Positions 1 to 64,000 of a stretch of 64,000 nt of DNA are shown one piece after another. The stretch lies in NCBI RefSeq assembly GCF_000482245.1, contig NZ_AWNH01000014.1, forward strand, positions 39,091 to 103,090, read 5' to 3'. This DNA comes from Leptolyngbya sp. Heron Island J (GTDB lineage: Bacteria; Cyanobacteriota; Cyanobacteriia; Phormidesmidales; Phormidesmidaceae). Below the pieces are notes generated by a model, which did no database searches, was not told the DNA's origin, and saw nothing but the letters and a program-made list of their open reading frames with translations. Position numbers and translations under genes: made by a program. Positions within the stretch are counted from its first letter, which is position 1; the number at the start of each line of letters is the position of its first letter.

Positions 1-1246
1 GACTATCTACGCGGCCACACTGGATAATCCGGCAACAGCCGATCTTGAAATTCATCGAGCTTTGGATCAGGCCCTGACGTTTAAGCGGCCTGTTTATTTA
101 GAAATTCCTCGCGATATGGTCTATGCCGAGATTGAGCTGGCTGACTATCCACCGATTCCATTGAAACAGACAGATCCAGACACGCTGGCAGAAGCTGTTG
201 CGGAAATACTGACGATGCTAAACCAGGCTAAATCGCCCGTTATATTGGTGGGTACAGAGGTGCATCGATTTGGCTTACAGTCACAAATTGTCAATTTTGC
301 GGAAAGATTGGGTATCCCCGTTTGTTCGACAATGCTGGGGAAATCTGCATTTCCGGAAGGTCATCCTCAATATGTTGGCATCTATAACGGGGCGGTTGGC
401 AATAAGTATGTGGCCAATGTGGTGGAAGAGTCCGACTGTCTGATAATGTTAGGCACGTTTTTGACTGATATTAACTTGGGTCTGTTTAGCGCTCACTTAG
501 AGCCAGCCTATGCCATTTCCGCGACCTCAGAGCATATCTCGGTGAAGCATCACCAATATCCCAATGTTCGATTTGGCGATTTTATTCGTGCATTGGTGAA
601 AAGTCAGGATTTACCGCATCGTGATCCATCATCCATTATGGCCATAGCTCCTCGTGTTGCCCGTTCTCCTGGCACACTATCCATGGGAGGAGTGATCTAT
701 GAATTGAATCAGTTTATCAACAGTGACACTCTCCTGGTAACAGACTCAGGAGATGTTATTTTTGCAGCCGATGATATTTGGATGAAAGAGGGTACATCCT
801 TTTTAAGTCCAGCCTACTACGCCAGTATGGGATTTGGAATTCCTGGCATGATTGGAGCCCAGCTTGCTGATCCTTTCCGGCGGACCATTGTCTTGGTAGG
901 GGATGGGGCATTTCAGATGACGGGGATGGAGTTACTCACAGCTAAACGTCTAGGTTTGAACCCGATTGTGATTGTGATTAACAACGGTGCCTATGCGTCA
1001 TTGCGGATGATGGCCCATCAAACAGCGGACTTTGTGAAGATTCCTCGTTTGGATTATGCCCAGCTAGCTGAGTTGATGGGCGGTAGGGGTTTTTTGATCA
1101 AAACGGGTGAACAACTCCGCCAGGCATTTAATCAGGCACGTATATCTGAGTCTTTCTGCCTCTTTGATGTGCATCTCGCAGCCGACAATGTCTCTCCAGC
1201 CTCGCAACAAATTGCTTCTCTATTCGCCAAAACGTTAAAGGGATAA
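1..1246 (+). CDS. TPP-dependent 2-oxoacid decarboxylase, 5'-truncated by window edge
   Basis: The reading frame is open from base 2, so the N-terminus lies outside the window; the first in-window start (TTG at 62) is internal. What remains is the end of the TPP_enzyme_N domain (RPVYLEIPRD), the central domain, and a C-terminal TPP-binding domain with the GDGAFQ...NNGAY motif that holds Mg-diphosphate. The layout fits the pyruvate/indolepyruvate/phenylpyruvate decarboxylase group, which removes CO2 from a 2-oxo acid to give an aldehyde. Acetolactate synthase-type relatives cannot be fully excluded because the N-terminal catalytic Glu is missing. The gene lies 41 bp before a 2OG-Fe(II) dioxygenase on the same strand. 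Family is secure; substrate is unknown. Confidence 0.85.
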   Translation, partial: TIYAATLDNPATADLEIHRALDQALTFKRPVYLEIPRDMVYAEIELADYPPIPLKQTDPDTLAEAVAEILTMLNQAKSPVILVGTEVHRFGLQSQIVNFAERLGIPVCSTMLGKSAFPEGHPQYVGIYNGAVGNKYVANVVEESDCLIMLGTFLTDINLGLFSAHLEPAYAISATSEHISVKHHQYPNVRFGDFIRALVKSQDLPHRDPSSIMAIAPRVARSPGTLSMGGVIYELNQFINSDTLLVTDSGDVIFAADDIWMKEGTSFLSPAYYASMGFGIPGMIGAQLADPFRRTIVLVGDGAFQMTGMELLTAKRLGLNPIVIVINNGAYASLRMMAHQTADFVKIPRLDYAQLAELMGGRGFLIKTGEQLRQAFNQARISESFCLFDVHLAADNVSPASQQIASLFAKTLKG

Positions 1247-1287
1247 GAATTTTCAAACCACATCTGCACCTGAGCAAGGAACAACCC

Positions 1288-1971
1288 ATGACAATTCAAA
1301 CGATATCAAATAGAAAACAATTTAGCTGTCTGAGTAGCTATGCGATTGAAACCATTAGAGATCGCAACCTCAAGGCTATCCAACCCTTTTTTGAGAGATT
1401 ACCACCCGATCCCTACCTGGAAGGTCATTACCGGTTTCGGCGATTTTCTCATTTTCAAGAAAAAAACAAACAGCTGATGCAGTTGCCCCATGCATTTTTC
1501 TATCAGAGCAAGACCTACAATCCCCTATTGGGTAATGTTAAGCGAGACTATGAAGAACTGTCTGGATCACTGGTTCAATCTGATGCGTTTCAGCAAACCC
1601 TCCTCACATTTTTTGAGTTCTGCAGACAATGTTCACCGTTTCATGAAGTGGGCGTACATCAGATTCGCGTGACCGCAGACCAGAGCGAGACGGGTAATCC
1701 TGCCCCCGAGGGCATTCACCATGACGGTGTCGATCTGGTTGGGATTCTTTGCATCGCTCGCCATGGCGTATCAGGCGCTGAAACCCAACTATCTATTTTA
1801 AAAGGATCTGACCCCGTTTTCCGTAAGGTGCTTAATCCTGGAGAGCTGCTCGTATTTAATGACCACCAGTTTTTCCACTACACTACCCCAATTATGGCTG
1901 TAGAGGAAAGCGGCTACCGCGATGTCTTTGTCTTCACCTGCCCAGATCTTCCCTTTAATCTCCCTGAGTAA
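1288..1971 (+). CDS. 2OG-Fe(II) dioxygenase (PF10014-like amino-acid hydroxylase)
   Basis: A 227-aa protein with the HxD iron ligands in GIHHDGVD (about residues 143-150), a distal His in FFHYTTPI and an Arg (GYRDVF) placed to bind 2-oxoglutarate. Length and motif spacing resemble PF10014, whose characterised members such as the Bacillus isoleucine 4-hydroxylase hydroxylate free amino acids. The stop codon is followed 13 bp later by the GTG of the next gene, so the genes are very probably co-transcribed. Neighbouring threonine ammonia-lyase and 2-oxoacid decarboxylase genes suggest a branched or four-carbon amino-acid pathway. The exact substrate is an inference I cannot support further. Confidence 0.75.
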   Translation: MTIQTISNRKQFSCLSSYAIETIRDRNLKAIQPFFERLPPDPYLEGHYRFRRFSHFQEKNKQLMQLPHAFFYQSKTYNPLLGNVKRDYEELSGSLVQSDAFQQTLLTFFEFCRQCSPFHEVGVHQIRVTADQSETGNPAPEGIHHDGVDLVGILCIARHGVSGAETQLSILKGSDPVFRKVLNPGELLVFNDHQFFHYTTPIMAVEESGYRDVFVFTCPDLPFNLPE

Positions 1972-1984
1972 AGGAGTATTTCCA

Positions 1985-3268
1985 GTGTCTCAATCTGTTG
2001 TTGTTCCCGCTCCTGACACCGTCACTTTACCCCTAGATTGGATTCGCTCCCAGTTTCCAGCCCTGGCTCAGACAATGAATGGTAGCCCGATCGCCTTTCT
2101 CGATGGTCCCGGTGGCACCCAGGTGCCCCAACGGGTGATGGATGCCATGACAGATTATCTCATCCATAGCAATGCCAATGCCCATGGAGCGTTTGCCACC
2201 AGTCAGCGTACCGATGAGGTTATAGCAGCGACCCATGGGGCCATGGCTGATTTTTTGGGATGTAACCCTAACGAAATTGTTTTTGGTCCCAACATGACCA
2301 CCCTCACCTTTGCCATCAGTCGTGCCATTGGCCGTGGGCTACTTCCAGAGGATGAGATTTTAGTCACTTGTTTAGACCATGATGCCAATGTAGCTCCCTG
2401 GTTAGCATTAAGAGAACAGGGTATCATCGTTCACACCGTCGACATACATCCTGAAAACTGCACCCTAGATCTTAAAGATTTAATCAGTAAGCTTAATCAC
2501 CGTACTCGCCTCTTAGCTATCACCTATGCATCCAATGCGGTGGGTACCCTCAATGATTTGCCAACAATTATTCAACTCGCCCATGATGCTGGAGCCTGGG
2601 TCTATGTGGATGCAGTCCACTATGCCGCCCATGGGCCGATCGATGTCCACCAGCTCGATTGTGACTTTTTAGTCTGTTCTCCCTACAAATTTTTTGGTCC
2701 CCATATGGGTGTTTTATATGGCAAACGAGAACACCTGGAGCGGCTGCATCCCTATAAGGTGAGACCAGCCTCAGATGTGATTCCCGATCGATGGGAGACC
2801 GGCACCCAGAACCATGAAGGATTAGCTGGTATGACTGCTGCTATAGAGTATCTAGCAGACTTGGGACAGCTTGTATCTCCCCAAGTGAGCAATCGTCGTG
2901 AGGCTGTATTCGCAGCGATGACAGCAATTCGTCACTCTGGAGAACAACTTTGTCAGGTATTGATTGAGGGACTGTTACAGCTGCCAGGGATAACAGTGTA
3001 TGGCATTACTGCACCAGAACAGATACTGTGGCGTTTACCAACAGTGGCAATTCGCATGACAAAGCATCCCCCAGCAGCTATTGCAAAAACATTAGGAGAA
3101 CAAGGAATTTTTACGTGGCATGGCAATTTTTATGCCCTCAATCTAACACACAGACTGGGAGTTGAAGATCAAGGTGGACTGTTACGGATTGGTCTAGTGC
3201 ATTACAACACATTAGCTGAGATCAATCGTCTGTTGGCAGCACTGGCAGACATGGACCTCACTCGATAG
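1985..3268 (+). CDS. Cysteine desulfurase-like class V PLP enzyme (VC1184-type)
   Basis: I choose the GTG at 1985 as start: it follows AAGGAG with good spacing, whereas the longer frame from 1922 would overlap the dioxygenase gene. The product is 427 aa. It opens with FLDGPGGTQVPQRV and NANAHGAF, typical of the VC1184 subfamily of class V aminotransferases/cysteine desulfurase-like proteins, and carries the PLP lysine in CSPYKFFGPH. These proteins look like NifS/SufS but often lack demonstrated desulfurase activity. Its place between a hydroxylase and threonine ammonia-lyase suggests amino-acid side chemistry rather than Fe-S assembly, since no scaffold genes are nearby. Confidence 0.8.
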   Translation: MSQSVVVPAPDTVTLPLDWIRSQFPALAQTMNGSPIAFLDGPGGTQVPQRVMDAMTDYLIHSNANAHGAFATSQRTDEVIAATHGAMADFLGCNPNEIVFGPNMTTLTFAISRAIGRGLLPEDEILVTCLDHDANVAPWLALREQGIIVHTVDIHPENCTLDLKDLISKLNHRTRLLAITYASNAVGTLNDLPTIIQLAHDAGAWVYVDAVHYAAHGPIDVHQLDCDFLVCSPYKFFGPHMGVLYGKREHLERLHPYKVRPASDVIPDRWETGTQNHEGLAGMTAAIEYLADLGQLVSPQVSNRREAVFAAMTAIRHSGEQLCQVLIEGLLQLPGITVYGITAPEQILWRLPTVAIRMTKHPPAAIAKTLGEQGIFTWHGNFYALNLTHRLGVEDQGGLLRIGLVHYNTLAEINRLLAALADMDLTR

Positions 3269-3297
3269 TCTTGCCGTCGCTATTGTAGGAACTGCCA

Positions 3298-4524
3298 ATG
3301 ACCATTACCCTCGATCAAATTCGCCAGGCTGCTCAGCAAATCCACTCAGGCATTGTCCATACCCCTTGTGTCTACTCCACCAAACTCTCACAGCTGACAA
3401 ATACAAGAGTTGCATTAAAATTTGAAAATCTTCAGTTTACTGGTTCTTTCAAAGATCGCGGTTCCCTCTGCAAACTGCTGTCGCTGTCAACCACACAGCA
3501 GCAGCAAGGTGTCGTAGCCATGTCAGCAGGCAACCATGGCCAGGCAGTTGCTTACCATGCCCAACGGTTAGGGATTCCAGCCGTAATTGTCATGCCTCAA
3601 TTCACTCCTAGTGTCAAAGTTGAACGCACCCAAAGCTTTGGTGCAGAGATACATCTTTATGGCGACACCCTGGATGCAGCTAAAACCCTGGCCCAACAAC
3701 TGGCTCAGGAACGTCAGCTTACATTAATTCATCCCTACGATGATTCATTTATTATTGTCGGGCAGGGAACTGTTGCCATAGAGATGTTAAAGGATTGTCC
3801 TGACCTCGACAGCATCATTGTCCCCATTGGCGGCGGTGGCTTAATTTCTGGCATTGCCATTGCGGCTAAACAGATGCGTCCCAGTATCAACATCATTGGT
3901 GTACAAACTACTCGCTATCCATCCATGTATCAGGCAATTGCTGGTAAACAGCTTTGTTTTGGCTGTAGCACGATTGCTGAGGGGATTGCCGTTAAAACCC
4001 CAGGCAGTTTGACATTACCCATCGTTCAAAATCTGGTGGATGATATTGTCCTGGTGGAAGAAACAGAAATTGAACAGGCGGTTCGACTGCTTTTAGAAGT
4101 TGAGAAAATCGTGGTTGAAGGGGCTGGTGCGGTGGGGTTAGCGGCCCTGCTAAAGGAGCACGAACGATTCACTGGGAAGACAGTAGGTATTGTTCTCAGC
4201 GGAGGCAATATTGACTTACTGATTCTTTCTTCAATTTTGCAACGTAGTCTAGTTCGAGACCAGCGTCTAGTAAGGCTACAGGTGAATATTCGCGATATTC
4301 CTGGCGCTTTGGCAGCTGTATCTCAAATCATTGCTGAAACCCAGGCCAATATTGTCGGAGTGGAGCACCATCGTATGTTTACGGGTCTACCAGTCCAATC
4401 GGCAATCTTAGAATTTTCATTGCTCATCCGTGGACACCAACATCTTAACCAAATTCTCAATATGTTGAAGACAGCTGGACATGATGCCCATAGCCTTCCC
4501 CTTGATACTGAAGTCCCAGGTTGA
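3298..4524 (+). CDS. ilvA: Threonine ammonia-lyase (threonine dehydratase)
   Basis: A 408-aa fold type II PLP enzyme that converts L-threonine to 2-oxobutyrate and ammonia. The PLP lysine is in FTGSFKDRG, the substrate loop is SAGNHGQA, and the glycine-rich phosphate loop is PIGGGGLISG. After about residue 325 an ACT-like domain follows (VNIRDIPGALAAVSQII), so this is the medium form with one regulatory domain, not the 500-aa form with two. It starts 29 bp after the class V enzyme, so it is probably the last gene of the cluster. The last codons overlap a short dispersed repeat (4511-4537), which may have replaced the original C-terminus. Confidence 0.9.
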   Translation: MTITLDQIRQAAQQIHSGIVHTPCVYSTKLSQLTNTRVALKFENLQFTGSFKDRGSLCKLLSLSTTQQQQGVVAMSAGNHGQAVAYHAQRLGIPAVIVMPQFTPSVKVERTQSFGAEIHLYGDTLDAAKTLAQQLAQERQLTLIHPYDDSFIIVGQGTVAIEMLKDCPDLDSIIVPIGGGGLISGIAIAAKQMRPSINIIGVQTTRYPSMYQAIAGKQLCFGCSTIAEGIAVKTPGSLTLPIVQNLVDDIVLVEETEIEQAVRLLLEVEKIVVEGAGAVGLAALLKEHERFTGKTVGIVLSGGNIDLLILSSILQRSLVRDQRLVRLQVNIRDIPGALAAVSQIIAETQANIVGVEHHRMFTGLPVQSAILEFSLLIRGHQHLNQILNMLKTAGHDAHSLPLDTEVPG

Positions 4525-4537
4525 GGCTATAGATGGG
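4511..4537. repeat. 27-bp dispersed repeat copy A (copy B at 25679-25705)
   Basis: The segment beginning AAGTCCCAGGTT here and at 25679 matches at nearly all of 27 positions. This copy covers the stop codon of ilvA and copy B is intergenic. Function unknown; it is probably the edge of a small mobile repeat. Confidence 0.6.
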
Positions 4538-4702
4538 TGAGATTTAACATACCTGCCTACATCAAGGGTCTAGAGTTTTGGGTAATCAGATCGAATAAAC
4601 AGTCCCTCAATAAAAAATTAGGGCATCTAGCCATTTTAAGCCCAAATTCTCATCATATTTTGGTGCCCATAAAACATTAGTACCTGCGCTACTAAGAAAA
4701 TT

Positions 4703-5263
4703 TCATTCACATTCACGTAGCTCATCCCCTTCAGCCATCCACCATTCCATAAATAGACCTCTGCATTGGAGACATATCAGCCTGTCCAATAGAGATTGGA
4801 TGCCTAGGTGAGTCAGTGGGTAAGTCGCTCCCAGTTTTTCAGGCACCAGGGAAACATCAGGCTTAATCTCAGCGACAAAGCCATGCAAACGCTGATTTGA
4901 AAAAGAGCTATTAATGGGCCAGCCGGTTTGGTTAATCGGGCTCAGACAAGATAGCCCTGAATCAGCAACACCTAGTTCCCGTTCGAGAATAGTTGTTGCG
5001 GCACATTGAAGACTTTGACCGTCAGGACATCGACCGCCTGGAAAATCCCAGGTAGATTGACCTACTCCAGGGCGATAGACCGGTGGCGGCAGCAGCAGGT
5101 GTTGCCGATGCACAGGTAATACAATGACCGAGTCTGCTTTTTCAACACGCCAATAATCTAATCGCTCACCCTGAGGTGTTTTCAGTTTTTCTCCCAGCAA
5201 GGTTAACCAACCTGTTTGCAAGGATAGAATCGTTTCTTGAAATTGCCAGGGTTGCTCGCTCAT
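4703..5263 (-). CDS. Nudix-fold protein with degenerate Nudix box
   Basis: A 186-aa protein with an N-terminal strand region and a recognisable Nudix segment (FPGGRCPDGQ followed by ILERELGV, about residues 73-98). Against the consensus GX5EX7REUXEEXGU, the first Glu is Gln, the Arg-Glu pair is Thr-Ile and the next Glu is Arg; only the last Glu and the Gly remain. Metal-dependent pyrophosphatase activity is therefore doubtful, and a binding role or divergent activity is more likely. It is transcribed away from the next gene and convergent with ilvA. Confidence 0.65.
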   Translation of the reverse strand: MSEQPWQFQETILSLQTGWLTLLGEKLKTPQGERLDYWRVEKADSVIVLPVHRQHLLLPPPVYRPGVGQSTWDFPGGRCPDGQSLQCAATTILERELGVADSGLSCLSPINQTGWPINSSFSNQRLHGFVAEIKPDVSLVPEKLGATYPLTHLGIQSLLDRLICLQCRGLFMEWWMAEGDELRECE

Positions 5264-5533
5264 AAACCAGCTATATACACAGCTTGGAGATTATTATTAC
5301 ACCATATGATTAAAAAGTTATATTTTTGTACTTAAACAGTGTCGTCAGGCTCTCTGACCGCCATGCTATTTACCCATAATCGTTTTTAGTTGAAGACGTT
5401 AATCGTCTCTCTAGATCCTTACAGATATTACAAAGTATATTTTGAACGCATTTTATATAATAAATTGCTCATATAATGAGATAATTAATTAATACTTTAC
5501 TAGGCTAATAGTAGATACGAATAGAAGGTAGTT

Positions 5534-5881
5534 ATGAAAACAAAACAGCTTTTGACTCAAGATTTAGCTACTAGTGAGATTACCGTCATCAGCAACCATG
5601 CCAGTGTCACGGTTGCAGGTACTAAGGTTGCTCGGGTTGAAGAGATTCCAGGACATGAGCAAGAAAATCCATCCATGGTGCATGTGGACTTTAAGGTTAA
5701 AAATCCGAGCCGTCAGCCAGAATTGCTAGACAATACTGAAGACTTAGGTTTAATCTTAAAACTTAACGATGCTGTCGATTTGGGACTGTTGCTAGTGGCC
5801 ATGGGAGTGGAACATAAAACCCCCGAAGAGATTAAGGCAACTATGGCGCGACTATCAAAATTGATAGATGAGTTTTCGTAA
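5534..5881 (+). CDS. Hypothetical 115-aa protein
   Basis: I do not recognise this protein. It is soluble and acidic, with no signal peptide or membrane segment. A beta-rich N-terminal half (residues 15-60) precedes a helical C-terminal half with regular Leu/Ile spacing (DLGLILKLNDAVDLGLLLVAM). It starts at ATG after GAAGGTAG. About 270 bp of AT-rich DNA precede it and 980 bp of repeats follow, so it is monocistronic. Confidence 0.6.
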   Translation: MKTKQLLTQDLATSEITVISNHASVTVAGTKVARVEEIPGHEQENPSMVHVDFKVKNPSRQPELLDNTEDLGLILKLNDAVDLGLLLVAMGVEHKTPEEIKATMARLSKLIDEFS

Positions 5882-6103
5882 TTAATCTTAGATATCGCTT
5901 CTCAATCGATATGAACAGTGTTTGCCACACTTGAACCACCCCAGGAGATACCACCAGCTCTACAAAATCATTGCCATCTGTAAAAACAGATCTCAACAAT
6001 TTAAGTAAACAACATACTCAGCTATGTATCACTGCAGTCGTGAGAGCATTAACCAAAATCAATAGGCCAATAGCTTTTAGAAAAAACTAGACACTGATTG
6101 TTT

Positions 6104-6820
6104 CTTAGGAATAGGGAGCAAACAGTGTCGAATTTGCTGATGTTCGGATAGCCCTCCCCTCATCCCCCAACCCCTTCTCCTCGCGGGGCTACCGTGTATC
6201 ATAAATCGGAGAGTTGCGTCATTTGTCGGAGGCCCTCATCCCCCAACCCCTTCTCCCAATTCTGGGAGAAGGGGAGCTAGACCTTTATGGATAGGCGTTC
6301 TCCACCTTATACAGATTTTTTGCCAGAAAATTTCCTACGATCTCAAAGTCCCTCTCCCAGGATTGGGAGAGGAATTTAGGGTGAGGGCCAATGCAGTACC
6401 TAGAGCGACTTTTCAGTCTAATCTTCTAGATATGGTATACACAGTAGCCCTTGGTAAGGGGAAAACTCCAGTTTTCCCCTTACCAAGGGCTTTAGCTCAT
6501 GCCCAGAGGGCTTTAGGCGGAGTTAGAGGGGGTGAGGCTAAAAACGCTAGTTTCCAGTACTTGTGTGTACACCGTAGCCCTCAGGGAAAAAGGAGGCTGG
6601 CCTCAAAGTCCTTCTCCCTGAGGGAGAAGGATTTAGGATGAGGGTTCGAAAACTGGTACTACTCTCCAACTTATGTATACACGGTAGCTCTCGGGACGAG
6701 AGGGAGCCAGATTCACAGTTCTTCTCTCCTTGAGAGAAGAATTTAGGATGAAGATGCCTGAGTGGCTTCTCGCAGAGTGGGCAAAAAGCTGGACATTAAA
6801 AATTCTGATTCCTGAGCATG
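6104..6820. repeat. Composite repeat block with terminal inverted repeats
   Basis: This block fills most of the 5882-6859 gap. Its left part (GGAGCAAACAGTGT to GGATAGCCCTC, 6115-6155) and right part (AAGCTGGACATTA to GATTCCTGAGC, 6784-6816) recur at 29084-29250. The ends carry related inverted repeats (CTTAGGAAT / ATTCCTGAG). The interior holds several GGGAGA/TCTCCC-rich units separated by TGTATACAC-GGTAGC motifs. A reading frame from 6363 to 6641 is only repeat sequence and I do not call it a gene. The remainder of the gap shows nothing recognisable. Confidence 0.6.
6446..6491. repeat. 46-bp perfect inverted repeat inside repeat block
   Basis: Two perfectly complementary 22-base arms beginning AGCCCTTGGTAAGG are separated by only CC. 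It could form a cruciform or a bidirectional terminator-like hairpin, but no gene ends nearby. Confidence 0.7.
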
Positions 6821-6859
6821 ATGAACGCTGGTTGAGACAAAATTGAGTGCTGGGTTAGT

Positions 6860-7471
6860 CTAAATTTCAGTCTCTGAATATCCACGATAGCCCGTAATCA
6901 ATCGGCTACCATCTTTGAACACATGGACCTCTATCTGATCGCTGGCCCATGTAATCTGGTCTGCTAAAGCAGGATTAAACACCCGTACTTGCTGATTGCG
7001 GGATGAAACAGGCGATGTGGGCTCATGAATAGCCATGGATTCAATGTAGGGGCCATCGATGAGAATATCAAGTTGTTCCAACAGTGCTTGAGATCCTTCC
7101 GGGGCATTTTCTTTTTGTAAGTCTGCTAGGGTAAATCCACTAAAGGACATCACATTTAACCCATGGGCTTTAACCCGTCGAGCTACTTCGGCCAATGCAA
7201 CGGCCTGCCAAAAAGGTTCACCCCCTGAGAAGGTAACTCCTTCATTTTTAGGTTCACTGAGAACACGTTGAACTAGCTCATCAATAGAAACTACTTGATT
7301 AGGTTCAAAGGACCAGGAGTCCGGATTGAAACACCCCGGACATTCTCGTAAACAGCCCTGCACCCATACCACTGCCCGACATCCGGGACCATTCACTTCA
7401 GAACGGTTGACATACCCCATAATATTGAGATGATTTGGGGGAAGATTAGTCGGTCTTTCAGTCAGTGGCAT
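6860..7471 (-). CDS. Radical SAM protein, NrdG-like activase
   Basis: A 203-aa protein with the radical SAM cluster CLRECPGC (CX3CX2C, about residues 40-47) and the SAM-binding FSGGEP motif. Size and the early position of the cysteines match NrdG, which installs a glycyl radical on the anaerobic ribonucleotide reductase NrdD. No nrdD is visible in this window, so the partner is unknown. A stand-alone 4Fe-4S single-cluster protein of other function is possible. It lies 33 bp downstream of the desaturase gene, at the 3' end of a long minus-strand run, and fits an oxygen-poor setting. Confidence 0.75.
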   Translation of the reverse strand: MPLTERPTNLPPNHLNIMGYVNRSEVNGPGCRAVVWVQGCLRECPGCFNPDSWSFEPNQVVSIDELVQRVLSEPKNEGVTFSGGEPFWQAVALAEVARRVKAHGLNVMSFSGFTLADLQKENAPEGSQALLEQLDILIDGPYIESMAIHEPTSPVSSRNQQVRVFNPALADQITWASDQIEVHVFKDGSRLITGYRGYSETEI

Positions 7472-7504
7472 AGTGACTCTCCTTGTAAAGAGTAGTTAAA
7501 GAAT

Positions 7505-8359
7505 CTACTTGAGTAGTGGACTCGCATGGGCAGGTATTTTAACAACTTTTTTAGCAAGTCCAAGCGTTTTCAATAGCCAAATGGCCCACCAGGTGACATC
7601 AATTTCCCACCACTGCCATCCAGCCCGAGCTACATTAGGATAGGCATGGTGGTTGTTATGCCAGCCCTCTCCGTAGGTCAAAATAGCAGCCCACCAGAGA
7701 TTTCGAGAATTGTCTTGAGTAGTGAAAGTACGATATCCCCACATATGGGTAACCGAGTTTATAAACCAGGTACTATGCCATAGTAACACTGCTCGCAGAA
7801 AGATGCCGTAAATAACAAAAGACCAACCGCCTAAGCCATATAGCAATACCCCCAGAGGAATTTGCAAGAGTAGAAAATAGCGATTTAACCATTGATAAAC
7901 AGGATCTCTGGCTAAATCTGGAGCATAACGGCTGTATTGGTCTGAGTCAAAAAACTTGGCCTCGGGATATAGCATCCAGAGCATGTGGCTCCACCAGAAT
8001 CCTCGCTTAGCAGAATAGGGATCTTCCTGTTCATCTTCTGTATGGGCATGGTGCAAGCGATGTCCGGCCACCCAGAAGATTGGTCCTCCCTGCAAGGCTA
8101 ATGTCCCGATAACGGCAATCAAATATTCCAGCCATTTTGGCACTTGGAAACTGCGATGGCTGAGAAGCCGATGATATCCCAAGCAGATGCCAATACTACC
8201 AAAGAGCCAGTGGAGAAATAAGGTAAGGCCCAAAGCCTGCCATGAAAAATACCAGGGAGCTAGCAAAGCAAGAATATGAACAAGTGTAAAAAAGGTAACA
8301 GTTGTCCAATTCAAGGGCGTCTTGGCTGCTGCATTTTTCTGGACTGAATTTTCTGTCAT
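7505..8359 (-). CDS. desC: Acyl-lipid/acyl-CoA delta-9 fatty acid desaturase
   Basis: A 284-aa membrane desaturase with the three histidine boxes that bind the di-iron centre: HRLLSH, HRLHH and HNNHH. Hydrophobic segments lie around residues 20-65 and 165-205. DesC introduces the first double bond into stearoyl chains of membrane lipids using O2 and ferredoxin. The gene follows psbA after a hairpin terminator and precedes the NrdG-like gene. A desaturase in a low-oxygen island may be an isoform adjusting membrane fluidity when O2 is limiting, but that is inference. A longer start at about 8426 would run into the terminator and is rejected. Confidence 0.88.
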   Translation of the reverse strand: MTENSVQKNAAAKTPLNWTTVTFFTLVHILALLAPWYFSWQALGLTLFLHWLFGSIGICLGYHRLLSHRSFQVPKWLEYLIAVIGTLALQGGPIFWVAGHRLHHAHTEDEQEDPYSAKRGFWWSHMLWMLYPEAKFFDSDQYSRYAPDLARDPVYQWLNRYFLLLQIPLGVLLYGLGGWSFVIYGIFLRAVLLWHSTWFINSVTHMWGYRTFTTQDNSRNLWWAAILTYGEGWHNNHHAYPNVARAGWQWWEIDVTWWAIWLLKTLGLAKKVVKIPAHASPLLK

Positions 8360-8391
8360 ATAGATGCTTCACACGAACTGTTGACAAAAGA

Positions 8392-8410
8392 GGGGAGTAG
8401 AAAACTCCCC
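8392..8410 (-). terminator. Intrinsic terminator after psbA (D1')
   Basis: Perfect 7-bp arms GGGGAGT/ACTCCCC with a 5-nt loop; read on the minus strand the stem is followed by TCTTTTG. It sits 44 bp past the psbA stop, so desC is reached only by read-through or its own promoter. Confidence 0.65.
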
Positions 8411-8453
8411 ATGGTAAACAAATCAAATTTTGAATTAAGGAACCAATCCGAAC

Positions 8454-9536
8454 TTATGCGGCGATAGCTGGTGCTGTCAGAGCGACAGGCTGTGGATCTC
8501 CAGCTGCCAAATCCAGTGGGAAGTTGTGGGCATTGCGCTCATGGATGACTTCAATGCCTAAATTGGCTCGGTTCAGAACATCTGCCCAGGTGTTAATCAC
8601 GCGACCTTCACTGTCCAAGATTGACTGATTAAAGTTAAAGCCATTGAGGTTAAAAGCCATGGAGCTAATACCAAGGGCTGCGAACCAAATACCAACAACG
8701 GGCCAGGCGGCTAATAAGAAGTGTAGAGACCGGCTGTTATTGAAAGAGGCATATTGAAAGATCAGTCGACCAAAGTAGCCATGGGCTGCAACTAGGTTAT
8801 AGGTTTCTTCTTCCTGGCCAAAGCGGTAGCCCGCATTTAAGGATTCAACTTCGGTGGTTTCTCTTACTAGAGACGATGTCACCAATGAACCATGCATGGC
8901 CGAGAACAAGGCTCCACCAAATACACCAATTACCCCAAGCATATGGAAAGGATGCATGAGAATATTATGCTCTGCCGTAAACACGATCATAAAGTTGAAC
9001 GTGCCGGAAACACCTAGCATCAGGCCATCAGAAAAACTTCCTTGACCGATGGGATAAACCAATAAAACAGAAGTGGCAGCCGCAACAGGAGCAGAATAGG
9101 CTACGGCAATCCAGGGTCTCATCCCCAAGCGATAGCTCAACTCCCACTGACGCCCCATGTAGGCATAGATAGCGATTAGAAAGTGAAAGATGATCATCTG
9201 GTAAGGACCACCATTGTAGAGCCACTCATCAAGGCTGGCTGCTTCCCACATGGGATAAAAGTGGAGACCAATGGCATTGGATGAGGGCACAACCGTGGCG
9301 GTGATCATGTTGTTGCCAGAAAGCAAGGAGCCGCTAATAGGCTCTCGAATACCGTCCATATCCACAGGCGGTGCGGCAACCATTGCCAGGATAAATACAA
9401 TCGTAGCGACTAGGGCAGTCGGAATTAAAAGAGTACCAAACCAGCCAACATATAACCGGTTTTCAGTGCTGGTAACCCATGCGCAAAAGCGCTCCCACAA
9501 ACTGACCTGTTGATATTTCTGAAGTGTATTAGTCAT
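8454..9536 (-). CDS. psbA: Photosystem II D1 protein, micro-oxic D1' isoform
   Basis: A 360-aa D1 with five membrane helices. Water-oxidation ligands are intact: Asp170, Glu189, His332, Glu333, His337, Asp342 and Ala344, the last followed by a 16-residue cleavable tail. Tyr161, His190, His198, His215, His272 and Ser264 are present. Three positions diagnose the D1' isoform: Ala80 for Gly (ITATVVP), Leu158 for Phe (VLLVYP) and Ala286 for Thr (IWFAALG). D1' genes in other cyanobacteria are induced at low oxygen. The gene ends in a hairpin and has a regulatory element 47 bp upstream of the start that matches one at the rogue psbA at 22 of 25 positions. Confidence 0.95.
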
Positions 9537-9583
9537 AAGTCCATGTTGCTTGTAGCGAGAAGAACTTGATTGAGAAGCTTACG

Positions 9584-9608
9584 CTTAATCACCATATAAC
9601 TATGTAGC
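9584..9608 (-). promoter_or_regulatory. Island element upstream of psbA (D1')
   Basis: Read towards psbA, this 25-nt site contains GCTACATAGTT followed by ATATGGTGATTAAG. It matches the site at 19345-19369 before the second psbA at 22 of 25 positions and in the same orientation relative to the gene. The rest of 9609-9881 holds no recognisable gene. Confidence 0.65.
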
Positions 9609-9881
9609 GAAATAATTGTCAAGCTTCTCTTCTTCTATTTCTCAGTTAATCGTGACGCTTTCGATGCACTTTGCAAGAGTGCCACAGTAGGTGACGGGAG
9701 AGATTCGGAGCATGACTCAATCTCAGTTACAAGATTCTGTGACGTTGTTTTGGCAACACATTTGAACTTCTGAGATATATTCGGAGGCAAAGTAACAGGC
9801 TGATTCTCTCTCCCCAGGAATCGCTCAGAATATCACAGCTGAGCAGGTTCGCAATCGCTTAAAAGTCTTTAGATAAGAGCG

Positions 9882-10457
9882 TTATACCCATCTCGAACAT
9901 CCTCCTTTCCCTATGATACTGACGTATCCAGGTTCTCTGCCAGCAAGCCGGCTAACGCAACGTTCAAATGCTGGCTTATGATTATTTTGTGACACGTTAC
10001 GCAATTGGGTAAACGTTGCCCTCAGGTCGGGTTCTTTCACAAATTCAAGAAAACTATCATACATTTGTACGTTAGCAATCTCTGCTGCAACCGCCATTTC
10101 ACAAGCTGCTTGAAGGGTTTCGGGAGCTTCTACATTACCAGCAAAGGTATCTTCAGGAACGGAGAGCCCGTACCGTGCAAATAAAGTGTACCAACGCTGG
10201 GCATGGCGTTCTTCTGCCTGAACAATATTACTAAATGGCCGAACGTTTCCATACTTTTCAATGACTGCCGTGTAAAATGCTCTCGCTTGATACTCATCAT
10301 TGATCGCATCAATCATGGCTTGTTGCGTTCTATCATCCAGACGAGAACTAGCAGATATGGGAGATGCTGGTGCCAAGAGCACCATGCTGCAAAGCCCCGT
10401 GGCACCTAATTTGCGCCAATATTGATGACGGGAGCGTTGACGACATCTATGTCTCAT
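9882..10457 (-). CDS. DUF2202 ferritin-like protein, exported
   Basis: A 191-aa protein with an Arg-rich start, a hydrophobic signal core (residues 18-35, cleavage near SPISAS) and a ferritin-like four-helix region. Candidate metal ligands are Glu in DEYQARAFY, EERHAQ, AEIANVQMY and His in NNHKPAF, the DUF2202 pattern. Related ferritin-like proteins bind di-iron centres, but the activity of this family is not established. It is the fifth gene of a minus-strand run headed by sqr. Location is probably the thylakoid lumen or periplasm. Confidence 0.7.
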   Translation of the reverse strand: MRHRCRQRSRHQYWRKLGATGLCSMVLLAPASPISASSRLDDRTQQAMIDAINDEYQARAFYTAVIEKYGNVRPFSNIVQAEERHAQRWYTLFARYGLSVPEDTFAGNVEAPETLQAACEMAVAAEIANVQMYDSFLEFVKEPDLRATFTQLRNVSQNNHKPAFERCVSRLAGREPGYVSIIGKGGCSRWV

Positions 10458-10514
10458 GATTCTTCCTCTTAGATTTAATAGCTTGGTTGCTCGAATTTTG
10501 GGATCTAGGGTTGT

Positions 10515-11054
10515 TTACAATTGAGTAAATAGCGCCTGCCACTCTTGGACAAGGGCTGGTGATACCAAGAGTTCAATTGGCTGACCTTGAGTTGTTGGTA
10601 AAGTCAGCTTCAAAGGAATGGCTGCTTGTAACTCGGATACAATCGGTGCCAAATCATATTGGCCAACGTTGGGTTCAGGGACAGCGGCGTCCGTAAAAAT
10701 TTGTTGAGAGGCATCATTTGCAGTTAGGAGCTTACCTAAAGAGTCGGTTAATTCCAGGGGCTGCGATCGGTCAATTTCTGCAATGCCTGGAAATCCAACC
10801 AGTCGGAGATAGAAAAAGCTGCTGCCATCTGGACGAATGCGTTTAAATGCGATCGCTTGCCAACTATTACTGTGCTGATCGCGCAGGGTCTGACGCGACT
10901 GATAGACAAATTGGCCAGGAGCCTCTTCTAATTGGCGAATCGCGGCAGAGGCTGCTGGCACTGCAAGATTTTCAACCCCTGTCAGGAGCAGGATTAATAG
11001 TATGCTGAAAGAAATCAGCCAAAGAATCAGCTGGCGTACACGTTGCCACATCAT
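10515..11054 (-). CDS. DUF3122 protein, exported or membrane-anchored
   Basis: A 179-aa protein with a long hydrophobic N-terminus (about residues 8-27) and an AASAA signal-cleavage-like site. A cyanobacterial DUF3122 beta-rich domain follows (VYQSRQTLRDQ, FYLRLVGFPG, QYDLAPIV). The function of the family is unknown. It lies 57 bp before the ferritin-like gene and 32 bp after the haem protein, in the sqr-arsR run, so it probably belongs to the sulfide-responsive operon. Confidence 0.7.
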   Translation of the reverse strand: MMWQRVRQLILWLISFSILLILLLTGVENLAVPAASAAIRQLEEAPGQFVYQSRQTLRDQHSNSWQAIAFKRIRPDGSSFFYLRLVGFPGIAEIDRSQPLELTDSLGKLLTANDASQQIFTDAAVPEPNVGQYDLAPIVSELQAAIPLKLTLPTTQGQPIELLVSPALVQEWQALFTQL

Positions 11055-11086
11055 AAAAATCTCCTAATGATGCCTATCTACCAAGT

Positions 11087-11695
11087 TTATTCACTCAGTG
11101 CAGTTTGAACCGATTGCTGCACTGAATCGGGAATAAATACCGCATACATACCGCGTAAATCATCTACCTTGAAGTTATATGCCAAATCTTGGGGGTAGTT
11201 ATCCTTGACAAACTGAGGACGATTACCTTTGAGCCCATGACAGGCTAAACAGCTTGCTTCCACAGTGATGCGACGATAATAGCGAGTGCCAGTCTGGTCA
11301 TTCAAAGTCTCTTTCTCCCAAAATCCCATTAACTCTGGGGATTGCTCAAATGTAGACAGGGCATTAGTAGCTGCAAGACTATCGGGTTTATGGGCTGGAT
11401 TACGATACTTTTTGGCAAGTTGCTTCACCTGCCAACCGTTCTCTTTGCTGAGTTGCATGGCTTTCATACCGACGGGTTTACACACTTGCTTCATGGTCTC
11501 AGCCGTCGGTGGTTCTGCAGCATCTTCCAGATAAGCCGCTAGCCCGCTACGCATAGCATCTAAATTTTCAATCTCCTGAACAGCTTTGGCAAGTTGGGCT
11601 GGTTCCGGCTGAGCCTGGGCCATCGCTGGGTAGCCGAGAATAACAAGCCCGATTAGCGAGAAGGCCAGCATAGTCTTGGATAGAATTCTGAACAT
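11087..11695 (-). CDS. Tll0287-like (DUF3365) c-type haem protein
   Basis: A 202-aa protein with a signal peptide (cleavage after AMAQA) and a single CLACH haem c motif at about residues 148-152, inside a Tll0287/DUF3365 sensor-like domain. Such proteins bind haem in the lumen or periplasm and are suspected redox or ligand sensors. AGGAGG lies 8 nt before the ATG, so this start is firm even though it overlaps the 3' part of arsR by 128 bp in another frame. In this context the haem could sense sulfide or redox state, or take part in electron transfer; that is inference. Confidence 0.8.
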   Translation of the reverse strand: MFRILSKTMLAFSLIGLVILGYPAMAQAQPEPAQLAKAVQEIENLDAMRSGLAAYLEDAAEPPTAETMKQVCKPVGMKAMQLSKENGWQVKQLAKKYRNPAHKPDSLAATNALSTFEQSPELMGFWEKETLNDQTGTRYYRRITVEASCLACHGLKGNRPQFVKDNYPQDLAYNFKVDDLRGMYAVFIPDSVQQSVQTALSE

Positions 11696-12071
11696 GAATA
11701 TCGCCTCCTGTATGGGAAGGTAAACTTAATTGTTCGATCTCTAACAGAGATTTGGCACAGAGGGACAATAAATCGTTATCGATGATCCGGTAATAGCGAC
11801 AGTTACCGACTCGTCGACAGGCAACAACACCTGAACATTTAAGCAACTGCAGGTGTTTAGAGACATTAGCTTGGTTTAAACGAGTTCGCTTACAAATCTC
11901 AGTTACATTGCGTTCTTGATTACAAATAGCAGAGAGAATTTGTAACCGACTGGGATCGCTTAATAGCTTAAATCGCTGTGCTATTTGCTTAAAGCGCTTT
12001 TCTAACATGACTGGACAGATGTCCACCGGATCAGGTTGAGTCTCCATAGGCTGAGTATCAACAAAGGCCAA
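11568..12071 (-). CDS. ArsR-family repressor, candidate sulfide/persulfide sensor
   Basis: A 167-aa protein whose first 115 residues are a standard ArsR/SmtB winged helix (LLSDPSRLQIL, recognition helix NQANVSKHLQLL, wing VACRRVGNCRYYRI). Cysteines at 50 and 105 flank the fold roughly where SqrR/BigR-type persulfide sensors keep theirs, although Cys50 is three residues later than the usual first cysteine. The start lies 19 bp after sqr, so the two are co-transcribed. ArsR repressors govern sulfide oxidation genes in several bacteria. The 52-residue tail runs into the next gene and is unlike the family, suggesting a lost stop codon. Confidence 0.8.
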   Translation of the reverse strand: MAFVDTQPMETQPDPVDICPVMLEKRFKQIAQRFKLLSDPSRLQILSAICNQERNVTEICKRTRLNQANVSKHLQLLKCSGVVACRRVGNCRYYRIIDNDLLSLCAKSLLEIEQLSLPSHTGGDIHVQNSIQDYAGLLANRACYSRLPSDGPGSAGTSPTCQSCSGD

Positions 12072-12090
12072 ATCTCATTCAATGGAACGC

Positions 12091-13395
12091 TTAGGGGCTA
12101 ACCATCGTTTGTTCATAGTTGATGGTGGTTGGCTTCAGCATCTGTAGACCAAAGAGAATGCGTAATCCCAAGTTCTCAAACCAGGGCATGCCAACTCCTG
12201 TACGCATTTTGACCATGAAATATTCCTCAAAGGCTGCTTTTACCCAGACCACCCATGGGCCACGCACTGCATAGGATCGCTTCCGCTTGCCGGTTTCTGG
12301 ATCAGGCAGAACGGGGGCGGCAATATAGGCAATACCAGTATCGCCGAACTCTGCAAAACACAAAGCCTCTAAGGTTGGAACTTTAAGAGAATCTTGAATC
12401 GCTCCCAGCTCAACAGCAATGTTGTGGGCAACTGCGGTGGCCATGGCTTCTGCCATTTGGCCACTTTTGGGCAACCCGATGGGAATACGGGTTTGGTCAG
12501 GCTGCGCCAGTTTAATACTGACACCTGCGGCATAAATGTTGGGAAAGTCTGGATGACGTTGGGTCGGCAATACCGGAATAAACCCTTTAGCGTCTCCCAA
12601 ACCAGGCACTGCTTGAATAAATTTGGCTCCACGAAAGGCGGGCAAGATCATCGAGTATTTGAATGGTAACTGTTGCCCGTCGTCCAGAGTAACGGTCTGT
12701 TCATCCACAGCGGTAATAGCTGTGTTCTCAATGATCGTAATATCTCGTTCGTGCATCAAGTTGGCAGTCAGTTCTCTCGCATTTTTCACATTAGAGACGC
12801 CTAGATGCCCCGCATAGGGCTCTGGGGTGACATAGGTAATGGTTACTTGATCACGCAATCCTCGACGACGTAATTCGTGATCGGCCATCAGAGCAAATTC
12901 GTAGGCGGGGCCAAAACAGCCCGCCCCCGGAGCTGCGCCTATAACTATCGGTCCTGGATTGTTGAGAAAATCAAGCCAGGCTTGATGGGCCTCAAGGGCA
13001 TGGTCGGGGGTGCAAACAGACTGGGTGTAGCCTCCGTGGGGTCCTAATCCGGGAACTTGATCAAATGCCAGGGAAGCACCGGTTGCGATCGCAACATAAT
13101 CATACTCAATTGTTCTCTCCCCCTCGACTGTAATAGAGCGAGCCTGAGGATCAAGGGCTGTCACCCTACCAGGCACCCAATCTAAATGATGACGCTGTGC
13201 CAGCCGCGATAGATCCAACTGCACATGCTCCAGCGGCTTCAGTCCCAAAGCCACCTGGATCAGCCCTGGAATAAAGGTAAATTTGGGCTCGCTGGATATT
13301 AGCGTCACCCGATGCTTGCTTGGTAGCAAGTGACGTAACTCATAGGCTGCAGGCAGCCCTGCCAGACCGGCCCCAATCACAACAACATTTGCCAT
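12091..13395 (-). CDS. sqr: Sulfide:quinone oxidoreductase
   Basis: A 434-aa FAD enzyme of the thylakoid or plasma membrane surface that oxidises sulfide to persulfide/polysulfide and reduces plastoquinone. It opens with the FAD motif VVIGAGLAGLP. All three catalytic cysteines are present: Cys128 (SVCTPDHA), Cys160 (GAGCFGPAYEF) and Cys346 (EALCFAEFGD). The pattern closely resembles the Acidithiobacillus ferrooxidans enzyme. The C-terminal amphipathic part (FEEYFMVKM, ILFGLQML) fits monotopic membrane binding. It heads a minus-strand run containing arsR, the haem protein, DUF3122 and DUF2202. In cyanobacteria this enzyme feeds electrons to photosystem I during anoxygenic photosynthesis. Confidence 0.93.
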   Translation of the reverse strand: MANVVVIGAGLAGLPAAYELRHLLPSKHRVTLISSEPKFTFIPGLIQVALGLKPLEHVQLDLSRLAQRHHLDWVPGRVTALDPQARSITVEGERTIEYDYVAIATGASLAFDQVPGLGPHGGYTQSVCTPDHALEAHQAWLDFLNNPGPIVIGAAPGAGCFGPAYEFALMADHELRRRGLRDQVTITYVTPEPYAGHLGVSNVKNARELTANLMHERDITIIENTAITAVDEQTVTLDDGQQLPFKYSMILPAFRGAKFIQAVPGLGDAKGFIPVLPTQRHPDFPNIYAAGVSIKLAQPDQTRIPIGLPKSGQMAEAMATAVAHNIAVELGAIQDSLKVPTLEALCFAEFGDTGIAYIAAPVLPDPETGKRKRSYAVRGPWVVWVKAAFEEYFMVKMRTGVGMPWFENLGLRILFGLQMLKPTTINYEQTMVSP

Positions 13396-13481
13396 ACTTC
13401 AATCTTATCCTCCGTGTTCTAAATCAAACACCTGATCAGCCACAGACTCAGATTTCTGGCAGACAGGCATTCATTACTTAT

Positions 13482-13500
13482 CTACTAAATAGTTATATAG
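13482..13500 (+). promoter_or_regulatory. Island element, sqr-petC intergenic, site 1
   Basis: CTACTAAATAGTTATATAG, continuing into ATATTATG, matches the psbA elements at about 14 of 17 positions over its TAGTT..ATTA core. It lies 87 bp upstream of sqr and points towards petC, so it could serve either direction. Confidence 0.5.
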
Positions 13501-13641
13501 ATATTATGTAGCAAATGCTATTCTGTCAACTGAATCATCTGTTTTAGCGTTCCATGATTGGCCCAAGTTATAGAGCGTTGGGCGCTTCAATCAAACCAGA
13601 GAAGTCATAAAGTACTTGATAAATTAATTTACAATTCCATT

Positions 13642-13661
13642 ACTACTTAGTTATACTGTTA
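13642..13661 (+). promoter_or_regulatory. Island element, sqr-petC intergenic, site 2
   Basis: CTACTTAGTTATACTGTTAA shares CTACTTAGTTRTA with the rogue psbA element and has the same orientation relative to the downstream gene. No other feature is evident in the 474-bp gap between sqr and petC. Confidence 0.5.
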
Positions 13662-13869
13662 AACATCAAAACAAGTTAAAAACCTTTCGCTGACCTAATA
13701 CGTATGACAAAGCCAGGGAGTTCTATCCCTGTAATCTTGAGGACGTCATACTGGTATGGGGAGATACCGAGACAATCACAGCAACAGTCCTTCTGTCTCT
13801 TTCCCTATTCTCCCCATACATTTCATCTATGACCGAATGTTTTTGAAATCACTGAATTCGAATTGAATC

Positions 13870-14403
13870 ATGGAAAACGCAATTCCTTATGAGGCACCGT
13901 CCTTATCGCGACGGCAACTACTCAACTTTTTAACGGGGGCAACAGTTGCTGCAACCGCTGGTTCAGCCCTCTACCCGGTCGCCAAATTTTTCATCCCACC
14001 TCGGGAGGTATCTGAGGGAGGAGGAATTCTCGCAAAAGATAAACTAGGCAATCCGATTCCAGCCAGTCAAATCCTTGCTAATCCGCCTGGAACTCGTGCT
14101 TTGATTGCAGGACTGGCCAGCGAACCGACGTATTTAATCGTCCAAGACGATGGCTCTCTAGGGGCTAGAGGTATTGTTGATAACTGTACTCACCTGGGTT
14201 GCACCTTCCCCTGGAATCCCGTAGATCAGCAGTTTCAATGTCCCTGCCATGGGTCTCTTTACGATCCGGAGGGTAACGTTGTGCGTGGGCCTGCACCTCT
14301 CCCCCTGAAGATAGTTCATGTGGTGGTTAAGGATGATGCCATCTGGATCTACCCCTGGAACGAGACTGACCCCCGTACTGATGAACAACCCTGGTGGGTG
14401 TGA
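13870..14403 (+). CDS. petC: Cytochrome b6f Rieske iron-sulfur protein, accessory copy
   Basis: A 177-aa PetC with a twin-arginine-like membrane anchor (SRRQLLNFL and a hydrophobic stretch to residue 40) and the 2Fe-2S ligands CTHLGC and CPCHGS. It carries electrons from plastoquinol to cytochrome f/plastocyanin. No petA is next to it, unlike the main petCA operon, so this is probably an alternative isoform. It shares a promoter region with sqr and precedes the get3d-like gene by 21 bp. An isoform tuned to sulfide-reduced plastoquinone is a reasonable inference. Confidence 0.9.
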   Translation: MENAIPYEAPSLSRRQLLNFLTGATVAATAGSALYPVAKFFIPPREVSEGGGILAKDKLGNPIPASQILANPPGTRALIAGLASEPTYLIVQDDGSLGARGIVDNCTHLGCTFPWNPVDQQFQCPCHGSLYDPEGNVVRGPAPLPLKIVHVVVKDDAIWIYPWNETDPRTDEQPWWV

Positions 14404-14424
14404 TCAACTAAGAGGTTTTTACGA

Positions 14425-15624
14425 ATGCGTATTATTTTGATGACTGGAAAAGGGGGAGTGGGTAAGACCTCGGTCGCAGCAGCGACTGCCCTGCGCGCAG
14501 CAGAACTGGGATATCGCACGCTGGTATTGAGTACGGACCCAGCACATTCCTTGGCGGATAGCTTTGCTCTAGAATTGTCCCATGAGCCAACGCTGATTCG
14601 GCCCAATCTGTGGGGGGCTGAACTCGATGCCCTGAGAGAAATGGAGCAGAACTGGGGAGCAGTGCGACGCTACATTACAGACGTACTCCAGGCTCAGGGC
14701 ATGGATGGCGTACAGGCAGAAGAGCTATCAGTCCTGCCTGGAATGGACGAAATTTTTGCCCTAGTGCGGATGAAACGCCATTACGATGCGGGAGATTTTG
14801 ATGTTCTGATTGTGGACTCGGCCCCTACAGGCACAGCCCTGCGTTTGCTCAGCTTGCCAGAAATTTCTGGCTGGTACATGCGTCGCTTTTACAAGCCTTT
14901 CCAGGGAATGGCCAATACCCTGAGCCCTGTGTTTGAACCCATTTTCAAGCGCATGACGGGTTTCTCACTACCCGATCGAGAGGTGATGGATGCTCCCTAC
15001 GAGTTCTATGAACAAATTGAAGCTCTAGAGCGAGTGCTCACGGATAGCACTCAAACTACGGTGAGATTAGTCACCAACCCCGAAAAAATGGTGATTAGCG
15101 AGTCTCTTCGGGCTCATGCTTACCTGAGTTTATACAATGTGGCAACTGATCTGGTGATCGCCAATCGCATTATTCCTGAACAGGTGAGCGATCCATTCTT
15201 TGCCCGTTGGAAGGAGATGCAACAACAGTATCGCCAGGAAATTCAAGAAAACTTTCAACCATTACCCATCAAAGAAGTGCCGCTTTACAATGAAGAACTC
15301 TGCGGTTTGGCGGCCCTAGAGCGACTGAAAGATACTCTCTATGGCGATGACGATCCGACCCAGGTTTACTACCGGGAGACCACACTCCGCGTCGTTCAAC
15401 AGTCTGAGGGGTATTGCCTAGATGTTTATCTTCCCAATATTCCCAAGGAGCAAATCCATTTGCATAAGACGGGGGATGAACTCAACATTCGCATTGGCAA
15501 CCATCGTCGCAATCTGGTTCTCCCACAGGCGTTGGCAGCCTTGCAACCAGCAGGAGCTAAATTAGAAGACGATCATCTGATGATTCGTTTTACGACAGAT
15601 ACTTCCATCCCCTCTGCTGCGTAA
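14425..15624 (+). CDS. ArsA/Get3-family ATPase with alpha-crystallin-like C-terminus (Get3d-like)
   Basis: A 399-aa P-loop ATPase: deviant Walker [10 protein letters not shown] (residues 8-16), switch region [12 protein letters not shown], and a C-terminal HSP20-like domain from about residue 310 ([28 protein letters not shown]). This domain order is that of the Get3d branch found in cyanobacteria and plastids. It lacks the arsenite-binding cysteines expected of ArsA. Its role is unknown; a chaperone for hydrophobic proteins is plausible. It follows petC by 21 bp, so co-expression with the Rieske protein is likely. Confidence 0.85.
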
Positions 15625-15692
15625 TTCTCTAAAGCGCGCCTCACGAGCAAAGTACGAACGCATGATTTGCTTCAGAAAATTAGGAGATTGAA

Positions 15693-16169
15693 ATGTTTAC
15701 GAAAATTTTGGTTCCCCTGGATCGTTCTCAACAAGCGGATGACGTTTTTGCTAAGGCTGTAAAAACAGCTTTGGACAACAACAGCCAGTTAATGATGTTC
15801 ACTGCTCTGGATTGGGACTTTCATGTGGGCTTAGGCTCCTTTGAGGCAATTGAAATGGAGACGGATTTATCGGGTGCATTTGCTAGTTTTCAACAGAGTC
15901 AATTAGATGAGAAGCTCAATGAAATCCGCCATTGGCTAAAGGGTTATGCAGACAAAGCAACAGATCAGCAGATTCCGGTTCAGGCTCGATGTGCCATTGG
16001 TCATCCCGGCCCCTTGATCCGCGATCTGGCCCAGGAATGGGAGGCCGATTTGATCATCTTGGGGCGTCGAGGTCTGGGAGGTGTTTCCGAAATGCTTCTG
16101 GGCAGTGTGAGCAACTATGTTCTACATCATGTTTCCTGCTCAGTATTGGTGGTGCAGGGAAATACGTAA
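15693..16169 (+). CDS. Universal stress protein (UspA family)
   Basis: A 158-aa single-domain Usp with the ATP-binding signature GRRGLGGVSEMLLGSVS near the C-terminus and the Asp of LVPLDRS at the start. Usp proteins bind ATP and are induced by growth arrest or oxygen limitation in many bacteria; no catalytic role is implied. It has GGAGAT-type ribosome binding and lies 68 bp after the Get3d-like gene. A hairpin follows about 30 bp after the stop. Confidence 0.88.
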   Translation: MFTKILVPLDRSQQADDVFAKAVKTALDNNSQLMMFTALDWDFHVGLGSFEAIEMETDLSGAFASFQQSQLDEKLNEIRHWLKGYADKATDQQIPVQARCAIGHPGPLIRDLAQEWEADLIILGRRGLGGVSEMLLGSVSNYVLHHVSCSVLVVQGNT

Positions 16170-16201
16170 CGCATAATCCAGCTACCTATCACATTCAACG
16201 G

Positions 16202-16234
16202 CGGAATGGTCAGAGCAAGCCGCTCACCATTCCG
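16202..16234 (+). terminator. Hairpin after usp
   Basis: Arms CGGAATGGT/ACCATTCCG (9 bp, 15-nt loop) lie shortly after the usp stop. The T-run is weak, so terminator function is only probable. Confidence 0.4.
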
Positions 16235-16296
16235 TTATTGGTAACAATAATGGCAAGAAAAGCAGAGTTTGACAGCTTGCGCATATAACTAATTGA

Positions 16297-16315
16297 TTAT
16301 ATAGTGTATCTGATT
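16297..16315 (+). promoter_or_regulatory. Island element upstream of rhodanese
   Basis: TTATATAGTGTATCTGATT resembles the psbA elements, matching 9 of 10 over TTATATGGTG. CATATAACTA at 16282-16291 also recalls them. It lies 55 bp before the rhodanese start. Confidence 0.4.
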
Positions 16316-16360
16316 CCCTTAAGTCTAATCAAAATAAATAGCCTTTAGGAGCATAAAACT

Positions 16361-16753
16361 ATGGCCGTAGCTGAACAGCTGCATGGGTTAATATTCGAAA
16401 CATTCACTACTCATGAGATACAGGCACGATTTGAACGCCATGAGATTGTTCTGATCGATGTACGTACCCCTCAGGAATATGCATTTGAGCATATTCCTGG
16501 AGCAATGCTGTTTCCCATGGCCTCCTTTGACCCCAGGAAACTACCAATACAAGTGGAGAAGCCCATTGTGTTGTATTGTGGGTCAGGCAGACGATCGCGG
16601 CTGATTGCTGAAAAATGTATTCGTGCAGGGATTGATAGAATTGCCCATATGGCAGGGGGAATTAATGCCTGGAAAGCAGATGGTTTGGCTTATATCTCCA
16701 TTGATCCAGCAACGGGTGGATATGTGCACAATCTCAGCACTAGAGAGAACTAA
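16361..16753 (+). CDS. Single-domain rhodanese (sulfurtransferase)
   Basis: A 130-aa rhodanese domain with the active-site loop CGSGRRSRL (Cys at about residue 71), the LIDVRTPQEY strand and the GAMLFPM segment. Rhodaneses move sulfane sulfur between persulfides and acceptors such as glutathione, cyanide or sulfite. With sqr and the persulfide dioxygenase in the same island, a role handling SQR-made persulfide is likely. GGAG lies 10 nt before the ATG. The gene stands alone between usp and the convergent ADO gene. Confidence 0.88.
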   Translation: MAVAEQLHGLIFETFTTHEIQARFERHEIVLIDVRTPQEYAFEHIPGAMLFPMASFDPRKLPIQVEKPIVLYCGSGRRSRLIAEKCIRAGIDRIAHMAGGINAWKADGLAYISIDPATGGYVHNLSTREN

Positions 16754-16835
16754 ATGAGAGGGAGCGTTGTTGAGCCATAATTGCTTGACTGAAGCCTAGC
16801 ACCACAAAATAGCTTCTGCGCTCCCATGGAGAAAA

Positions 16836-17540
16836 TTAGCGTTGGTCAGAGCTGGTCAGACCATGACTAGCCATGCGTAAAATCTCACGGGTGTTAAAGC
16901 CAATTTCCTTGAGTGCCTCACTATAGTTCACCAAAAAGGCTTCTATTAGTGTTTGCTTATCCATGCCTACGGTTTGCAGATCCGCTTCAACCTGATTGAG
17001 CATCCGCCAGATCAGAGGAAGCACTTGGCGATTAGCAGTCTCGAGTTCTGCCTTGACTGTCTCAAAGTGTGCTTTAAGCCAAACTTCTCCGAAATTGAGA
17101 TGGTGGTACTCATCGGCAACAACTCCTTTCGTCACTTTTTGAGCAAACTCATCAGCAACCGGAATATAGACGTTGTAAGCTGAGATCGCAAAGCATTCTA
17201 TCACCAATGATTGAATCAACAAACAGGTGGCCACCTTACGGTCGGTTGCCGACGTTTGGAAAGCCTGACATAGGTCAGCAAAAAACTGGTTGGCAAATGC
17301 CAAATCAGGAATAACATTCAAATTTCGGCCACAGGCTTCAAAACTTTTACGATGACGACCTTCCATTTTGCCCAGTCGAGTTAATTCTTCGGACTGCTCT
17401 GGCAACAGATCTGCCAGGCATAAAAAATTGTCGTAAGCTGCCTGCTCTCCTTCAATGACGATGCCATTAATACGAGTAAAGGCATCGCGGTAGGTATCGC
17501 TATAGAAATCAAGCGTTTGATCGGCTACAGAATGAGACAT
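16836..17540 (-). CDS. Aldehyde-deformylating oxygenase (alkane synthase)
   Basis: A 234-aa ferritin-like di-iron protein matching cyanobacterial ADO in length and ligands: Glu in VIEGEQ, Glu/His in KMEGRH, Glu in LVIECFA and Glu/His in ADEYHH. ADO turns fatty aldehydes into alkanes plus formate using O2 and reductant. The usual partner acyl-ACP reductase is not adjacent, which suggests an extra copy; ligand residues are conserved, so it should be active. An island-type element lies about 190 bp upstream. An O2-using alkane enzyme in a sulfide/low-oxygen island is unexpected. Confidence 0.85.
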
Positions 17541-17731
17541 ATCGGATTTAGATCTCCTGCTTTAGATCAGCAATGGTTAAACACCTGAACATTAAAATTT
17601 ACCCATGATATTTGCACAGAAGATTAGGTAGCATTCCGGCCTACTGAGCCACGGCTTCTCTCATAGGACTTCAGCACCTATCGGCTTGTGCCTGCATCGA
17701 TTTCATTAGGGAATATGTTCAGATCTTATAT

Positions 17732-17748
17732 AACCATATAACGATTAA
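17732..17748 (-). promoter_or_regulatory. Island element upstream of ADO
   Basis: On the plus strand AACCATATAACGATTAA shares CCATATARC and GATTAA with the hemF and psbA elements. It lies 190 bp before the ADO start and just past the 3' end of the crp-type gene. Confidence 0.45.
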
Positions 17749-17773
17749 TAAAAACAATCAAGACTTCCGGATT

Positions 17774-18490
17774 CTATATGTAAAGGCATCTATGATTTGG
17801 GGTATAGTCTCCTGCCAAGGCTTGCAGCCGCTGAAAATCAAGAATCCTAATTCTAGGGCCATCTACTGCTAACAAACCGTCATGGCCCATTTTTTGTAAT
17901 GCTCTAGAAAGGGTTTCCGGAATCGTACCCATAAAAGCAGCCAATTGTCCTTTCGTGATTGCCAACTCCACACCCCGGCTATTAGCAGTCTGATAACTGA
18001 GCAGCAAAATATAAGCCGCCAGTCTGCCGGACACATCTTTAAGAGATAGATCTTCGATTAATTGGGAGAACCTGCGCAAGTGATGGGAGAAAATAGTCAG
18101 TAGGTTAAAGGCCAGCATGGCATCTTGTTGCAGTAGCCTTAGAAAGGCTTCGCGGGGGAAATATAAGAGTTTAACCACCTCCAAAGCCACAGCAAATGTT
18201 GTATAGTACTGCCCATCAAAGGCGGGGACACCAGCCAGACAATCTCCGGCACCTAACAAGCCCATGATCTGCTCCCGACCTGTCTCAGAAATCTTAAACA
18301 CCTTTATGCGCCCTGAGAGCAGTAGAAAGCTCCCCTGACACCTTTCCCCCTCAGAGAAGAGCAAGCCTCCACTCTGAAAGGTTTGCATGATTGCAATCTT
18401 GGCAATTCGATCCAGTCTCTCATCTGAAAGGTTTTGCAAAAGCTGGGTTTTCCCAAGTAATTCTCTTAACTCCTGAGATAACTGAATCAT
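17774..18490 (-). CDS. Crp/Fnr-family transcription regulator
   Basis: A 238-aa regulator with an N-terminal cyclic-nucleotide-binding-type beta barrel (ILFSEG-like GGLLFSEGERC, LLSGRIKVFK) and a C-terminal HTH (TKGQLAAFMGTIPETLSRALQKM). I take ATG at 18490 because GGAGG precedes it by 6 nt; the frame could extend to a TTG at 18511. The N-terminus lacks the clustered cysteines of Fnr, so it is not an Fe-S oxygen sensor of that type and looks more like Dnr or other haem/metabolite-sensing members. A perfect TTGAC-N4-GTCAA box lies 43 bp upstream, suggesting autoregulation. Confidence 0.88.
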   Translation of the reverse strand: MIQLSQELRELLGKTQLLQNLSDERLDRIAKIAIMQTFQSGGLLFSEGERCQGSFLLLSGRIKVFKISETGREQIMGLLGAGDCLAGVPAFDGQYYTTFAVALEVVKLLYFPREAFLRLLQQDAMLAFNLLTIFSHHLRRFSQLIEDLSLKDVSGRLAAYILLLSYQTANSRGVELAITKGQLAAFMGTIPETLSRALQKMGHDGLLAVDGPRIRILDFQRLQALAGDYTPNHRCLYI

Positions 18491-18532
18491 AATGGCCTCC
18501 AAAGTCTTCAAAGCGAAAAAACTATCTCTAAA

Positions 18533-18546
18533 TTGACTTATGTCAA
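18533..18546. promoter_or_regulatory. Perfect Crp/Fnr-type box TTGAC-TTAT-GTCAA
   Basis: A perfect 5-4-5 palindrome (TTGACTTATGTCAA) in the divergent promoter region between the crp-type gene and the BON-domain gene. It fits the Fnr/Dnr class consensus TTGAN6TCAA and is well placed to control both genes. Confidence 0.65.
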
Positions 18547-18727
18547 GGTAGTTTTTCTTAACCCAACTTATAGTTTCAACATAACTCAGTCACAAATTAA
18601 TTGTGGCTAAAGTTCAAAAATCTCTTGTCCAGTCGAATATCTTTTTAAAACTCGACGGCCACGGGAGAACACCCTAATGGAATAAATCTGTTGGTTTAAA
18701 TGTTTCTTAAGCTTTGGAGTTTAAGCG

Positions 18728-19246
18728 ATGAGTAATCTCTTTGCAGTCGTCTTTACAATTGCGATCGCGACCATGCTTGTGAGTTTGTTGCACATACAAC
18801 CCAAAAAGCTAGTCCAGACTCTAATGGCGCTATTTGGAATCGTTATCTTAACGTTTCCAATCATGGGCTCACCCGCAATTGCTTTACCACAACCCATATC
18901 TTCCATCTCAAACATCAGTCATCAACGGCCCAACCAGGAGACTTTTAAGTTTGAGGAAGATCTCTATATTTCGCCTAGAGGAGATCAGTGCAATGGCCTT
19001 TGCATAGCACAGGAACAAACAGGCTTTCAAAGCGATCAGGATCTGATCCAAAATATCAGTTCCAGAATCTCTAATGAGGATGACTTAAGGGTCAACGTAG
19101 ATAATGGTGCAGTCTTTCTGTCTGGCTCTGTCAAGAATGAAGCTGCAGTCCACAATATTATCGAACAAGTTGAAACCATCCCTGGGGTTCATTGGATTAC
19201 TGTAGAAATTGCCTTAATCGATCAGGCTCAGCAAACAGTTGGCTAA
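18728..19246 (+). CDS. BON-domain protein, membrane-anchored/exported
   Basis: A 172-aa protein with two hydrophobic N-terminal segments (residues 4-21 and 30-53, ending in an Ala-rich stretch like a cleavage site). A linker with two Cys (QCNGLCIAQ) and a C-terminal BON domain follow (VDNGAVFLSGSVKNEAAVHNIIEQV, residues 125-165). BON domains bind phospholipid or other membrane surfaces. It is divergent from the crp-type gene across the TTGAC-N4-GTCAA box and precedes the rogue psbA. The exact job is unknown. Confidence 0.7.
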   Translation: MSNLFAVVFTIAIATMLVSLLHIQPKKLVQTLMALFGIVILTFPIMGSPAIALPQPISSISNISHQRPNQETFKFEEDLYISPRGDQCNGLCIAQEQTGFQSDQDLIQNISSRISNEDDLRVNVDNGAVFLSGSVKNEAAVHNIIEQVETIPGVHWITVEIALIDQAQQTVG

Positions 19247-19344
19247 TGACCTTGTTAATGGAATCTTAGCTCCTCTTCGCTGGGGTTCCATTGACTCAAA
19301 TCGCTGCCGGATATCTCGAAAACAATCGACTTATTGACTAAATA

Positions 19345-19369
19345 GCTACTTAGTTGTATAGTGATTAAG
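19345..19369 (+). promoter_or_regulatory. Island element upstream of rogue psbA
   Basis: The 25-nt site contains GCTACTTAGTT then GTATAGTGATTAAG and matches the D1' psbA site at 22 of 25 positions. ACTAAATAG lies just before it, as at the sqr-petC site. The distance to the psbA start is 204 bp, implying a long leader or a second promoter. Confidence 0.65.
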
Positions 19370-19573
19370 TCGCTCAACTTCGTCCTATCGCTCACTTAAG
19401 GCTTCTTAGCCATTATCGATGCATCTAAGGCTAAGTAGTTGAGTCAATAAGGCTAGGTTACTTGACTTGAGATTAGCTTACACATTGGAAAACCAGTGTT
19501 CGCCTCAGGCCCGTCAAAGTAATCAGTCAGGTAGCCCCTTCAAACTCTCTTACACATCTTGGAGGTTTAACTG

Positions 19574-20683
19574 ATGAGTACATTAATAGAATATAAGCGA
19601 CCATCTGCCCTTGATCGTCCTAGCCTATGGGAACAATTTTCTGAGTGGGTCACGAGCACACAAAACCGTTTTTATATTGGCTGGTTTGGTGTGTTGATGA
19701 TTCCCACCCTGATGGTTGCAACCATGGTGTTTGCGATCGCACTGATCTCAGCCCCACCCGTTGACTTAGATGGCATTCGTGAACCTGTCTTGGGATCAAT
19801 TCTGAGTGGTAACAATCTGATTTCTGCCGCAGTTGTGCCAACTTCAGCCGCCATTGGCCTTCATTTTTATCCCCTATGGCAAGCCAGTTCGGTGGCTGAG
19901 TGGCTCTATAATGGCGGCCCGTACCAGCTAATTGTGTTTCACTTTTTAATCGGGATCTGGTGCTATCTCGGTCGCCAATGGGAATTGAGCTATCGTCTGG
20001 GCATGCGTCCCTGGATTGCCGTGGCCTTTTCTGCTCCTGTTGCAGCTGCAACCGCTGTGTTGTTGGTTTATCCCATGGGGCAGGGTAGTTTCTCAGAGGG
20101 GATGCCCTTAGGAGTTTCCGGTACTTTCCACTTCATGTTAGCGCTACAGGCTCAGCATAACGTCTTGATGCATCCACTTCACATGCTGGGAGTGACTGGC
20201 ATCTTGGGTGGCGCTCTCCTCAGTTCTCTCCATGGCTCCCTAGTGACCGCCAGTTTAGTCAGAGAAACGTCTGAAGCAGAGTCCACCAACGTTGGTTATC
20301 GCTTTGGTCAACAGGAAGCAACCTATAATCTACTCGCCAGTCATGCTGGCTATCTGGGACGGTTGCTCATTCCTGGCACCGCCATGCGCAATAGCCGCTC
20401 GGTTCATTTTCTGTTAGCCGCTTTACCCACCATCGGCATCTGGTTTGCGGCCTTGGGCATTAGCACTATGGCTTTTAACTTAAATGGCTTTAACTTTAAT
20501 CAGTCCATATTAGACAGCCAGGGGCGAGTTATTCCCAGCTATGCCGATCTGATTAACCGAGCAACCCTGGGGATTCAATCCATGCATGCTCCCAATGCCC
20601 ACCACTTTCCTGAGTTATTAGCGAATGGAGAGGCAACACCTGTAGCTCTAGAGATGACATCTGCTCTCACAGCCAACAGCTAA
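19574..20683 (+). CDS. psbA: Divergent 'rogue' photosystem II D1 protein lacking most Mn-cluster ligands
   Basis: A 369-aa D1 with a 5-residue longer N-terminus and one insertion near D1 position 253. Using standard D1 numbering, Mn4CaO5 ligands are changed: Asp170 is Glu, Glu189 is Gln, Glu333 is Ala and Asp342 is Leu; His332 and His337 remain. Tyr161, His190, His198, His215 and His272 are kept, so pigment and iron sites can form. Ser264 of the QB pocket is Ala and the flanking FQYASF segment is rewritten. This is the rogue/sentinel D1 class, expected to assemble a PSII that cannot split water. ChlF is the alternative. GGAGG precedes the ATG. Confidence 0.93.
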
Positions 20684-20696
20684 CCCACATTGGCGC

Positions 20697-20738
20697 GTGC
20701 GATTGTCTTGTTCTGACTTGATGGCAAGATAATCGCAC
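20697..20738 (+). terminator. Hairpin between rogue psbA and rhodanese
   Basis: Arms GTGCGATTGTCTTG/CAAGATAATCGCAC (13 of 14 paired, 14-nt loop) lie 14 bp past the psbA stop. There is no T-run, so it may be an mRNA-stabilising or partial-termination hairpin. Confidence 0.45.
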
Positions 20739-20770
20739 CTGCCTGGAACACTCTTTCTAAGAAAAATTCT

Positions 20771-21157
20771 ATGGTCTCCGCATCACCCCCTAAGCCAACT
20801 ATTATTGACCTGTCCCCAGAAGACTTTGTTCAATCTGCTGAAGTCTCGCAATTGATCGATGTCAGGAGTCGGCTTGAATACAATCTTTTTCATGCTCCTG
20901 ATGCCATTAATCTGAGCCTACCGCGCATTCTGATGGCTCAGGTGCCGCTATTACGCCACCTGGTACTGCCCCAATGGTTTTGGGAACTTCCCAGAGATGC
21001 ACCTCTCGCGGTTATTTGTCTAACAGCTCACCGCAGTCCCATGGCCGCTCAGATTTTGGCCAAACTGGGCTTTAGCCAAGTGTTTAATATCACGGGCGGC
21101 ATGATGGCCTGGCAAAAAGTAGGTTTGCCCACCCACCGCGATCGCTTGAAAGCGTAA
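20771..21157 (+). CDS. Rhodanese-domain sulfurtransferase
   Basis: A 128-aa single rhodanese domain with LIDVRSRLEY, an active-site Cys in VICLTAHRSP (about residue 83), and the C-terminal FNITGGMMAWQ motif. The loop differs from the first rhodanese (CGSGRRSR), so acceptors may differ. It starts 88 bp after the rogue psbA and is followed at 49 bp by a transporter gene. It heads a four-gene run of rhodanese, BASS-type transporter, METTL7-like methyltransferase and DsrE protein, all plausible in sulfur handling. Confidence 0.85.
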   Translation: MVSASPPKPTIIDLSPEDFVQSAEVSQLIDVRSRLEYNLFHAPDAINLSLPRILMAQVPLLRHLVLPQWFWELPRDAPLAVICLTAHRSPMAAQILAKLGFSQVFNITGGMMAWQKVGLPTHRDRLKA

Positions 21158-21205
21158 TTCACGGATCTACTTGCAAAAACTTGACGAACAAGGAGAATAA
21201 TTGTC

Positions 21206-22204
21206 GTGTGGAAGGTATTAGGGTTCATCCAGAAAAATTTAGTCTGGTCTGTTCCTGTATTTATGATCGCGGGTCTGATCTTTGGTGCTGTCGCTAATCC
21301 GACTCCTCTGACAGCCTTGATTATTCCTCTGACTTTTCTCATGGTTTACCCCATGATGATTAATTTGCAAATTCAGAAGGTGCTATCGGGAGGAGACTAT
21401 AAGGTCCAATTGCTCACCCAGCTGATTAATTTTGCGGTGATTCCGTTCTTTGCCTTTGGCATGGGAAGGCTATTTTTTGCGGACCAACCCCTGGTGGCCC
21501 TGGGGCTTTTGTTGGCCTCCCTGTTACCCACCAGCGGCATGACCATTTCCTGGACAGGCTTTGCCAAGGGCAATATTAGTGCGGCCATTAAGATGACGGT
21601 CATTGGATTGATTTTGGGCTCAATTGCCACACCCTTTTATGCCAAGTGGTTAATGGGGGCAGTGGTGGAGATTCCGTTGGCTAGTATTTTTAAGCAAATT
21701 ATTATCATCGTTTTCTTACCCATGGTTTTGGGGTTTGTCACCCGGATCACACTGATTCAAATTGTTGGAGCAGATAAATATCAGAAAAACCTTAAGCAGA
21801 AATTCCCCGCTTTTTCCACATTGGGTGTTTTAGGGATCGTTTTTGTCGCAATGGCCCTGAAAGCCAAAGATATTATTGCCAATCCCCTAGTACTGCTTTC
21901 GTTTTTGATTCCCCTGGCGATCTTATATGTGGGGAATTTTCTCTTCAGCACACTCATCGGTAAGTTCTTCTTTAAGCGGGGAGATGCGATCGCACTAGTC
22001 TACGGTACTGTCATGCGTAACCTATCAATTGCATTAGCCATTGCCATGACCGCCTTTGGCAAAGAACAAGGATCTGAAATTGCCCTGATTATCGCCATGG
22101 CCTACATCATTCAGGTACAGGCAGCAGCCTGGTACGTTCGCTTTAGCGACAGAATTTTTGGCCCCGTTCCAGACTCCCAATCCACAATGCAACAATCAGC
22201 TTAG
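21206..22204 (+). CDS. BASS/ACR3-superfamily membrane transporter
   Basis: A 332-aa protein with about ten hydrophobic helices and conserved segments LLPTSGMTISWTGFAKGN and VYGTVMRNLSIALAIA, typical of the bile acid:Na+ symporter/arsenite permease superfamily. It has no cysteine, whereas true ACR3 arsenite exporters depend on one, so arsenite is an unlikely substrate. The start is GTG at 21206 with AAGGAG 10 nt before. Its place between a rhodanese and a methyltransferase suggests a sulfur-containing or organic anion. Substrate unknown. Confidence 0.8.
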   Translation: MWKVLGFIQKNLVWSVPVFMIAGLIFGAVANPTPLTALIIPLTFLMVYPMMINLQIQKVLSGGDYKVQLLTQLINFAVIPFFAFGMGRLFFADQPLVALGLLLASLLPTSGMTISWTGFAKGNISAAIKMTVIGLILGSIATPFYAKWLMGAVVEIPLASIFKQIIIIVFLPMVLGFVTRITLIQIVGADKYQKNLKQKFPAFSTLGVLGIVFVAMALKAKDIIANPLVLLSFLIPLAILYVGNFLFSTLIGKFFFKRGDAIALVYGTVMRNLSIALAIAMTAFGKEQGSEIALIIAMAYIIQVQAAAWYVRFSDRIFGPVPDSQSTMQQSA

Positions 22205-22219
22205 CCAACACCAAATACC

Positions 22220-22921
22220 ATGCAATTTTCTCTCCTTTCTCAACTACAAAAGCGCTTGATGGCCTGGGGTATGGCAAAAGCAACGGCGGGCGATCTACGG
22301 GCGATCAAAGTAACAGGCTGTGAGCACCATGCCAATATGGGCGATCTCAAGCAGGCGCTTCTGAGTAATCTGCACGGTCATGTTCTAGAAATTGGTCCTG
22401 GGACCGGAGCGAATCTCAGCTATTACTCGACAGACATTCATTGGCTGGGTGTTGAACCGAACCGGTTTATGCATTCTTATCTACAAGAGGAGGCTAAACG
22501 ACAGGGGTTGCAACAGGTTGAACTCCATGAAGGTACTGCCGAGAACTTACCCGCCAAGAGCAATACCATTGATACGGTGGTCAGTACCCATGTGCTCTGT
22601 TCAGTGAATCACTTAGAGCAGGCTATGGAGGAAATCCACCGGGTTCTTAAACCCGGTGGGACATTTATTTTCCTCGAACATGTCGCTGCCAAATCGAATA
22701 CCTGGTCCCGTCACCTTCAAGATACGATTGCCCCTGCTTGGAAAACTTTGTTTGATAACTGTCATCCCAATCGTGAAATTTGGAAAGTCTTAGACGAAGC
22801 AGGGTTTGTCCCCATGGACTATGACCATTTTCAAATTCCATTTCCGATTGTTGGTCCTCATATTGCCGGCATAGCCACCAAACAGTTAGCCCCTGTAGGC
22901 AATGCCACAGTAACCCTGTGA
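22220..22921 (+). CDS. METTL7/TMT1-like SAM methyltransferase, candidate thiol/sulfide S-methyltransferase
   Basis: A 233-aa class I methyltransferase with motif I LEIGPGTGANLSYY, HVLCSVNHLEQ, RVLKPGGTFIFLEHV and a C-terminal GPHIAGIATK. From memory these features align well with human METTL7A/B, which methylate hydrogen sulfide and small thiols; the shared LCSV, LEHVA, WK and VGPHI.G elements are unusual for generic methyltransferases. An N-terminal amphipathic helix (LLSQLQKRLMAWGMAKAT) could dock to membrane. Position 15 bp after the transporter and before dsrE in a sulfide island supports a sulfur substrate. The general fold is certain; the substrate is inferred. Confidence 0.8.
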   Translation: MQFSLLSQLQKRLMAWGMAKATAGDLRAIKVTGCEHHANMGDLKQALLSNLHGHVLEIGPGTGANLSYYSTDIHWLGVEPNRFMHSYLQEEAKRQGLQQVELHEGTAENLPAKSNTIDTVVSTHVLCSVNHLEQAMEEIHRVLKPGGTFIFLEHVAAKSNTWSRHLQDTIAPAWKTLFDNCHPNREIWKVLDEAGFVPMDYDHFQIPFPIVGPHIAGIATKQLAPVGNATVTL

Positions 22922-22954
22922 GGCACTTAAGTTTTTGCATCAGGAGCGTATTTA

Positions 22955-23323
22955 ATGGCGGCTACTACCAGAGATGGTCTATTTATTCACATTAGTCGAG
23001 GTGCAGAAAATCCTCAACGGATTTTGATGGCCCTGACATTAGCTGAAATGATGGCTGAGGATGAAGATGTCCTGATATTCTTTGATATCAAGGGAGTTGC
23101 AATTCCTCTCAAAGGCTCTAAGCCGATTGAATTTCGAGAGTTTGAATCCACCCAAACCTTACTTCCCAAGCTCATTGAAAAAGGCATACATATGTGTGTT
23201 TGTCCCATGTGTTTGAAAGTGGCTGGCCACAAGCCTGACGATCTGCTAGAGGGGGTTGAGCTCGCTGAGAAGCATACCTTCTTCAACTTTACTCAGGGGC
23301 GAATTTTGTCTTTAAACTACTGA
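22955..23323 (+). CDS. DsrE-family sulfur-relay protein
   Basis: A 122-aa DsrE/TusD-like protein with the cysteine cluster MCVCPMC at about residues 82-88 and the family's N-terminal GLFIHIS...ALTLAEMM segment. DsrE-like proteins carry persulfide sulfur on cysteine between enzymes or act as small peroxiredoxin-like subunits. It is the last gene of the run begun by the rhodanese and converges on feoB with only 33 bp between stops. A partner of the rhodaneses in passing on SQR-made sulfur is plausible. Confidence 0.82.
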   Translation: MAATTRDGLFIHISRGAENPQRILMALTLAEMMAEDEDVLIFFDIKGVAIPLKGSKPIEFREFESTQTLLPKLIEKGIHMCVCPMCLKVAGHKPDDLLEGVELAEKHTFFNFTQGRILSLNY

Positions 23324-23356
23324 TGTTTGTCAAAGGACGTATGTGTTTAAGGCATA

Positions 23357-25192
23357 TTAGTGCATCCCCAACAGTAAGGCACCTTGATAGAAGATAAAAC
23401 TGGTAACCCAGGCGAGGATGAGCGAAAATCCCAGGGAAAAGAGGGTAAATTTCCAGGACCGTGACTCCTGCAGCAGGGTAGCCACGGTGGCCAAACAGGG
23501 GGTATAGAGCAGGCAAAAGATACAAAAGCTATATCCCTGAATAAAGGTGAGTTGTTCAGCCAGCGTTTGGCCAACGGTAGCATCATTTAATCCGTAGATC
23601 ACCGCCAGAGAGCCCACGACGACCTCTTTAGCCACAAAGCCAAAGATCAGCGCCAGGGTTAGCTGAGGCTCAATACCAATCGGATCCATTACCGGGCTAA
23701 GCCATTGCCCAATCTGCCCGCCAAGGGTGTCTAACTCCGTTGACCCTATGGGTAAGTAGGTGACTAGCCACACGGCAATGCATCCTAACAGGATAAATCC
23801 CGAAGCTCGGGTGACAAAATCTCTGACTTCAATCCAGCTTCTCAGTACCACCTGGCGTAGGGTAGGAAAACGATAGGGTGGTAATTCTAAAACAAAGGGT
23901 TCGTTATGCTTGAACATCGGTTGGAACAGCACCGCCGTGATTAATGCAGCGACAAAACTGAGGAGATACAGCGAGAAAAGGGCGATCGCACCCCGGCCAT
24001 CGGGAAAAACAGCGGCCAGAATAAAGACAAATACCTGCAACCGGGCTGAGCACAGCGAAAATGGAATCACCAGCATCGTTAACAGCCGCAGCGGCCGCGA
24101 TCGCATCACCCGAGTGCCCATTAAAGCAGGCACATTGCAGCCAAAGCCCAGCATTTGTAGCACAAAGCTGCGACCATCCAGCCCCAGCTTTTCCATAAAG
24201 GCGTCCATCAAATACGCCGAACGAGACAAATAGCCACTATCCTCCAAAACTGCCATCAACATAAAAAACAACATAATCAGGGGGACAAAAGACGCCACCG
24301 TGGCAATGCCATTCCAAACACCGTTAATCACAAAATTCTGAATGATGTTCGGAAAAAAGCTCAGCAGCGGTTCAATCAGGTAAGCCTGGATGCCATCCGT
24401 TAGCTGCCCCATCACCCCCTGGGCAGGCAAACCCACCGTCCAAATCAACCAAAAGGCCAGGAAGAGGCCGAGAAAAAATAGCGGCAGTCCAAAAATCGGA
24501 TGCAATAACACCTGATCTAATCGCGCCGTTAGGGTCATTGCCAACTGAGATGGCCAGCTCACAATATCGGCTAAGAGGGTCTTCATCTCAGCTGCGATCG
24601 CCATGTCATCATCACCCCAACAATCGTTGTCATGACGAATTCGATGCGCTAACAACGGTGCCGTTAATTGCTGGGCAATGGCGGCATAGGCTCTGCCGTA
24701 GCCCTGGCCGTACTTAGCACTGATTAGGAGAACCGGCACGCCCAACCGCTGGGCGAGCTGATCATCGTCAATGCGAATGCCATAGCGTCTGGCTTCATCG
24801 GCCATATTGAGGATAGCCAGCGTGGGGTAACCCAGGGCCTGCACCTGCAAGAGCAACCGTATTTGGCGCTCAATTTCAACCGCATTCAGGATAACAACAA
24901 TTAAATCGATCGAAAAGTCATGGAGAAACTGTCGGACAACAGCCTCATCCTCTGAAAACCCCTTGAGATTATAAATACCCGGTAAGTCGACAAACTCTGT
25001 ACAGATGCCACCCATTTCCACCTGAGCCTGCAGCAATGCCACCGTCATCCCTGGCCAGTTGCCCACAAACGCAGACGCTCCTGTAATCCGGTTAAAAAAG
25101 GTTGACTTACCCGTATTAGGCATGCCGATTAAGGCCACTCGCCTCACACCTTTTTCCGGTTGAATGGTTGTTGTTCTGCCCTGATGAACCAT
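23357..25192 (-). CDS. feoB: Ferrous iron transporter B
   Basis: An approximately 611-aa Fe(II) transporter with an N-terminal GTPase (G1 GMPNTGKST, G3 DLPG, G4 NMAD) and a membrane domain with two Gate motifs and conserved cysteines (FSLCSARLQVF, CIFCLLYTPCLAT). I choose the ATG at about 25192 (MVHQGRTTT) over an upstream TTG. FeoB imports Fe2+, the iron form available without oxygen. It lies just downstream of feoA on the same strand and converges on dsrE. Slightly shorter than typical enterobacterial FeoB but complete. Confidence 0.93.
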   Translation of the reverse strand: MVHQGRTTTIQPEKGVRRVALIGMPNTGKSTFFNRITGASAFVGNWPGMTVALLQAQVEMGGICTEFVDLPGIYNLKGFSEDEAVVRQFLHDFSIDLIVVILNAVEIERQIRLLLQVQALGYPTLAILNMADEARRYGIRIDDDQLAQRLGVPVLLISAKYGQGYGRAYAAIAQQLTAPLLAHRIRHDNDCWGDDDMAIAAEMKTLLADIVSWPSQLAMTLTARLDQVLLHPIFGLPLFFLGLFLAFWLIWTVGLPAQGVMGQLTDGIQAYLIEPLLSFFPNIIQNFVINGVWNGIATVASFVPLIMLFFMLMAVLEDSGYLSRSAYLMDAFMEKLGLDGRSFVLQMLGFGCNVPALMGTRVMRSRPLRLLTMLVIPFSLCSARLQVFVFILAAVFPDGRGAIALFSLYLLSFVAALITAVLFQPMFKHNEPFVLELPPYRFPTLRQVVLRSWIEVRDFVTRASGFILLGCIAVWLVTYLPIGSTELDTLGGQIGQWLSPVMDPIGIEPQLTLALIFGFVAKEVVVGSLAVIYGLNDATVGQTLAEQLTFIQGYSFCIFCLLYTPCLATVATLLQESRSWKFTLFSLGFSLILAWVTSFIFYQGALLLGMH

Positions 25193-25269
25193 AACTGCAC
25201 CAAAGAATACTTCAATCAAGTCAGCAAATGCCCACGCTGCAACCGTCAGGCACTGTCAAGTTATTGGTT

Positions 25270-25521
25270 CTATGGGCACAGGGTTTCAACATGGCGAACA
25301 ACAATCTGTTCGGCCTCTTTGCGTCGAATGGCCACTTCCGTAGTCGCACCGACTCGAATATGGAGGGGACCGCCAAAGCCCACCTTGCGCAGCACCCTCA
25401 CCGAACTATTCGCCATGAGTCCCAACCCAGCCAGACGGTAGACAAATGCCTGATTGTTGTGTCCAGAACTGACTTGATCAACAACGGCCAACTCACCACG
25501 CTGTAATTCGGATAACACCAT
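25270..25521 (-). CDS. feoA: Ferrous iron transport protein A
   Basis: An approximately 83-aa SH3-like FeoA domain (LSELQRGELAVVDQV, LAGLGLMANSSVRVLRK, LHIRVGATTEVAIRRKEAEQIVV). The frame allows an earlier ATG at 25548; neither start has a clear ribosome-binding site. FeoA stimulates FeoB and is the upstream gene of the pair. A 49-bp palindrome lies about 280 bp upstream and separates feoAB from the exporter gene. Confidence 0.88.
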   Translation of the reverse strand: MVLSELQRGELAVVDQVSSGHNNQAFVYRLAGLGLMANSSVRVLRKVGFGGPLHIRVGATTEVAIRRKEAEQIVVRHVETLCP

Positions 25522-25750
25522 AATCAGTTTAATGGTAATTATTTTCATTAATTATGGCAGAAAAGCGCGTCAAATGATCTGTTATTGAATGGATAAAAAA
25601 CATTGTGAGAAAACAAATCACACGTTTTCTCCTGGTTAGGCAGCAGCGCCAGCAGCGGCCTTAGGGGATTGCACAAAAAAGTCCCAGGTTAAGACTGTAG
25701 ATGGGCGGATGAGTGATGGGGTAACGGGGGAATTATCTAAGCACAGAAGC

Positions 25751-25852
25751 CTTAGGGATCAGGATTTTATCAGATCCAAAATGTTGTCTGCAGACAAAAG
25801 ATAGGATTTTATTGAACCCTCATTCCTAAGGAATGAGGGTTCAATAAAATCC
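25751..25852. repeat. Small inverted-repeat element with 49-bp perfect palindrome
   Basis: The element starts CTTAGGGATCAGGATTTTAT and ends in CCTCATTCCTAAG; a related copy lies at 37623-37728. Its right end is part of a perfect palindrome at 25804-25852 with 24-base arms around one central A. The surrounding gap 25522-26059 also holds repeat copy B (25679-25705) and a GGGAGGGG-rich repeat at about 25875-25985; I see no gene there. Confidence 0.65.
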
Positions 25853-26059
25853 CAAATAACCTATGAAAATGAGATCACCTATCCCCTCCTGGGAGGGGCA
25901 ATGGGGTGGGTTGGCCGTTAGCGCAAGTGACCAAAACCCACCCCGCCTGACCGGCACCCCTCCCGAGAGGGGAGAGATCGGCAAGTTATTAAATTCTCAA
26001 CCCTTAGTAAAGTTGAAGCGCGATCTAAGATCTAATTTTGTCACAGAAGCGATGGCGAC

Positions 26060-26842
26060 CTATCGCTTGATCAGAACAAAAATTGCGACAGCGAGAACAA
26101 AATAGCCAAATCCCTTTTGTAATTGCTTGGCATCAATCAATCGAGTCAGATAGGAGCCTGAAATTGTGCCAGTGCTGGCCGCTAATGTAAAGGAGGTGAC
26201 TAAAGCCCAATCCACATTCACCTGGTTTAAGTAGCCCAGAAACCCTGTCGCTGACTTGGCGGCAATAATTAACAGTGAGGTGCCGATGGCTTCTTTCATG
26301 GGAATGCCGCCCAGTAATACTAAGGCGGGGATAATCATGAACCCACCCCCCACACCAACAAATCCAGTGAGCACCCCCACACCGATACCTTCTACAGGTA
26401 TCAAGAGCCAATGATGGCCATGGTCTTTTTCTATAGCATTATCAATAGACATTCCAGCATGGGCTAAAGCCGATTTCGAATGGTTCTTGCGAATCATAAA
26501 AATACTCGCAATCACCATGACCAGGCCAAAACAAACTAGCTGAAAAGTCCCCGTAACAAACGGTAAGCCTGCAATCCGGGCTCCCATATAGGCACCGAGC
26601 ATAGCGGCTGGTGTAAAAATTACGGCTATCTTCAGGTTGACATTACCCTGAAGCCAGTGGGGAATGGCACCAATCAGACTGACCGTGCCGACAATCACGA
26701 GACTCATTGCGATCGCACCCTTAGACCCCAAACCCATGACATACACCAGGATAGGCACTGCCAGGATAGAACCGCCGCCACCAATCAGCCCTAAACTTAG
26801 ACCAATACAGACTGCTAAAAGATGACCAATTAACCAAATCAT
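26060..26842 (-). CDS. TauE/SafE-family sulfite/organosulfonate exporter
   Basis: A 260-aa membrane protein with about eight helices and the duplicated TauE signatures [15 protein letters not shown] and [17 protein letters not shown]. Family members export sulfite or organosulfur anions. The gene lies 33 bp after the persulfide dioxygenase, which makes sulfite, so export of the toxic product is the natural reading. A His-rich loop (KDHGHH) lies near residue 140. Confidence 0.88.
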
Positions 26843-26875
26843 TAAGCAGGAAGTTCCTTTATATCAACAGCAATA

Positions 26876-27574
26876 TCATGCTGTAACAACAACTTTTCCA
26901 CATTGCTCATTGGCGGGAACCGCTTCCATAATTCTCTTAGGATCAGGCAAGTTGAGATTATTCATAAACTGGATGAAACTGGCCCGATCTTTGCCAACGA
27001 ACCGAGGATTAAAACATTTCTCTTCGCCAATCGTAGAGACCGTCTGGCCTTTATAGTCATGGCCTGGATAAACAAGTGTCTCGTCTGGCAACGTGAACAG
27101 TCGCTGGGTCACATGGTCGTAGAGCGTACCGGCATCACCACTCTGAAAATCTGTACGCCCACAGCCGCGAATAAATAAGGCATCCCCCGTCAACACATGA
27201 GTGCCATTCACCAGATATGACATATGGCTATCAGTGTGACCATGGGTTTCAATCGCTTGAATATTAACGTTACCAACCACCAGGATCTCATCATGGTGGA
27301 GATAGCGGTTGGCACAGGCCGCATTCGCATTCTGGGGGACAACGCCTGCGCACCCAGTTAACTCTCGCAGCTTACCCGTACCTGTGATGTGGTCAGCATG
27401 GATATGGGTCTCCAAGCAATATTTCAGCACCAATTCTAATTCATTCAAGAGCCTATAATCACGTTCCACTTGCTCTAGAACTGGATCAACGAGCGCTGCC
27501 TCTCGGGTCACCAAATCTGCAATCAAATAGGTATAGGTCCAGGTTGATTGATCAAACAACTGACGAAACAACAT
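26876..27574 (-). CDS. ETHE1-type persulfide dioxygenase (metallo-beta-lactamase fold)
   Basis: A 232-aa protein with the metal motif THIHADHITG, His in ETHGHTDSHM, Asp in LTGDALFIRGCGRTDFQ and the final YPGHDYKG. The CGRTDFQ segment and short length mark the ETHE1/persulfide dioxygenase branch, a mononuclear iron enzyme that oxidises glutathione persulfide to sulfite with O2. It is the natural next step after SQR and rhodanese. It forms an operon with the TauE-type exporter and may include the upstream 24-residue peptide. Confidence 0.9.
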   Translation of the reverse strand: MLFRQLFDQSTWTYTYLIADLVTREAALVDPVLEQVERDYRLLNELELVLKYCLETHIHADHITGTGKLRELTGCAGVVPQNANAACANRYLHHDEILVVGNVNIQAIETHGHTDSHMSYLVNGTHVLTGDALFIRGCGRTDFQSGDAGTLYDHVTQRLFTLPDETLVYPGHDYKGQTVSTIGEEKCFNPRFVGKDRASFIQFMNNLNLPDPKRIMEAVPANEQCGKVVVTA

Positions 27575-27633
27575 CGTTTGTACCTCATTCTGCTTGCAAA
27601 AATCTATAAAAAAGCAACGGCTACATCCCAGGA

Positions 27634-27708
27634 CTAGACATCACCAACAACAAACAGGATCGCGACGACCACGACTAAAGAAAAAACTGCAAGGTAAGCT
27701 TGAACCAT
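27634..27708 (-). CDS. Candidate 24-residue single-span membrane peptide
   Basis: A short frame starting ATG GTT CAA encodes a peptide beginning MVQAYLAVFSLVV and ending FVVGDV, almost entirely one hydrophobic span. It sits between the regulatory element at 27787 and the persulfide dioxygenase, on the same strand. No strong ribosome-binding site is seen. Size and character recall small subunits of photosystems, b6f or oxidases, but I recognise no family. Confidence 0.4.
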   Translation of the reverse strand: MVQAYLAVFSLVVVVAILFVVGDV

Positions 27709-27786
27709 GTTATTAGCACCGACTTAATCCAGAAGAGTAAACACAATAGCAATTGATTTATCAAAATCAATCTTATGTACAAGAAT

Positions 27787-27800
27787 ATATCACCATATAG
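27787..27800 (-). promoter_or_regulatory. Island element upstream of persulfide dioxygenase
   Basis: Plus-strand ATATCACCATATAG, followed by AATTTAATC, matches the hemF element over ATCACCATATAG. It lies 213 bp before the dioxygenase start and 79 bp before the 24-residue peptide. TTGATTTATCAA at 27753-27764 is an additional imperfect palindrome. Confidence 0.45.
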
Positions 27801-27948
27801 TAATTTAATCAAATATTAAGTATTGGATGTGGCGCAAGCGGCAAAGTATCCGAGCACGGTGCTAACAGCCATGGTATTGTCCCAGCATCGGACTTCGGGT
27901 TTGTAGATGCCCCATGGGGTTCTCGTCTTGTGCTCAGTGCCAGTGCAG

Positions 27949-29064
27949 TCAAGTCAACTGCACTGGTGACGGTGTAACCAGTTCTTCCATGAGCTCGGCA
28001 ACTGACATCATGCGTTGCGATCTACCCGCATTTGTACCGGCAAAAATTAACCCGGTTTCAATATCCCCCCGAGCGGCCCGATCCAGGGCTCGCAGAATGC
28101 AATAGGTCTCGTGCTGATCGCGAAATTTACAGCTCTTAAGACAATTAGCAAGGCATTTTCCTCGAGGATTGGGGGTGCCGGCCATAATCTTTTCGGCAAA
28201 GGGGTTGAGTAAAGCGCGCCCTGGTAAACCCACCGGGCTGGGTACCAACCTCACATCCTCCGGGCTGGCATTGAGATGAAATTCCTTGTAACGACGATCG
28301 GCGTCACATTCATGGGTTGTAATAAACCGAGTGCCAATTTGCACGCCCTTGGCCCCTAGAGCCAGCGCCTGAACGATATCATGGTGATCCCAAATGCCAC
28401 CAGCGGCAATCACAGGCATGGGAGTCTCAAACTCGTCTTTTAGGTAAGAAACCAGTGCGGGAATGACAGCCGTTGCCGCCCACTCCGGATCGTTAAGGGT
28501 GTCTGCCGTCGCCCCCAGATGGCCACCCGCTAACTGAGGATCTTCCACGATAAACGCATCGGGCAAGCGGTCTTGCTGCCGTTGCCATTTACGACAAATC
28601 AATTTGGCGGCGCGAACGCTAGAGACAATGGGGATCAGCGCCACTTCTGGATGATCCTTGGTATGGGCTGGTAATTGCAACGGCAAACCAGCGCCGGCAA
28701 CAATGACGTTTGCACCGTGCTCAACAGCGGTCCGTACCAACAGTTCGTATTCACGGGCAGCCACCATGATATTCACCCCGATAATCCCCGTCGGACTCAG
28801 GCGGCGAGCCGTGTTTAATTCATCGATTAAGGCCAATCGGCTGGCGGTTAGAAATTGATGGTGACGCTTTTTAGGATTGGGTTCATCAGCATCGAAATAG
28901 GGAGAATTCAGCCCTAACCCTGAGGCTGAAATGATGCCGATACCTCCTTCGTTAGCAACGGCAGCGGCTAAGGAAGCACAGGAAATCCTCACCCCCATAC
29001 CACCCTGAATAATGGGATAACGAGCAATGTATGAACCAATTTGAAGAGAGGGAAATGCGTTCAT
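27949..29064 (-). CDS. Nitronate monooxygenase/FabK-type flavoprotein
   Basis: A 371-aa FMN TIM-barrel (IIQGGMGVRIS, ASGLG, GGHLGATAD, PVIAAGGIWD, GAKGVQIGTRF). I start it at ATG 29064 because the longer frame runs into a repeat element. The C-terminal part has CLANCLKSC and a later Cys, a pattern that may hold a metal or cluster in this branch. The family oxidises nitronates or reduces enoyl-ACP (FabK); the choice cannot be made here. It stands alone, and a 10-bp hairpin overlaps its stop. Confidence 0.8.
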   Translation of the reverse strand: MNAFPSLQIGSYIARYPIIQGGMGVRISCASLAAAVANEGGIGIISASGLGLNSPYFDADEPNPKKRHHQFLTASRLALIDELNTARRLSPTGIIGVNIMVAAREYELLVRTAVEHGANVIVAGAGLPLQLPAHTKDHPEVALIPIVSSVRAAKLICRKWQRQQDRLPDAFIVEDPQLAGGHLGATADTLNDPEWAATAVIPALVSYLKDEFETPMPVIAAGGIWDHHDIVQALALGAKGVQIGTRFITTHECDADRRYKEFHLNASPEDVRLVPSPVGLPGRALLNPFAEKIMAGTPNPRGKCLANCLKSCKFRDQHETYCILRALDRAARGDIETGLIFAGTNAGRSQRMMSVAELMEELVTPSPVQLT

Positions 29065-29083
29065 CGGTTTAGTTTTATTGGCT

Positions 29084-29250
29084 AAGGAATGGGGAGTAAA
29101 CAGTGTTGACTTTGCTGATGTTCGGATAGCCCTCACCCCAGCCCTCTCCCAGGGGGAGAGGGAGCCAGATTCAAAGTCCTTCTCCCAGGGGGAGAAGGAT
29201 TTAGGATGAGGGCGAAAAGCTGGACATTAATAAATTCTGATTCCTAAGCT
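29084..29250. repeat. Inverted-repeat element, short copy of the 6104-6820 family
   Basis: Left AAGGAATGGGGAGTAAACAG, interior CTCTCCC/GGGAGAAGG units and right end GATTCCTAAGC match the block at 6104-6820 but without its long interior. Ends are inverted copies of CTTAGGAAT. The remaining 29251-29516 shows no gene. Confidence 0.65.
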
Positions 29251-29516
29251 TGACTTTATCCATTCGTACAATCGTTACAGAACGATAAATTCAGGGTTCT
29301 AGCATTTGTTGAGATATTTTCTGCATGTCACAGGGGGTAACTAACATAGCTAAAAGAAAAGCTTGAAAAGTCGTCGTAACTACTGTGCTTTCCTGGGAAA
29401 CTCTCTAGCCATTTGGACAAAGGCGAGCTAAGGTCGTTACGTAGATTACTGAGACGAGCGCTGTTACCCGCTTTGGACTAGATTCACTTGAGTAATCAGG
29501 TCCGAGCGGATAGAAA

Positions 29517-31538
29517 TTAGGGACTGGATGCCACACTAGAAGACTTGGCTGATGGGACTGTTGACACTTGGGGATTCAGGACTATCTCATCGAATTGGCA
29601 GGTGTGAATGATCTGAGCCAGATGCTCCATTGAGCTGCCGTGTGGGCTATGGGCGACTTTCACGGAGTCAATGTCTGGCAAGGATGTGGGGTCATCCGTC
29701 AAGATCAGCAGCCGGAAAGATTGGCAGCTATTTTGTTGCTGAACCCGTTGCATAAACTCCGAGAGGGACATATCCGGCAGCGGCTCGGAGACGATGACGA
29801 CGTCAACAACGATGGAGTCTAATAATATCAGTCCTGTTTCACCGTTGGTGGCTTCACTGGCAATTTCGATGCCAGCTTGCGATCGCAATCCTTTCCGCAA
29901 AGCAATACGCGCCGCTTCATCCCCATCCACAATCACCACTTGCACATCGTCTATGGCACCGTTAGCAGACTCACTCACCTCTGCTGCTGGCGCGCCACAG
30001 GCAGAAACGTCACTCGCGAACTCAACATCTGCCAGTTTGGCCGCCTTGAGCCGAATCATATCTTCAGCAGAGAGAATCCGAGATTGATCAAAGCCCAGCT
30101 CAATCTCCGCATGCATCCCTTTACGCTTCACCCGTTTGAGATTATAGAAACGCTGATTGAGGGTGGTTTGTACAAACGCCCATAAACATCCCAACAAATA
30201 GCGTCGCTTAAACGGATCACGGGTAAACCAATATTCCAAAAACTTCCAGCCATAGAAGCGAGCATAGTTGCGCAGAACCCCCTTCAGCACCGCTTCTCGC
30301 GTCATATTGTCGGGCTTGATAATGGGCGTCACAAAGTTGTAATGAGAAAAGTCTCGCACTTCGACCTTATCTTCGAGGTCTTGAAACAGTTCTGCAAACG
30401 GCCAGGGCGTAAACATATTCCAATTGGTCATGTCTGACTTCCAGTCCCGAGCCATGCGGTAGGTTTCTTCAATAGTCTCAGGGGTTTCATTCGAGAGGCC
30501 CATAATGAACTGCACCTCCGCCACAATGCCATTGTCACGCAGTAGTTTTACCGCCCGTTTATTATCGGCAATGGTGGTTTCCTTACGAAAGACATCGAGG
30601 TTTAATTGGGCCGCTGCTTCTGTCCCCAGCGACACGTGGACCAGACCAGCTTTACGGTACAGCGGCAGTTCGGCCTCATCCCGCAAGATATCGGTCACCC
30701 GAGTATTAATGCCCCAATGAACACCCAGGTTGCGATCTATCAGTTCTTCACACAGACTGACAAAGCGAGCCTTACTGATGGTGGGCTCCTCATCGGCCAG
30801 GATGAAAAATCCTATATTGTGTTCTTTGACCAGGTGCTCAATTTCATCCACAAATAGCTTGGGCTTCCGGGCCCGGTACTTCCGCCAGAACTTCCACTGG
30901 CAGCAAAACCGACAGCGAAAAGGACAGCCCCTGGCAAAATTAGGCACGGCCACCCGCACATTTAGGGGTGTGTAGATGTATCGGTCCCAATCCAGTAAGG
31001 TCCAATCGGGGGAGAGCGTATTTAGATCACGAATCGGCGGATGGGCCGGTGTGACCACCACCTGACCGGCATCATCTAAATAGGCCAGGCCCAAAATTGA
31101 CTCACGGTCCTGAGAGTCTCGGCCCTCGGCAATGGCTCGAACTAAGTTGACGCTAATTTCTTCTCCTTCCCCCCGAATGATGTAGTCCACCCAAGGGGCT
31201 TCTTGCAACACCTCACGGTACATATAGGTGGGATGGATACCGCCCATAATTGCGATCGCATCAGGGCACACAGATTTAGCAATCCGCAGGGTGTCCTGGG
31301 ATTTATAAATCATCGGGGTGATCGCTGTGGCCATGACAATATCGGGCTGATGTTGCTGAATCAGAACAGCCAGGGCCTCATCCTCGATATAGTTGGTCAT
31401 GGCATCAATAAAGCGGATGTCATCAAAGCCCGCTTGCTTGAGAGCTCCCCCGACGTAGGGCACCCAACTAGGTGGCCAATTGCCTGCAATTTCAGCCCCA
31501 CCTGAATGGTAGTTGGGTTGAATCATAAGGATACGCAT
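29517..31538 (-). CDS. bchE: Oxygen-independent Mg-protoporphyrin IX monomethyl ester cyclase (BchE/ChlE) with C-terminal pseudo-receiver domain
   Basis: A 673-aa protein. Residues 1-520 match BchE: an N-terminal B12-binding fold opening MRILMIQPNYHSGGAEIAGN, the radical SAM cluster CPFRCRFC, and conserved FFILADEEPT, WGINTRVTDILRDEA and TPWPFAELFQ blocks. It closes ring E of chlorophyll without O2. From about residue 565 a CheY-like domain follows (VVIVDGDEAAR, DVVIVSEPLPDMS, LLILTDD). The phospho-acceptor Asp position is Ser, so it is a pseudo-receiver. Start chosen at ATG 31538 with AGGAGG 6 nt upstream. It follows hemN on the same strand. Confidence 0.92.
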   Translation of the reverse strand: MRILMIQPNYHSGGAEIAGNWPPSWVPYVGGALKQAGFDDIRFIDAMTNYIEDEALAVLIQQHQPDIVMATAITPMIYKSQDTLRIAKSVCPDAIAIMGGIHPTYMYREVLQEAPWVDYIIRGEGEEISVNLVRAIAEGRDSQDRESILGLAYLDDAGQVVVTPAHPPIRDLNTLSPDWTLLDWDRYIYTPLNVRVAVPNFARGCPFRCRFCCQWKFWRKYRARKPKLFVDEIEHLVKEHNIGFFILADEEPTISKARFVSLCEELIDRNLGVHWGINTRVTDILRDEAELPLYRKAGLVHVSLGTEAAAQLNLDVFRKETTIADNKRAVKLLRDNGIVAEVQFIMGLSNETPETIEETYRMARDWKSDMTNWNMFTPWPFAELFQDLEDKVEVRDFSHYNFVTPIIKPDNMTREAVLKGVLRNYARFYGWKFLEYWFTRDPFKRRYLLGCLWAFVQTTLNQRFYNLKRVKRKGMHAEIELGFDQSRILSAEDMIRLKAAKLADVEFASDVSACGAPAAEVSESANGAIDDVQVVIVDGDEAARIALRKGLRSQAGIEIASEATNGETGLILLDSIVVDVVIVSEPLPDMSLSEFMQRVQQQNSCQSFRLLILTDDPTSLPDIDSVKVAHSPHGSSMEHLAQIIHTCQFDEIVLNPQVSTVPSAKSSSVASSP

Positions 31539-31585
31539 ACAGGGTCCTCCTGATATCAAAAGGGTGCAGTGATTGTGAACGGCAA

Positions 31586-33004
31586 TCAAACCGACTGGGA
31601 GAATTGACGAATTTTGCGATCTCGCAAGTAGGTATCGAACACGGCGGCAATGTTGCGTACCAGCAAACGTCCAGCAGGGGTGACCTCAATATGATTCGGT
31701 GTCAGCCGCACCAGACCATCTGCAGCCAGGGTTTCTAAATCTCGACGTTCGCGCGCAAAATACGTATCAAAATCCTGCTCAAAATTGAGGTGATATTTCT
31801 CTTCAATCGCGCCTTTCGATAGCTCAAACTGACACATTAATTCCATGATCACGGCCCGTCGTAAAATGTCATCCTGGCTGAGGGCAACACCGCGTTCAAT
31901 CGGGAGTTGGTGAGTGCTAACCTGTCCCCCTGGCGCGATGGCATCATAAAATCCCTTCAGCTGTTTATGATTCTGGGTATAAACATTTTGGAACATGCTA
32001 ATGGCCGTCATGCCAAAGGCCAGCAGATCGGACTCTGGCTGGGTAGTATACCCTTGAAAGTTGCGGTGTAGCTGCCCCGTTTGTTGCGCTATGGTCAATT
32101 CATCATCTGGTTTCGCAAAATGATCCATGCCAATAAACTGATAGCCACGGTGAGTCAGCTGATCAATGGTCATGTGCAAAATATCGAGCTTTTCCGATGG
32201 AGACGGCAATGTGGCCGGATCAATATGTTTCTGCTGCACCGGTAACATGTGCGGTAAATAGGCAAAGTTAAACACCGCAATCCGGTCTGGATCTAGGGAT
32301 AGGGTTTTAGTAATAGTGTCGCTAAATGTGGCCAGGGTTTGGTAGGGCAGACCATAGATCAAGTCAACATTAACACTGTCAAAGGCCGCCTCTCGCATCC
32401 AGTCCATCACCTGGAACAGCACTTCTTCTGGCTGTAGCCGATTAATTGCCGCCTGGACCTGGGGATTAAAATCTTGGATGCCAAAGCTAATCCGATTAAA
32501 ACCAAGCTCTCGCAGCCCCAGAACATAATCGCGGCTAAGGGAGACGGGATTCACTTCAATCGAAATTTCAGCATCCTGAGCAAAGGAAAAATGCTGGTGT
32601 AATACCTGCCATAGAAGCTTTACCTGCTCCAGGGTGAGATAATTGGGAGTACCCCCACCCCAGTGGAGCTGGTTAACAACTCGGTTTGCATCCGTCCGAG
32701 CCGCAACCTGCTCAATATTGCAAATGAGAGCATCGAGATAGGCATGAGTCGCCGCCGCATTCTGGGTGACAATGGTATTACACCCACAGAAGTAGCAGGC
32801 ACTCTGGCAAAAGGGAATATGACAGTAGAGAGAAAGCGGTGTCTTTTGATAATTGCCGGTGGCAAAGGCCGCATCAACCGATCGGGCATCAAAGTTCTCT
32901 GTGAGCTCAGTCGCTGGCGGATAGCTGGTGTAGCGGGGCAGAGGCTGATTATATTTTTGAATTAAATCGGCATTAAATTCAACGGTTTGAAGCAAAGATT
33001 TCAT
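31586..33004 (-). CDS. hemN: Oxygen-independent coproporphyrinogen III oxidase
   Basis: A 472-aa radical SAM enzyme with the HemN cluster segment YCHIPFCQSACYFCGC and downstream GGGTPNYL and NRISFGIQDF motifs; length matches true HemN rather than the shorter HemW. It decarboxylates coproporphyrinogen III to protoporphyrinogen IX without O2. It lies between heme oxygenase, from which an intrinsic terminator separates it, and bchE, which starts 47 bp beyond its stop. hemN and bchE are probably co-transcribed. Confidence 0.95.
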   Translation of the reverse strand: MKSLLQTVEFNADLIQKYNQPLPRYTSYPPATELTENFDARSVDAAFATGNYQKTPLSLYCHIPFCQSACYFCGCNTIVTQNAAATHAYLDALICNIEQVAARTDANRVVNQLHWGGGTPNYLTLEQVKLLWQVLHQHFSFAQDAEISIEVNPVSLSRDYVLGLRELGFNRISFGIQDFNPQVQAAINRLQPEEVLFQVMDWMREAAFDSVNVDLIYGLPYQTLATFSDTITKTLSLDPDRIAVFNFAYLPHMLPVQQKHIDPATLPSPSEKLDILHMTIDQLTHRGYQFIGMDHFAKPDDELTIAQQTGQLHRNFQGYTTQPESDLLAFGMTAISMFQNVYTQNHKQLKGFYDAIAPGGQVSTHQLPIERGVALSQDDILRRAVIMELMCQFELSKGAIEEKYHLNFEQDFDTYFARERRDLETLAADGLVRLTPNHIEVTPAGRLLVRNIAAVFDTYLRDRKIRQFSQSV

Positions 33005-33023
33005 TGTCTAAGCAGATTTAAGG

Positions 33024-33051
33024 GCTAAAAAAATCCCCCTTGCGGGGGATT
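33024..33051 (-). terminator. Intrinsic terminator between heme oxygenase and hemN
   Basis: On the minus strand, arms AATCCCCC and GGGGGATT (8 bp, loop GCAA) are followed directly by a run of T. It would end the heme oxygenase transcript or attenuate entry into hemN-bchE. Confidence 0.8.
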
Positions 33052-33084
33052 GGAGGTCCATAAGAGAGGAGGAATCCTGAGGAG

Positions 33085-33846
33085 TTATTCTGCAGACACC
33101 AATTCAGAGATCTGTTCAGAAGACCGATGATGGCGATGTTCCGTACTACCCGGCTTATCCTGACGAGTAATCAGATCAAATACATGATCGCCAATGGCTG
33201 CTTTCACCAATGGCTCCAGCCCATGCATGACATCGCGATTGAGCTGAAATGCTAGATTGGCCTCATCCACAATTTGGTGTGCCAGGCTCTTTTCAATCGG
33301 CAGGGAATTGAGCGCAGTCCTATATTTTTCCTTAAAGGCACGCCGAGCTTCCACCGTTGGGATATCGACAAATTCATAGAAGGCGGTGCCGACACCCTCT
33401 GGTAATTCAAGGGCTGAGCGAATAATCGCCTTTAAGCCCTGCCCTCCGGAGAGATCGCCCATGTAGCGAACATAGGCGTGGGCCACCAGTAACGAAGGAT
33501 TCTGGTTGGATAGCTCCCGAATGCGTTTCACATAATGGACGCCTTCGGGGGAGGCCGTAATCTCATTACGCCAATTGTCACCATAGTAAAAGGCGAGATC
33601 TTTTTCCAATTGAGACACTCGCTCTAACAAGGAAAAATACATCGGACCCACTACGGAATGATGGGCATGACAGCGTATTTCTTCTTCTAGGGCGCTATAT
33701 ACAAAGTATAGGTTGGCCACCAATTGACGAAAGGGTTCTCTTTCCACAATCCCCTTGAGAAAACATTTCATATAAGCCGTATTTTCTGCCAGGGTATGGG
33801 ACTTTTGAGTGCCTTCTCGCAGACAGGATGCTAAATTATGGTCCAT
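33085..33846 (-). CDS. ho: Heme oxygenase (HO2-type by context)
   Basis: A 253-aa heme oxygenase with the proximal His in EGTQKSHTLAE, the distal-helix motif YMGDLSGGQGLK and FYEF; it opens haem to biliverdin for bilins. I choose ATG 33846 (MDHNLASCLREG) because cyanobacterial HO proteins start there and GAGG precedes it; an earlier in-frame start adds 11 residues. Known micro-oxic isoforms (HO2) sit with hemN and the second acsF in other cyanobacteria, the same company as here. A His-rich C-terminal tail (EHRHHR) is noted. Confidence 0.92.
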   Translation of the reverse strand: MDHNLASCLREGTQKSHTLAENTAYMKCFLKGIVEREPFRQLVANLYFVYSALEEEIRCHAHHSVVGPMYFSLLERVSQLEKDLAFYYGDNWRNEITASPEGVHYVKRIRELSNQNPSLLVAHAYVRYMGDLSGGQGLKAIIRSALELPEGVGTAFYEFVDIPTVEARRAFKEKYRTALNSLPIEKSLAHQIVDEANLAFQLNRDVMHGLEPLVKAAIGDHVFDLITRQDKPGSTEHRHHRSSEQISELVSAE

Positions 33847-34031
33847 TGGAAATAACCTCAAATGATGAATGTTGCTCAAACAAAAACGATCTTCAAAAGA
33901 ACGTCTGGAAGAAAAAAGGCAAGGGATAGTAAAGCTGCTTACTCAGGAGTTGGGAGCCCTCCTTCGCATCTACAGATGATTGATTGGAGATTCTCATCGT
34001 TGTCCCTTGCCAGGAAACTTTGGTAATGCTA

Positions 34032-35123
34032 TTAAGGTGTCGGCACCCAGTTCACCCAATCCTGGGGCTTAAGAAAGAAATTCGTCAGATCAGCCTCTGG
34101 AGTATCGGCTGTGGGCTCGTAACCATACTGCCAGCGAGTTAGGGGCGGCAGCGACATCAAAATGGACTCAGTTCGACCGTTGGTTTGTAGACCAAATACG
34201 GTACCCCGGTCATACACCAGGTTAAATTCGACATAGCGTCCCCGGCGGTAGAGCTGAAACTCTCGTTCCCGTTCGCCATAGGGTTTATCCTGATTGCGTT
34301 CGGCAATGGGTAGATAGGCGGGCAAAAACGCATTACCGCAGCTTTGCACAAAGGCAAACCAATCTTCCCAACTTTGGGTAACGGGGCCTACCTGCTGACT
34401 GTAGGTAGCCGCATCCCCAGTTAAATTAGGACCGGAGTAGAGATTACCGCGATAGTCCAGGTAGTCAAAGAAGACACCGCCCACACCCCGCGCTTCTTTA
34501 CGATGCTTGAGATAAAAATATTCATCGCACCAACGCTTAAACGCAGGATAGAACTCAGGATGATGCACATCGCAGGCCTGCTTGAGGGTGGTATGGAAGT
34601 GAACCACATCCTCCACGGTGGGATAGTAGGGGGTTAGATCGACGCCACCGCCAAACCACCATACGGGGCCGGCTTCAAAGTAACGGTAGTTGAGGTGCAC
34701 GGTGGGCACATAAGGATTACGCGGATGCAACACCATGGAGGTACCCGTCGCATAATATTCATGGCCCGCCGCCTCCGGACGTTGGCTGAGGATGGCTGGC
34801 GGTAGGGTATCTCCCCACACTTCTGAAAAATTAACACCCCCCTGTTCAAACACTCGCCCATTTTGAATCACACGGGTGCGGCCACCGCCACCACTGTCAC
34901 GCTGCCAGTTATCTTCTTGAAATTTTGCCTGGCCATCTAATTGCTCTAGGGCAGAACAGATATTATCCTGCAACGTTTTTACATATTGCTTGAAGCGCTG
35001 GCGACTATCGCTGGGTGGCAATGGGGGGGAACCGGAGATAGCCGCAGCTGCATTAGCCTGCGATCGCTTAACTTGAAGACTCATGGGTAAATCTTTTTCA
35101 ACAGGTTTTGCTTTAATCACCAT
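34032..35123 (-). CDS. hemF: Oxygen-dependent coproporphyrinogen III oxidase
   Basis: A 363-aa HemF with the conserved [36 protein letters not shown] and [14 protein letters not shown] blocks. It performs the HemN reaction using O2. Two starts are possible: ATG 35123, which lies inside a palindromic regulatory element, or ATG 35084 (MSLQVKRSQ), which would leave the element 29 bp upstream. The family N-terminus is variable, so the choice is open. It is divergent from acsF and 185 bp upstream of heme oxygenase on the same strand. The main housekeeping copy may lie elsewhere. Confidence 0.93.
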
Positions 35124-35134
35124 ATAGCGATTAA
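35113..35134. promoter_or_regulatory. Palindromic island element at hemF
   Basis: A 22-bp near-palindrome with arms TTAATCAC and GCGATTAA around CATATA; 18 of 22 positions are symmetric. It is the most symmetric member of the island motif set. It overlaps the upstream candidate start codon of hemF. Confidence 0.6.
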
Positions 35135-35244
35135 GTAATTACATTCTGTTTTTAGTTTCAAAACTTTACTTTTTGAGACCGACATTATTGCCTATAGAGG
35201 AGCAGACCCATGGAAACCATGGCCAAAAAATAAAAATATGTGAA

Positions 35245-35261
35245 ACCTAGTGTATCTAGGT
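35245..35261. promoter_or_regulatory. Palindrome ACCTAG-N5-CTAGGT upstream of acsF
   Basis: A perfect 6-5-6 inverted repeat 65 bp before the acsF start in the hemF-acsF divergent region. It is not part of the other motif set, so it suggests a second regulator, for example a MarR-type protein such as ChlR; that assignment is a guess. Confidence 0.55.
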
Positions 35262-35325
35262 CAGATCATATTATTCTTTTAATACCTATAAAGTTATGAA
35301 TGGATATTTGAGGTAGAAAAACTCT

Positions 35326-36396
35326 ATGGTCAGTACTACTCCATCCGCTGCCAAGCTTGCCACGGGTCCAAAATCCCAGGTTGAAGAGAACCTGCTGACG
35401 CCACGTTTTTACACCACCGACTTTGAGAAGGCGGCGGCGTTAGATCTTTCGGCAGGCGAGGTGGATTTACAGGCAATGCTATCGGAAATGAGGGCTGACT
35501 ATAATCGTCATCACTTTGTGCGCAACGAGGACTTTAAGCAAACCTGGGATCATATTCAGGGAGAAGAGCGACAGGCATTTGTAGATTATCTGGAGCGCTC
35601 CTGTGTTTCTGAGTTTTCGGGATTTCTGTTGTTTAAGGAATTATCTCGCAAGCTCAAGAACCGCAGTCCAATGCTGGCAGAAATCTTTGCACTGATGGCC
35701 CGAGATGAAGCCCGCCATGCTGGCTTTTTGAATAAGGCGATGGCAGATTTTAATATCTCCTTAGACCTTGGCAAACTCACTAAAAAGCGAAACTATACGT
35801 TTTTCCCAGTGGAGTGGATTATCTATGCGGTCTATCTATCCGAGAAAATTGGCTACTGGCGCTATATTCTGATTCATCGGCATTTAGAACAGCAGCCTGA
35901 GAATCGCTTCTATCCGCTGTTTAATTATTTTGAAAGCTGGTGTCAGGATGAGAACCGCCATGGCGATATCTTTAAAGCGTTGTTGCGATCGCAACCCAAC
36001 ATGTGGAAAACCTGGCAATCTCGTCTCTGGAGCCGCTTTTTTCTACTCTCCGTCTTTGCCACCCACAGTCTCACTGTCCACGAACGCACCAAGTTTTATG
36101 AAACGCTGGGTCTCGACGCCACCCAGTTTGATATCGACGTTATCCGCGAAACCAACAACACCTCAGCCCGTGCATTCCCTGTGATTCTGAATGTCGATCA
36201 TCCTGAATTCTTTAAGCGACTGGACCGATGCGCTGCCCGCAATCTAAAAATGAAAGCCATTGCCGAAGGATCAGCCCCTAAAATTTGGAAAATCTTGAGA
36301 AAGGCTACCCTGGTGACCAGCACCCTAGGGGATCTGTTGTATCTTTATCTGCTCCGCCCCATTGATGCCGAAGCCATGAGAGAAACGGTACGATAG
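35326..36396 (+). CDS. acsF: Oxygen-dependent Mg-protoporphyrin IX monomethyl ester cyclase
   Basis: A 356-aa di-iron AcsF/ChlA with ligand motifs DEARHAGF and DENRHGDIF and upstream Glu in FSGFLLFKEL; length is standard. It forms ring E of chlorophyll with O2. Association with heme oxygenase and hemN is that of the low-oxygen isoform (ChlA-II) in other cyanobacteria. It is transcribed alone, divergent from hemF, with a palindrome 65 bp upstream and a hairpin after the gene. BchE for the same step lies on the other strand nearby. Confidence 0.94.
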   Translation: MVSTTPSAAKLATGPKSQVEENLLTPRFYTTDFEKAAALDLSAGEVDLQAMLSEMRADYNRHHFVRNEDFKQTWDHIQGEERQAFVDYLERSCVSEFSGFLLFKELSRKLKNRSPMLAEIFALMARDEARHAGFLNKAMADFNISLDLGKLTKKRNYTFFPVEWIIYAVYLSEKIGYWRYILIHRHLEQQPENRFYPLFNYFESWCQDENRHGDIFKALLRSQPNMWKTWQSRLWSRFFLLSVFATHSLTVHERTKFYETLGLDATQFDIDVIRETNNTSARAFPVILNVDHPEFFKRLDRCAARNLKMKAIAEGSAPKIWKILRKATLVTSTLGDLLYLYLLRPIDAEAMRETVR

Positions 36397-36467
36397 AACA
36401 AAGTGGAGAACCCACACGAGCTCTCAATCTGGGTGAAATAACTCCTAGTACTCGGAAATATCCAATG

Positions 36468-36497
36468 ACTTCCATGGTTGTTCTCATCCATGGAAGT
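36468..36497 (+). terminator. Hairpin after acsF
   Basis: Arms ACTTCCATGG/CCATGGAAGT (10 bp, 10-nt loop) are followed by TTTG. A weak T-run; probable terminator about 70 bp past the stop. Confidence 0.5.
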
Positions 36498-36553
36498 TTG
36501 CTAAGCGATCCGGTAGTTCATGCTAATTTAAAGAATTCACTCCCTATACAGCT

Positions 36554-37267
36554 ATGGACAGCAATGAACTTCTCAGTGCCTATAATGTTGGTAAACGCGA
36601 TTTCTCTGGATTGAGACTTTTAGAGCTTGAGCTGCTTCAACTTGATTTAAGCGATATTAACCTGAGTAACTCTGACTTAAGACAGTCGCGCTTGGGGCGT
36701 ACACACTTTTGTCGTGCTAATTTTGAGGATAGCAACCTGAGTGAATCCATTCTCTGGGGCAGTGATTTACGCAATGCTAATTTGAAGCATGCACAGCTGC
36801 GAGAAACAGACTTAAGTAGTGCACTTTTGAATGACGCCACCTTAGAGCAGGCCAATCTGGTTAAAGCGAGCTTATGTGGAGCAAACTTGAGCAATGCCAA
36901 CTTAAGAATGGCTTGCTTATTTGATGCTGATTTACGTTCAAATACAGACCAGAGGACCGATCTAGGACATGCCAATCTCAGTCAGTCAGAGCTAAGTTAC
37001 GCGCTTTTAAGCGGTGCAATTCTCCGAGGTGCTGATTTATCTCAGGCTAAATTATGCCGCGCTAAATTAGCCAAAGATTATCGGCCTGGGAGTTTCCCTA
37101 CTGATCTTAGCGAGGCTAATCTACAAGGGGCTGACCTCAGCTATGCTGATTTGACCGGAGTCAATCTCAAAGAGGCTGATCTAACGGGTGCTGACCTAAC
37201 GGGTACATTACTGCATCAGGCAAATCTGTACCAGGCAACTATGCCAAATGGGCAGCGCTATGATTAA
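36554..37267 (+). CDS. Pentapeptide-repeat protein
   Basis: A 237-aa protein made almost wholly of A(D/N)LXX five-residue repeats from about residue 18, forming a right-handed beta-helix (LSDINLSNSDLRQSRL, NLVKASLCGANLSNANL). No signal peptide or enzyme domain. Such proteins are numerous in cyanobacteria and mostly of unknown function. A short non-repeat section (KDYRPGSFPTDL) interrupts the helix near residue 180. It stands alone. Confidence 0.85.
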   Translation: MDSNELLSAYNVGKRDFSGLRLLELELLQLDLSDINLSNSDLRQSRLGRTHFCRANFEDSNLSESILWGSDLRNANLKHAQLRETDLSSALLNDATLEQANLVKASLCGANLSNANLRMACLFDADLRSNTDQRTDLGHANLSQSELSYALLSGAILRGADLSQAKLCRAKLAKDYRPGSFPTDLSEANLQGADLSYADLTGVNLKEADLTGADLTGTLLHQANLYQATMPNGQRYD

Positions 37268-37292
37268 TATCTCTGGTACTTAGAGAGTATAT

Positions 37293-37332
37293 ATAGAAAT
37301 ACCCATTGAGAAATAGAAGTACCCATTGAGAA
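37293..37332. repeat. 20-bp tandem duplication
   Basis: Two adjacent copies of ATAGAARTACCCATTGAGAA differ at one position. They lie next to an IS remnant and may mark past insertion or slippage. Confidence 0.7.
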
Positions 37333-37364
37333 AAACCTATTAATGGTGTCAAGCCCAGGTGGCT

Positions 37365-37604
37365 TCAGTTACATGAGCCAGAATAAGCTACCGTCGGTTT
37401 AATGCTCCACGGCTTAACGTCGAGCACCATCTCTCTAAAATAGTCATTCTTGGTTTTGCCCTCCCGTTGATCGTCAATGCAAAAGTCGATGGGATACGAA
37501 TGACCGCATAGATCGGTGTAGTACAAGGTGATTAGATTAATCCCTTTGACCGTCCGTTTATGTTTACCCGACCAATTGATATAAGGGGTAACCTGTTCGA
37601 TCAA
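37365..37604 (-). pseudogene. Transposase remnant (IS701/IS4-like DDE fragment)
   Basis: A 79-residue fragment with WSGKHKRTVKGINLITLYYTD and EGKTKNDYFREM, which match the catalytic core of IS701-like transposases. The N-terminal third and the C-terminal part with the last catalytic residues are missing, and the end (VAYSGSCN) looks frameshifted. It abuts a CTTAGG-ended repeat element at 37623, so the two may be debris of the same family. Confidence 0.7.
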
Positions 37605-37622
37605 GGTAAGATTTAGTCAGTT

Positions 37623-37728
37623 CTTAGGGATCAGGATTTTATCAGATCCAACAATGTTGTCTGCATAGGCATGCCATGGCACGCCTGTACGGCAAAAGAT
37701 AGGAGCTAGTTGAATCCTCATTCCTTAG
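37623..37728. repeat. Small inverted-repeat element (copy of 25751 family)
   Basis: Starts CTTAGGGATCAGGATTTTAT and ends CCTCATTCCTTAG, like the element at 25751. The interior differs by an insertion containing GGCATGCCATGGC. It lies immediately upstream of the STAND gene and could carry part of its promoter. Confidence 0.65.
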
Positions 37729-37776
37729 TCAGTTTTGACGTGTTGGTGCCGTGGTCGAGGGGGCTTAGTTAGCAGC

Positions 37777-40700
37777 ATGACAACTACAGAACTCATCCTT
37801 AATGCGGCCAATACAGCTGTCTTTACTGAAACGGGACGCTACCTATCTGATGTGGAAACAGCGATTATTACAGGCGCGATCGCAAACCGCACCTACGAGC
37901 AAATCGCCGCAGATTCCGGCTATTCCATCAACTATCTGAAACGGGACATTGGCCCCAAGCTATGGCGAGTCCTGTCTGAGGCCCTCGGGGAAAAAGTTAG
38001 CAAAACCAACTTCCAGCAGGCCCTGCATCGCTACCAAACTCCAGTGGAGACAGCCACTAGCCCTGGTGCAGTGAAGTTGCCAGCCCCACCGCCAGCCAAA
38101 CAGCCCGATATCGATTGGGGAGAGGCCCCCGATGTATCTTTCTTCGTGGGGCGCACCCATGAGCTGGCTACACTCTCCCATTGGATTTTGCAGGATAACA
38201 GCCGTCTGGTAGGGCTTTTGGGGCTGGGGGGAATTGGTAAAACCACCCTGGCCGCTAAGCTGGTGCAACAGCTGCAGCATAACTTTGAGATTGTTGTTTG
38301 GCGTAGTTTACGCAATGCCCCATCCCTGGGAACTCTCTTAACCCAGTGGGTGCCTCTCCTGTCCCAGCAGCGGGATGCTCGCCCCCGACTTGATGCGCTA
38401 TTGCAACATCTGCGGGCTCATAAATGCCTACTAGTGTTGGATAATCTAGAAACGATTTTGCAACCCCAACCCCTGGGCTCTTTTCGGACTGGCTATGAAG
38501 ATTATGAACAACTGCTGCAAATGGTGGGAGACACTCCGCACCAGAGCTGCTTAATTATTACCAGCCGAGAAAAACCGGAGGTGTTGGCTACCCAGGAAGG
38601 GGCGGCACTAGCGGTGCGATCGCAAATTGTCCCTGGCATGGCAACAGAGGCCACCGCCCTAATGACCGCAAAGGGATTAGCCGGTTCCACCGCTGATTGC
38701 CAAACATTAATTGCCACCTATGGCGGTAATCCCCTGGCCCTCAAAATTGCCGCTACCTCCATTCAGGATCTGTTTGACAGCAACATTAATCTGTTTTTAG
38801 AGCAGGATACCCCCCTGTTTAATGGAGTGCGTACCCTGCTTGCCAAACAGTTTGCGCGGCTGTCGGCACTGGAAAACACCCTGATGTACTGGCTCGCCAT
38901 TAATCGGGAGTGGACTACGGTCACAGACTTACATGAAGACGTAGTCCCCCCCGTCTCCAAAGGACGGATTTTGGATGCCCTAGAAGCCCTCTGTCGGCGC
39001 AACCTACTGGAAAAACGAAAGGGACGTTACACCCAACAGCCCGTCATTATGGAATATGTCTGTGGGTGTCTCATTGAACAAATTGTCAGTGAATTAACCA
39101 CGGGGAACCTTGATTTATTAACTCGCCATGCCCTGGTGAAAACAACAGTGGTGGAATATGTCCGCGACAGCCAGCAACAGCTAATCTTAGGACCCATTGC
39201 CCAAGAATTCAGCCGCGTCTGCACGCCCCTTCCGGCGCTAGAACAACAAATACATCACCTACTCGCCAGGTTACGGCAGTTAGGGCTCCAGGGCTCAGGC
39301 TATGGTGGCGGTAATGTCATCAATATTTGTCATCACCTAGGACTACCTCTTGCCAACTTCGATTTTTCCAATCTCAAGATTTGGCACGCCTGTCTACAGC
39401 AAGTGGAGCTGCATGATGTTAACTTTGCCCATAGCGATCTGACAAAATCTCTTTTTACAGAGACATTTAGCAATATCTTGTCCGTAGCGTTTAGTCCAGA
39501 CGACCAGCTGCTGGCCAGTTCAGATACCCAGGGGAATATTTACCTGCGAGAGATGCCCTACGGGCAAATAAAGGCTGTCTATTCAGCTCACCTCACCTGG
39601 ATTTGGAAAGTTGCTTTTAGCCCAGATGGCCGCTGGCTAGCCAGTGGGTCCTATGACGGGATGGTGAAAATATGGGATGTGACAACCGGGCGGTGTGTAA
39701 ACAGCCTCAACCATGGCCCCCCCGTTGGCTATATTGCCTGGAGTCCGGATGGTACGCAGGTGGCTAGTGTCGGCTTGGGTCCCTGCTTCAATATCTGGGA
39801 TGTCGAAACTGGAGCACTGGTCAACACATTGAATATCAATGCCCCCCGTCTTGCCTTCGTGGCTTGGGGAAAATGTAGAACATCGTCAGGGGATACCTGT
39901 AGTCTTTTAGTCTATCCTGATGGCGACCGTAGAATTTTGATCTGGGATGCGACATCAGGAAAACAGCTGCGGGCGTTATCCGGTCACACGGCTCTGGTGT
40001 GGTCAGTTGCCCTCAATAGTGAGGGCACACTGTTAGCGAGCAGCGCCCAGGACGGCACGATTAAGATCTGGGATTTGGTAACCAATGAATGCATTCAGAC
40101 ATTGCACAGTCACTGGGGAATTGCCTGGTCGTTGACCTTTAGCCAGGATGGTCATATGCTGGCGGCCAGCTGTCAAAATGCAGTGGTGGAACTGTGGGAA
40201 ACGGCCACAGGAAAATTGTTAAAGGTTTTCCAGGGACATATCAGTAATGTCTGGTCCGCTGCCTTTAATCAAACGGGAGACATCCTGGCCAGTGGGGGAG
40301 ATGATCAAGCTATCAAACTATGGAACACTAAAACGGCAGAGTGTTTACAAACCTGGCAGGGCTATAGCTTAGCGATTTGGGATATCAGCAGCATTGGCCC
40401 ACACCTGGTAGCCGCCCATCAAGACGGCACCATTCGCTTATGGGAGACCGCTACTGGCATCTGTTGCCACACAATCCAGGCCCACAGCAGTCTGATCTGG
40501 GCCATTGCCTCTAGCCCGAACGGTCAAACTCTCGCCAGTGCTTCGCAAGATAAAACCGTCAAGCTATTCAACCTTGAAACCGCTCAGTGTATTCTCATTT
40601 TTGAAGAACATCTTAATCTCGTCCTGGCCGTCGCCTGGAATTCTAGCGGGAAAAAGCTAGCCAGTGCCTCTGTTGATAGCACCGTCAAAATTTGGGAGGC

Positions 40701-41373
40701 GGATACAGGGGAATGTCACCACACTCTGAAACATCAATTTATTGTGAACAGCGTTGCCTGGCATGAGACCGACGACATCTTAGCCAGTGGTGTTCAGGTG
40801 GGGCCGATTTACATATGGGATGGTAGCACTGGAGAATGTCTGCAGACCTGTGAAGGGCATACAGGAACCGTATATACCCTCGCATTTGCACCAGCAACTG
40901 TTGCGGATCTTATCGGCTGTCAACACTTGCTGGCCAGCAGTTCTGACGATGGCTTAGTGAGGCACGGCGCACTGAAGCTCTGGGATTGGCGATCGGGAAC
41001 ATGCTTGAAAACCTTGGAACATCCAGCCCAGATCTGGTCAATCGCCTGGCATCCTGACGGACGTTGGTTGGCCAGTGCGTCCCAAAATGGAACGGTGCGA
41101 TTATGGAATGTGGTTACTGGCAATTGCGATCGCATCCTCAATTGTCATGACGATGAAGTGAGAGGAGTCACCTGGAACTCCGATGGCACCTGGTTGGCTA
41201 CCTGTAGCTTGGATGAAACCGTTCGGCTATGGAGCCCTGAAACGGGAGAGTGTCTGAAAACTCTCAGGGCTAAGCGTCCCTACGAAGGCATGAACATTAC
41301 TGGGGTAACAGGGTTAACAGATTCTCAAAAAGCAATTCTAAAAAATCTGGGCGCTATGGAAATGCAGGGATAG
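37777..41373 (+). CDS. STAND NTPase with N-terminal HTH-like domain and 14 WD40 repeats
   Basis: A 1198-aa protein; start ATG 37777, since upstream codons are repeat DNA. Order: N-terminal helical domain (YLSDVETAIITGAI, YSINYLKRDIGPKLW; residues 1-85), NB-ARC NTPase with Walker A GLGGIGKTT and Walker B LLVLDNLE, a linker, then WD40 repeats from about residue 570. I count 14 blades ending in variants of KIWD/RLWE, enough for two seven-bladed propellers. STAND proteins switch on when a ligand binds the propeller; some serve in signalling, others in phage defence or cell death. No separate effector domain is evident. Confidence 0.88.
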   Translation: MTTTELILNAANTAVFTETGRYLSDVETAIITGAIANRTYEQIAADSGYSINYLKRDIGPKLWRVLSEALGEKVSKTNFQQALHRYQTPVETATSPGAVKLPAPPPAKQPDIDWGEAPDVSFFVGRTHELATLSHWILQDNSRLVGLLGLGGIGKTTLAAKLVQQLQHNFEIVVWRSLRNAPSLGTLLTQWVPLLSQQRDARPRLDALLQHLRAHKCLLVLDNLETILQPQPLGSFRTGYEDYEQLLQMVGDTPHQSCLIITSREKPEVLATQEGAALAVRSQIVPGMATEATALMTAKGLAGSTADCQTLIATYGGNPLALKIAATSIQDLFDSNINLFLEQDTPLFNGVRTLLAKQFARLSALENTLMYWLAINREWTTVTDLHEDVVPPVSKGRILDALEALCRRNLLEKRKGRYTQQPVIMEYVCGCLIEQIVSELTTGNLDLLTRHALVKTTVVEYVRDSQQQLILGPIAQEFSRVCTPLPALEQQIHHLLARLRQLGLQGSGYGGGNVINICHHLGLPLANFDFSNLKIWHACLQQVELHDVNFAHSDLTKSLFTETFSNILSVAFSPDDQLLASSDTQGNIYLREMPYGQIKAVYSAHLTWIWKVAFSPDGRWLASGSYDGMVKIWDVTTGRCVNSLNHGPPVGYIAWSPDGTQVASVGLGPCFNIWDVETGALVNTLNINAPRLAFVAWGKCRTSSGDTCSLLVYPDGDRRILIWDATSGKQLRALSGHTALVWSVALNSEGTLLASSAQDGTIKIWDLVTNECIQTLHSHWGIAWSLTFSQDGHMLAASCQNAVVELWETATGKLLKVFQGHISNVWSAAFNQTGDILASGGDDQAIKLWNTKTAECLQTWQGYSLAIWDISSIGPHLVAAHQDGTIRLWETATGICCHTIQAHSSLIWAIASSPNGQTLASASQDKTVKLFNLETAQCILIFEEHLNLVLAVAWNSSGKKLASASVDSTVKIWEADTGECHHTLKHQFIVNSVAWHETDDILASGVQVGPIYIWDGSTGECLQTCEGHTGTVYTLAFAPATVADLIGCQHLLASSSDDGLVRHGALKLWDWRSGTCLKTLEHPAQIWSIAWHPDGRWLASASQNGTVRLWNVVTGNCDRILNCHDDEVRGVTWNSDGTWLATCSLDETVRLWSPETGECLKTLRAKRPYEGMNITGVTGLTDSQKAILKNLGAMEMQG

Positions 41374-41447
41374 GGTGCCACAAACAGACTATTTTTCCGA
41401 TCACCAGAAGCCTTTACTGCCAGCAGTCTTAGAAATTCACAGCGTAT

Positions 41448-41933
41448 TCATGAACAAATCTCTTTAATATAGCTATGATATTCGCGCCAACAGTTAAACA
41501 CAATTTCACCCCACTGCAGAACCAGTTCACAGTGTTGCTCAGCCGTATCAGCTTGCCAGATATTGTTAATAGTTATGCTTCCTAAATCTTGGGGAGGCGG
41601 TAACCACCGAAACTGCTCTTTGCGCTTGGTGAGATCACTCTTGAACTGGGAGAGCTGGCCAATTTCGACATGATTTTGGTAGTACCCATACAAACTGGCT
41701 AGGTGTAAATTAACGGAATTAATGGTCTGAGGACCTTCGGTGCCAGGATGCTGAATGGCGTAAGCATCAACCGTAATGGCATGCACCGCAAAGTACTGGG
41801 CATTGGAATATTCCCGTGCTAACACTTCGCCGTATCTCGCCCAACATCCTGGCGAAGCATCTAAATAGGCATGGGTGACTCCTGTTGTTGATCGGGGCGT
41901 TTCTGCACCACATGAGCTGCATTTGTCCATCAT
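41448..41933 (-). CDS. DUF5946 family protein
   Basis: A 161-aa protein with an N-terminal CSSCG zinc-type motif, THAYLDASPGCW and a helical remainder containing HAITVDAYAIQHPG. This resembles the DUF5946 family, of unknown role. It is 17 bp downstream of a GNAT gene on the same strand and probably co-transcribed, and convergent with the STAND gene. Confidence 0.65.
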   Translation of the reverse strand: MMDKCSSCGAETPRSTTGVTHAYLDASPGCWARYGEVLAREYSNAQYFAVHAITVDAYAIQHPGTEGPQTINSVNLHLASLYGYYQNHVEIGQLSQFKSDLTKRKEQFRWLPPPQDLGSITINNIWQADTAEQHCELVLQWGEIVFNCWREYHSYIKEICS

Positions 41934-41950
41934 GATTCTAAGGATTCACA

Positions 41951-42445
41951 TCAACTAGAAGAAAATTGGTGATCACTTTGACAGCAAAGCCTTGAATTCT
42001 GTTTTTTGATAAACTTCATTTCACCAGCAAACGGTCCCTCGGACTCAATACCCACCGGTATCCATCCCAGATGTAAATAAAACCCATAGGCCCTCAGATT
42101 AGGATCATTTTCTGTCACCAGCCAGATTTCTGGAATGCCTGCAGCCCATAGCCAGTCTTCAGCAGCTTGCATTAAGCGACGACCGGCACCGCATGCTTCA
42201 TAGTCAGGCAAAATAAATATACCAAAAATTGTTTTGTCGGTTTTATTGGCGATGGCAAAGCCAACTGCTTGATGATCAATTTCAGCAATCCAGGCACAGC
42301 AATCGGTTTGTAGCATTTCAGCGATCGATTCAGGGGTGATGCCTAAGGCCGCAATTTCTGCGCGAGATTGATGGTTTTCAGTAACGCTGGTTCTGATATC
42401 AAAGAGTGTTTCGATATCATCGAGTTGAGCAATGCGGATAATCAT
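41951..42445 (-). CDS. GNAT-family N-acetyltransferase
   Basis: A 164-aa GNAT domain with the acetyl-CoA loop ACGAGRRLMQAAEDW (about residues 84-98) and preceding strand GIFILPDYE; the C-terminal RAYGFYLHLGWIPVG is also typical. The acceptor substrate is unknown. It starts at ATG after a short intergenic repeat (GGGTGTGTTG/CAACGCACCC hairpin at about 42472-42503) and precedes the DUF5946 gene. Confidence 0.85.
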   Translation of the reverse strand: MIIRIAQLDDIETLFDIRTSVTENHQSRAEIAALGITPESIAEMLQTDCCAWIAEIDHQAVGFAIANKTDKTIFGIFILPDYEACGAGRRLMQAAEDWLWAAGIPEIWLVTENDPNLRAYGFYLHLGWIPVGIESEGPFAGEMKFIKKQNSRLCCQSDHQFSSS

Positions 42446-42567
42446 ATGAGACGCTTAGAGCAATGCGGTAGGGTGTGTTGCGGCAATATAGCCCAACGCA
42501 CCCTGATAAACAAGAGTCTGATGCGTCACCACTCTGTGTGACGCACCTTACGACAAGGCCGGATAAG

Positions 42568-43203
42568 CTATCGATTAGGTTGGGGCGTCATCCGTAAATA
42601 GGGCTTAATCTCGGTTACCCCTTTAGGAAACTTCTGTTGCGCAGCATCGGTGGAAATCGCGGGTGAAACCACCACATCCTCTCCATCTTGCCAATCAACA
42701 GGGGTGGCCATACTGTAGTTATCGGTTAACTGCAGTGAATCTAGCACACGCAAAATCTCATTGAAATTACGCCCTGTGCTAGGGGGATAGGTAAGCGTTA
42801 ATCGCAACTTCCTGTGGGGGTCAATCACAAACACCGTGCGCACGGTGACTTTGGCATTAGCATTGGGATGAATCATGCCGTAGCGGTTTGCAACGGTTTT
42901 ATCATCATCGGCAATGATGGGATAGTTGACAGTGGTATTTTGGGTTTCATTAATGTCACTAATCCAGCCCTGGTGGGACTCTACACCATCTACGCTGAGA
43001 GCAACCACCTTTGCCCCTCGTTTGGCAAACTCAGACTTGAGTTTAGCCACGCTACCCAGTTCGGTGGTGCAAACAGGCGTATAGTCAGCCGGGTGTGAAA
43101 ACAATACGACCCAATCATTACCCGCCCAATCGTAAAAGTTGATTTCACCTTCGGTAGTTTGCTGGGTAAAGTTCGGAACAATATCGCCAAGTTGTAATGT
43201 CAT
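42568..43203 (-). CDS. 1-Cys peroxiredoxin (Prx6 type)
   Basis: A 211-aa thiol peroxidase with the peroxidatic Cys in HPADYTPVCTTELG (about Cys45) and the long C-terminal domain of Prx6 (EILRVLDSLQLTDNYSMATPVDWQDGEDVVV). It reduces H2O2 and organic hydroperoxides. No resolving Cys pair is present. Monocistronic by spacing, about 185 bp downstream of cysK on the same strand. Confidence 0.93.
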   Translation of the reverse strand: MTLQLGDIVPNFTQQTTEGEINFYDWAGNDWVVLFSHPADYTPVCTTELGSVAKLKSEFAKRGAKVVALSVDGVESHQGWISDINETQNTTVNYPIIADDDKTVANRYGMIHPNANAKVTVRTVFVIDPHRKLRLTLTYPPSTGRNFNEILRVLDSLQLTDNYSMATPVDWQDGEDVVVSPAISTDAAQQKFPKGVTEIKPYLRMTPQPNR

Positions 43204-43387
43204 GATAATCTCCTTTAGTTGAGTAATTGTTGGTTGGTTTGAACAGTCACAAACGATTGGAAGCCCTGTGAGGTATGAAATAATGGGTGGTTAAACCACA
43301 TCGAGTCTCTGGTGGCGATCGCAACCGCCGTCGCATGGCAATAACAAACATGACACTGAGTCCTGATCTCAAAGTTCGAGCTAGTGA

Positions 43388-44434
43388 TTAGGAAGACACT
43401 GACGCATAGGTACGGTGATAGCTTGGGACCGTGACAGCTGAGATCGTCTCGTCAGAAATCAACTGTTTCAGTGGCTGGGCGACAGCCATCGACTGAGCCG
43501 TCAAATTGTTGAACAAACTAGTGCTCAAGTAACGCTCGCCTGCACTAGGTTGCACTACTACAATTAGCTTGTCCTTATTCTTCGGACGCTGCGCCACCTG
43601 AATGGCAGCACCAAGGGCAGCACCCGTGGAAATACCAGACAAGATGCCCTCTTCACTAGCCAATCGGCGACCGTAAACGATCGCATCTTGATCCGTCACG
43701 GGTATCACCTCATCCAGCAGGTCAACCCGCATTAAATCGGGTACAAACCCAGCTCCCAACCCTTGAATTTGATGGGGTCCCGGCTTCCCTCCCAATAGCA
43801 CAGGACTGGCCGCTGGTTCTACAGCAATCACTTGCAGGGAGGGTTTACGCGGCTTGAGGCTAGAAGCAATGCCAGTGATGGTCCCACCCGTACCCACACC
43901 AGCGACAACAATATCCACCTGTCCCTCAGTATCAGTCCAGATTTCATGGGCGGTTGTTTGACAGTGTACCTGAGGATTGATGGGGTTCTGAAACTGTTGC
44001 AACATGTAAGCATTGGGGTTCGTAGCCACAACGTCAGCCGCCAGTGCGATCGCCCCCCGCATACCCTCATGTTTTGGTGTCAACAATAACTCTGCACCAT
44101 AAGCCCTCAGCAACTTACACCGTTCCAGACTCATGTCATCTGGCATCGTCAGCATCAGAGAATACCCCTTCACAGCTGCCGCCATTGCCAAGGCAATGCC
44201 TGTATTTCCTGCCGTCGCTTCGACCAAAATCGATTGACCCGGACAAATATCTCCAGCTGCTTCAGCTGATTGAATCATACTGAGAGCAATGCGATCTTTA
44301 ACAGACGATGTTGGATTCATCCCCTCCAGCTTGAGCACAATCTTGCCCAAACAGCCTTCGGCCTGGGGAATACGATTTAACCGTACCAGAGGAGTATGGC
44401 CAATTAATTGAGTAATATCGTGAGCAATTCTCAT
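43388..44434 (-). CDS. cysK: O-acetylserine sulfhydrylase (cysteine synthase)
   Basis: A 348-aa fold type II PLP enzyme with PLP Lys in [16 protein letters not shown] substrate loop and [10 protein letters not shown] phosphate loop; it makes cysteine from O-acetylserine and sulfide. Start taken at ATG 44434 ([12 protein letters not shown]) with AGAGG upstream. The C-terminus extends about 35 residues beyond usual CysK (from about [11 protein letters not shown]), of unknown use. A 73-codon frame ends 10 bp upstream on the same strand. It lies outside the sulfide island but could assimilate sulfide. Confidence 0.92.
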
Positions 44435-44444
44435 CACACACCTC

Positions 44445-44666
44445 TTAAACGGTGGCATACTCAAAGGCAGCACTGGCAAGATCTAGACCCACTACGTTTT
44501 GAACAGCGATTTCATCGGTTCGATTGAGAAACGATAGGTATGTTGGTTCGCCAGCTTCTCCGTTGGGTCCGGTGGGTTCAGGTATTAGATTGGTCACTAC
44601 AGAGTTAGCCACAATGAGTGGTTCCTTAATTCTCGAAAGTGTTTCGTTGTTGGAGTATTCAGTCAA
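44445..44666 (-). CDS. Possible 73-aa protein upstream of cysK
   Basis: A short frame with a TTG start and no internal Met, ending 10 bp before cysK. The product (start [12 protein letters not shown], with [14 protein letters not shown] in the middle) is soluble and matches nothing I know. Codons look reasonable but no clear ribosome-binding site is present. It may be a leader or small partner of cysK, or chance. Confidence 0.35.
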
Positions 44667-44896
44667 GATAAAAACAGCCCATGGCGTAGGCAGACGTGAG
44701 TTCTTAACTGTCCTCTAATATCTCCAACAGTAATTGCTGGTTACCACTTTCGTCGTTATGGAAAAGGTATGGAGTTTCGATAGGGTAGTTATGGAAAAGT
44801 ATGTTTTATTTACCCTGATAGGGGTCATTGATTGCAGGCGTACTCTTACCCACTCCCAAGAGTACGCTCATATCAGCTACATCCTTGATAGCGAGT

Positions 44897-45244
44897 CTAA
44901 TCCCTGAAAATCGACAGATTGAGCGCAACAGGCTCTCCAAGCCAGGAAGCGTGTTTGGTGTGATCGTCAAGATCGTTTCCAGTCAGTCCATGGACAAGTA
45001 CTGTCAAATCCTTCCGGTTGTTCTCAAGCCATGGGAGCAATCCATCAAACTGGTTTTTATCAAATGCGAGTTGGCAACTCCAACGAGGGTGAGGGCCAAC
45101 CAGTTTCTGGTGTACTCGACCCACCGTTACCCCAAAACGCTCCCCAGCCTCCTGACACATGGCGACAGCTGTCGTCACGGAGTTTTCATCGAAATAAACA
45201 TGGGCATGGTAGTGGTCGTAGATGTTGGTGGGTCGGTTTATCAT
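44897..45244 (-). CDS. DOPA 4,5-dioxygenase family protein
   Basis: A 115-aa protein with YHAHVYFDE, VGPHPRWSCQLAF and HGLTGNDLDDHTKHASWLG, the His-rich signature of the DOPA 4,5-dioxygenase family. Ring-cleaving activity is known for fungal and some bacterial relatives; the cyanobacterial substrate is undetermined. Monocistronic, next to a 107-bp inverted-repeat element. Confidence 0.88.
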   Translation of the reverse strand: MINRPTNIYDHYHAHVYFDENSVTTAVAMCQEAGERFGVTVGRVHQKLVGPHPRWSCQLAFDKNQFDGLLPWLENNRKDLTVLVHGLTGNDLDDHTKHASWLGEPVALNLSIFRD

Positions 45245-45314
45245 CGGCGTAAAATAGAAGGGTACTGATACATGTCTATCAATACAAGATTAATGGCATT
45301 GTGGGTCGGACGTC

Positions 45315-45421
45315 GGCGTTGCTAAATCTGTGAATGCATTGCATTTCATCGAATTACTGAAGAGTTGCCATATCAAAGCTTTCAAAATCAGCCAAAATTC
45401 ATCCCGTCATTTAGTAACGCC
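45315..45421. repeat. 107-bp MITE-like element
   Basis: Ends are GGCGTTGCTAAAT and its near inverse ATTTAGTAACGCC (12 of 13). No coding capacity and no clear target duplication. It lies between the DOPA dioxygenase gene and the araC fragment. Confidence 0.55.
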
Positions 45422-45495
45422 AGAATTCAGATAAGAATGGGAGATACGCCTATCAATTGTTGAAATAACCGGCCAATTCGATCATTGTGCCCTGT

Positions 45496-46008
45496 TCAAA
45501 GTCTCTTCCTATAAGCGTTAGGTGTTGTGCCAGTGAGATTACGGAAATGTTTATTGAGAGCACTTTGGTTAGCAAATCCACATTCTAGTGCGATCGCAGC
45601 AATGGATATTTTCTGCGGTTGTCGAAGCAGCCATTTAGCCTGTTCTACTCGCTGTTGAATGATGTATTTGTAGGGTGGGACGCCCATTGATTGACGGAAT
45701 AGGCGGCAAAAATAGTACTGACTCATACCTAACAACTCAGCAAGATCAGCCAGCTTAATATCCTGATCTAAATGGGTTCGGATATAGTCAATGGTACGAC
45801 GCAGCTGATATCGGGAAAGACCGCCATCATAGTCAGGTATATCCCTTTTGCAGGCAACATGATTTTTTAGAAGATGCACGGCTACGGCATTAAGAAAAGA
45901 GTCTGTATAGAGTTGTTCGACCGGCCCTGTTGTCTTCATTCCCTCCAAAAGTTGGACAATTAGATGTCGCATCAGCGGATCAAAAGAAGAGTTTCGGTGG
46001 AAGTTCAA
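45496..46008 (-). pseudogene. AraC-family regulator, N-terminally truncated
   Basis: Encodes up to 170 residues: a short remainder of the sensory part and a complete double HTH (LADLAELLGMSQYYFCRLFRQS and IAAIALECGFANQSALNKHFRNLTG). Full-length cyanobacterial relatives are about 300 aa. Upstream there are eight open codons then a stop, and the only start at this end is TTG, so the gene seems to have lost its 5' part. A short functional HTH protein is not excluded. Confidence 0.65.
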
Positions 46009-46145
46009 AATGGCTAACTTCGGCCACGTCTAAGATAGTTCGACTACAGAATTAATAGGTTTTTTGTTTTTTCTTTAGATTTATAATAGATGCCGTCAAC
46101 GATACCGTCCAATACTCAATCAGCGAGCAATAATACCTTTTAAAT

Positions 46146-47048
46146 ATGGATGCCGATTTTTCAATCCGTCAGCTGCGCTATTTCATGGTGGTAGCAGAGG
46201 AATTAAACTTCACCCGCGCGGCAGAGCGATTACAGATTGCTCAACCCCCACTTAGTCGGCAAATTCAGAGTTTAGAGCAGACGCTGAGATTCACACTACT
46301 AGAACGCACCAATCGACGAGTCGCGTTAACGCCAGCAGGTGAAGTATTTTTGGCAGAGTGCCGCCAAATTCTCAACCAGATGGAGCAGGGTATTCGAGCG
46401 GCTCGACGGGTAGCCCATGGTGAAGCGGGACAGCTGTTTCTGGGGTTTGAAGGGGCTGCCCATAATCAGCTGATTCTCGAAATCATTCGTCAGTTTCGCA
46501 CCCAGTTTCCAGACGTGGAGCTGATTATGCAAGAAATGCCCTCTGGCAAGCAGGTGGAGGCATTACAACAAGAGCAACTCGACATGGGACTGATTGAGCC
46601 CATTGCTGCAGAGGATGGACTCAAAGTTGCACCACTTTTGTCTGAACCGCTGATAGTAGCTCTGGCTGACAGCCATCCATTAACTTGCGAAGAACACATT
46701 GACCTAAGTCAGCTTGCTGATGAACCCTGGGTGACGGGGCGCAGTAATGATGGCTGCGGTTTATTGTTGCGACTTTTAGATGCATGCCACCAGGCAGGAT
46801 TTGCGCCCAAAGTTAAGCAGGAAACCAATGATCTGCTAATGACTCTGGGATTTGTAGCGTCTGGTTTGGGCATTACCTTGCTGCCGAAGTCGAGTCGGCT
46901 TGCCCAGGCTGGCATTGCCTATCGTCCGATACAACCACCTACTCCTGAGGTGCAGCTTGCGATCGCATGGCATCAGCAATCACCCGTCGTCGAGTCTTTT
47001 TTGCAAGTAGTAGAAGCATGCTACGGGGTTAAATTAAATATGGGGTAA
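46146..47048 (+). CDS. LysR-family transcription regulator
   Basis: A 300-aa LysR protein: N-terminal winged helix (LRYFMVVAEELNFTRAAERLQIAQPPLSRQIQSLEQTL) and a substrate-binding domain from about residue 90 (GQLFLGFEGAAHNQLIL). It resembles BenM/CatM-like members sensing aromatic or small acids, but no target operon adjoins. Divergent from the araC fragment. Target genes unknown. Confidence 0.9.
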   Translation: MDADFSIRQLRYFMVVAEELNFTRAAERLQIAQPPLSRQIQSLEQTLRFTLLERTNRRVALTPAGEVFLAECRQILNQMEQGIRAARRVAHGEAGQLFLGFEGAAHNQLILEIIRQFRTQFPDVELIMQEMPSGKQVEALQQEQLDMGLIEPIAAEDGLKVAPLLSEPLIVALADSHPLTCEEHIDLSQLADEPWVTGRSNDGCGLLLRLLDACHQAGFAPKVKQETNDLLMTLGFVASGLGITLLPKSSRLAQAGIAYRPIQPPTPEVQLAIAWHQQSPVVESFLQVVEACYGVKLNMG

Positions 47049-47261
47049 ATGTCATCTCACCACCTACAACATTTAAAGCAAGTGGCTTACCAAGATCACG
47101 CCTAAAATCGCGAGGCATTCTCGGTTTCTGAGGCAACCTCATCTCCTTTACCAAAGAAGGCCGGAAAGGGGTTGGGAATAGTCAACTTGGGACTCAACAG
47201 AAGACAGCCCCATTGAGCCCGCCACCCATTAACCGCAAAAAAATTTATTAAAGGGTTGACA

Positions 47262-47281
47262 TCTACCATCTAGTAGGTAGA
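47262..47281. promoter_or_regulatory. TetR operator at tetR promoter
   Basis: TCTACC..GGTAGA arms around an imperfect centre. It lies between TTGACA (47256-47261) and GACAAT (47280-47285), a -35/-10 pair, so binding would block the tetR promoter. The same half-sites form the perfect palindrome at 47883. Confidence 0.65.
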
Positions 47282-47291
47282 CAATCTAACT

Positions 47292-47864
47292 ATGAAAGGA
47301 ACGGCTCAACAAATTCTGAATGTTGCTCAAGATCTCGTACGTTGTCGGGGGTATAGCGCCTTCAGCTACGCCGATATCTCACAGCAGGTAGGCATTCGTA
47401 AGGCTAGCATTCATTACCACTTCCCTTCCAAGGAAGCACTCGGTAAGGAGTTGGTTAAGCGATACCACACCAACTTTCAGCAAAAGTTGAAAGCCATTGA
47501 GCAGTCTGAGTCCGACCCGCACCAGCAGCTACAACAGTTTGTGGGGCTCTACCGGAGTGGCCTCAGCGAACGCCAGATGTGCCTGTGTGGCATGTTGTCC
47601 GCTGAAATTGAAGTCCTACCCGACTCCATTCAAGAGGAGGTCAGAATTTTCCTTTCAGAGACACAAGCCTGGCTCACAGATCTACTGGCATCAGGGGAAG
47701 CCGCCGGTCACCTACAACCGCGCATCTCTCCCGAGACTGAAGCCTCGCTTTTGCTGGCAACGGTCCAGGGGGCACAGCTGATAGCCCGTGCGGCAACAGA
47801 TAGCGAAATGGCGTTTGATGCCATTGCCAAACCTCTGTTAGCAACCCTCAGCACCGCTGGCTAA
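47292..47864 (+). CDS. TetR-family repressor
   Basis: A 190-aa TetR regulator with the N-terminal HTH (YADISQQVGIRKASIHYHFPSKEALGKELV, residues 25-55) and a helical ligand domain containing LCGMLSAE. Start ATG with AAAGGA upstream, within 11 bp of its own operator. The next gene, an SDR, is preceded by a perfect copy of the operator, so the repressor very likely controls itself and the SDR-cupin pair. Confidence 0.9.
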   Translation: MKGTAQQILNVAQDLVRCRGYSAFSYADISQQVGIRKASIHYHFPSKEALGKELVKRYHTNFQQKLKAIEQSESDPHQQLQQFVGLYRSGLSERQMCLCGMLSAEIEVLPDSIQEEVRIFLSETQAWLTDLLASGEAAGHLQPRISPETEASLLLATVQGAQLIARAATDSEMAFDAIAKPLLATLSTAG

Positions 47865-47882
47865 TTTTTTTACTCGCTTACC

Positions 47883-47898
47883 TACCTACTAGTAGGTA
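47883..47898. promoter_or_regulatory. Perfect TetR-type palindrome TACCTACTAGTAGGTA
   Basis: A 16-bp perfect palindrome 26 bp before the SDR start and 19 bp after tetR. Shares TACC/GGTA half-sites with the tetR promoter operator. Confidence 0.7.
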
Positions 47899-47923
47899 AT
47901 TTATTTAAAAAGGAGACAGTCCA

Positions 47924-48706
47924 ATGACTCAACAATTCGAAGGACAAAAGCTTATCGTAATTGGCGGTACTAGCGGTATGGGTAAACGTGTTGCCCAGCT
48001 AGTTTTGCAAGGGGGTGGGTCCGCCGTTCTGATTGGCCGACGAGCTGCAAAGCTCCAGGCTGCTGTCAAGGAACTCCAGGCATATGGACCTGTGGTCGGT
48101 GAGCAAGCCGATATTACTAAACCGGAAGAACGTCGGGCGCTGAGCGATCTTCTAGCGACAAAACATGCCGATGCCACCCTGTTGGTCAACGCGGCTGGAG
48201 TTTTTTTACCTAAAGCATTTTTAGAGCATACCGAAGCTGACTACGACCTATACCTCGACCTCAACAAAGCCACCTTCTTCCTCACTCAAACAGTGGCTAA
48301 GAAGATGATAGAACGTGGTGAAGGTGGAGCCATCGTCAATGTCGGCTCCATGTGGGCCAAACAAGCCATCCAGGCCACGCCCTCATCGGCCTATTCCATG
48401 GCCAAAGCCGGGCTCCATTCCTTAACTCAACACCTGGCCATGGAGTTAGCTAGCAACAACATCCGCGTCAACGCCGTATCTCCAGCCGTGGTCGAAACTC
48501 CAATTTACGAAGGGTTTATTCCCAAAGATGAGGTACATGGCACATTACAAAGCTTTAATGGGTTCCATCCCATTGGCCGTGTAGGCACCCCAGAAGATGT
48601 AGCGCAAGCCATTAGCTTTCTACTCTCCAGCAAGGCTACCTGGGTCACTGGCGCAGTTTGGGACGTTGACGGTGGTGTGATGGCTGGACGTAACCAATAC
48701 AACTAG
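47924..48706 (+). CDS. Short-chain dehydrogenase/reductase
   Basis: A 260-aa classical SDR: cofactor loop [13 protein letters not shown]-like VNAAGVF, catalytic Ser (NVGSMW) and YSMAK (Tyr-x3-Lys), and the C-terminal [11 protein letters not shown]. An Arg pair after the first strand (LIGRRAAK) favours NADPH. AAGGAG precedes the ATG. It is under a TetR-type operator and followed 54 bp later by a cupin gene. Substrate unknown. Confidence 0.9.
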
Positions 48707-48759
48707 CCGACCCAACGGCACCAAATACCACTCAACAGTTTTTTTAAGAGGTTTAAGCC

Positions 48760-49416
48760 ATGAAAATCTATGCTGATCTGAATCAACGAGCTGTTGTTTT
48801 TAGCGACGATCTCCCTTGGGTTGATTCTCCTATGGCCGGTGTGCAACGCCGCATGCTGGAACGGGATGGAGAAGAAGTTGCCAGAGCGACTTCCATTGTC
48901 CGCTATGCCCGCGGTAGCTACTTTTCAGCCCATACCCATGGCGGCGGTGAAGAGTTTTTTGTGTTAGCAGGGGTATTCTCTGACGAGCACGGCGACTTTG
49001 GACCTGGCACCTATGTGCGGAATCCCGTGGGTTCCAGCCACACGCCCCACAGCAAAGAAGGCGCAACCATTTTGGTCAAGCTGCGGCAAATGGACCCACA
49101 GGATCAACAACAGGTCACTATTGACACCACTCAGGCGGGTTGGGCTCCTGGCTTAGTAGAAGGGCTCCAGGTGTTGCCGCTCCACGCCTACGGTACTGAG
49201 CAGGTGGCGCTGGTGAAGTGGGCACCAGGGACAAGGTTTCAGTCCCATCGTCACTGGGGTGGAGAGGAAATTTTTGTACTCGCAGGTGCGTTCGCGGATG
49301 AGCACGGTGTATATCCTCAGGGCACCTGGCTACGCAACCCTCCCGACAGCATCCACACGCCGTTCAGTGATGCAGGCTGTCTGATTTATGTGAAGACCGG
49401 GCACTTGTCTACCTAG
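48760..49416 (+). CDS. Tandem cupin protein (ChrR-like)
   Basis: A 218-aa protein with two cupin domains. Each carries the metal triad: HTHGGGEEFFVLAG and later His in SSHTPH; HRHWGGEEIFVLAG and later His in SIHTPF. The layout resembles the ChrR cupin module without its anti-sigma part. It may be a small-molecule dioxygenase or a binding protein. Co-transcribed with the SDR under TetR control. Confidence 0.85.
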   Translation: MKIYADLNQRAVVFSDDLPWVDSPMAGVQRRMLERDGEEVARATSIVRYARGSYFSAHTHGGGEEFFVLAGVFSDEHGDFGPGTYVRNPVGSSHTPHSKEGATILVKLRQMDPQDQQQVTIDTTQAGWAPGLVEGLQVLPLHAYGTEQVALVKWAPGTRFQSHRHWGGEEIFVLAGAFADEHGVYPQGTWLRNPPDSIHTPFSDAGCLIYVKTGHLST

Positions 49417-49606
49417 CAGCGTATCTTGCTGCCCAAAACAAACGAAGCCTCAGCTACCAAGTAATCAGACGCCTTGTAGACCCATACTTCGGACCCTGTC
49501 GCAGTTGCGATCGCATGAAACTAGTAATCAAAGAAACGGCTTGCTGCAATAGTTTATTCACAGCCATTGCAGCAAACCGTCAAGTGTTCACTTAGCAAAA
49601 TTTAGG

Positions 49607-50350
49607 CTAAAGAACTAGCAGCAGTGCCGAATAACAAACAGCGCCTGTAACAAACATGCCAAAGTGACTCTCCTGTTCTTCCGGTAATTCTTCTTTGAGC
49701 ACATTGAGGATAATGCCACCTGCCACTAAGGCCCAAATTGCAGCGATAGCAGCTCCAGTTTCGTGCATGCCACGTCCTAATATCCAGCCCAGGAGAATAG
49801 CCGCAGCTAAAATCCAACGCCCAACGCGATCATAGGCCTGTTTGTGATGCTCCTGTAGGCCAATGTCGTTGACTAAAAAGTGTAGAGACAGGGCGAAAAA
49901 TAACAACAGACAGGCGACTAATCCATGGCTTTCAGCCTCCCATAGCAGAAAACCGAGTATGCCATTGTAGAGAGCAAAAGAACTGATATGGAGCCAGAAA
50001 ACACCTGGATGGGTGCAGTCACTGCCTTTTGTTTTTTGTTGGTGCGATCGCGACCTCAACGCCAACTTCTCTAACCCATAAAAAATAGCTAAACCCGCTA
50101 ATGCCAGAATATAAACATGGTTTTCCAAATAGGCCACAAGCGGTACGCTGCTGTGCTCCACTTCGGCTTGGGCCTGACTCAACTCAGGAAGAATATCCAG
50201 AAAAATATAAGCAATCGACACACCGCCTGCAATTGACACCCACCAGCGTTGAGGAATACGACGTACCCACTGGGTCCGGCTAGCAAATACATGCACCAAA
50301 CCCAGGCAGACTGCTAATGCAAAACCAACAAAGCTAGTATTGACATCCAT
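49607..50350 (-). CDS. ZIP-like polytopic membrane protein of unknown function
   Basis: A 247-aa protein with about seven or eight hydrophobic helices and charged/His residues in membrane context (FLDILPELSQAQAEVEH, LHFLVNDIGLQEHHK, GMHETGAAI). The organisation vaguely recalls ZIP metal transporters but lacks the clear HXXXE pairs. It lies 18 bp beyond the nitroreductase stop on the same strand and is probably co-transcribed with it. Confidence 0.6.
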   Translation of the reverse strand: MDVNTSFVGFALAVCLGLVHVFASRTQWVRRIPQRWWVSIAGGVSIAYIFLDILPELSQAQAEVEHSSVPLVAYLENHVYILALAGLAIFYGLEKLALRSRSHQQKTKGSDCTHPGVFWLHISSFALYNGILGFLLWEAESHGLVACLLLFFALSLHFLVNDIGLQEHHKQAYDRVGRWILAAAILLGWILGRGMHETGAAIAAIWALVAGGIILNVLKEELPEEQESHFGMFVTGAVCYSALLLVL

Positions 50351-50368
50351 AACGAGTACGCCTTTTCT

Positions 50369-50974
50369 CTAAAAAGAATTTTCAACCACAAGTTGTTCAA
50401 GGGGTAACTGACCAGGCTTGGGCCAGGGCTCTTTAATCCCCTTACCAATCGCCACCATCGGCCCAATCACATGATCATCTGGTAGCTTAACTAGTTCAGC
50501 CACCTTGGCCAGATCAAAGCCAATCATCGGACAGGATTGATACCCTAGCTCTTGCGCTGCCAGCATTACGGTCTGCATTGCCATCCCAATCGAGCGTTGC
50601 GCCTCGTCTCGCTGTAGCCATTCCCGTCCTTCATGGAATGGTCCCATCCATCCCACTAACAGATCAGACACCTCCTTAGGCGCATTGGCCCAATAGCGCT
50701 CGGGATTCTTCTGCCAGGCCTTCATGTCAGCCGCAAACAGAATGAGTAATGAAGCATCGGTCATTTGAGCCTGATCGTTACCGTATTCTTTGCGGATTTT
50801 GGCTCGGAGTTCTGGATCTCGTAAAATCACAAATCGCCAGTGCTGAATGTTAAAGCTAGTAGGTGCCTGAATCATTGCTGTCAATAGCGTTTGCTCTTCC
50901 TCTGCGGAAAGCCTATGGTCGGAGTCATATTGTTTGACAGCGCGCCGTTTGTAAATGGCTTCAATGGCATTCAT
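50369..50974 (-). CDS. Nitroreductase-family FMN oxidoreductase
   Basis: A 201-aa nitroreductase with YKRRAVKQYD, APTSFNIQHWRFVI and the C-terminal GPMVAIGKGIKEPWP; FMN-binding residues are conserved. Such enzymes reduce nitro-compounds or quinones with NAD(P)H. Starts at ATG with GGATG upstream and precedes the ZIP-like gene. Confidence 0.9.
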   Translation of the reverse strand: MNAIEAIYKRRAVKQYDSDHRLSAEEEQTLLTAMIQAPTSFNIQHWRFVILRDPELRAKIRKEYGNDQAQMTDASLLILFAADMKAWQKNPERYWANAPKEVSDLLVGWMGPFHEGREWLQRDEAQRSIGMAMQTVMLAAQELGYQSCPMIGFDLAKVAELVKLPDDHVIGPMVAIGKGIKEPWPKPGQLPLEQLVVENSF

Positions 50975-52085
50975 TGTGTGTGGTGCATCCTCACTTACGT
51001 CAGGAGTATTCTAAGGGGAAAGGTAGACATCAAGTCTTGTCAGTTCTTGCTAGAAATATTGTGTTTTTGTTTTTTGCTATTGCTGATTTAAGAGATACAC
51101 CTATTAACTCACCTGATAAAGAGCTCAAAGCTCTTCAGATTAAATCATCCCGAGGCTCAGCAACGCCTGTTTTTACATATCAACATTTATTACAGTGCGA
51201 TTCTAATATCCAGAGGTGTTGTTCCACTATGGCGGCAATCTTTGTATACATTTGGGCCGTTGCAGTATCCCCAAGGTCAGTGGCTTGAGCAATTCCAATC
51301 CAAGTTGGATACATTTACTGTGTGAGGATATCCATTGAGCCAGTCCCAGATATCATCAGGGGTATCAGCCCTGGTTTCATAAACCCTGGCTCATAAAATT
51401 TAGGCTCTTGAAACAAGGCAGAGCTGGTATTAAATCCATCCATAGCTTTTTATGTCCGGACTAACTTGATGTGACTGAAACTAGACAATAGTTTCTAAAA
51501 TAGATGATTTCCAGGCAAGCGATCTGATCGATTCTTGCCAACAGGAGTCACATCTTACAATTGCCTCAAATTGGGGGCAAACGCCTTGTCTTTGAAGATC
51601 TTCTTGTTGAACAACAAATAAACGCCACAAAGGATGAAAGATCGCAAGAATAGAAAAGATTTTTGCTCTGTGGATTAGCTAGATTATGCTTAATCAAACA
51701 GAGGATATGGCTTAGGGCTTGTTAATGAGTAACATCATACTTTCTGCAGTTTTCCCTCTTATTAAGGGCTACTGTGTACACACAAGTGATCGTAAATAGC
51801 ATTTACAGTTGACTAACTCCCTCTAACTCTCCCTTTGCAAGGGAGAGGGCTGTGTTCTCCCTTGCAAAGGGGGATAAGAAGGGTAATGCAAGATTTTGAA
51901 CTCCTTTCGAGAGGTGTGTACACGGTTGCTGATTAAGAGGGATGGAGGGGAATTGTTAAAACCTCGGTATGCTAGAAGATCCCTCTGCCTCCTTACAAAC
52001 GAGAGGATGCTAAAACCATCAGGTTATTACCTCAGTTTGAAGTTTGTTTTTTTGCTCTTAAAAAGATATAGAAGAGGAGAGTTAG
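50975..52085. other. 1.1-kb gap with repeat DNA, no convincing gene
   Basis: AT-rich sequence with scattered short frames that match nothing I know. From about 51765 to 51925 it holds two TGTGTACAC motifs flanking CTCTCCCTTTGCAAGG and its inverse, the same kind of repeat as in 6104-6820. Confidence 0.6.
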
Positions 52086-52715
52086 ATGGCTACGTCGTAT
52101 AACTACAATCGCTTGAATAAGGATAATGCTGCTTTACTGATGGTAGATCACCAGGCGGGGTTAGTCTCTCTTGTGCAAGATTATCCTCCCAATGAGTTTA
52201 AGAATAACGTTCTTGCCCTGGCAGATGTCGCGAAGTTTTTCAACCTGCCTACCATTCTGACCACCAGCATGGAAGAAGGCCCCAATGGTCCTCTGGTTTC
52301 AGAACTCAAGGAAGCGTTTCCTGATGCACCGTATATTGCTCGCCCTGGACAAATCAATGCCTGGGACAACCAGGACTTCGTAGCTGCTGTTAAGGCAACT
52401 GGCAAAACACAGCTGCTCATTGCCGGGGTGGTTACCGATGTTTGTGTGGCCTTTGTGGCACTGTCAGCAATCGAGGCAGGCTTTGAGGTATTTGTAGTTA
52501 CGGATGCCTCCGGCACATTCGATGAGGGTGTCCGGGCCACAGCGTGGGAACGGATGAGTGCTGCTGGCGTGCAGTTGCTCAACTGGTTTGCGGTTGCGTG
52601 TGAACTGCACCGTGATTGGCGCAACGATATGGAGGGGCTGGGCAATCTGTTGTCTAACCATATCCCGCTTTATCGCGGATTGATGATGAGCTACCGCGCG
52701 CGCACGGGCAAATAA
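52086..52715 (+). CDS. Isochorismatase-family cysteine hydrolase (YcaC-like)
   Basis: A 209-aa hydrolase with the catalytic Asp in LLMVDHQAG and catalytic Cys in GVVTDVCVAFVAL; the fold and length fit YcaC-like members. Substrate unknown. GAGGAG lies 6 nt before the ATG. Followed directly by a monooxygenase fragment and a Tat-exported amidohydrolase, so this was probably an operon. Confidence 0.88.
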   Translation: MATSYNYNRLNKDNAALLMVDHQAGLVSLVQDYPPNEFKNNVLALADVAKFFNLPTILTTSMEEGPNGPLVSELKEAFPDAPYIARPGQINAWDNQDFVAAVKATGKTQLLIAGVVTDVCVAFVALSAIEAGFEVFVVTDASGTFDEGVRATAWERMSAAGVQLLNWFAVACELHRDWRNDMEGLGNLLSNHIPLYRGLMMSYRARTGK

Positions 52716-52717
52716 AG

Positions 52718-52906
52718 GTGAGATCGGGGCATGAAGCTGGATACGAAGAATGGATCAGGGGCATCGCCGCCGATGCTCGACAGGTTGAGGGACACTTGGG
52801 TGTGAACATTCTGCGGCCACAACCTGGAACCTCAGCAGACTATGTAATTGTGCTTCAGGTGGTTGTTTGTTTGATAGTTATCAACGGAGGTAATCATCAT
52901 GGGTAA
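52718..52906 (+). pseudogene. Antibiotic-biosynthesis-monooxygenase (ABM) domain fragment
   Basis: The segment GYEEWIRGIAADARQVEGHLGVNILRP matches the first half of ABM-type small monooxygenases; it then runs off into unrelated residues (LQVVVCLIVING). The start is GTG, 2 bp after the hydrolase stop. Both ends of the domain are missing, so it is a remnant within the operon. Confidence 0.7.
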
Positions 52907-54854
52907 GTTTCAAGGTTTTGATAGAAGAGGTTTTCTCAAGTGGGCATTAGCCACCGGGTTTTCTACAACTCTCCTTAATAAAGGCCGAACCTGGGGCCAA
53001 AATCCGGTTGATGCTAAAGCGAATCTGATTCTGCATAATGGTCGCATTGCCACTCAGGACGGCAGCCACTCCTTTGCAGAAGCTGTTGCTATTAAAGATA
53101 ATCGCTTTCTAGCAGTCGGTTCAGAGAAAGAGATTATGGCCTACAGAGGCGATCAGACCGAACTGATTGATCTCAATGGTCGCACCACCATTCCGGGCTT
53201 GAACGACACCCATACCCATCTGATTCGCGGTGGCTTGAACTACAACATGGAGCTGCGCTGGGATGGAGTACCCTCTCTTGCTGATGCCCTACGCATGTTG
53301 AAAGACCAGGCAATTAGAACTCCGGCCCCTCAGTGGGTGCGCGTAATCGGCGGTTGGAGCGAATTTCAATTTGCTGAACGGCGGATGCCCACCCTGGCAG
53401 AAATTAACGCAGTGTCTCAAGATGTGCCAGTCTTTATCCTTAACTTATACAACCGGGCATTGCTCAACCGGGCTGCCCTTAGAGCTCTTGGCATCGATCG
53501 CAACACTGTTCCCCCAACGGGGTCTGTGATTGAAAAAGATAGTCAGGGCAATCCAACCGGCATGCTGATTGCCAAGCCTAACGCGGCCATTCTATATGCT
53601 TCGATCGCACAAGGTCCCATCCTTGGTCTCGAAGATCAGATAAACTCGTCTCGCCACTACCTGCGTGAAATGAATCGCCTGGGCATTACTGGGGTAATCG
53701 ACGCCGGCGGTGGAGGCCAAAACTACCCCGATGATTACCAGATTATTCAAAAGCTTCACGACGACAACTTACTCACCGTACGAGTTTCCTATAATCTGTT
53801 CACGCAAAATCCGGGCGCAGAGAAAGAAGACTTTGAGCGTTGGATTGACATTGCTAGCCCTGGGCAAGGGGATGATTTCTATCGGCTTAATGGTGCCGGT
53901 GAAATGTTAGTGTTCTCCGCCGCCGATTTTGAAGACTTTACCGAATCCCGACCTAACCTAATGGCAGACATGGAAGGTCAGCTCACCGAGGTGATTCAGC
54001 TGTTGGCAGAAAACAACTGGCCCTTCCGTCTCCATGCCACCTACGATGAATCCATCACCCGATTTTTAGATGTCTTTGAGCAGGTTAATCGAGATGTGCC
54101 CTTTGACAACATGCACTGGATCTTGGACCATGCTGAGACCATTAGCGATCGCAACATCGAACGAGTCAAAGCATTGGGTGGCGGTATCGCGATTCAACAC
54201 CGCATGGCCTACCAAGGTGAATACTTCATTGAACGCTATGGCTTTGAAGCCGCCAAACACACGCCACCGATCAAGAAAATTCTGGCCGCAGATGTTCCCC
54301 TGGCCGCTGGCACTGACGGTACTCGCGTGGCCAGCTATAATCCTTGGGTTGGACTATACTGGCTGGCATCTGGCAAAACTGTTGGCGGCACCACACTATA
54401 CACTGAAGATAATCGTTTGGCTCGGATGGATGCGCTCAGGTTGTACACCGCTGCAACTGCCTGGTTCTCTAACCAAGAAGGTAATCAGGGAGCCATTGTG
54501 CCCGGTCAGTTAGCTGATTTGGCAGTACTTTCAGAAGACTATTTCTCTATACCAGAGGAACGTATTAAGCATCTGGAATCTGTTCTGACGATTGTGGATG
54601 GTAAGCCCGTCTACGGAGCCGCAGAATTTAGCAACTTCGCGCCACCCCCTCTGCCCGTTAGTCCCAACTGGTCGCCAATCAACTATTATGGCGGCTATCA
54701 AAACGACTCGGGCATTATTCACACAGGGTTGTCGCAGGTGAAGTCTGTGGTGCGATCGCAAAATCCATTCCAAATACGGCCCAAACAATCCTCTCTAAAT
54801 ATGGCGGGCAGTCTATCTCACTTTTGGGGTGGGCTAACCTGTGCTTGTTGTTAG
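52899..54854 (+). CDS. Tat-exported YtcJ-like amidohydrolase
   Basis: A 651-aa metal hydrolase. A twin-arginine signal (FDRRGFLKWALATGF, residues 6-20) indicates export in folded form. The amidohydrolase core shows DTHTHL, IDAGGGG, LHATYDE, ILDHAE and AAGTDGTR, the YtcJ/exoenzyme-regulatory-protein AepA pattern. GGAGG precedes the ATG. The last 30 residues are odd (FWGGLTCACC) and a hydrophobic frame follows at once, so the 3' end may be altered. Substrate unknown. Confidence 0.85.
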   Translation: MGKFQGFDRRGFLKWALATGFSTTLLNKGRTWGQNPVDAKANLILHNGRIATQDGSHSFAEAVAIKDNRFLAVGSEKEIMAYRGDQTELIDLNGRTTIPGLNDTHTHLIRGGLNYNMELRWDGVPSLADALRMLKDQAIRTPAPQWVRVIGGWSEFQFAERRMPTLAEINAVSQDVPVFILNLYNRALLNRAALRALGIDRNTVPPTGSVIEKDSQGNPTGMLIAKPNAAILYASIAQGPILGLEDQINSSRHYLREMNRLGITGVIDAGGGGQNYPDDYQIIQKLHDDNLLTVRVSYNLFTQNPGAEKEDFERWIDIASPGQGDDFYRLNGAGEMLVFSAADFEDFTESRPNLMADMEGQLTEVIQLLAENNWPFRLHATYDESITRFLDVFEQVNRDVPFDNMHWILDHAETISDRNIERVKALGGGIAIQHRMAYQGEYFIERYGFEAAKHTPPIKKILAADVPLAAGTDGTRVASYNPWVGLYWLASGKTVGGTTLYTEDNRLARMDALRLYTAATAWFSNQEGNQGAIVPGQLADLAVLSEDYFSIPEERIKHLESVLTIVDGKPVYGAAEFSNFAPPPLPVSPNWSPINYYGGYQNDSGIIHTGLSQVKSVVRSQNPFQIRPKQSSLNMAGSLSHFWGGLTCACC

Positions 54855-54949
54855 GAGAAATTGGTTGGTTACACAACTACCGTCGGAGTTTATCAATTAA
54901 TTGGGCGGCAATTATTTTTGCGATCGCACCATTATTGGTTGCCCAGTTT

Positions 54950-55003
54950 AAAGAAACTACAGGGCCAACGGAGATAGCTACCCGTTGGCCCTGTAGTTTC
55001 TTT
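54950..55003. terminator. Strong bidirectional hairpin between amidohydrolase and DUF2993 genes
   Basis: A perfect 22-bp stem beginning AAAGAAACTACAGGGCC, 10-nt loop, closing in GTAGTTTCTTT. A- and T-runs at both ends suit termination from either side of the convergent pair. Confidence 0.85.
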
Positions 55004-55066
55004 AGTATTCAAACGACTGATGTCGCCGGTAAGCGTTAACTTTGAATGCTTTCTACAGCTGCATCA

Positions 55067-55822
55067 CTACTTTTTCTTAGGAAACTGGTTGATATGAGCA
55101 ACACCGTAGAAGATCATTTCTTTATTCCGCATACGGATTTTATCAATACGCAGCTGAGTGCCATCTAGGGCAAATGAATCTAAATCTAACAGGGCATTAA
55201 CATGGGCAACAATTGCTTCACCCAGGGCAACGTCCGTATCCGTTCCTCCACAGCTCACATCCACAAATGCCAGCTTAGTGCGGTCATACACTTCCACACG
55301 AGCAGTCAGCGAGACAAACTGAGGTGCAGCAGAGCTACTGCCTATGCGCACCTGACTGGTTAAACTAACGGTTCTATCATCATTCAGATTCATTTCAGTA
55401 TTACTGAAATGGAGAGCTTGCCCCTCAAACTCCATCCGTTGGAGCTTTTCAACCACAAACGGCGTATTGAATGAGGTCGTCAAATCATCTTCAGTCAGCA
55501 CTACACGCATCGATGCTTGGGTGGGCTGCTTCAGACGTATCTGACCTTTGAATATGGCACCAAAATCGAGGGATACAGCCTGCACAAACAGTTCCATCGC
55601 CTTAATGCGAAGACCGTTGTACATCAGCATGCTGTGGCCGACAAAGTCAAAGCCATCAACGCTCCCCTGCAGAAGCTTAGCCACAGGCTCAGCTCGTACA
55701 GTTGCCTCAAGCTTGCCTGTACGCTTAAACAAGGCTGCGATGGCAGTACTAACTGCCTTGCTGACAACCTGGTCGCCGCCCTGTCCTGGAAATGGTAAAT
55801 TGCCTAGCACGAAGGATGTCAT
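55067..55822 (-). CDS. DUF2993 (LmeA-like) lipid-associated protein
   Basis: A 251-aa protein with the DUF2993 pattern: VSKAVSTAIAALFKRTGKLEATVRAEPVAKLLQG at the start, DFGAIFKGQIRLKQPTQASMRVVLTEDDL and a C-terminal LDGTQLRIDKIRMRNKEMIFYG. LmeA relatives bind phospholipid or phosphatidylinositol. No clear signal peptide. Convergent with the amidohydrolase gene across the hairpin. Confidence 0.85.
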   Translation of the reverse strand: MTSFVLGNLPFPGQGGDQVVSKAVSTAIAALFKRTGKLEATVRAEPVAKLLQGSVDGFDFVGHSMLMYNGLRIKAMELFVQAVSLDFGAIFKGQIRLKQPTQASMRVVLTEDDLTTSFNTPFVVEKLQRMEFEGQALHFSNTEMNLNDDRTVSLTSQVRIGSSSAAPQFVSLTARVEVYDRTKLAFVDVSCGGTDTDVALGEAIVAHVNALLDLDSFALDGTQLRIDKIRMRNKEMIFYGVAHINQFPKKK

Positions 55823-56236
55823 TCCTGTTCAGTGAGCGATTTCAAAGGCTTCAAAGCCGAAACCAATCTATAAGTGGCCAGATACATTATGTACCTTTTC
55901 TTAAGAAATGTAACTGGGGGTAACGATACCTTTACCTTATCAGTGCGATTGAAAAGACTAAAAGATTATAGTGCAGATTTTGTCTACGGCTCGGGACAAA
56001 TGAGCCAGACACAGCAGGAAACGAGCCAGTGGAAGAAAATTTAGAACCTTGAAACCTGTCAACTTCGGACCACTTTTTTCGTCCTCCGTCCTCCGCCACA
56101 GCCTCCATGGCCCGTCGGTAAACATGATGGCAGCCGTTAAAAACCGTCAAAACGGCAACAGACAAAGCGATGACAGTTGGCAACGATAGCGAGTATAGAA
56201 TTTCCTACAGACACGCTTTAGTAGACTGGGGTAGTT
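55823..56236. other. 414-bp gap, no gene recognised
   Basis: Divergent promoter space between the DUF2993 and Rieske oxygenase genes. An 83-codon frame on the minus strand has no recognisable product and no good ribosome-binding site. Confidence 0.5.
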
Positions 56237-57286
56237 ATGGTTTCAATAGAAAAAGGTAAATCATTGGGTCACTACCCCCGAGGATGTACGTTTTCTGAAA
56301 GTGATTGGGATGCGATCGCACCCTTCTGGTTCCCCGTCGCCTTTAGCAAAGACATCACTGACAGCCCCGTCGCCGTCGCCCTATTAGATCAGCGTCTGGT
56401 GATTTGGCGCACCAGTCAGGGCGTTTCCGCCGCCAATGATCTGTGTCTCCATCGGGGTGTACCCATGAGTATGGGACATATCAAAAACGACCAGCTGATC
56501 TGTAAGTATCATGGCTTTCACTACGACGCCAGTGGAGCCTGCACACTGATTCCTGCCAATCCCCAGGCCAACATCCCAGCCAGGCTCTGCCTCAAAACCT
56601 ATCCTGTCCGCGAAGCCTATGGCCTAGTGTGGACCACTCTCACCGGAGACGGCAGCGATGCCAACTTACCTCAGCTACCGGAATGGGATAGCCCCGATTA
56701 TCAGCCGATCTTGCCCGATAGCCTCGATATCAACGCGGCAGTCGGTCGTCAGATGGAAGGATTTCTTGATGTGGCCCACTTTGCCTGGGTCCACCACGAA
56801 GCCTTTGCTAGTCGTGATAATCCAGAGGTGCCCCCCTACACGGTCACACCCATGGCCCATGGCCTCCGGGCAGAGTATCTAAGCACGGTGAGCAATTTCC
56901 CAAAGGCCCTACAGCATCGGGCTCCGGATAATTTTCAATGGCTGCGGGTCTTTGATGTGTTTCTGCCCTTCGCCGCTATTTTACGCGTTCACTTTCCCGA
57001 GGGTGGGCGGCTATGCATTTTGAATGCCCCATCTCCGGTTTCAGCCCGCAAGACGCGGCTGTTTTCTCCCCTATGTCGCAACTTTGACCAAGATCAGCCC
57101 CTGGAGCCGGTCTACGAATTTAATCGACAAATTTTTACCGAAGATCAAGAAATCGTAGAAGCTCAGTATCCCGAGGATTTGCCCCTGGATCTACGGACCG
57201 AGTACCACATTGAAGCAGATAAGACATCCATTGCCTATCGAAAAGGCTTGGCTAAGCTAGGTCTGAGCAAGGTGTATACCGCTTGA
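56237..57286 (+). CDS. Rieske non-haem iron oxygenase (PaO/VanA-like)
   Basis: A 349-aa oxygenase with the Rieske motif CLHRGVPMS...CKYHGFHY (about residues 70-97) and the mononuclear iron site in EGFLDVAHFAWVHHEAF. This pattern is shared by vanillate O-demethylase and the pheophorbide/chlorophyllide oxygenase group; without transmembrane helices at the C-terminus it is closer to VanA. No dedicated reductase gene adjoins, so it probably uses a general ferredoxin. Substrate unknown. Confidence 0.88.
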   Translation: MVSIEKGKSLGHYPRGCTFSESDWDAIAPFWFPVAFSKDITDSPVAVALLDQRLVIWRTSQGVSAANDLCLHRGVPMSMGHIKNDQLICKYHGFHYDASGACTLIPANPQANIPARLCLKTYPVREAYGLVWTTLTGDGSDANLPQLPEWDSPDYQPILPDSLDINAAVGRQMEGFLDVAHFAWVHHEAFASRDNPEVPPYTVTPMAHGLRAEYLSTVSNFPKALQHRAPDNFQWLRVFDVFLPFAAILRVHFPEGGRLCILNAPSPVSARKTRLFSPLCRNFDQDQPLEPVYEFNRQIFTEDQEIVEAQYPEDLPLDLRTEYHIEADKTSIAYRKGLAKLGLSKVYTA

Positions 57287-58109
57287 TCCGGTACATAACT
57301 TGCCCTGGCGAAAAAAGACTCTTCACGTCAAGTACTGGGCTCGCCATCAGGTGCTTAAGGTATTCTGGTTCTGTGCATTGAAGATGCCACACAACGCTAT
57401 ACAGCCCCAGCAGGCTACAGAATGTACTCATGCCGACAATGACAGCTTGAACAACAAAGGCTTTGTGCTGCCCATGGGATACTACAACCATCCGTAGAGC
57501 AGTCCACACAGATAGGAGAAGATAGTCATAAGTGGCAGAATCAGGGGATTACTTTGGCAACCCATTGATAAATATTAGGAAAGAGCTGAACAGCTCGGCC
57601 ATAGTTGTGAGTAAAACTGTCCTAAAAGATAGGAGTAAAGGCATCCAAAAAATAGAAAAATCAGCCACAATCACTGAGATTTGCATGTGTAGACGCTACT
57701 GGATAGGCGATGGCGCACTGCTCTGGTTAGAAGAGAGATTACAGATTGCTTCAGCCAGTGATGATAGAGATAAAGAATAATAAGACTGGCTGGCAAACAG
57801 AAGAGAAAGAGACCTGGTAATATATGGGTGACGACATGCTCGCAATTTCAAAAATAAGTCAAGCGTTTAAACGTTCATTTTTTTAAGAGACTGGCTGAAG
57901 TTAAGTAATTATGCAGAAGTAGAAATTGTTCAGGCTCGTACTTACTATAGAAATTTAGTGTTTTGTCCATGCACCACATGTGCGCCTAGTGTGATGCAAA
58001 TGTGACTTTTATGGAATACTAATGCATCATGTGTTGGTAAGAATGGTCTTGTGCAAGACCTTCTCACCAGTTCTTTTAAGATACTAACTTTAAAATAAGA
58101 GGCATTACC
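57287..58109. other. 0.8-kb gap, no convincing gene
   Basis: Contains CGTTTAAACG followed by ACG and a T-run (about 57866-57890) and a GGTCTTG/CAAGACC hairpin near 58045. An 82-codon GTG frame at 57532 has no recognisable product. AT-rich promoter-like DNA precedes the small frame at 58110. Confidence 0.5.
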
Positions 58110-58238
58110 ATGAGTGTTTTTAATATTGGCTGGCTTAGCTCAGTAAGTGGAGATTTGAAGCATATATCTCTGGTAGGCCATACTTTTCTCCATTGCAGGC
58201 CCATTAGTGTTACCCAGTTGAGGCTCTTACTACATTAG
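58110..58238 (+). CDS. Possible 42-aa protein upstream of the histidine kinase
   Basis: ATG frame with AAGAGG 7 nt upstream, product starting MSVFNIGWLSSVSGDLKH, ending 7 bp before the GTG of the kinase. It may be a leader for translational coupling. No family recognised. Confidence 0.35.
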   Translation: MSVFNIGWLSSVSGDLKHISLVGHTFLHCRPISVTQLRLLLH

Positions 58239-58245
58239 GCCTGTT

Positions 58246-59781
58246 GTGCTTCGGTACGGCAGCTTATTCCAGACGCTCTATTTTTTGCCCCGTCGGAGTT
58301 GGCAAACGCTGACTGGAGAAGCTCGAACTCGCATTTTGCTCTGGTACGTTTTGCTGTTGGGACTTTGTGTCGCTATGGCAGTACCCCTGATGCGTTATTT
58401 TGTCATTTCTCAGGTCAATGCCCGTGTGCGAGAAGAGCTAATTGAGGATATGGCAGCTTTTGAAGGGCTGCTGAACGGCGAGTATAAAGTCTTAGAAAGA
58501 TTTGGTTTAGGGCAGGCAGAGCTAGAATCTCAAGACTTAATGTTGCCGCCTAATAACCAAGAGGATTTAAAGCAGGTCTTTCAGCTTTATGTCACACGGC
58601 GCATCCCTGAAGATGACACAATTTTTTTGACATTTTTAGGATCGGAGTTCTATCTAGCTAGTGTTGAGGCCCGACCTCAGCTACTGCAGCCTGGGTCTAC
58701 TTTATTTCAGGGCTTTATCAGGCAAAATCACCCCTACCAGGGTGAACAGGAGACAGGCGATCCAGATGTAGGGAGTGTTTTGTTTCATGTACGACCGATT
58801 AAGGCCAATGATCAGCGATTGGGTACTTTTGTTGCTCTGCATTTAAATGCAGGAGAACGGCAAGAAGCATTTGACGTGCTGAATGGCGTCTTTAAAATTA
58901 TGGTGTTTGTGTTGTTAATGACACTAGTAATTGCCTGGATGATGGCTGGTCGGGTGTTATCCCCCCTGCGCCTATTAGCAGAGACAGCTCGTACTATTAC
59001 AGCAACTGATCTGACCCGGCGTATTCCAGTGCAAGGTAAAGGGGAGCTGGCTGACTTGACCGGGACATTCAATGACATGATGGATCGCTTGGAATCTGCC
59101 TTCGCTACGCAACGTGACTTTGTGAATGATGCAGGTCATGAACTGCGTACACCAATCACAATTATCCGTGGCCAGCTTGAGGTAATGGAGTGCGTCTCAC
59201 AAGAGCAGCAGCAAACATTTGATTTGGTGATCAATGAACTTGATCGGATGAATCGATTTGTTCAAGATTTGCTGTTACTGGCCAAAGCAAAGCGTCCTGA
59301 CTTTTTAAGATTTGACTTAATCGACTTGCAATCATTTACCCAAGAATTATTTACAAAGATTAGTATGCTGGCTGAGCGTAATTGGCAGCTAGAGACGATT
59401 GCCAATGGCAAGTTAGTGGGTGATCGCCAGCGGATTACGGAAGCGGTGATCAATCTTGCCCAAAATGCGGCTCAGCATACTCAGCCTCAAGATGCCATTG
59501 TTCTCGGCTCTTCAATTCAAAATAGATCTGTGCAGTTTTGGGTCATGGATACTGGCGAAGGCATTGCCTTGGAAGAACAAGAGCATATATTTAAACGCTT
59601 TGCTCGGGCATCTAAGAGTCGCCGTAAGTCAGATGGCGCAGGTTTAGGCCTGGCAATTGTTAGAGAAATCACAGTAGCCCATGGTGGTGAGGTGCGGCTG
59701 AATAGTCAACCAGGAATGGGCTCTACATTCATCCTGATATTCCCTCTAGACCCTCCTATGGAGATGGCTCGCTATGACTAA
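58246..59781 (+). CDS. Sensor histidine kinase
   Basis: A 511-aa membrane kinase starting at GTG. Helix 1 at about residues 30-53, an extracytoplasmic sensor region to about residue 220, helix 2, HAMP (SPLRLLAETARTITATDL), HisKA with phospho-His in NDAGHELRTPIT, and HATPase with NLAQNAAQH (N box), DTGEGI (G1) and GAGLGLAIV (G2). Its stop overlaps the start of the response regulator by 8 bp, so they are a cognate pair. The signal is unknown. Confidence 0.93.
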   Translation: MLRYGSLFQTLYFLPRRSWQTLTGEARTRILLWYVLLLGLCVAMAVPLMRYFVISQVNARVREELIEDMAAFEGLLNGEYKVLERFGLGQAELESQDLMLPPNNQEDLKQVFQLYVTRRIPEDDTIFLTFLGSEFYLASVEARPQLLQPGSTLFQGFIRQNHPYQGEQETGDPDVGSVLFHVRPIKANDQRLGTFVALHLNAGERQEAFDVLNGVFKIMVFVLLMTLVIAWMMAGRVLSPLRLLAETARTITATDLTRRIPVQGKGELADLTGTFNDMMDRLESAFATQRDFVNDAGHELRTPITIIRGQLEVMECVSQEQQQTFDLVINELDRMNRFVQDLLLLAKAKRPDFLRFDLIDLQSFTQELFTKISMLAERNWQLETIANGKLVGDRQRITEAVINLAQNAAQHTQPQDAIVLGSSIQNRSVQFWVMDTGEGIALEEQEHIFKRFARASKSRRKSDGAGLGLAIVREITVAHGGEVRLNSQPGMGSTFILIFPLDPPMEMARYD

Positions 59782-60442
59782 TATTTTGATCGTTGAAGAT
59801 GAACCGGGCATTGCGGAGTTTTTGGAAAAGGGGTTGCGATCGCGCAATTTTGCCCCCTCCATCGCTAGCAATGCCCAGCAGGCTTTTAATCGAGTTCAAC
59901 ACCATGATTGCGATCTGATGATTTTAGATTTAAGTTTGCCAGGCAAAGACGGACTTAACATTTTAGAACATCTCAGGAGTCAGGGAAAAAGCTTTCCTAT
60001 TATTATCCTCACCGCTCGGGACAACATTGAAGATAAGCTGGCTGGACTCGAAGGTGGTGCCAATGACTATATGACCAAGCCATTTCAGTTTGAAGAGTTG
60101 GTTGCCCGCATTCGCCTAAGATTACGCGATGGTGCTGCCCGAGAAGATACCGAGGAAACACTATTGTCAGCAGGTAATATGGTCTTAGACCTACGTAGAC
60201 GAATCGTTAAAGTAGAAGATCGGTCTATTGAGCTAGCCACTCGCGAGTATGCTCTGGCGGAAGTATTATTTCGGGCAGCCGGTCAGGTAGTTAGTCGGGA
60301 AGAGTTGCTCAACAAGGTCTGGGGATATAATTATGATCCTGGATCTAATATTGTCGAAGTCTATATTGGTTATCTCCGCAAAAAAATGGGGTCTGGTGTG
60401 ATTGGAACAGTACGTGGAGTTGGTTATCGGCTGCTCGTATAG
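59774..60442 (+). CDS. OmpR/PhoB-family response regulator
   Basis: A 222-aa regulator: receiver domain with EDEP acidic pair, phospho-Asp in LMILDLSLPG (about residue 52) and Lys in YMTKPF; C-terminal winged helix with VVSREELLNKVWGYNY and VEVYIGYLRKKM. It overlaps the kinase gene and is translationally coupled to it. Target genes are unknown; the pentapeptide-RTX gene downstream is a candidate. Confidence 0.94.
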   Translation: MTNILIVEDEPGIAEFLEKGLRSRNFAPSIASNAQQAFNRVQHHDCDLMILDLSLPGKDGLNILEHLRSQGKSFPIIILTARDNIEDKLAGLEGGANDYMTKPFQFEELVARIRLRLRDGAAREDTEETLLSAGNMVLDLRRRIVKVEDRSIELATREYALAEVLFRAAGQVVSREELLNKVWGYNYDPGSNIVEVYIGYLRKKMGSGVIGTVRGVGYRLLV

Positions 60443-61027
60443 TCGTATAGACCCATGTGTCAGATGGAGTAAAGCAAAGTATGACTGTTTTCAGGATTGA
60501 TAACAAGATCTATGGGATAAATCTCTTACTCTTGATTAGAAAATTCTAATTATTAGAATTTTCTAATTATTTGGAGGAATTAATCTTGTACAGCCTGTTC
60601 AATGTCTTGTTTGAGTCCGTTCTGAATTAGATCTCTAAGCTCTGGTTCCCTTCATTAAAGGTAGTTTAACAAGATTTAGCAGATCAAGTTACAGATCTGT
60701 CACACAGCTGAAGACTTAATTAGATTATTCTTAGGTTGTTTGACAGAATTACTTTCTCAAACCTATTCTTCAGTATCGAAACAAACAAATCTCAGGTGAC
60801 CTATTGGCTAGCTCCATATGTCTAGTTTGTAGTGGTCTGAATTTTAGTTGCAACAATTTTTCAAGATTTAGAACAATCACTTGGGACCGGTATGTGACCT
60901 GGCTAGTAGCCAGAGATCTGGTGAGGGCGAGTGTTGTTTGTGTGCGCATTTCTACGTTTCGTAGCGCATACGTGTTTGGCAGCACACTCATTTTCCCATT
61001 TAGTTCTACTTAAGGATTGTATCTACC
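60443..61027. other. 585-bp gap with AT-rich inverted repeat
   Basis: A perfect 14-bp inverted repeat (TTAGAAAATTCTAA, TTA, TTAGAATTTTCTAA) lies at 60536-60566, about 95 bp after the regulator stop; terminator or operator. CTACG-TTT-CGTAG near 60951 is a smaller hairpin. No gene seen. Confidence 0.55.
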
Positions 61028-62785
61028 ATGACTGTTTTCAACTTTAGCGAGCAGGATTTAGTTGGCAATATTTTCAGTGGACAGAATCTCAATGGTTCTA
61101 ACTTTTTCAAAGCAAAGTTGACCAATGTCTCATTTATTGACACACGACTGCGAGGGACTAACTTTGAAGAAACAACCTGGTTCAATGTAGATGCCAGTGG
61201 TGCCAATTTTCGACCCAGTACTAACTTCCCAACAACTAGCCTCTTCAAGGCAACCTTAGAGAACGTTGATTTCACAGGTGCTAACCTGCGAGATGGGAAT
61301 CTATCTGAGATTAGCACCAACAACATCAACCTCACCAATGCCGATCTACGGGGTGCAAACCTGTTCAAAGCGGAACTCAGTGGAGAACAGTCAAACCGAC
61401 CTCTTTTAATAGAGGCTAACTTTTCTGGAGCAGACTTAACTGAAGCCAGTCTCAAAGCTGCTGACTTGACAGACGCTAACTTTACAAATGCCAATCTTCA
61501 GCTGGCTAGTTTCGAAGAAAATATCATCGTCAATACAAATTTCACAGGTGCTAACTTCACAGACGTTAGCTTTTCAGACATTACCCTCAGCAACGCTACC
61601 TTCGATCTGGCCAACCTGAGTAATGTGTCGTGGAGTGATGCCTCGGCTCCTCAGGGCACAACCTCAACCAATATCAGTTTTCGAGGGGCCAATTTAACTA
61701 ACTTTATTGCTGACGACCTCAATTTAGCCGGGGCTGATTTTCGTAATTTCGATCCGGGTACACCAGGTAATCCTGCCGATGATACACAGACGATACTAAC
61801 CGGTATTAGTTTTTCCGATACTACCTTAAGCGGTGCTAACTTTGAAGGTGCTGATTTGACCGGGGCTGACCTTAGTGGAGTTGACCTAACAAATGCCGAT
61901 TTAAGCGGTGCAAACCTCACCGGAGCCAATCTCAGTGAAGCAAATCTCACCGGAGCTGAATTGGACGGAGCTATTCTAGATAGTGTCTTTGCGGAGAAAA
62001 CTACACTCAATGGTGCAGACTTCACTGGGGCAAGTCTCGTCGGTGCAAACTTGAAAGAAGCCGTTGGCAACGGTCTTACTAACTTTACGGATGCAAATCT
62101 TACAACAGCTAGCTTAGAGGTTGGTGTTTTCCTAGGCAGCAATTTCCAAGATGCGCTGCTAATAAATTCAGACCTGACCAAAGCCAACTTTACCGGGGCC
62201 AATCTCAACGGCGCTGATTTGACTGGCGCTATTTTAGTAGATACCATTTTGCCTGACATTAGCAACCCCGGCACCATTACCGGAACTTCCGGTGCCGACA
62301 CACTTGATGGCACTGGCAGGGATGACACCATTGAGGGCTTAGGGGGTAATGACTCCATCCGAGGCTTAGGGGGCGATGACACATTACTCGGTGGTGGTGG
62401 TGCCGATACTATCAGAGGTGGGGCTGGGAATGACTCTCTTGAAGGTGGCGGTGGTGCTGACACTCTGTTGGGCAACAATGGCAGTGACACATTACTCGGT
62501 GGTGGTGGTACCGATGTCCTCACTGGTGGTGGCGGCGCTGATACCGTAACTGGTGGCAATGGCAGCGATACCTTTATCATCGGTCAAGGTACCGACACCA
62601 TTACAGACTTTGTTGATGGCACTGACAAGTTTGCTTTAACGGGTTCGCTCAGCTTTGGGCAACTAACTATTACAGACAATAGTTCAACCGGCAATGCTGA
62701 GATTTCGATAACCTCCAGTAGCACTATTATTGGTATTGTCGAAGGCGTTAGCGCCAGCACAATCACCGTAGCCGACTTTGTTTAG
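61028..62785 (+). CDS. Pentapeptide-repeat protein with C-terminal RTX calcium-binding repeats
   Basis: A 585-aa protein. Residues 1-415 are A(D/N)LXX pentapeptide repeats in two or three blocks separated by irregular stretches. From about residue 425 GGXGXD nonapeptides follow (GLGGNDSIRGLGGDDTLLGGGGADT), typical of calcium-folded RTX proteins secreted by type I systems, then a terminal TFIIGQGTDTITDFVDGTDKF, the usual RTX end. No N-terminal signal peptide, which also fits type I secretion. No transporter genes adjoin. The pairing of the two repeat types suggests an extracellular or surface protein. Confidence 0.88.
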   Translation: MTVFNFSEQDLVGNIFSGQNLNGSNFFKAKLTNVSFIDTRLRGTNFEETTWFNVDASGANFRPSTNFPTTSLFKATLENVDFTGANLRDGNLSEISTNNINLTNADLRGANLFKAELSGEQSNRPLLIEANFSGADLTEASLKAADLTDANFTNANLQLASFEENIIVNTNFTGANFTDVSFSDITLSNATFDLANLSNVSWSDASAPQGTTSTNISFRGANLTNFIADDLNLAGADFRNFDPGTPGNPADDTQTILTGISFSDTTLSGANFEGADLTGADLSGVDLTNADLSGANLTGANLSEANLTGAELDGAILDSVFAEKTTLNGADFTGASLVGANLKEAVGNGLTNFTDANLTTASLEVGVFLGSNFQDALLINSDLTKANFTGANLNGADLTGAILVDTILPDISNPGTITGTSGADTLDGTGRDDTIEGLGGNDSIRGLGGDDTLLGGGGADTIRGGAGNDSLEGGGGADTLLGNNGSDTLLGGGGTDVLTGGGGADTVTGGNGSDTFIIGQGTDTITDFVDGTDKFALTGSLSFGQLTITDNSSTGNAEISITSSSTIIGIVEGVSASTITVADFV

Positions 62786-62922
62786 AGCATATCTCACCAT
62801 AGGCTAGACAATTTTTCTAGCATTGAAGCGAGACTGTTGTTTAGGTAGGAATCACATCGGGAGCCGTGGGGGCGTAACGCGTACGCTCTTGGCAATCTAG
62901 GCCAATCGCTCATAATTTCATC

Positions 62923-62942
62923 GGGCGCACAGCAGTGCGCCC
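62923..62942. terminator. Hairpin between convergent RTX and TPR genes
   Basis: Perfect 8-bp GC-rich arms GGGCGCAC/GTGCGCCC with loop AGCA, between two convergent stops. Weak T-run on the plus strand; TGAAATTATG on the other. Confidence 0.6.
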
Positions 62943-62969
62943 CTACAAAACACCCACCTGTGACAACCT

Positions 62970-64000
62970 TCAATACGCCGCCAACAACGTCCCCAAATAA
63001 TCAAACCCATCTACCCCAATCCACTGAATTATCGACCGCCGCTGCTCCTGCAACACCTGCTCAAACTTCTCAGCACCCAACTCCCCTGAAATTACCCGTA
63101 ACAACCCTGCCCCCTGCCGCCATTCCGACGATCCAATCTGATGCAACAAATACATTCCCAACGCCCCATACAGCAACGAAGTTTCCCTATTCCCTAACTC
63201 CCGCTGCGCCTCCGCCAAATACGTACAGGTTATCCCCTGCAAATACACATTTCCCGCCGCCTGGGTCAGGGGCAACGCTTTCTCTAAATTCTCAATCGCT
63301 AACCCTGGCTGGCTCGCAATACTATAGGCAATACCAATACTGTTATAGGCTAGTGCCTGACTTTGAGAATCCCCCAGAGTTTCGGCTAAATCCCTTCCCC
63401 GCTCTAGATAGCCAATCGCTTGCTCATATACTGAGAGATCCGGCGTATCGATAGCCCGAGCAGCAAATACCTCACTGTAGCCATAGTTCACCAGGGCATT
63501 GGCCTCTCCCAAAGAATCTCCCTGTTGGCGAGACATAATCAAGGCTCGTTGGCTAAAATTTCTAGCCTCTCCATAGTTTTTCTGTAGCACATGCACCCGT
63601 GCCAGATGGTTAAAGCTAGCAATCACACAAAATTGATCTTCGGCAGCGGTGGCAATTTCAAGAGCCTCCTGATGAAACATGAGTGCTGCATCATAACGCC
63701 CCAAGGTGCGTTGAGAATACCCTAACAATGTCAATAACCGCGCCTTATCCTGGGTACCAGGGATCTGCTTTAGGGGTTCGCTGAAGTAATCCAGAGTATC
63801 TTGCAAATATCCGCCGTCAAAGGCAACAAACACACCGCCATACAACGGAAAATCATCGCGTTGGGCAAAGCTACGGAGACTTTGTTGCATGAGTTGGAAT
63901 GAACCTTGTCCTAAGTGGGGTCGGCTAGATTGGAATCCCTGGGCTAAATTGGCTTCAATGGTGGCGAAGATTAAGAAGGTAGAATAGGAGAGTTTTTTCC
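62970..64000 (-). CDS. TPR-repeat protein, 5'-truncated by window edge
   Basis: The frame stays open from the right edge to the stop at 62970; the ATG at 63890 is internal, since upstream codons (TIEANLAQGFQSSRPHLG) are in frame and continuous. At least five TPR units are visible (TLLGYSQRTLGRYDAALMFHQEAL, NHLARVHVLQKNYGEARNFSQRAL, NSIGIAYSIASQPGLAIENLEKAL). Such C-terminal TPR blocks follow AAA or STAND ATPase domains in many cyanobacterial proteins; the N-terminal part is not in the window. Confidence 0.8.
   Translation of the reverse strand, partial: KKLSYSTFLIFATIEANLAQGFQSSRPHLGQGSFQLMQQSLRSFAQRDDFPLYGGVFVAFDGGYLQDTLDYFSEPLKQIPGTQDKARLLTLLGYSQRTLGRYDAALMFHQEALEIATAAEDQFCVIASFNHLARVHVLQKNYGEARNFSQRALIMSRQQGDSLGEANALVNYGYSEVFAARAIDTPDLSVYEQAIGYLERGRDLAETLGDSQSQALAYNSIGIAYSIASQPGLAIENLEKALPLTQAAGNVYLQGITCTYLAEAQRELGNRETSLLYGALGMYLLHQIGSSEWRQGAGLLRVISGELGAEKFEQVLQEQRRSIIQWIGVDGFDYLGTLLAAY

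Follow-up and report, generated by a model that had tools for sequence, protein, structure and literature searches.

A candidate operator shared by sulfide, photosystem and persulfide genes in an sqr island of Leptolyngbya sp. Heron Island J

Published systems closest to the island

Published systems are described here from excerpts of the cited sources unless the main text is named. A low-oxygen psbA (group 2/3) lies near the sulfide-quinone reductase gene (sqr) in 15 genomes; arsR is close to 27 sqr genes (Grim and Dick 2016, PMC5061849). Linked regulation of sqr and psbA was only suggested there, and was called intriguing but untested. These clusters differ from the present locus in that the excerpt mentions neither an operator nor a connection with pigment or persulfide genes. 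In Thermostichales, petC2 flanks type I sqr, as here, but the clusters are small and the excerpt describes no shared operator (PMC11304991). Microoxia-induced psbA1-petC-rhodanese and acsF-heme oxygenase (HO)-hemN groups, likewise represented in the island, are found in Acaryochloris marina (AM1_0448-0451, AM1_0465-0467) and Synechocystis (slr1181-slr1185), and in A. marina microoxia raises psbA1, petC, acsF, HO and hemN. Sulfide oxidation is absent from that account, however, whose main text never uses the word sulfide (PMC5295598). The ChlR regulon (chlAII-ho2-hemN, psbA1, desF) has overlapping targets, the island's DesC-type desaturase included, but its reported motif is another and ChlR is an activator.

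Synechocystis 6803 carries suoSR/suoCT on pSYSM, with the order sqr-arsR-DUF3365-DUF3122 of the island and the same palindrome in the SuoR-bound gap. The pSYSM stretch differs in having ChrA and DUF302 and in being without psbA, petC, persulfide dioxygenase and tetrapyrrole genes. SuoR, an ArsR repressor, was reported to bind the suoC-suoS gap and to repress; SuoS was said to behave as a type I SQR, and SuoT was described as an arsenite transporter (PMC4307280). In Synechococcus 7002, polysulfide increases the expression of psbA and petC (PMC12466478). The excerpts of PMC8002359 and PMC12694226 held nothing further on gene order or control.

The associations of sqr with low-oxygen psbA, petC2 and arsR, of microoxic psbA1 with petC, and of acsF, ho and hemN are in print; the evidence for one programme via a shared palindrome is new here. 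No such palindrome or regulon was found in the literature searched, and the primary SuoR paper (Nagy et al. 2014) may report the binding site. A defined operator, a repressor family and a target list make it testable why a low-oxygen psbA adjoins sqr, and bear on how cyanobacteria shifted between water and sulfide as electron source.

Gene content and conservation of the island

The window is the whole stretch of DNA analysed (64 kb). Scans with NCBIfam and Pfam profiles placed 30 genes in 29.5 kb at positions 6860-36396. The main features were as follows; operons are probable, and single genes rest on profile matches unless noted.

6860..9536, minus: operon D1' psbA-desC-nrdG, from strand and spacing
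6860-7471, minus: NrdG-like radical SAM activase
7505-8359, minus: DesC-type desaturase
8454-9536, minus: D1' psbA, from residues A80, L158 and A286, Mn ligands kept
9882..13395, minus: operon SQR-ArsR-Tll0287-like-DUF3122-ferritin-like, from profile matches and gene order
9882-10457, minus: ferritin-like protein
10515-11054, minus: DUF3122
11087-11695, minus: Tll0287-like haem protein
11568-12071, minus: SuoR-type ArsR, also from position after sqr
12091-13395, minus: SQR, also from solved-structure matches
13870..16169, plus: PetC (Rieske, second copy), ArsA/Get3-HSP20, Usp
16361..16753, plus: rhodanese 1
16836..17540, minus: aldehyde-deformylating oxygenase
17774..18511, minus: Crp/Fnr-family regulator
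19574..23323, plus: operon rogue D1-rhodanese 2-SBF/Acr3-type transporter-methyltransferase-DsrE, from strand and spacing
19574-20683, plus: rogue D1, from E170, Q189, A333 and L342, Y161 and H190 present
23357..25548, minus: FeoB and FeoA
26060-26842, minus: TauE exporter
26876-27574, minus: persulfide dioxygenase-like protein
27949..29136, minus: NMO/FabK-like protein (FabK model 131 bits, under cut-off)
29517..35123, minus: BchE-HemN-HO-HemF stretch
29517-31589, minus: BchE with degenerate receiver domain
31586-33004, minus: HemN
33085-33879, minus: HO
34032-35123, minus: HemF
35326..36396, plus: AcsF (O2-dependent cyclase), one of three copies

A sequence-only reading had proposed a dense block of sqr, arsR, psbA, petC, pigment, iron and sulfur genes, and the block is real. 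The scans recovered every gene type it named: SQR, ArsR, two PsbA, PetC, HemF, HemN, AcsF, BchE, HO, FeoA, FeoB, TauE, two rhodanese-domain proteins, DsrE and a Crp/Fnr-type protein among them. Additional genes encoded the NrdG-like activase, the desaturase, the Tll0287-like, DUF3122 and ferritin-like proteins, ArsA/Get3, Usp, BON, the SBF/Acr3-type transporter, the methyltransferase, the NMO/FabK-like protein and the aldehyde-deformylating oxygenase. Further copies of sqr, petC, ho, hemF and acsF exist in the genome; the other PetC is 49% identical to that of the island.

The best solved-structure matches of the SQR were sulfide-quinone reductases. Its residues C128, C160 and C346 were invariant across 14 sequences and aligned with cysteines of 3sz0. 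It was of type I and 60.9% identical to the pSYSM SQR (SuoS). ArsR followed directly after sqr, then DUF3365 and DUF3122, so that the first four genes of the operon reproduced the pSYSM order with identities of 61, 50, 70 and 50%.

Full-length psbA genes numbered eight. One island copy encoded a D1' with intact Mn ligands, judged by A80, L158 and A286, which we take to be D1' marks. The other encoded a rogue D1 that had lost the Mn4Ca ligands, by the numbering we assume for D1, and retained Y161 and H190. The activase encoded downstream of D1' scored 100.9 bits with the NrdG model, under the cut-off of 126.1, and an NrdD partner (PF13597) was found in 0 of 16 genomes, with controls positive in 6 of 14. 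BchE scored 752.8 bits against an equivalog cut-off of 481.35; the usual phospho-Asp of its C-terminal receiver domain was missing. The Blh-like persulfide dioxygenase reached 98.5 bits, under the cut-off of 625.

Comparison with other sqr-bearing genomes showed that gene content around sqr is conserved in many cyanobacteria, so assembly of the island was not random. Many island genes recur around sqr outside the genus and few were present in 12 control stretches; the grouping is therefore not due to chance. Gene order varied strongly between genera. In Leptolyngbya sp. PCC 7375, a member of the genus with a closely similar island, and in Adonisia, the corresponding position lacked usp, crp and BON, hemN was without an aligned counterpart and hemF aligned only partly; Adonisia also lacked D1' psbA and desC there. 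A Crp/Fnr-family gene was present at this place in LEGE 11479. Among the loci examined, bchE stood beside sqr in three members of the genus and one other family member. Tetrapyrrole genes were rejected as a general part of sqr clusters, being near sqr in only 6 (ho), 6 (hemN), 2 (acsF) and 1 (bchE) of 62 loci outside the genus.

A palindrome shared by island promoters

An unseeded palindromic motif model trained on 69 sqr upstream regions returned the palindrome ATATAACTA-NN-TAGTTATAT. The best of 60 restarts had a log-likelihood of 403, which one of 30 further restarts equalled (next 221); three mononucleotide shuffles with 20 restarts each gave 32-35. Sites were called at ≥ 10 bits, the 1% level on shuffled 300-mers. 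Within the window, sites preceded the sqr operon, D1' psbA-desC-nrdG, rogue psbA-rhodanese-DsrE, the rhodanese gene and persulfide dioxygenase-TauE, with weaker sites at petC and hemF/acsF. All are given without strand.

5304-5323: 18.8 bits, promoter of a protein without family match (4703..5263, minus), a possible further member beyond the island
9594..9613: D1' psbA operator, upstream, 17.9 bits, exact CTACWTAGTTRTA match
13479..13498: sqr operator, 19.9 bits, just downstream of the −10 of a promoter-like element (13529-13501, TTGACA-17-TAATAT)
13637..13656: petC operator, 11.7 bits, 2 mismatches to the 18-bp palindrome, overlapping spacer and −10 of a promoter-like element (13628-13657, TTTACA-18-TATACT)
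16283..16302: rhodanese 1 operator, upstream, 23.2 bits
17728-17747: 13.3 bits, upstream of the aldehyde-deformylating oxygenase
19340..19359: rogue psbA operator, 19.6 bits, overlapping spacer and −10 of a promoter-like element (19334-19362, TTGACT-17-TATAGT)
27787..27806: persulfide dioxygenase operator, upstream, 20.0 bits, overlapping a promoter-like match (27812-27784)
35122..35299: hemF/acsF divergent promoter, weak sites at 35122-35141 (12.1 bits) and 35280-35299 (11.0 bits)

Because the 18-bp pattern was originally derived from promoters of the window, its matches there prove little by themselves. At three mismatches it had 32 sites in this genome against 63 for the reversed control; a strict 13-mer scan of the window gave 4 matches at two mismatches (3.2 expected) and a looser ACTANNTAGTTNTA scan 21 (11.4 expected). 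Sigma-70-like matches did not exceed shuffles (20 vs 22.5 and 11 vs 14.4). Match counts in the window are weak on their own; placement is what matters.

Of 388 genomes, 65 held the palindrome within one mismatch, and 46 of these belonged to the 107 that have sqr (p 9e-16); no association with sqr was seen for the reversed pattern (19 of 68 genomes, p 1). Upstream sites were present at sqr (55/70), D1' psbA (6/8), persulfide dioxygenase (10/12) and HO (6/9), compared with 0/21 for nrdG, 0/39 for Tll0287, 1/40 for DUF3122, 0/28 for rhodanese 2 and 0/7 for hemN. The HO sites came entirely from outside the genus (6/6, against 0/3 within it). In other genera the palindrome stood before D1' psbA, HO, persulfide dioxygenase and stand-alone arsR genes. 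Counting only sites outside the genus and farther than 700 bp from the nearest sqr start left 4 for D1', 6 for HO and 6 for persulfide dioxygenase. D1' genes remote from sqr in G339, G186, G159 and G152 bore it too, as did petC or acsF genes in three genomes without an sqr match. Stand-alone arsR promoters bore a site in 13 of 20 cases, or 10 of 17 without three from stretches fetched for a site, and one of the 20 (G301) is probably an sqr-operon gene with an over-long frame; the values were 2/30 for sqr-operon arsR and 203/1780 for other ORFs. Sites at petC mostly fell within the shared sqr/petC gap (1/20 away from sqr), and those at rogue psbA (1/9) and rhodanese 1 (0/15) were rare or absent outside the genus. 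In Synechococcus 7002, sqr had no site and the petC2 gene group had one of 18.0 bits. Across 1.75 Mb of sqr regions, 125 sites reached 18 bits or more, of which 23 were farther than 400 bp from every island gene; of 30 one-mismatch loci, 12 held no such gene.

The matrix, learned without the pSYSM stretch, found one strong match in its 9.2 kb (24.5 bits, next 7.9), within the 117-bp suoC-suoS gap. The same operator stands at the island sqr promoter. Since the palindrome lies in the SuoR gap and the island ArsR takes SuoR's place in the operon, the best interpretation of the island is a SuoR-type regulon that has been enlarged. A linked arsR (≤ 3.5 kb) was not positively associated with a site over the 69 sqr loci (21/36 with arsR, 26/33 without); the tendency ran the other way (p 0.08). 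The protein that reads the site may therefore be an unlinked stand-alone ArsR or another protein.

One sulfide switch and other readings

Gene content, conservation, the operator and its placement were observed directly, and the shared control site suggests one switch able to activate many of these genes together. In the probable reading (about 0.7), a SuoR-type ArsR repressor controls the island as an enlarged regulon, and sulfide or polysulfide lifts the repression. Without sulfide, the repressor would sit on the palindrome over the spacer, −10 or promoter start and keep the operons off; sulfide, or polysulfide made by SQR, would modify its cysteines and release it. SQR would then pass sulfide electrons into the plastoquinone pool, with PetC as an alternative Rieske protein. 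D1' and the rogue D1 would take over from the sulfide-sensitive, water-oxidising D1, the rhodaneses, DsrE, persulfide dioxygenase and TauE would deal with the sulfur produced, and HO, HemN, BchE and AcsF would sustain pigment synthesis at low O2. That the repressor binds in this organism, that its cysteines carry the signal and that physiology changes as described are predictions from sequence, and sulfide and low O2 may both act on the island. Chances are about even that, widely among the cyanobacteria, sulfide itself acts through a SuoR-type ArsR as the direct signal to rebuild the photosynthetic chain. Exchanging water for sulfide as the electron source would then be one transcriptional switch, in which a single operator governs SQR, D1', the water-oxidation-impaired D1, a second Rieske protein, low-O2 pigment enzymes and persulfide removal.

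The single programme proposed from sequence held in part. In the genus, the candidate operator connects sulfide oxidation with the two alternative D1 genes, PetC and the removal of persulfide. Pigment synthesis is tied in more loosely, given the weak hemF/acsF sites and the HO sites confined to other genera. Membership of iron uptake is not supported (operator in 0/4 feoA and 0/5 feoB promoters), nor is that of Crp, missing from this place in two relatives. Crp as master regulator is also disfavoured by its lack of an operator of its own and, by eye, of an N-terminal cysteine cluster.

A unit answering to low O2 rather than sulfide, its palindrome read by ChlR (MarR-type, Fe-S) or another regulator and sqr included because sulfide and anoxia coincide, is unlikely. 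It would fit the microoxic induction of the homologous Acaryochloris genes, the activation of chlAII-ho2-hemN, binding of the psbA1 promoter and control of desF by ChlR (Synechocystis or Synechococcus), the palindromes before acsF or petC in three genomes without an sqr match, and, on contig C80, an HxlR/MarR-type gene next to AOX and another acsF copy. However, the palindrome goes with sqr presence and sits in the SuoR-bound pSYSM gap. ChlR as its reader is disfavoured: the motif TTMCC-N3/4-GGWAA, as given in an excerpt of a 2026 review, had no exact match in seven stretches, C80 included, and a single one-mismatch match, at rogue psbA. It is improbable that the island is only a neighbourhood of same-habitat stress genes that gene transfer has brought together and that are regulated individually. 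The variable gene order, the genes missing in PCC 7375 and Adonisia, feoAB without operator and the rarity of bchE near sqr would accord with this, but the operator is shared, also by members far from sqr, and co-occurrence is repeated. An arsenite or metalloid defence unit is very improbable. ArsR, ArsA, the Acr3-like transporter, the methyltransferase and the SuoR-arsenite transport link through SuoT point that way, but the Acr3 model scored 81.7 against a cut-off of 282.8 and arsenite methyltransferase 48.4 against 263, profile scans found no arsenate reductase among the 30 island proteins, and the operator targets are mostly photosynthesis and sulfur genes.

Gene content of the island and its conservation

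The island (6860-36396) comprised 30 genes, counted from the gene listing, in a host genome of 8.06 Mb. The sequence-only reading had named the gene types from motifs, and these were supported by profile scans; the names used here are predictions from profile homology. The SQR kept three cysteines aligned to cysteines of solved sulfide-quinone reductases. By SQR, the nearest named relatives among the matches listed were Leptolyngbya cf. ectocarpi LEGE 11479, Leptolyngbya sp. PCC 7375 and Adonisia turfae. Based on residue marks that we take to be diagnostic, the first psbA encoded D1' and the second a rogue D1. Of the full-length psbA genes in the genome, eight in all, two were rogue; acsF, petC, hemF, ho and sqr had additional copies outside the island, which thus holds alternative versions. 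BchE (29517-31589) carried a fused receiver domain. The usual phospho-Asp was replaced (VSEPLP, VSDPLP or VTAPLP, by eye) in all four BchE homologues found in the loci examined (G000, the window's own genome, and genomes G162, G347 and G189). Acaryochloris marina was reported without BchE in the available text of PMC5295598. The ArsR frame overlapped the Tll0287-like gene by 128 bases (11087-12071), and its ~50-residue tail may be artefactual, reflecting a lost stop.

Of the 388 Cyanobacteriia genomes sampled, 107 contained an SQR of the island kind (E <= 1e-60). Neighbouring genes were counted at 62 sqr loci outside the genus.

Homologues of island genes within 10 kb of sqr (loci out of 62 outside the genus). 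Counts are lower bounds, as some contigs are short, and a few loci come from one genome; related genomes are included, so that counts are not independent events, and one taxonomic class is covered.
DUF3122: 37/62
ArsR: 35/62
Tll0287-like: 35/62
PetC: 26/62
SBF transporter: 25/62
Rhodanese-2: 23/62
NrdG: 18/62
Rhodanese-1-like: 14/62
NMO: 12/62
Rogue psbA: 9/62
Persulfide dioxygenase: 8/62
HO: 6/62
HemN: 6/62
D1': 5/62
TauE: 5/62
AcsF: 2/62
FeoB: 2/62
BchE: 1/62

The Tll0287-like haem protein and DUF3122 (10515-11695) are among the genes that most regularly accompany sqr in cyanobacteria; the accessible parts of the sulfide literature gave no role for either. Twelve 20-kb control stretches, located some 9 to 30 kb away from sqr, contained one each of a psbA-like match (33% identity), a pentapeptide protein, feoB, arsA and csdA, and none of the remaining island gene types. 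Among the best 80 SQR loci, 41 were proteobacterial. DUF3122, PetC, SBF, rhodanese-2, NrdG, HemN and HO were absent from these 41, which showed rhodanese-1-like matches, ArsR (4), persulfide-dioxygenase-like proteins (3), TauE, Tll0287-like, Crp and tppC (2 each) and ferritin-like (1). Rogue psbA (E <= 1e-180) was detected in 22 of the 388 genomes, of which 18 also bore sqr (p 7e-8); as read from coordinates, 10 of 23 cases had it no more than about 12 kb from sqr. Like the neighbourhood counts, these genome totals contain related genomes and do not represent independent events. Grouping of bchE, hemF and acsF in a compact block is particular to the lineage. Both PCC 7375 and Adonisia were missing the hemN-aligned region, and their hemF aligned only partly; Adonisia also lacked D1' psbA and desC at the equivalent place. 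Iron uptake and the Crp regulator, which the sequence-only reading had included, were not supported as parts of the island system. The NrdG-like activase (6860-7471) was present in 132 of 388 genomes, and NrdD was found in none of the 16 activase-carrying genomes searched for it.

Several of these associations are described in the portions of the literature available: sqr close to group 2/3 psbA and arsR (PMC5061849), petC2 adjoining sqr (PMC11304991), microoxic induction of psbA1/petC and acsF/HO/hemN (PMC5295598), control of psbA1, chlAII, ho2, hemN and desF by ChlR (PMC4500134; motif source, PMC13421787), a Leptolyngbya isolate that has a type F SQR and photosynthesises anoxygenically (PMC5776472), and, for Synechococcus 7002, psbA and petC induced by polysulfide (PMC12466478). 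In the literature listings and text portions searched for the motif or regulon, no report was found of an operator linking these genes or of its spread, nor of its presence at the D1', heme oxygenase or persulfide dioxygenase promoters.

A candidate operator in island promoters

When intergenic stretches were compared, one palindrome recurred at D1', petC, sqr and rogue psbA. So that the argument would not be circular, sqr upstream regions alone were then used to fit a palindromic model without a seed. With 69 regions, seven of them from the genus, the model converged on ATATAACTAtaTAGTTATAT, with a log-likelihood of 403 versus 32-35 on shuffled sequence. Shuffled 300-mers set site thresholds of 10.0 bits (1%) and 15.9 bits (0.1%); unshuffled random 300-mers of the same regions gave 21.6 bits at 1%, because those regions contain real sites. 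In the 64-kb scan, six promoters carried the best sites: those of rhodanese 1, persulfide dioxygenase, sqr, rogue psbA, the 4703-5263 gene and D1'. Next came ado (13.3 bits) and hemF/acsF (12.1), then, at 11.7 bits each, a site at 10225 within the ferritin-like gene and the petC site. To the right of 36.4 kb, the top site scored 10.1 bits. At the petC, rogue psbA and persulfide dioxygenase promoters, candidate sites overlapped both spacer and -10, and the sqr site lay just past the -10; this placement would be as expected for a repressor, with promoter-like matches as a class not above chance. The 4703-5263 gene, with its 18.8-bit candidate operator, had no match in Pfam or NCBIfam; a homologue lay close to sqr at 7 of the 62 loci from outside the genus. 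On another contig, a psbA (L005, G000:C53:11076-12140) kept normal ligands but carried E264; it had a site of 16.9 bits that began 147 bases upstream of where the match starts.

Outside the window, split matches were merged in gene-level promoter counts (unmerged, D1' stood at 7/9, one gene having been split). Among proteobacterial SQR promoters, 1 of 40 reached 10 bits (10.6), the 41st locus having too little upstream sequence. Four palindromes with <=2 mismatches were present in the own genome, each within one of its two sqr loci. Those at petC and rhodanese 1 on contig C14 lie inside the island that supplied the pattern; unlike this pair, the two on contig C80 are independent of the pattern's source. 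One of these is in the arsR/YeeE gap, the other between the second sqr and the gene that comes next. Across the 388 genomes, the one-mismatch palindrome went with sqr and the reversed pattern did not. Among the matches listed, it lay upstream of D1' psbA within 3 kb of sqr in two genomes (G077, G378) and far from sqr or on another contig in four (G339, G186, G159, G152). Three genomes without an sqr match had it before acsF (G333) or petC (G387, G342), and in a probable Acaryochloris (G222) it occupied the ho/acsF gap and also preceded an arsR. No island-gene homologue was found within 1.5 kb at 12 of 30 one-mismatch loci (L221-L250), where the sites may reflect chance or other targets.

Candidate regulators and a second sulfide locus

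In Synechocystis, the ArsR-like SuoR binds the promoter region common to both suo gene pairs and regulates them negatively, according to the available part of a review (PMC4307280); sll5035/5036 were matched to RefSeq tags by gene order. A pSYSM scan with the operator model gave one strong site, in the suoC-suoS gap. Identities to the pSYSM counterparts were 61% for SQR, 50% for ArsR, 70% for the Tll0287-like protein and 50% for DUF3122. ArsR proteins of the loci formed two groups. The sqr-operon type (n=30) carried C50 in 27, C60 in 26, C85 in 30 and C105 in 29; the stand-alone type (n=20) carried C105 in 19 and C109 in 15. The palindrome was in the own promoter of 13 of 20 stand-alone genes, or 10 of 17 minus three stretches chosen for holding a site. 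The own genome encoded one of each, the sqr-operon type in the island and the stand-alone type at C80:57782-58204, and both are candidate operator-binding proteins. Weak similarity to BigR and to other ArsR proteins among the matches suggests that the regulator may sense persulfide through its cysteines.

The second sulfide locus (G000:C80:57782-65088; L046, L047) comprised sqr2 and the stand-alone ArsR with its candidate operator. It also held sulfur-transport (YeeE/YedE-type) genes, an HxlR/MarR-type regulator, an alternative oxidase, a lone receiver protein and a second AcsF, 90% identical.

Follow-up and report, generated by a model that had tools for sequence, protein, structure and literature searches.

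A METTL7-family methyltransferase gene in a proposed cyanobacterial sulfide regulon: a candidate thiol S-methyltransferase

Members of the METTL7 family that methylate thiols and H2S have already been described from both animals and bacteria. In humans, METTL7B uses H2S and alkyl thiols as methyl acceptors (PMC7921093), and the bacterial enzymes MddH, MddM1, and MddM2, reported to have extended similarity to TMT1A/B, methylate both H2S and methanethiol (MeSH) (PMC12904073). MddM1 and MddM2 are induced by H2S and MeSH and protect against both gases; their homologs have been defined by an identity of at least 40% to a reference protein, and a plant protein 41% identical to an MddM1 showed no activity toward H2S or MeSH (PMC12904073). 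Thus, homology is no proof of the substrate of the methyltransferase described here. In Synechocystis, the ArsR-type repressor SuoR controls a type I sulfide:quinone oxidoreductase (SQR) and an arsenite transporter (PMC4307280). Our literature search found no cyanobacterial METTL7-family thiol methyltransferase, and none assigned to an SQR regulon.

Here we analyze a methyltransferase gene within a 64,000-nucleotide stretch of Leptolyngbya sp. Heron Island J DNA (the window). We propose, with a probability of roughly 60%, that it encodes a soluble METTL7/TMT1-family thiol S-methyltransferase of a sulfide-responsive cyanobacterial regulon, which would act on sulfide or a small thiol. The open reading frame spans exactly positions 22220-22921 on the forward strand, from ATG to TGA, and encodes 233 amino acids; the antisense frame contains many stops. 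Pfam annotation identifies the product only as a generic SAM methyltransferase (Methyltransf_11, 3.2e-21). The METTL7-type motifs quoted in the original prediction are all present (LEIGPGTGAN, VLCSV, LKPGGTFIFLEHV, and GPHIAG), as are the hallmarks of the class I SAM fold, namely a GxGxG motif (G59/G61/G63) and an acidic residue, E79, at the end of strand beta 2. The AlphaFold model (pLDDT 93.8) matches SAM-methyltransferase folds, and its nearest solved neighbor is phosphatidylethanolamine N-methyltransferase (8ys9; TM 0.63, 22% identity), with other SAM enzymes also matching; these model-based matches, 8ys9 included, say little more than that the protein has the common SAM fold. Neither profile search nor fold search returned a solved METTL7-type structure.

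None of the NCBIfam equivalogs passes its cut-off for this protein, with the UbiE/MenG, ArsM, PmtA, BioC, and MpqE models scoring about 40-52 bits against cut-offs of 158-390. UbiE/MenG (46-48 bits against 158-216), ArsM (NF008823; 48 against 263), and PmtA (NF045882; 47.8 against 390) were rejected on both score and tree position, MenG falling outside in the tree, and the methyl-plastoquinone methyltransferase MpqE (51.6 against 335) was excluded on the cut-off alone.

For comparison with human METTL7A and METTL7B we used manually entered sequences that were checked only at D98 and at a primer-encoded stretch printed in PMC7921093, so that small errors are possible, although not a change of family; the METTL7B so entered has a mass of 28.1 kDa against a reported 27.8 kDa (PMC7921093). 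Against these sequences, BLASTP aligned the methyltransferase with METTL7A at 37% identity over 198 residues (133 bits) and with METTL7B at 33% over 200 residues (108 bits), whereas MenG, an ArsM-like protein, and another methyltransferase from its own genome gave 32-53 bits. By this measure, the likeness to METTL7 exceeds generic SAM-fold similarity. In the alignment, all bacterial groups and both human proteins keep C127, E153-H154, C181, and R185 with little or no variation. P213-H214-I215 and G217 are also common to METTL7A/B; the P213-H214-I215 triplet occurs in the human proteins and on the methyltransferase's side of the tree and is absent from a widespread cyanobacterial paralog.

The original prediction had proposed phylogeny as a check, with clustering among menaquinone/ubiquinone or arsenite methyltransferases counting against it. 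In our 100-row tree, made by a quick method with long outgroup branches and with human rows from the manually entered sequences, METTL7A/B group with two sister cyanobacterial clades, A and B, and with Chloroflexota/Acidobacteriota homologs (SH-aLRT 93). The universal cyanobacterial paralog, MenG/UbiE, ArsM, PmtA, and YcgJ fall outside this group, the own-genome ArsM-like protein being a distant outgroup. The methyltransferase belongs to clade A (30 rows, support 99; about 30 cyanobacterial species) and hence sits with METTL7A/B, not with UbiE or ArsM, as predicted. On alignment and tree, we consider its membership in the METTL7 family secure. By eye, the first 35 residues contain no long hydrophobic stretch that could form an N-terminal membrane segment, and we therefore regard the protein as a member of the wider METTL7/TMT1 family rather than a TMT1 ortholog.

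The surroundings are also as predicted: Pfam matches and coordinates place the gene between a transporter and dsrE, with a rhodanese upstream. The genes of the island considered here are as follows.

8454-9536, reverse strand: standard psbA
11568-12071, reverse strand: ArsR-family repressor adjoining SQR, candidate sulfide sensor (NF033788 over cut-off)
12091-13395, reverse strand: SQR (match to 3sz0, E 9e-96, cysteines conserved)
13870-14403, forward strand: PetC-type Rieske protein, divergent from SQR (NF045928 over cut-off)
16361-16753: a further rhodanese
19574-20683, forward strand: psbA variant encoding a 'rogue' D1 (Mn ligands D170E, E189Q, E333A, D342L), first gene of the operon
20771-21157, forward strand: rhodanese upstream of the methyltransferase, conserved operon partner
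21206-22204, forward strand: SBF-family, Acr3-like transporter (Pfam SBF 2.8e-26; TIGR00832 acr3 81.7 bits against a cut-off of 283)
22220-22921, forward strand: METTL7-like class I SAM methyltransferase of clade A (ORF, Pfam, tree, BLASTP, alignment, model)
22955-23323, forward strand: DsrE-like sulfurtransferase (Pfam 3.1e-10)
26060-27574, reverse strand: MBL (persulfide-dioxygenase-like)-TauE pair

The rhodanese, SBF, methyltransferase, and dsrE genes share one strand and are separated by gaps of only 48, 15, and 33 bp, which suggests a single operon. Judged from its structural match and cysteines, the SQR, about 9 kb from the methyltransferase, is genuine. HemN and ArsA-like ATPase genes are also found in the island, as is an aldehyde-deformylating oxygenase gene (alkane synthesis; 16836-17540), which likewise lies near the methyltransferase in two Oscillatoriales-type genomes (L063, L064). 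The BchE protein (anaerobic Mg-protoporphyrin cyclase; 29517-31589) has an apparent C-terminal receiver domain resembling that of response regulators.

To compare promoter regions, we used a position weight matrix (PWM) trained only on the SQR/Rieske upstream regions of other genera, which resembles the palindrome ATATAACTAATTAGTTATAT. The predicted promoter and operators are listed below.

9594-9613: operator before the standard psbA (pattern and PWM)
13479-13498: operator copy 1, SQR/Rieske intergenic region (PWM)
13637-13656: operator copy 2, SQR/Rieske intergenic region (PWM)
16283-16302: best operator in the window (ATATAACTAATTGATTATAT), upstream of the rhodanese at 16361-16753
19334-19362, forward strand: predicted sigma70-like promoter TTGACT-17-TATAGT of the psbA-rhodanese-SBF-methyltransferase-dsrE operon (10/12 consensus matches)
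19340-19359: predicted SQR-type palindromic operator over the operon promoter (AAATAGCTACTTAGTTGTAT; PWM score 18.7, local P 0.0002)
27787-27806: operator before the MBL-TauE pair (PWM)

The window contains seven PWM sites scoring at least 14.5 (16283, 27787, 19340, 13479, 13637, 9594, and 5304), against 0.22 expected from local shuffles, and the pattern CTAMNTAGTTRTAT, with one mismatch allowed, occurs four times against 0.13 expected, in each case ahead of an island gene. The motif is common to the promoter regions of the methyltransferase operon, the SQR/Rieske pair, and the standard psbA. An exact-arm scan found no exact short palindromes in the promoters; the degenerate operator came from motif comparison. 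The operator at 19340 lies inside the sole 10/12 promoter match of its region, a position expected of a repressor site; taken overall, that region shows no enrichment of promoter-like sites. The strong operator at 5304-5323 precedes a NUDIX-like gene (4703-5263, reverse strand; read from the ORF), about 6 kb beyond SQR/ArsR.

In the entire 8-Mb genome, only three near-consensus operators (at most three mismatches) were found, the one at 16283 and two flanking a second SQR locus. This second locus (L175; C80:53000-67000) encodes an SQR with 75% identity to the first, together with its own ArsR and YeeE/YedE-like genes. Baaleninema and Geitlerinema BBD (L094, L100) also have operators ahead of the methyltransferase operon, with no SQR or Rieske gene nearby, and another locus (L087) has the order operator-arsR-methyltransferase-SQR; all three lie outside the PWM training set. 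Overall, operator sites were detected at 24 of 36 clade-A loci and 3 of 25 clade-B loci, with one genome counted twice, a comparison with some circularity, the PWM having been trained on SQR/Rieske promoters of clade A. As would be expected of an ArsR-controlled SQR regulon, the operator of the SQR promoters recurs at the methyltransferase operon with a local P of 0.0002, and membership of the methyltransferase in the sulfide regulon is well supported.

The neighborhood is conserved beyond the window. A genome scan for homologs yielded 80 named loci, from which we compared 33 clade-A loci outside the window's genus with 45 other homologous loci, considering flanks of up to 10 kb per side; given the relatedness of the species and the shortness of some contigs, we take the P values as indicative only. 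An extra Rieske gene lies near 16/33 clade-A genes (Fisher P 7e-8), a rhodanese near 15/33 (P 2e-7), SQR near 11/33 (P 2.5e-5), a thioredoxin-reductase-like oxidoreductase near 11/33, and psbA near 7/33, each against 0/45. NifX-like, DUF2214/DUF4079, SBF (4/33), and DsrE genes are less frequent neighbors, again with 0/45 among the other homologs, and in 12 of the 33 loci SQR, Rieske, and rhodanese are all absent from the fetched flank. The methyltransferase gene is likewise followed immediately by dsrE in L083, L086, and L098, from Calothrix elsteri, a Pleurocapsales strain, and Anabaena UHCC 0204. DsrE was rejected as an obligate partner, being absent from L075 and L092, the same-genus loci of the closest relatives, Leptolyngbya sp. 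PCC 7375 and Adonisia turfae. In a set of 386 cyanobacterial genomes, type I SQR occurs in 4 of 7 with a clade-A gene (the window's genome excluded) versus 29 of 378 others (P 0.0013), and most SQR-bearing cyanobacteria have no clade-A gene; the association between clade A and SQR is therefore real, albeit not strict in either direction. The sulfide context of the original prediction is thus strengthened, since it is kept across cyanobacterial families and the operon carries an SQR-type operator.

The 'rogue' D1, which lacks several Mn-cluster ligands, recurs in SQR/Rieske/rhodanese/methyltransferase islands (the window, L038:9709-10752, L075, L092, L077, L086, and L093), which suggests a photosystem II variant devoted to sulfidic or anoxic settings. 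On the Stanieria cyanosphaera plasmid pSTA7437.01 (L038; 194-198 kb), genes for Rieske, rogue psbA, a NifX-like protein, DUF4079, and the methyltransferase stand in a row; as this plasmid is typed as conjugative, parts of the photosynthetic electron-transport machinery are found on a mobile element. The thioredoxin-reductase-like FAD enzyme often lies directly beside the methyltransferase (L063:8291-9298, L066, L094, L100) and shows no obvious CxxC in the part read; none was found adjoining the methyltransferase in the window's genus.

Clade B has a different setting. Heavy-metal islands house its loci on Stanieria pSTA7437.03 and Nostoc pANSO36B, and MerR-type regulators are found near two others (L111, L123). 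A metal-island context was accordingly rejected as typical of the window gene, and the several clade-B loci inspected in such islands indicate that the ancestral substrate need not be sulfide. On plasmids of other phyla, METTL7-like genes often adjoin CcdA, TlpA/DsbE, or copper-binding genes (L167, L168, L170, L171, L173, L174). Thiol chemistry recurs across the family, while sulfide is specific to clade A.

Family, clade, conserved linkage, and shared operator form the basis of our proposal, in which a putative ArsR-type repressor would bind the palindrome over the operon promoter and be released by an inducer that is probably sulfide or sulfane sulfur. The rogue D1, rhodanese, SBF transporter, methyltransferase, and DsrE would then be expressed together with SQR and the alternative Rieske protein. 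The methyltransferase would transfer the SAM methyl group to sulfide or a small thiol, converting H2S to MeSH and probably on to dimethyl sulfide (DMS), and may thereby trim reactive sulfide or thiol missed by SQR, rhodanese, and DsrE. Disposing of sulfide in bulk by SAM-dependent methylation is expensive, and MeSH is a toxic compound too; both points count against this reading. The sequence and context nevertheless appear to be best explained by an enzyme that methylates H2S, MeSH, or a small thiol.

It is unlikely that the methyltransferase instead acts on another small molecule or lipid in a low-oxygen/sulfide program, such as a phospholipid, quinone, tetrapyrrole, fatty aldehyde product, or organic persulfide. 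Such a role would fit the phosphatidylethanolamine N-methyltransferase as best solved fold (8ys9, TM 0.63), the BchE, HemN, and aldehyde-deformylating oxygenase genes of the island, and the pairing of some clade-A genes with DUF2214 or DUF4079 membrane proteins. However, the 22% identity to 8ys9 reflects mainly the common fold, the PmtA, UbiE/MenG, and MpqE models score 48, 46-48, and 52 bits against cut-offs of 390, 158-216, and 335, and the recurrent partners of clade A handle sulfur.

The Acr3-like transporter and the Suo precedent make arsenic the main named rival: the enzyme could methylate arsenite or thioarsenite for the adjoining exporter, within a joint sulfide/arsenic response. The ArsA-like ATPase and the two invariant family cysteines (C127 and C181) agree with this, as does the control of both SQR and an arsenite transporter by SuoR (PMC4307280). 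We consider it rather improbable, since the ArsM model NF008823 reaches 48 of the required 263 bits, the own-genome ArsM-like protein branches far outside, the transporter scores 82 bits against the Acr3 cut-off of 283, and SBF genes accompany just 4 of the 33 clade-A loci. Least likely is an enzyme for thiol or metal-thiol stress in general that travels with a mobile island and lacks any role particular to sulfide, as the plasmid-borne clade-A copies (including that on the conjugative Stanieria plasmid) and the CcdA/TlpA thiol-disulfide, copper-binding, and heavy-metal neighbors of other METTL7-like genes might suggest, but the SQR, Rieske, and rhodanese linkage is clade-specific and the operator is shared.

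Returning to thiol methylation, a bolder version, to which we would give slightly less than even odds, is that clade A is a dedicated sulfide/MeSH S-methyltransferase of the cyanobacterial sulfide regulon, operating beside SQR and a photosynthetic apparatus with rogue D1 and alternative Rieske, so that MeSH and DMS would arise directly from H2S in cyanobacteria that turn to sulfide-tolerant or anoxygenic photosynthesis. If true, this would tie the sulfide response of cyanobacteria to the thiol-methylating METTL7/Mdd enzymes and explain the recurrent unannotated 'class I SAM-dependent methyltransferase' of SQR islands. It would also provide a genetically testable route from H2S to MeSH and DMS in cyanobacterial mats, and a source of both compounds in microbial mats that is independent of DMSP. 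The operator motif, in turn, defines a candidate sulfide regulon that includes the rogue D1 and the extra Rieske protein.

Among the known relatives, the universal cyanobacterial METTL7-like paralog (C117 in the same genome; L002) shares C127, E153-H154, C181, and R185 with the methyltransferase, but falls outside the clade with the human proteins, lacks the PHI motif, and is far more widespread. Vertebrate METTL7A/B (TMT1A/TMT1B) share the SAM fold, the LCSV, EHV, DxC..RE, and PHI.G motifs, and 37% and 33% identity, respectively. The clade-A protein differs by the lack, by sequence, of an N-terminal hydrophobic membrane segment, by E79 in place of the human D98, by an extra N-terminal insert in clade A, and by its operon and regulon context; its thiol activity is predicted from sequence. 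MddM1/MddM2 (Actinomycetota and others) and MddH (marine Proteobacteria), compared by description only, are not reported from cyanobacteria or an SQR regulon in PMC12904073 and related papers, but are likewise bacterial SAM enzymes with TMT1A/B-like similarity and fold. The Synechocystis Suo system (SuoS SQR, SuoR, SuoC, and SuoT), as described in PMC4307280, has the ArsR-type control of a type I SQR at a shared divergent promoter that is predicted for the present locus, together with a transporter; that description names neither a methyltransferase nor a rogue D1, Rieske, or DsrE protein.
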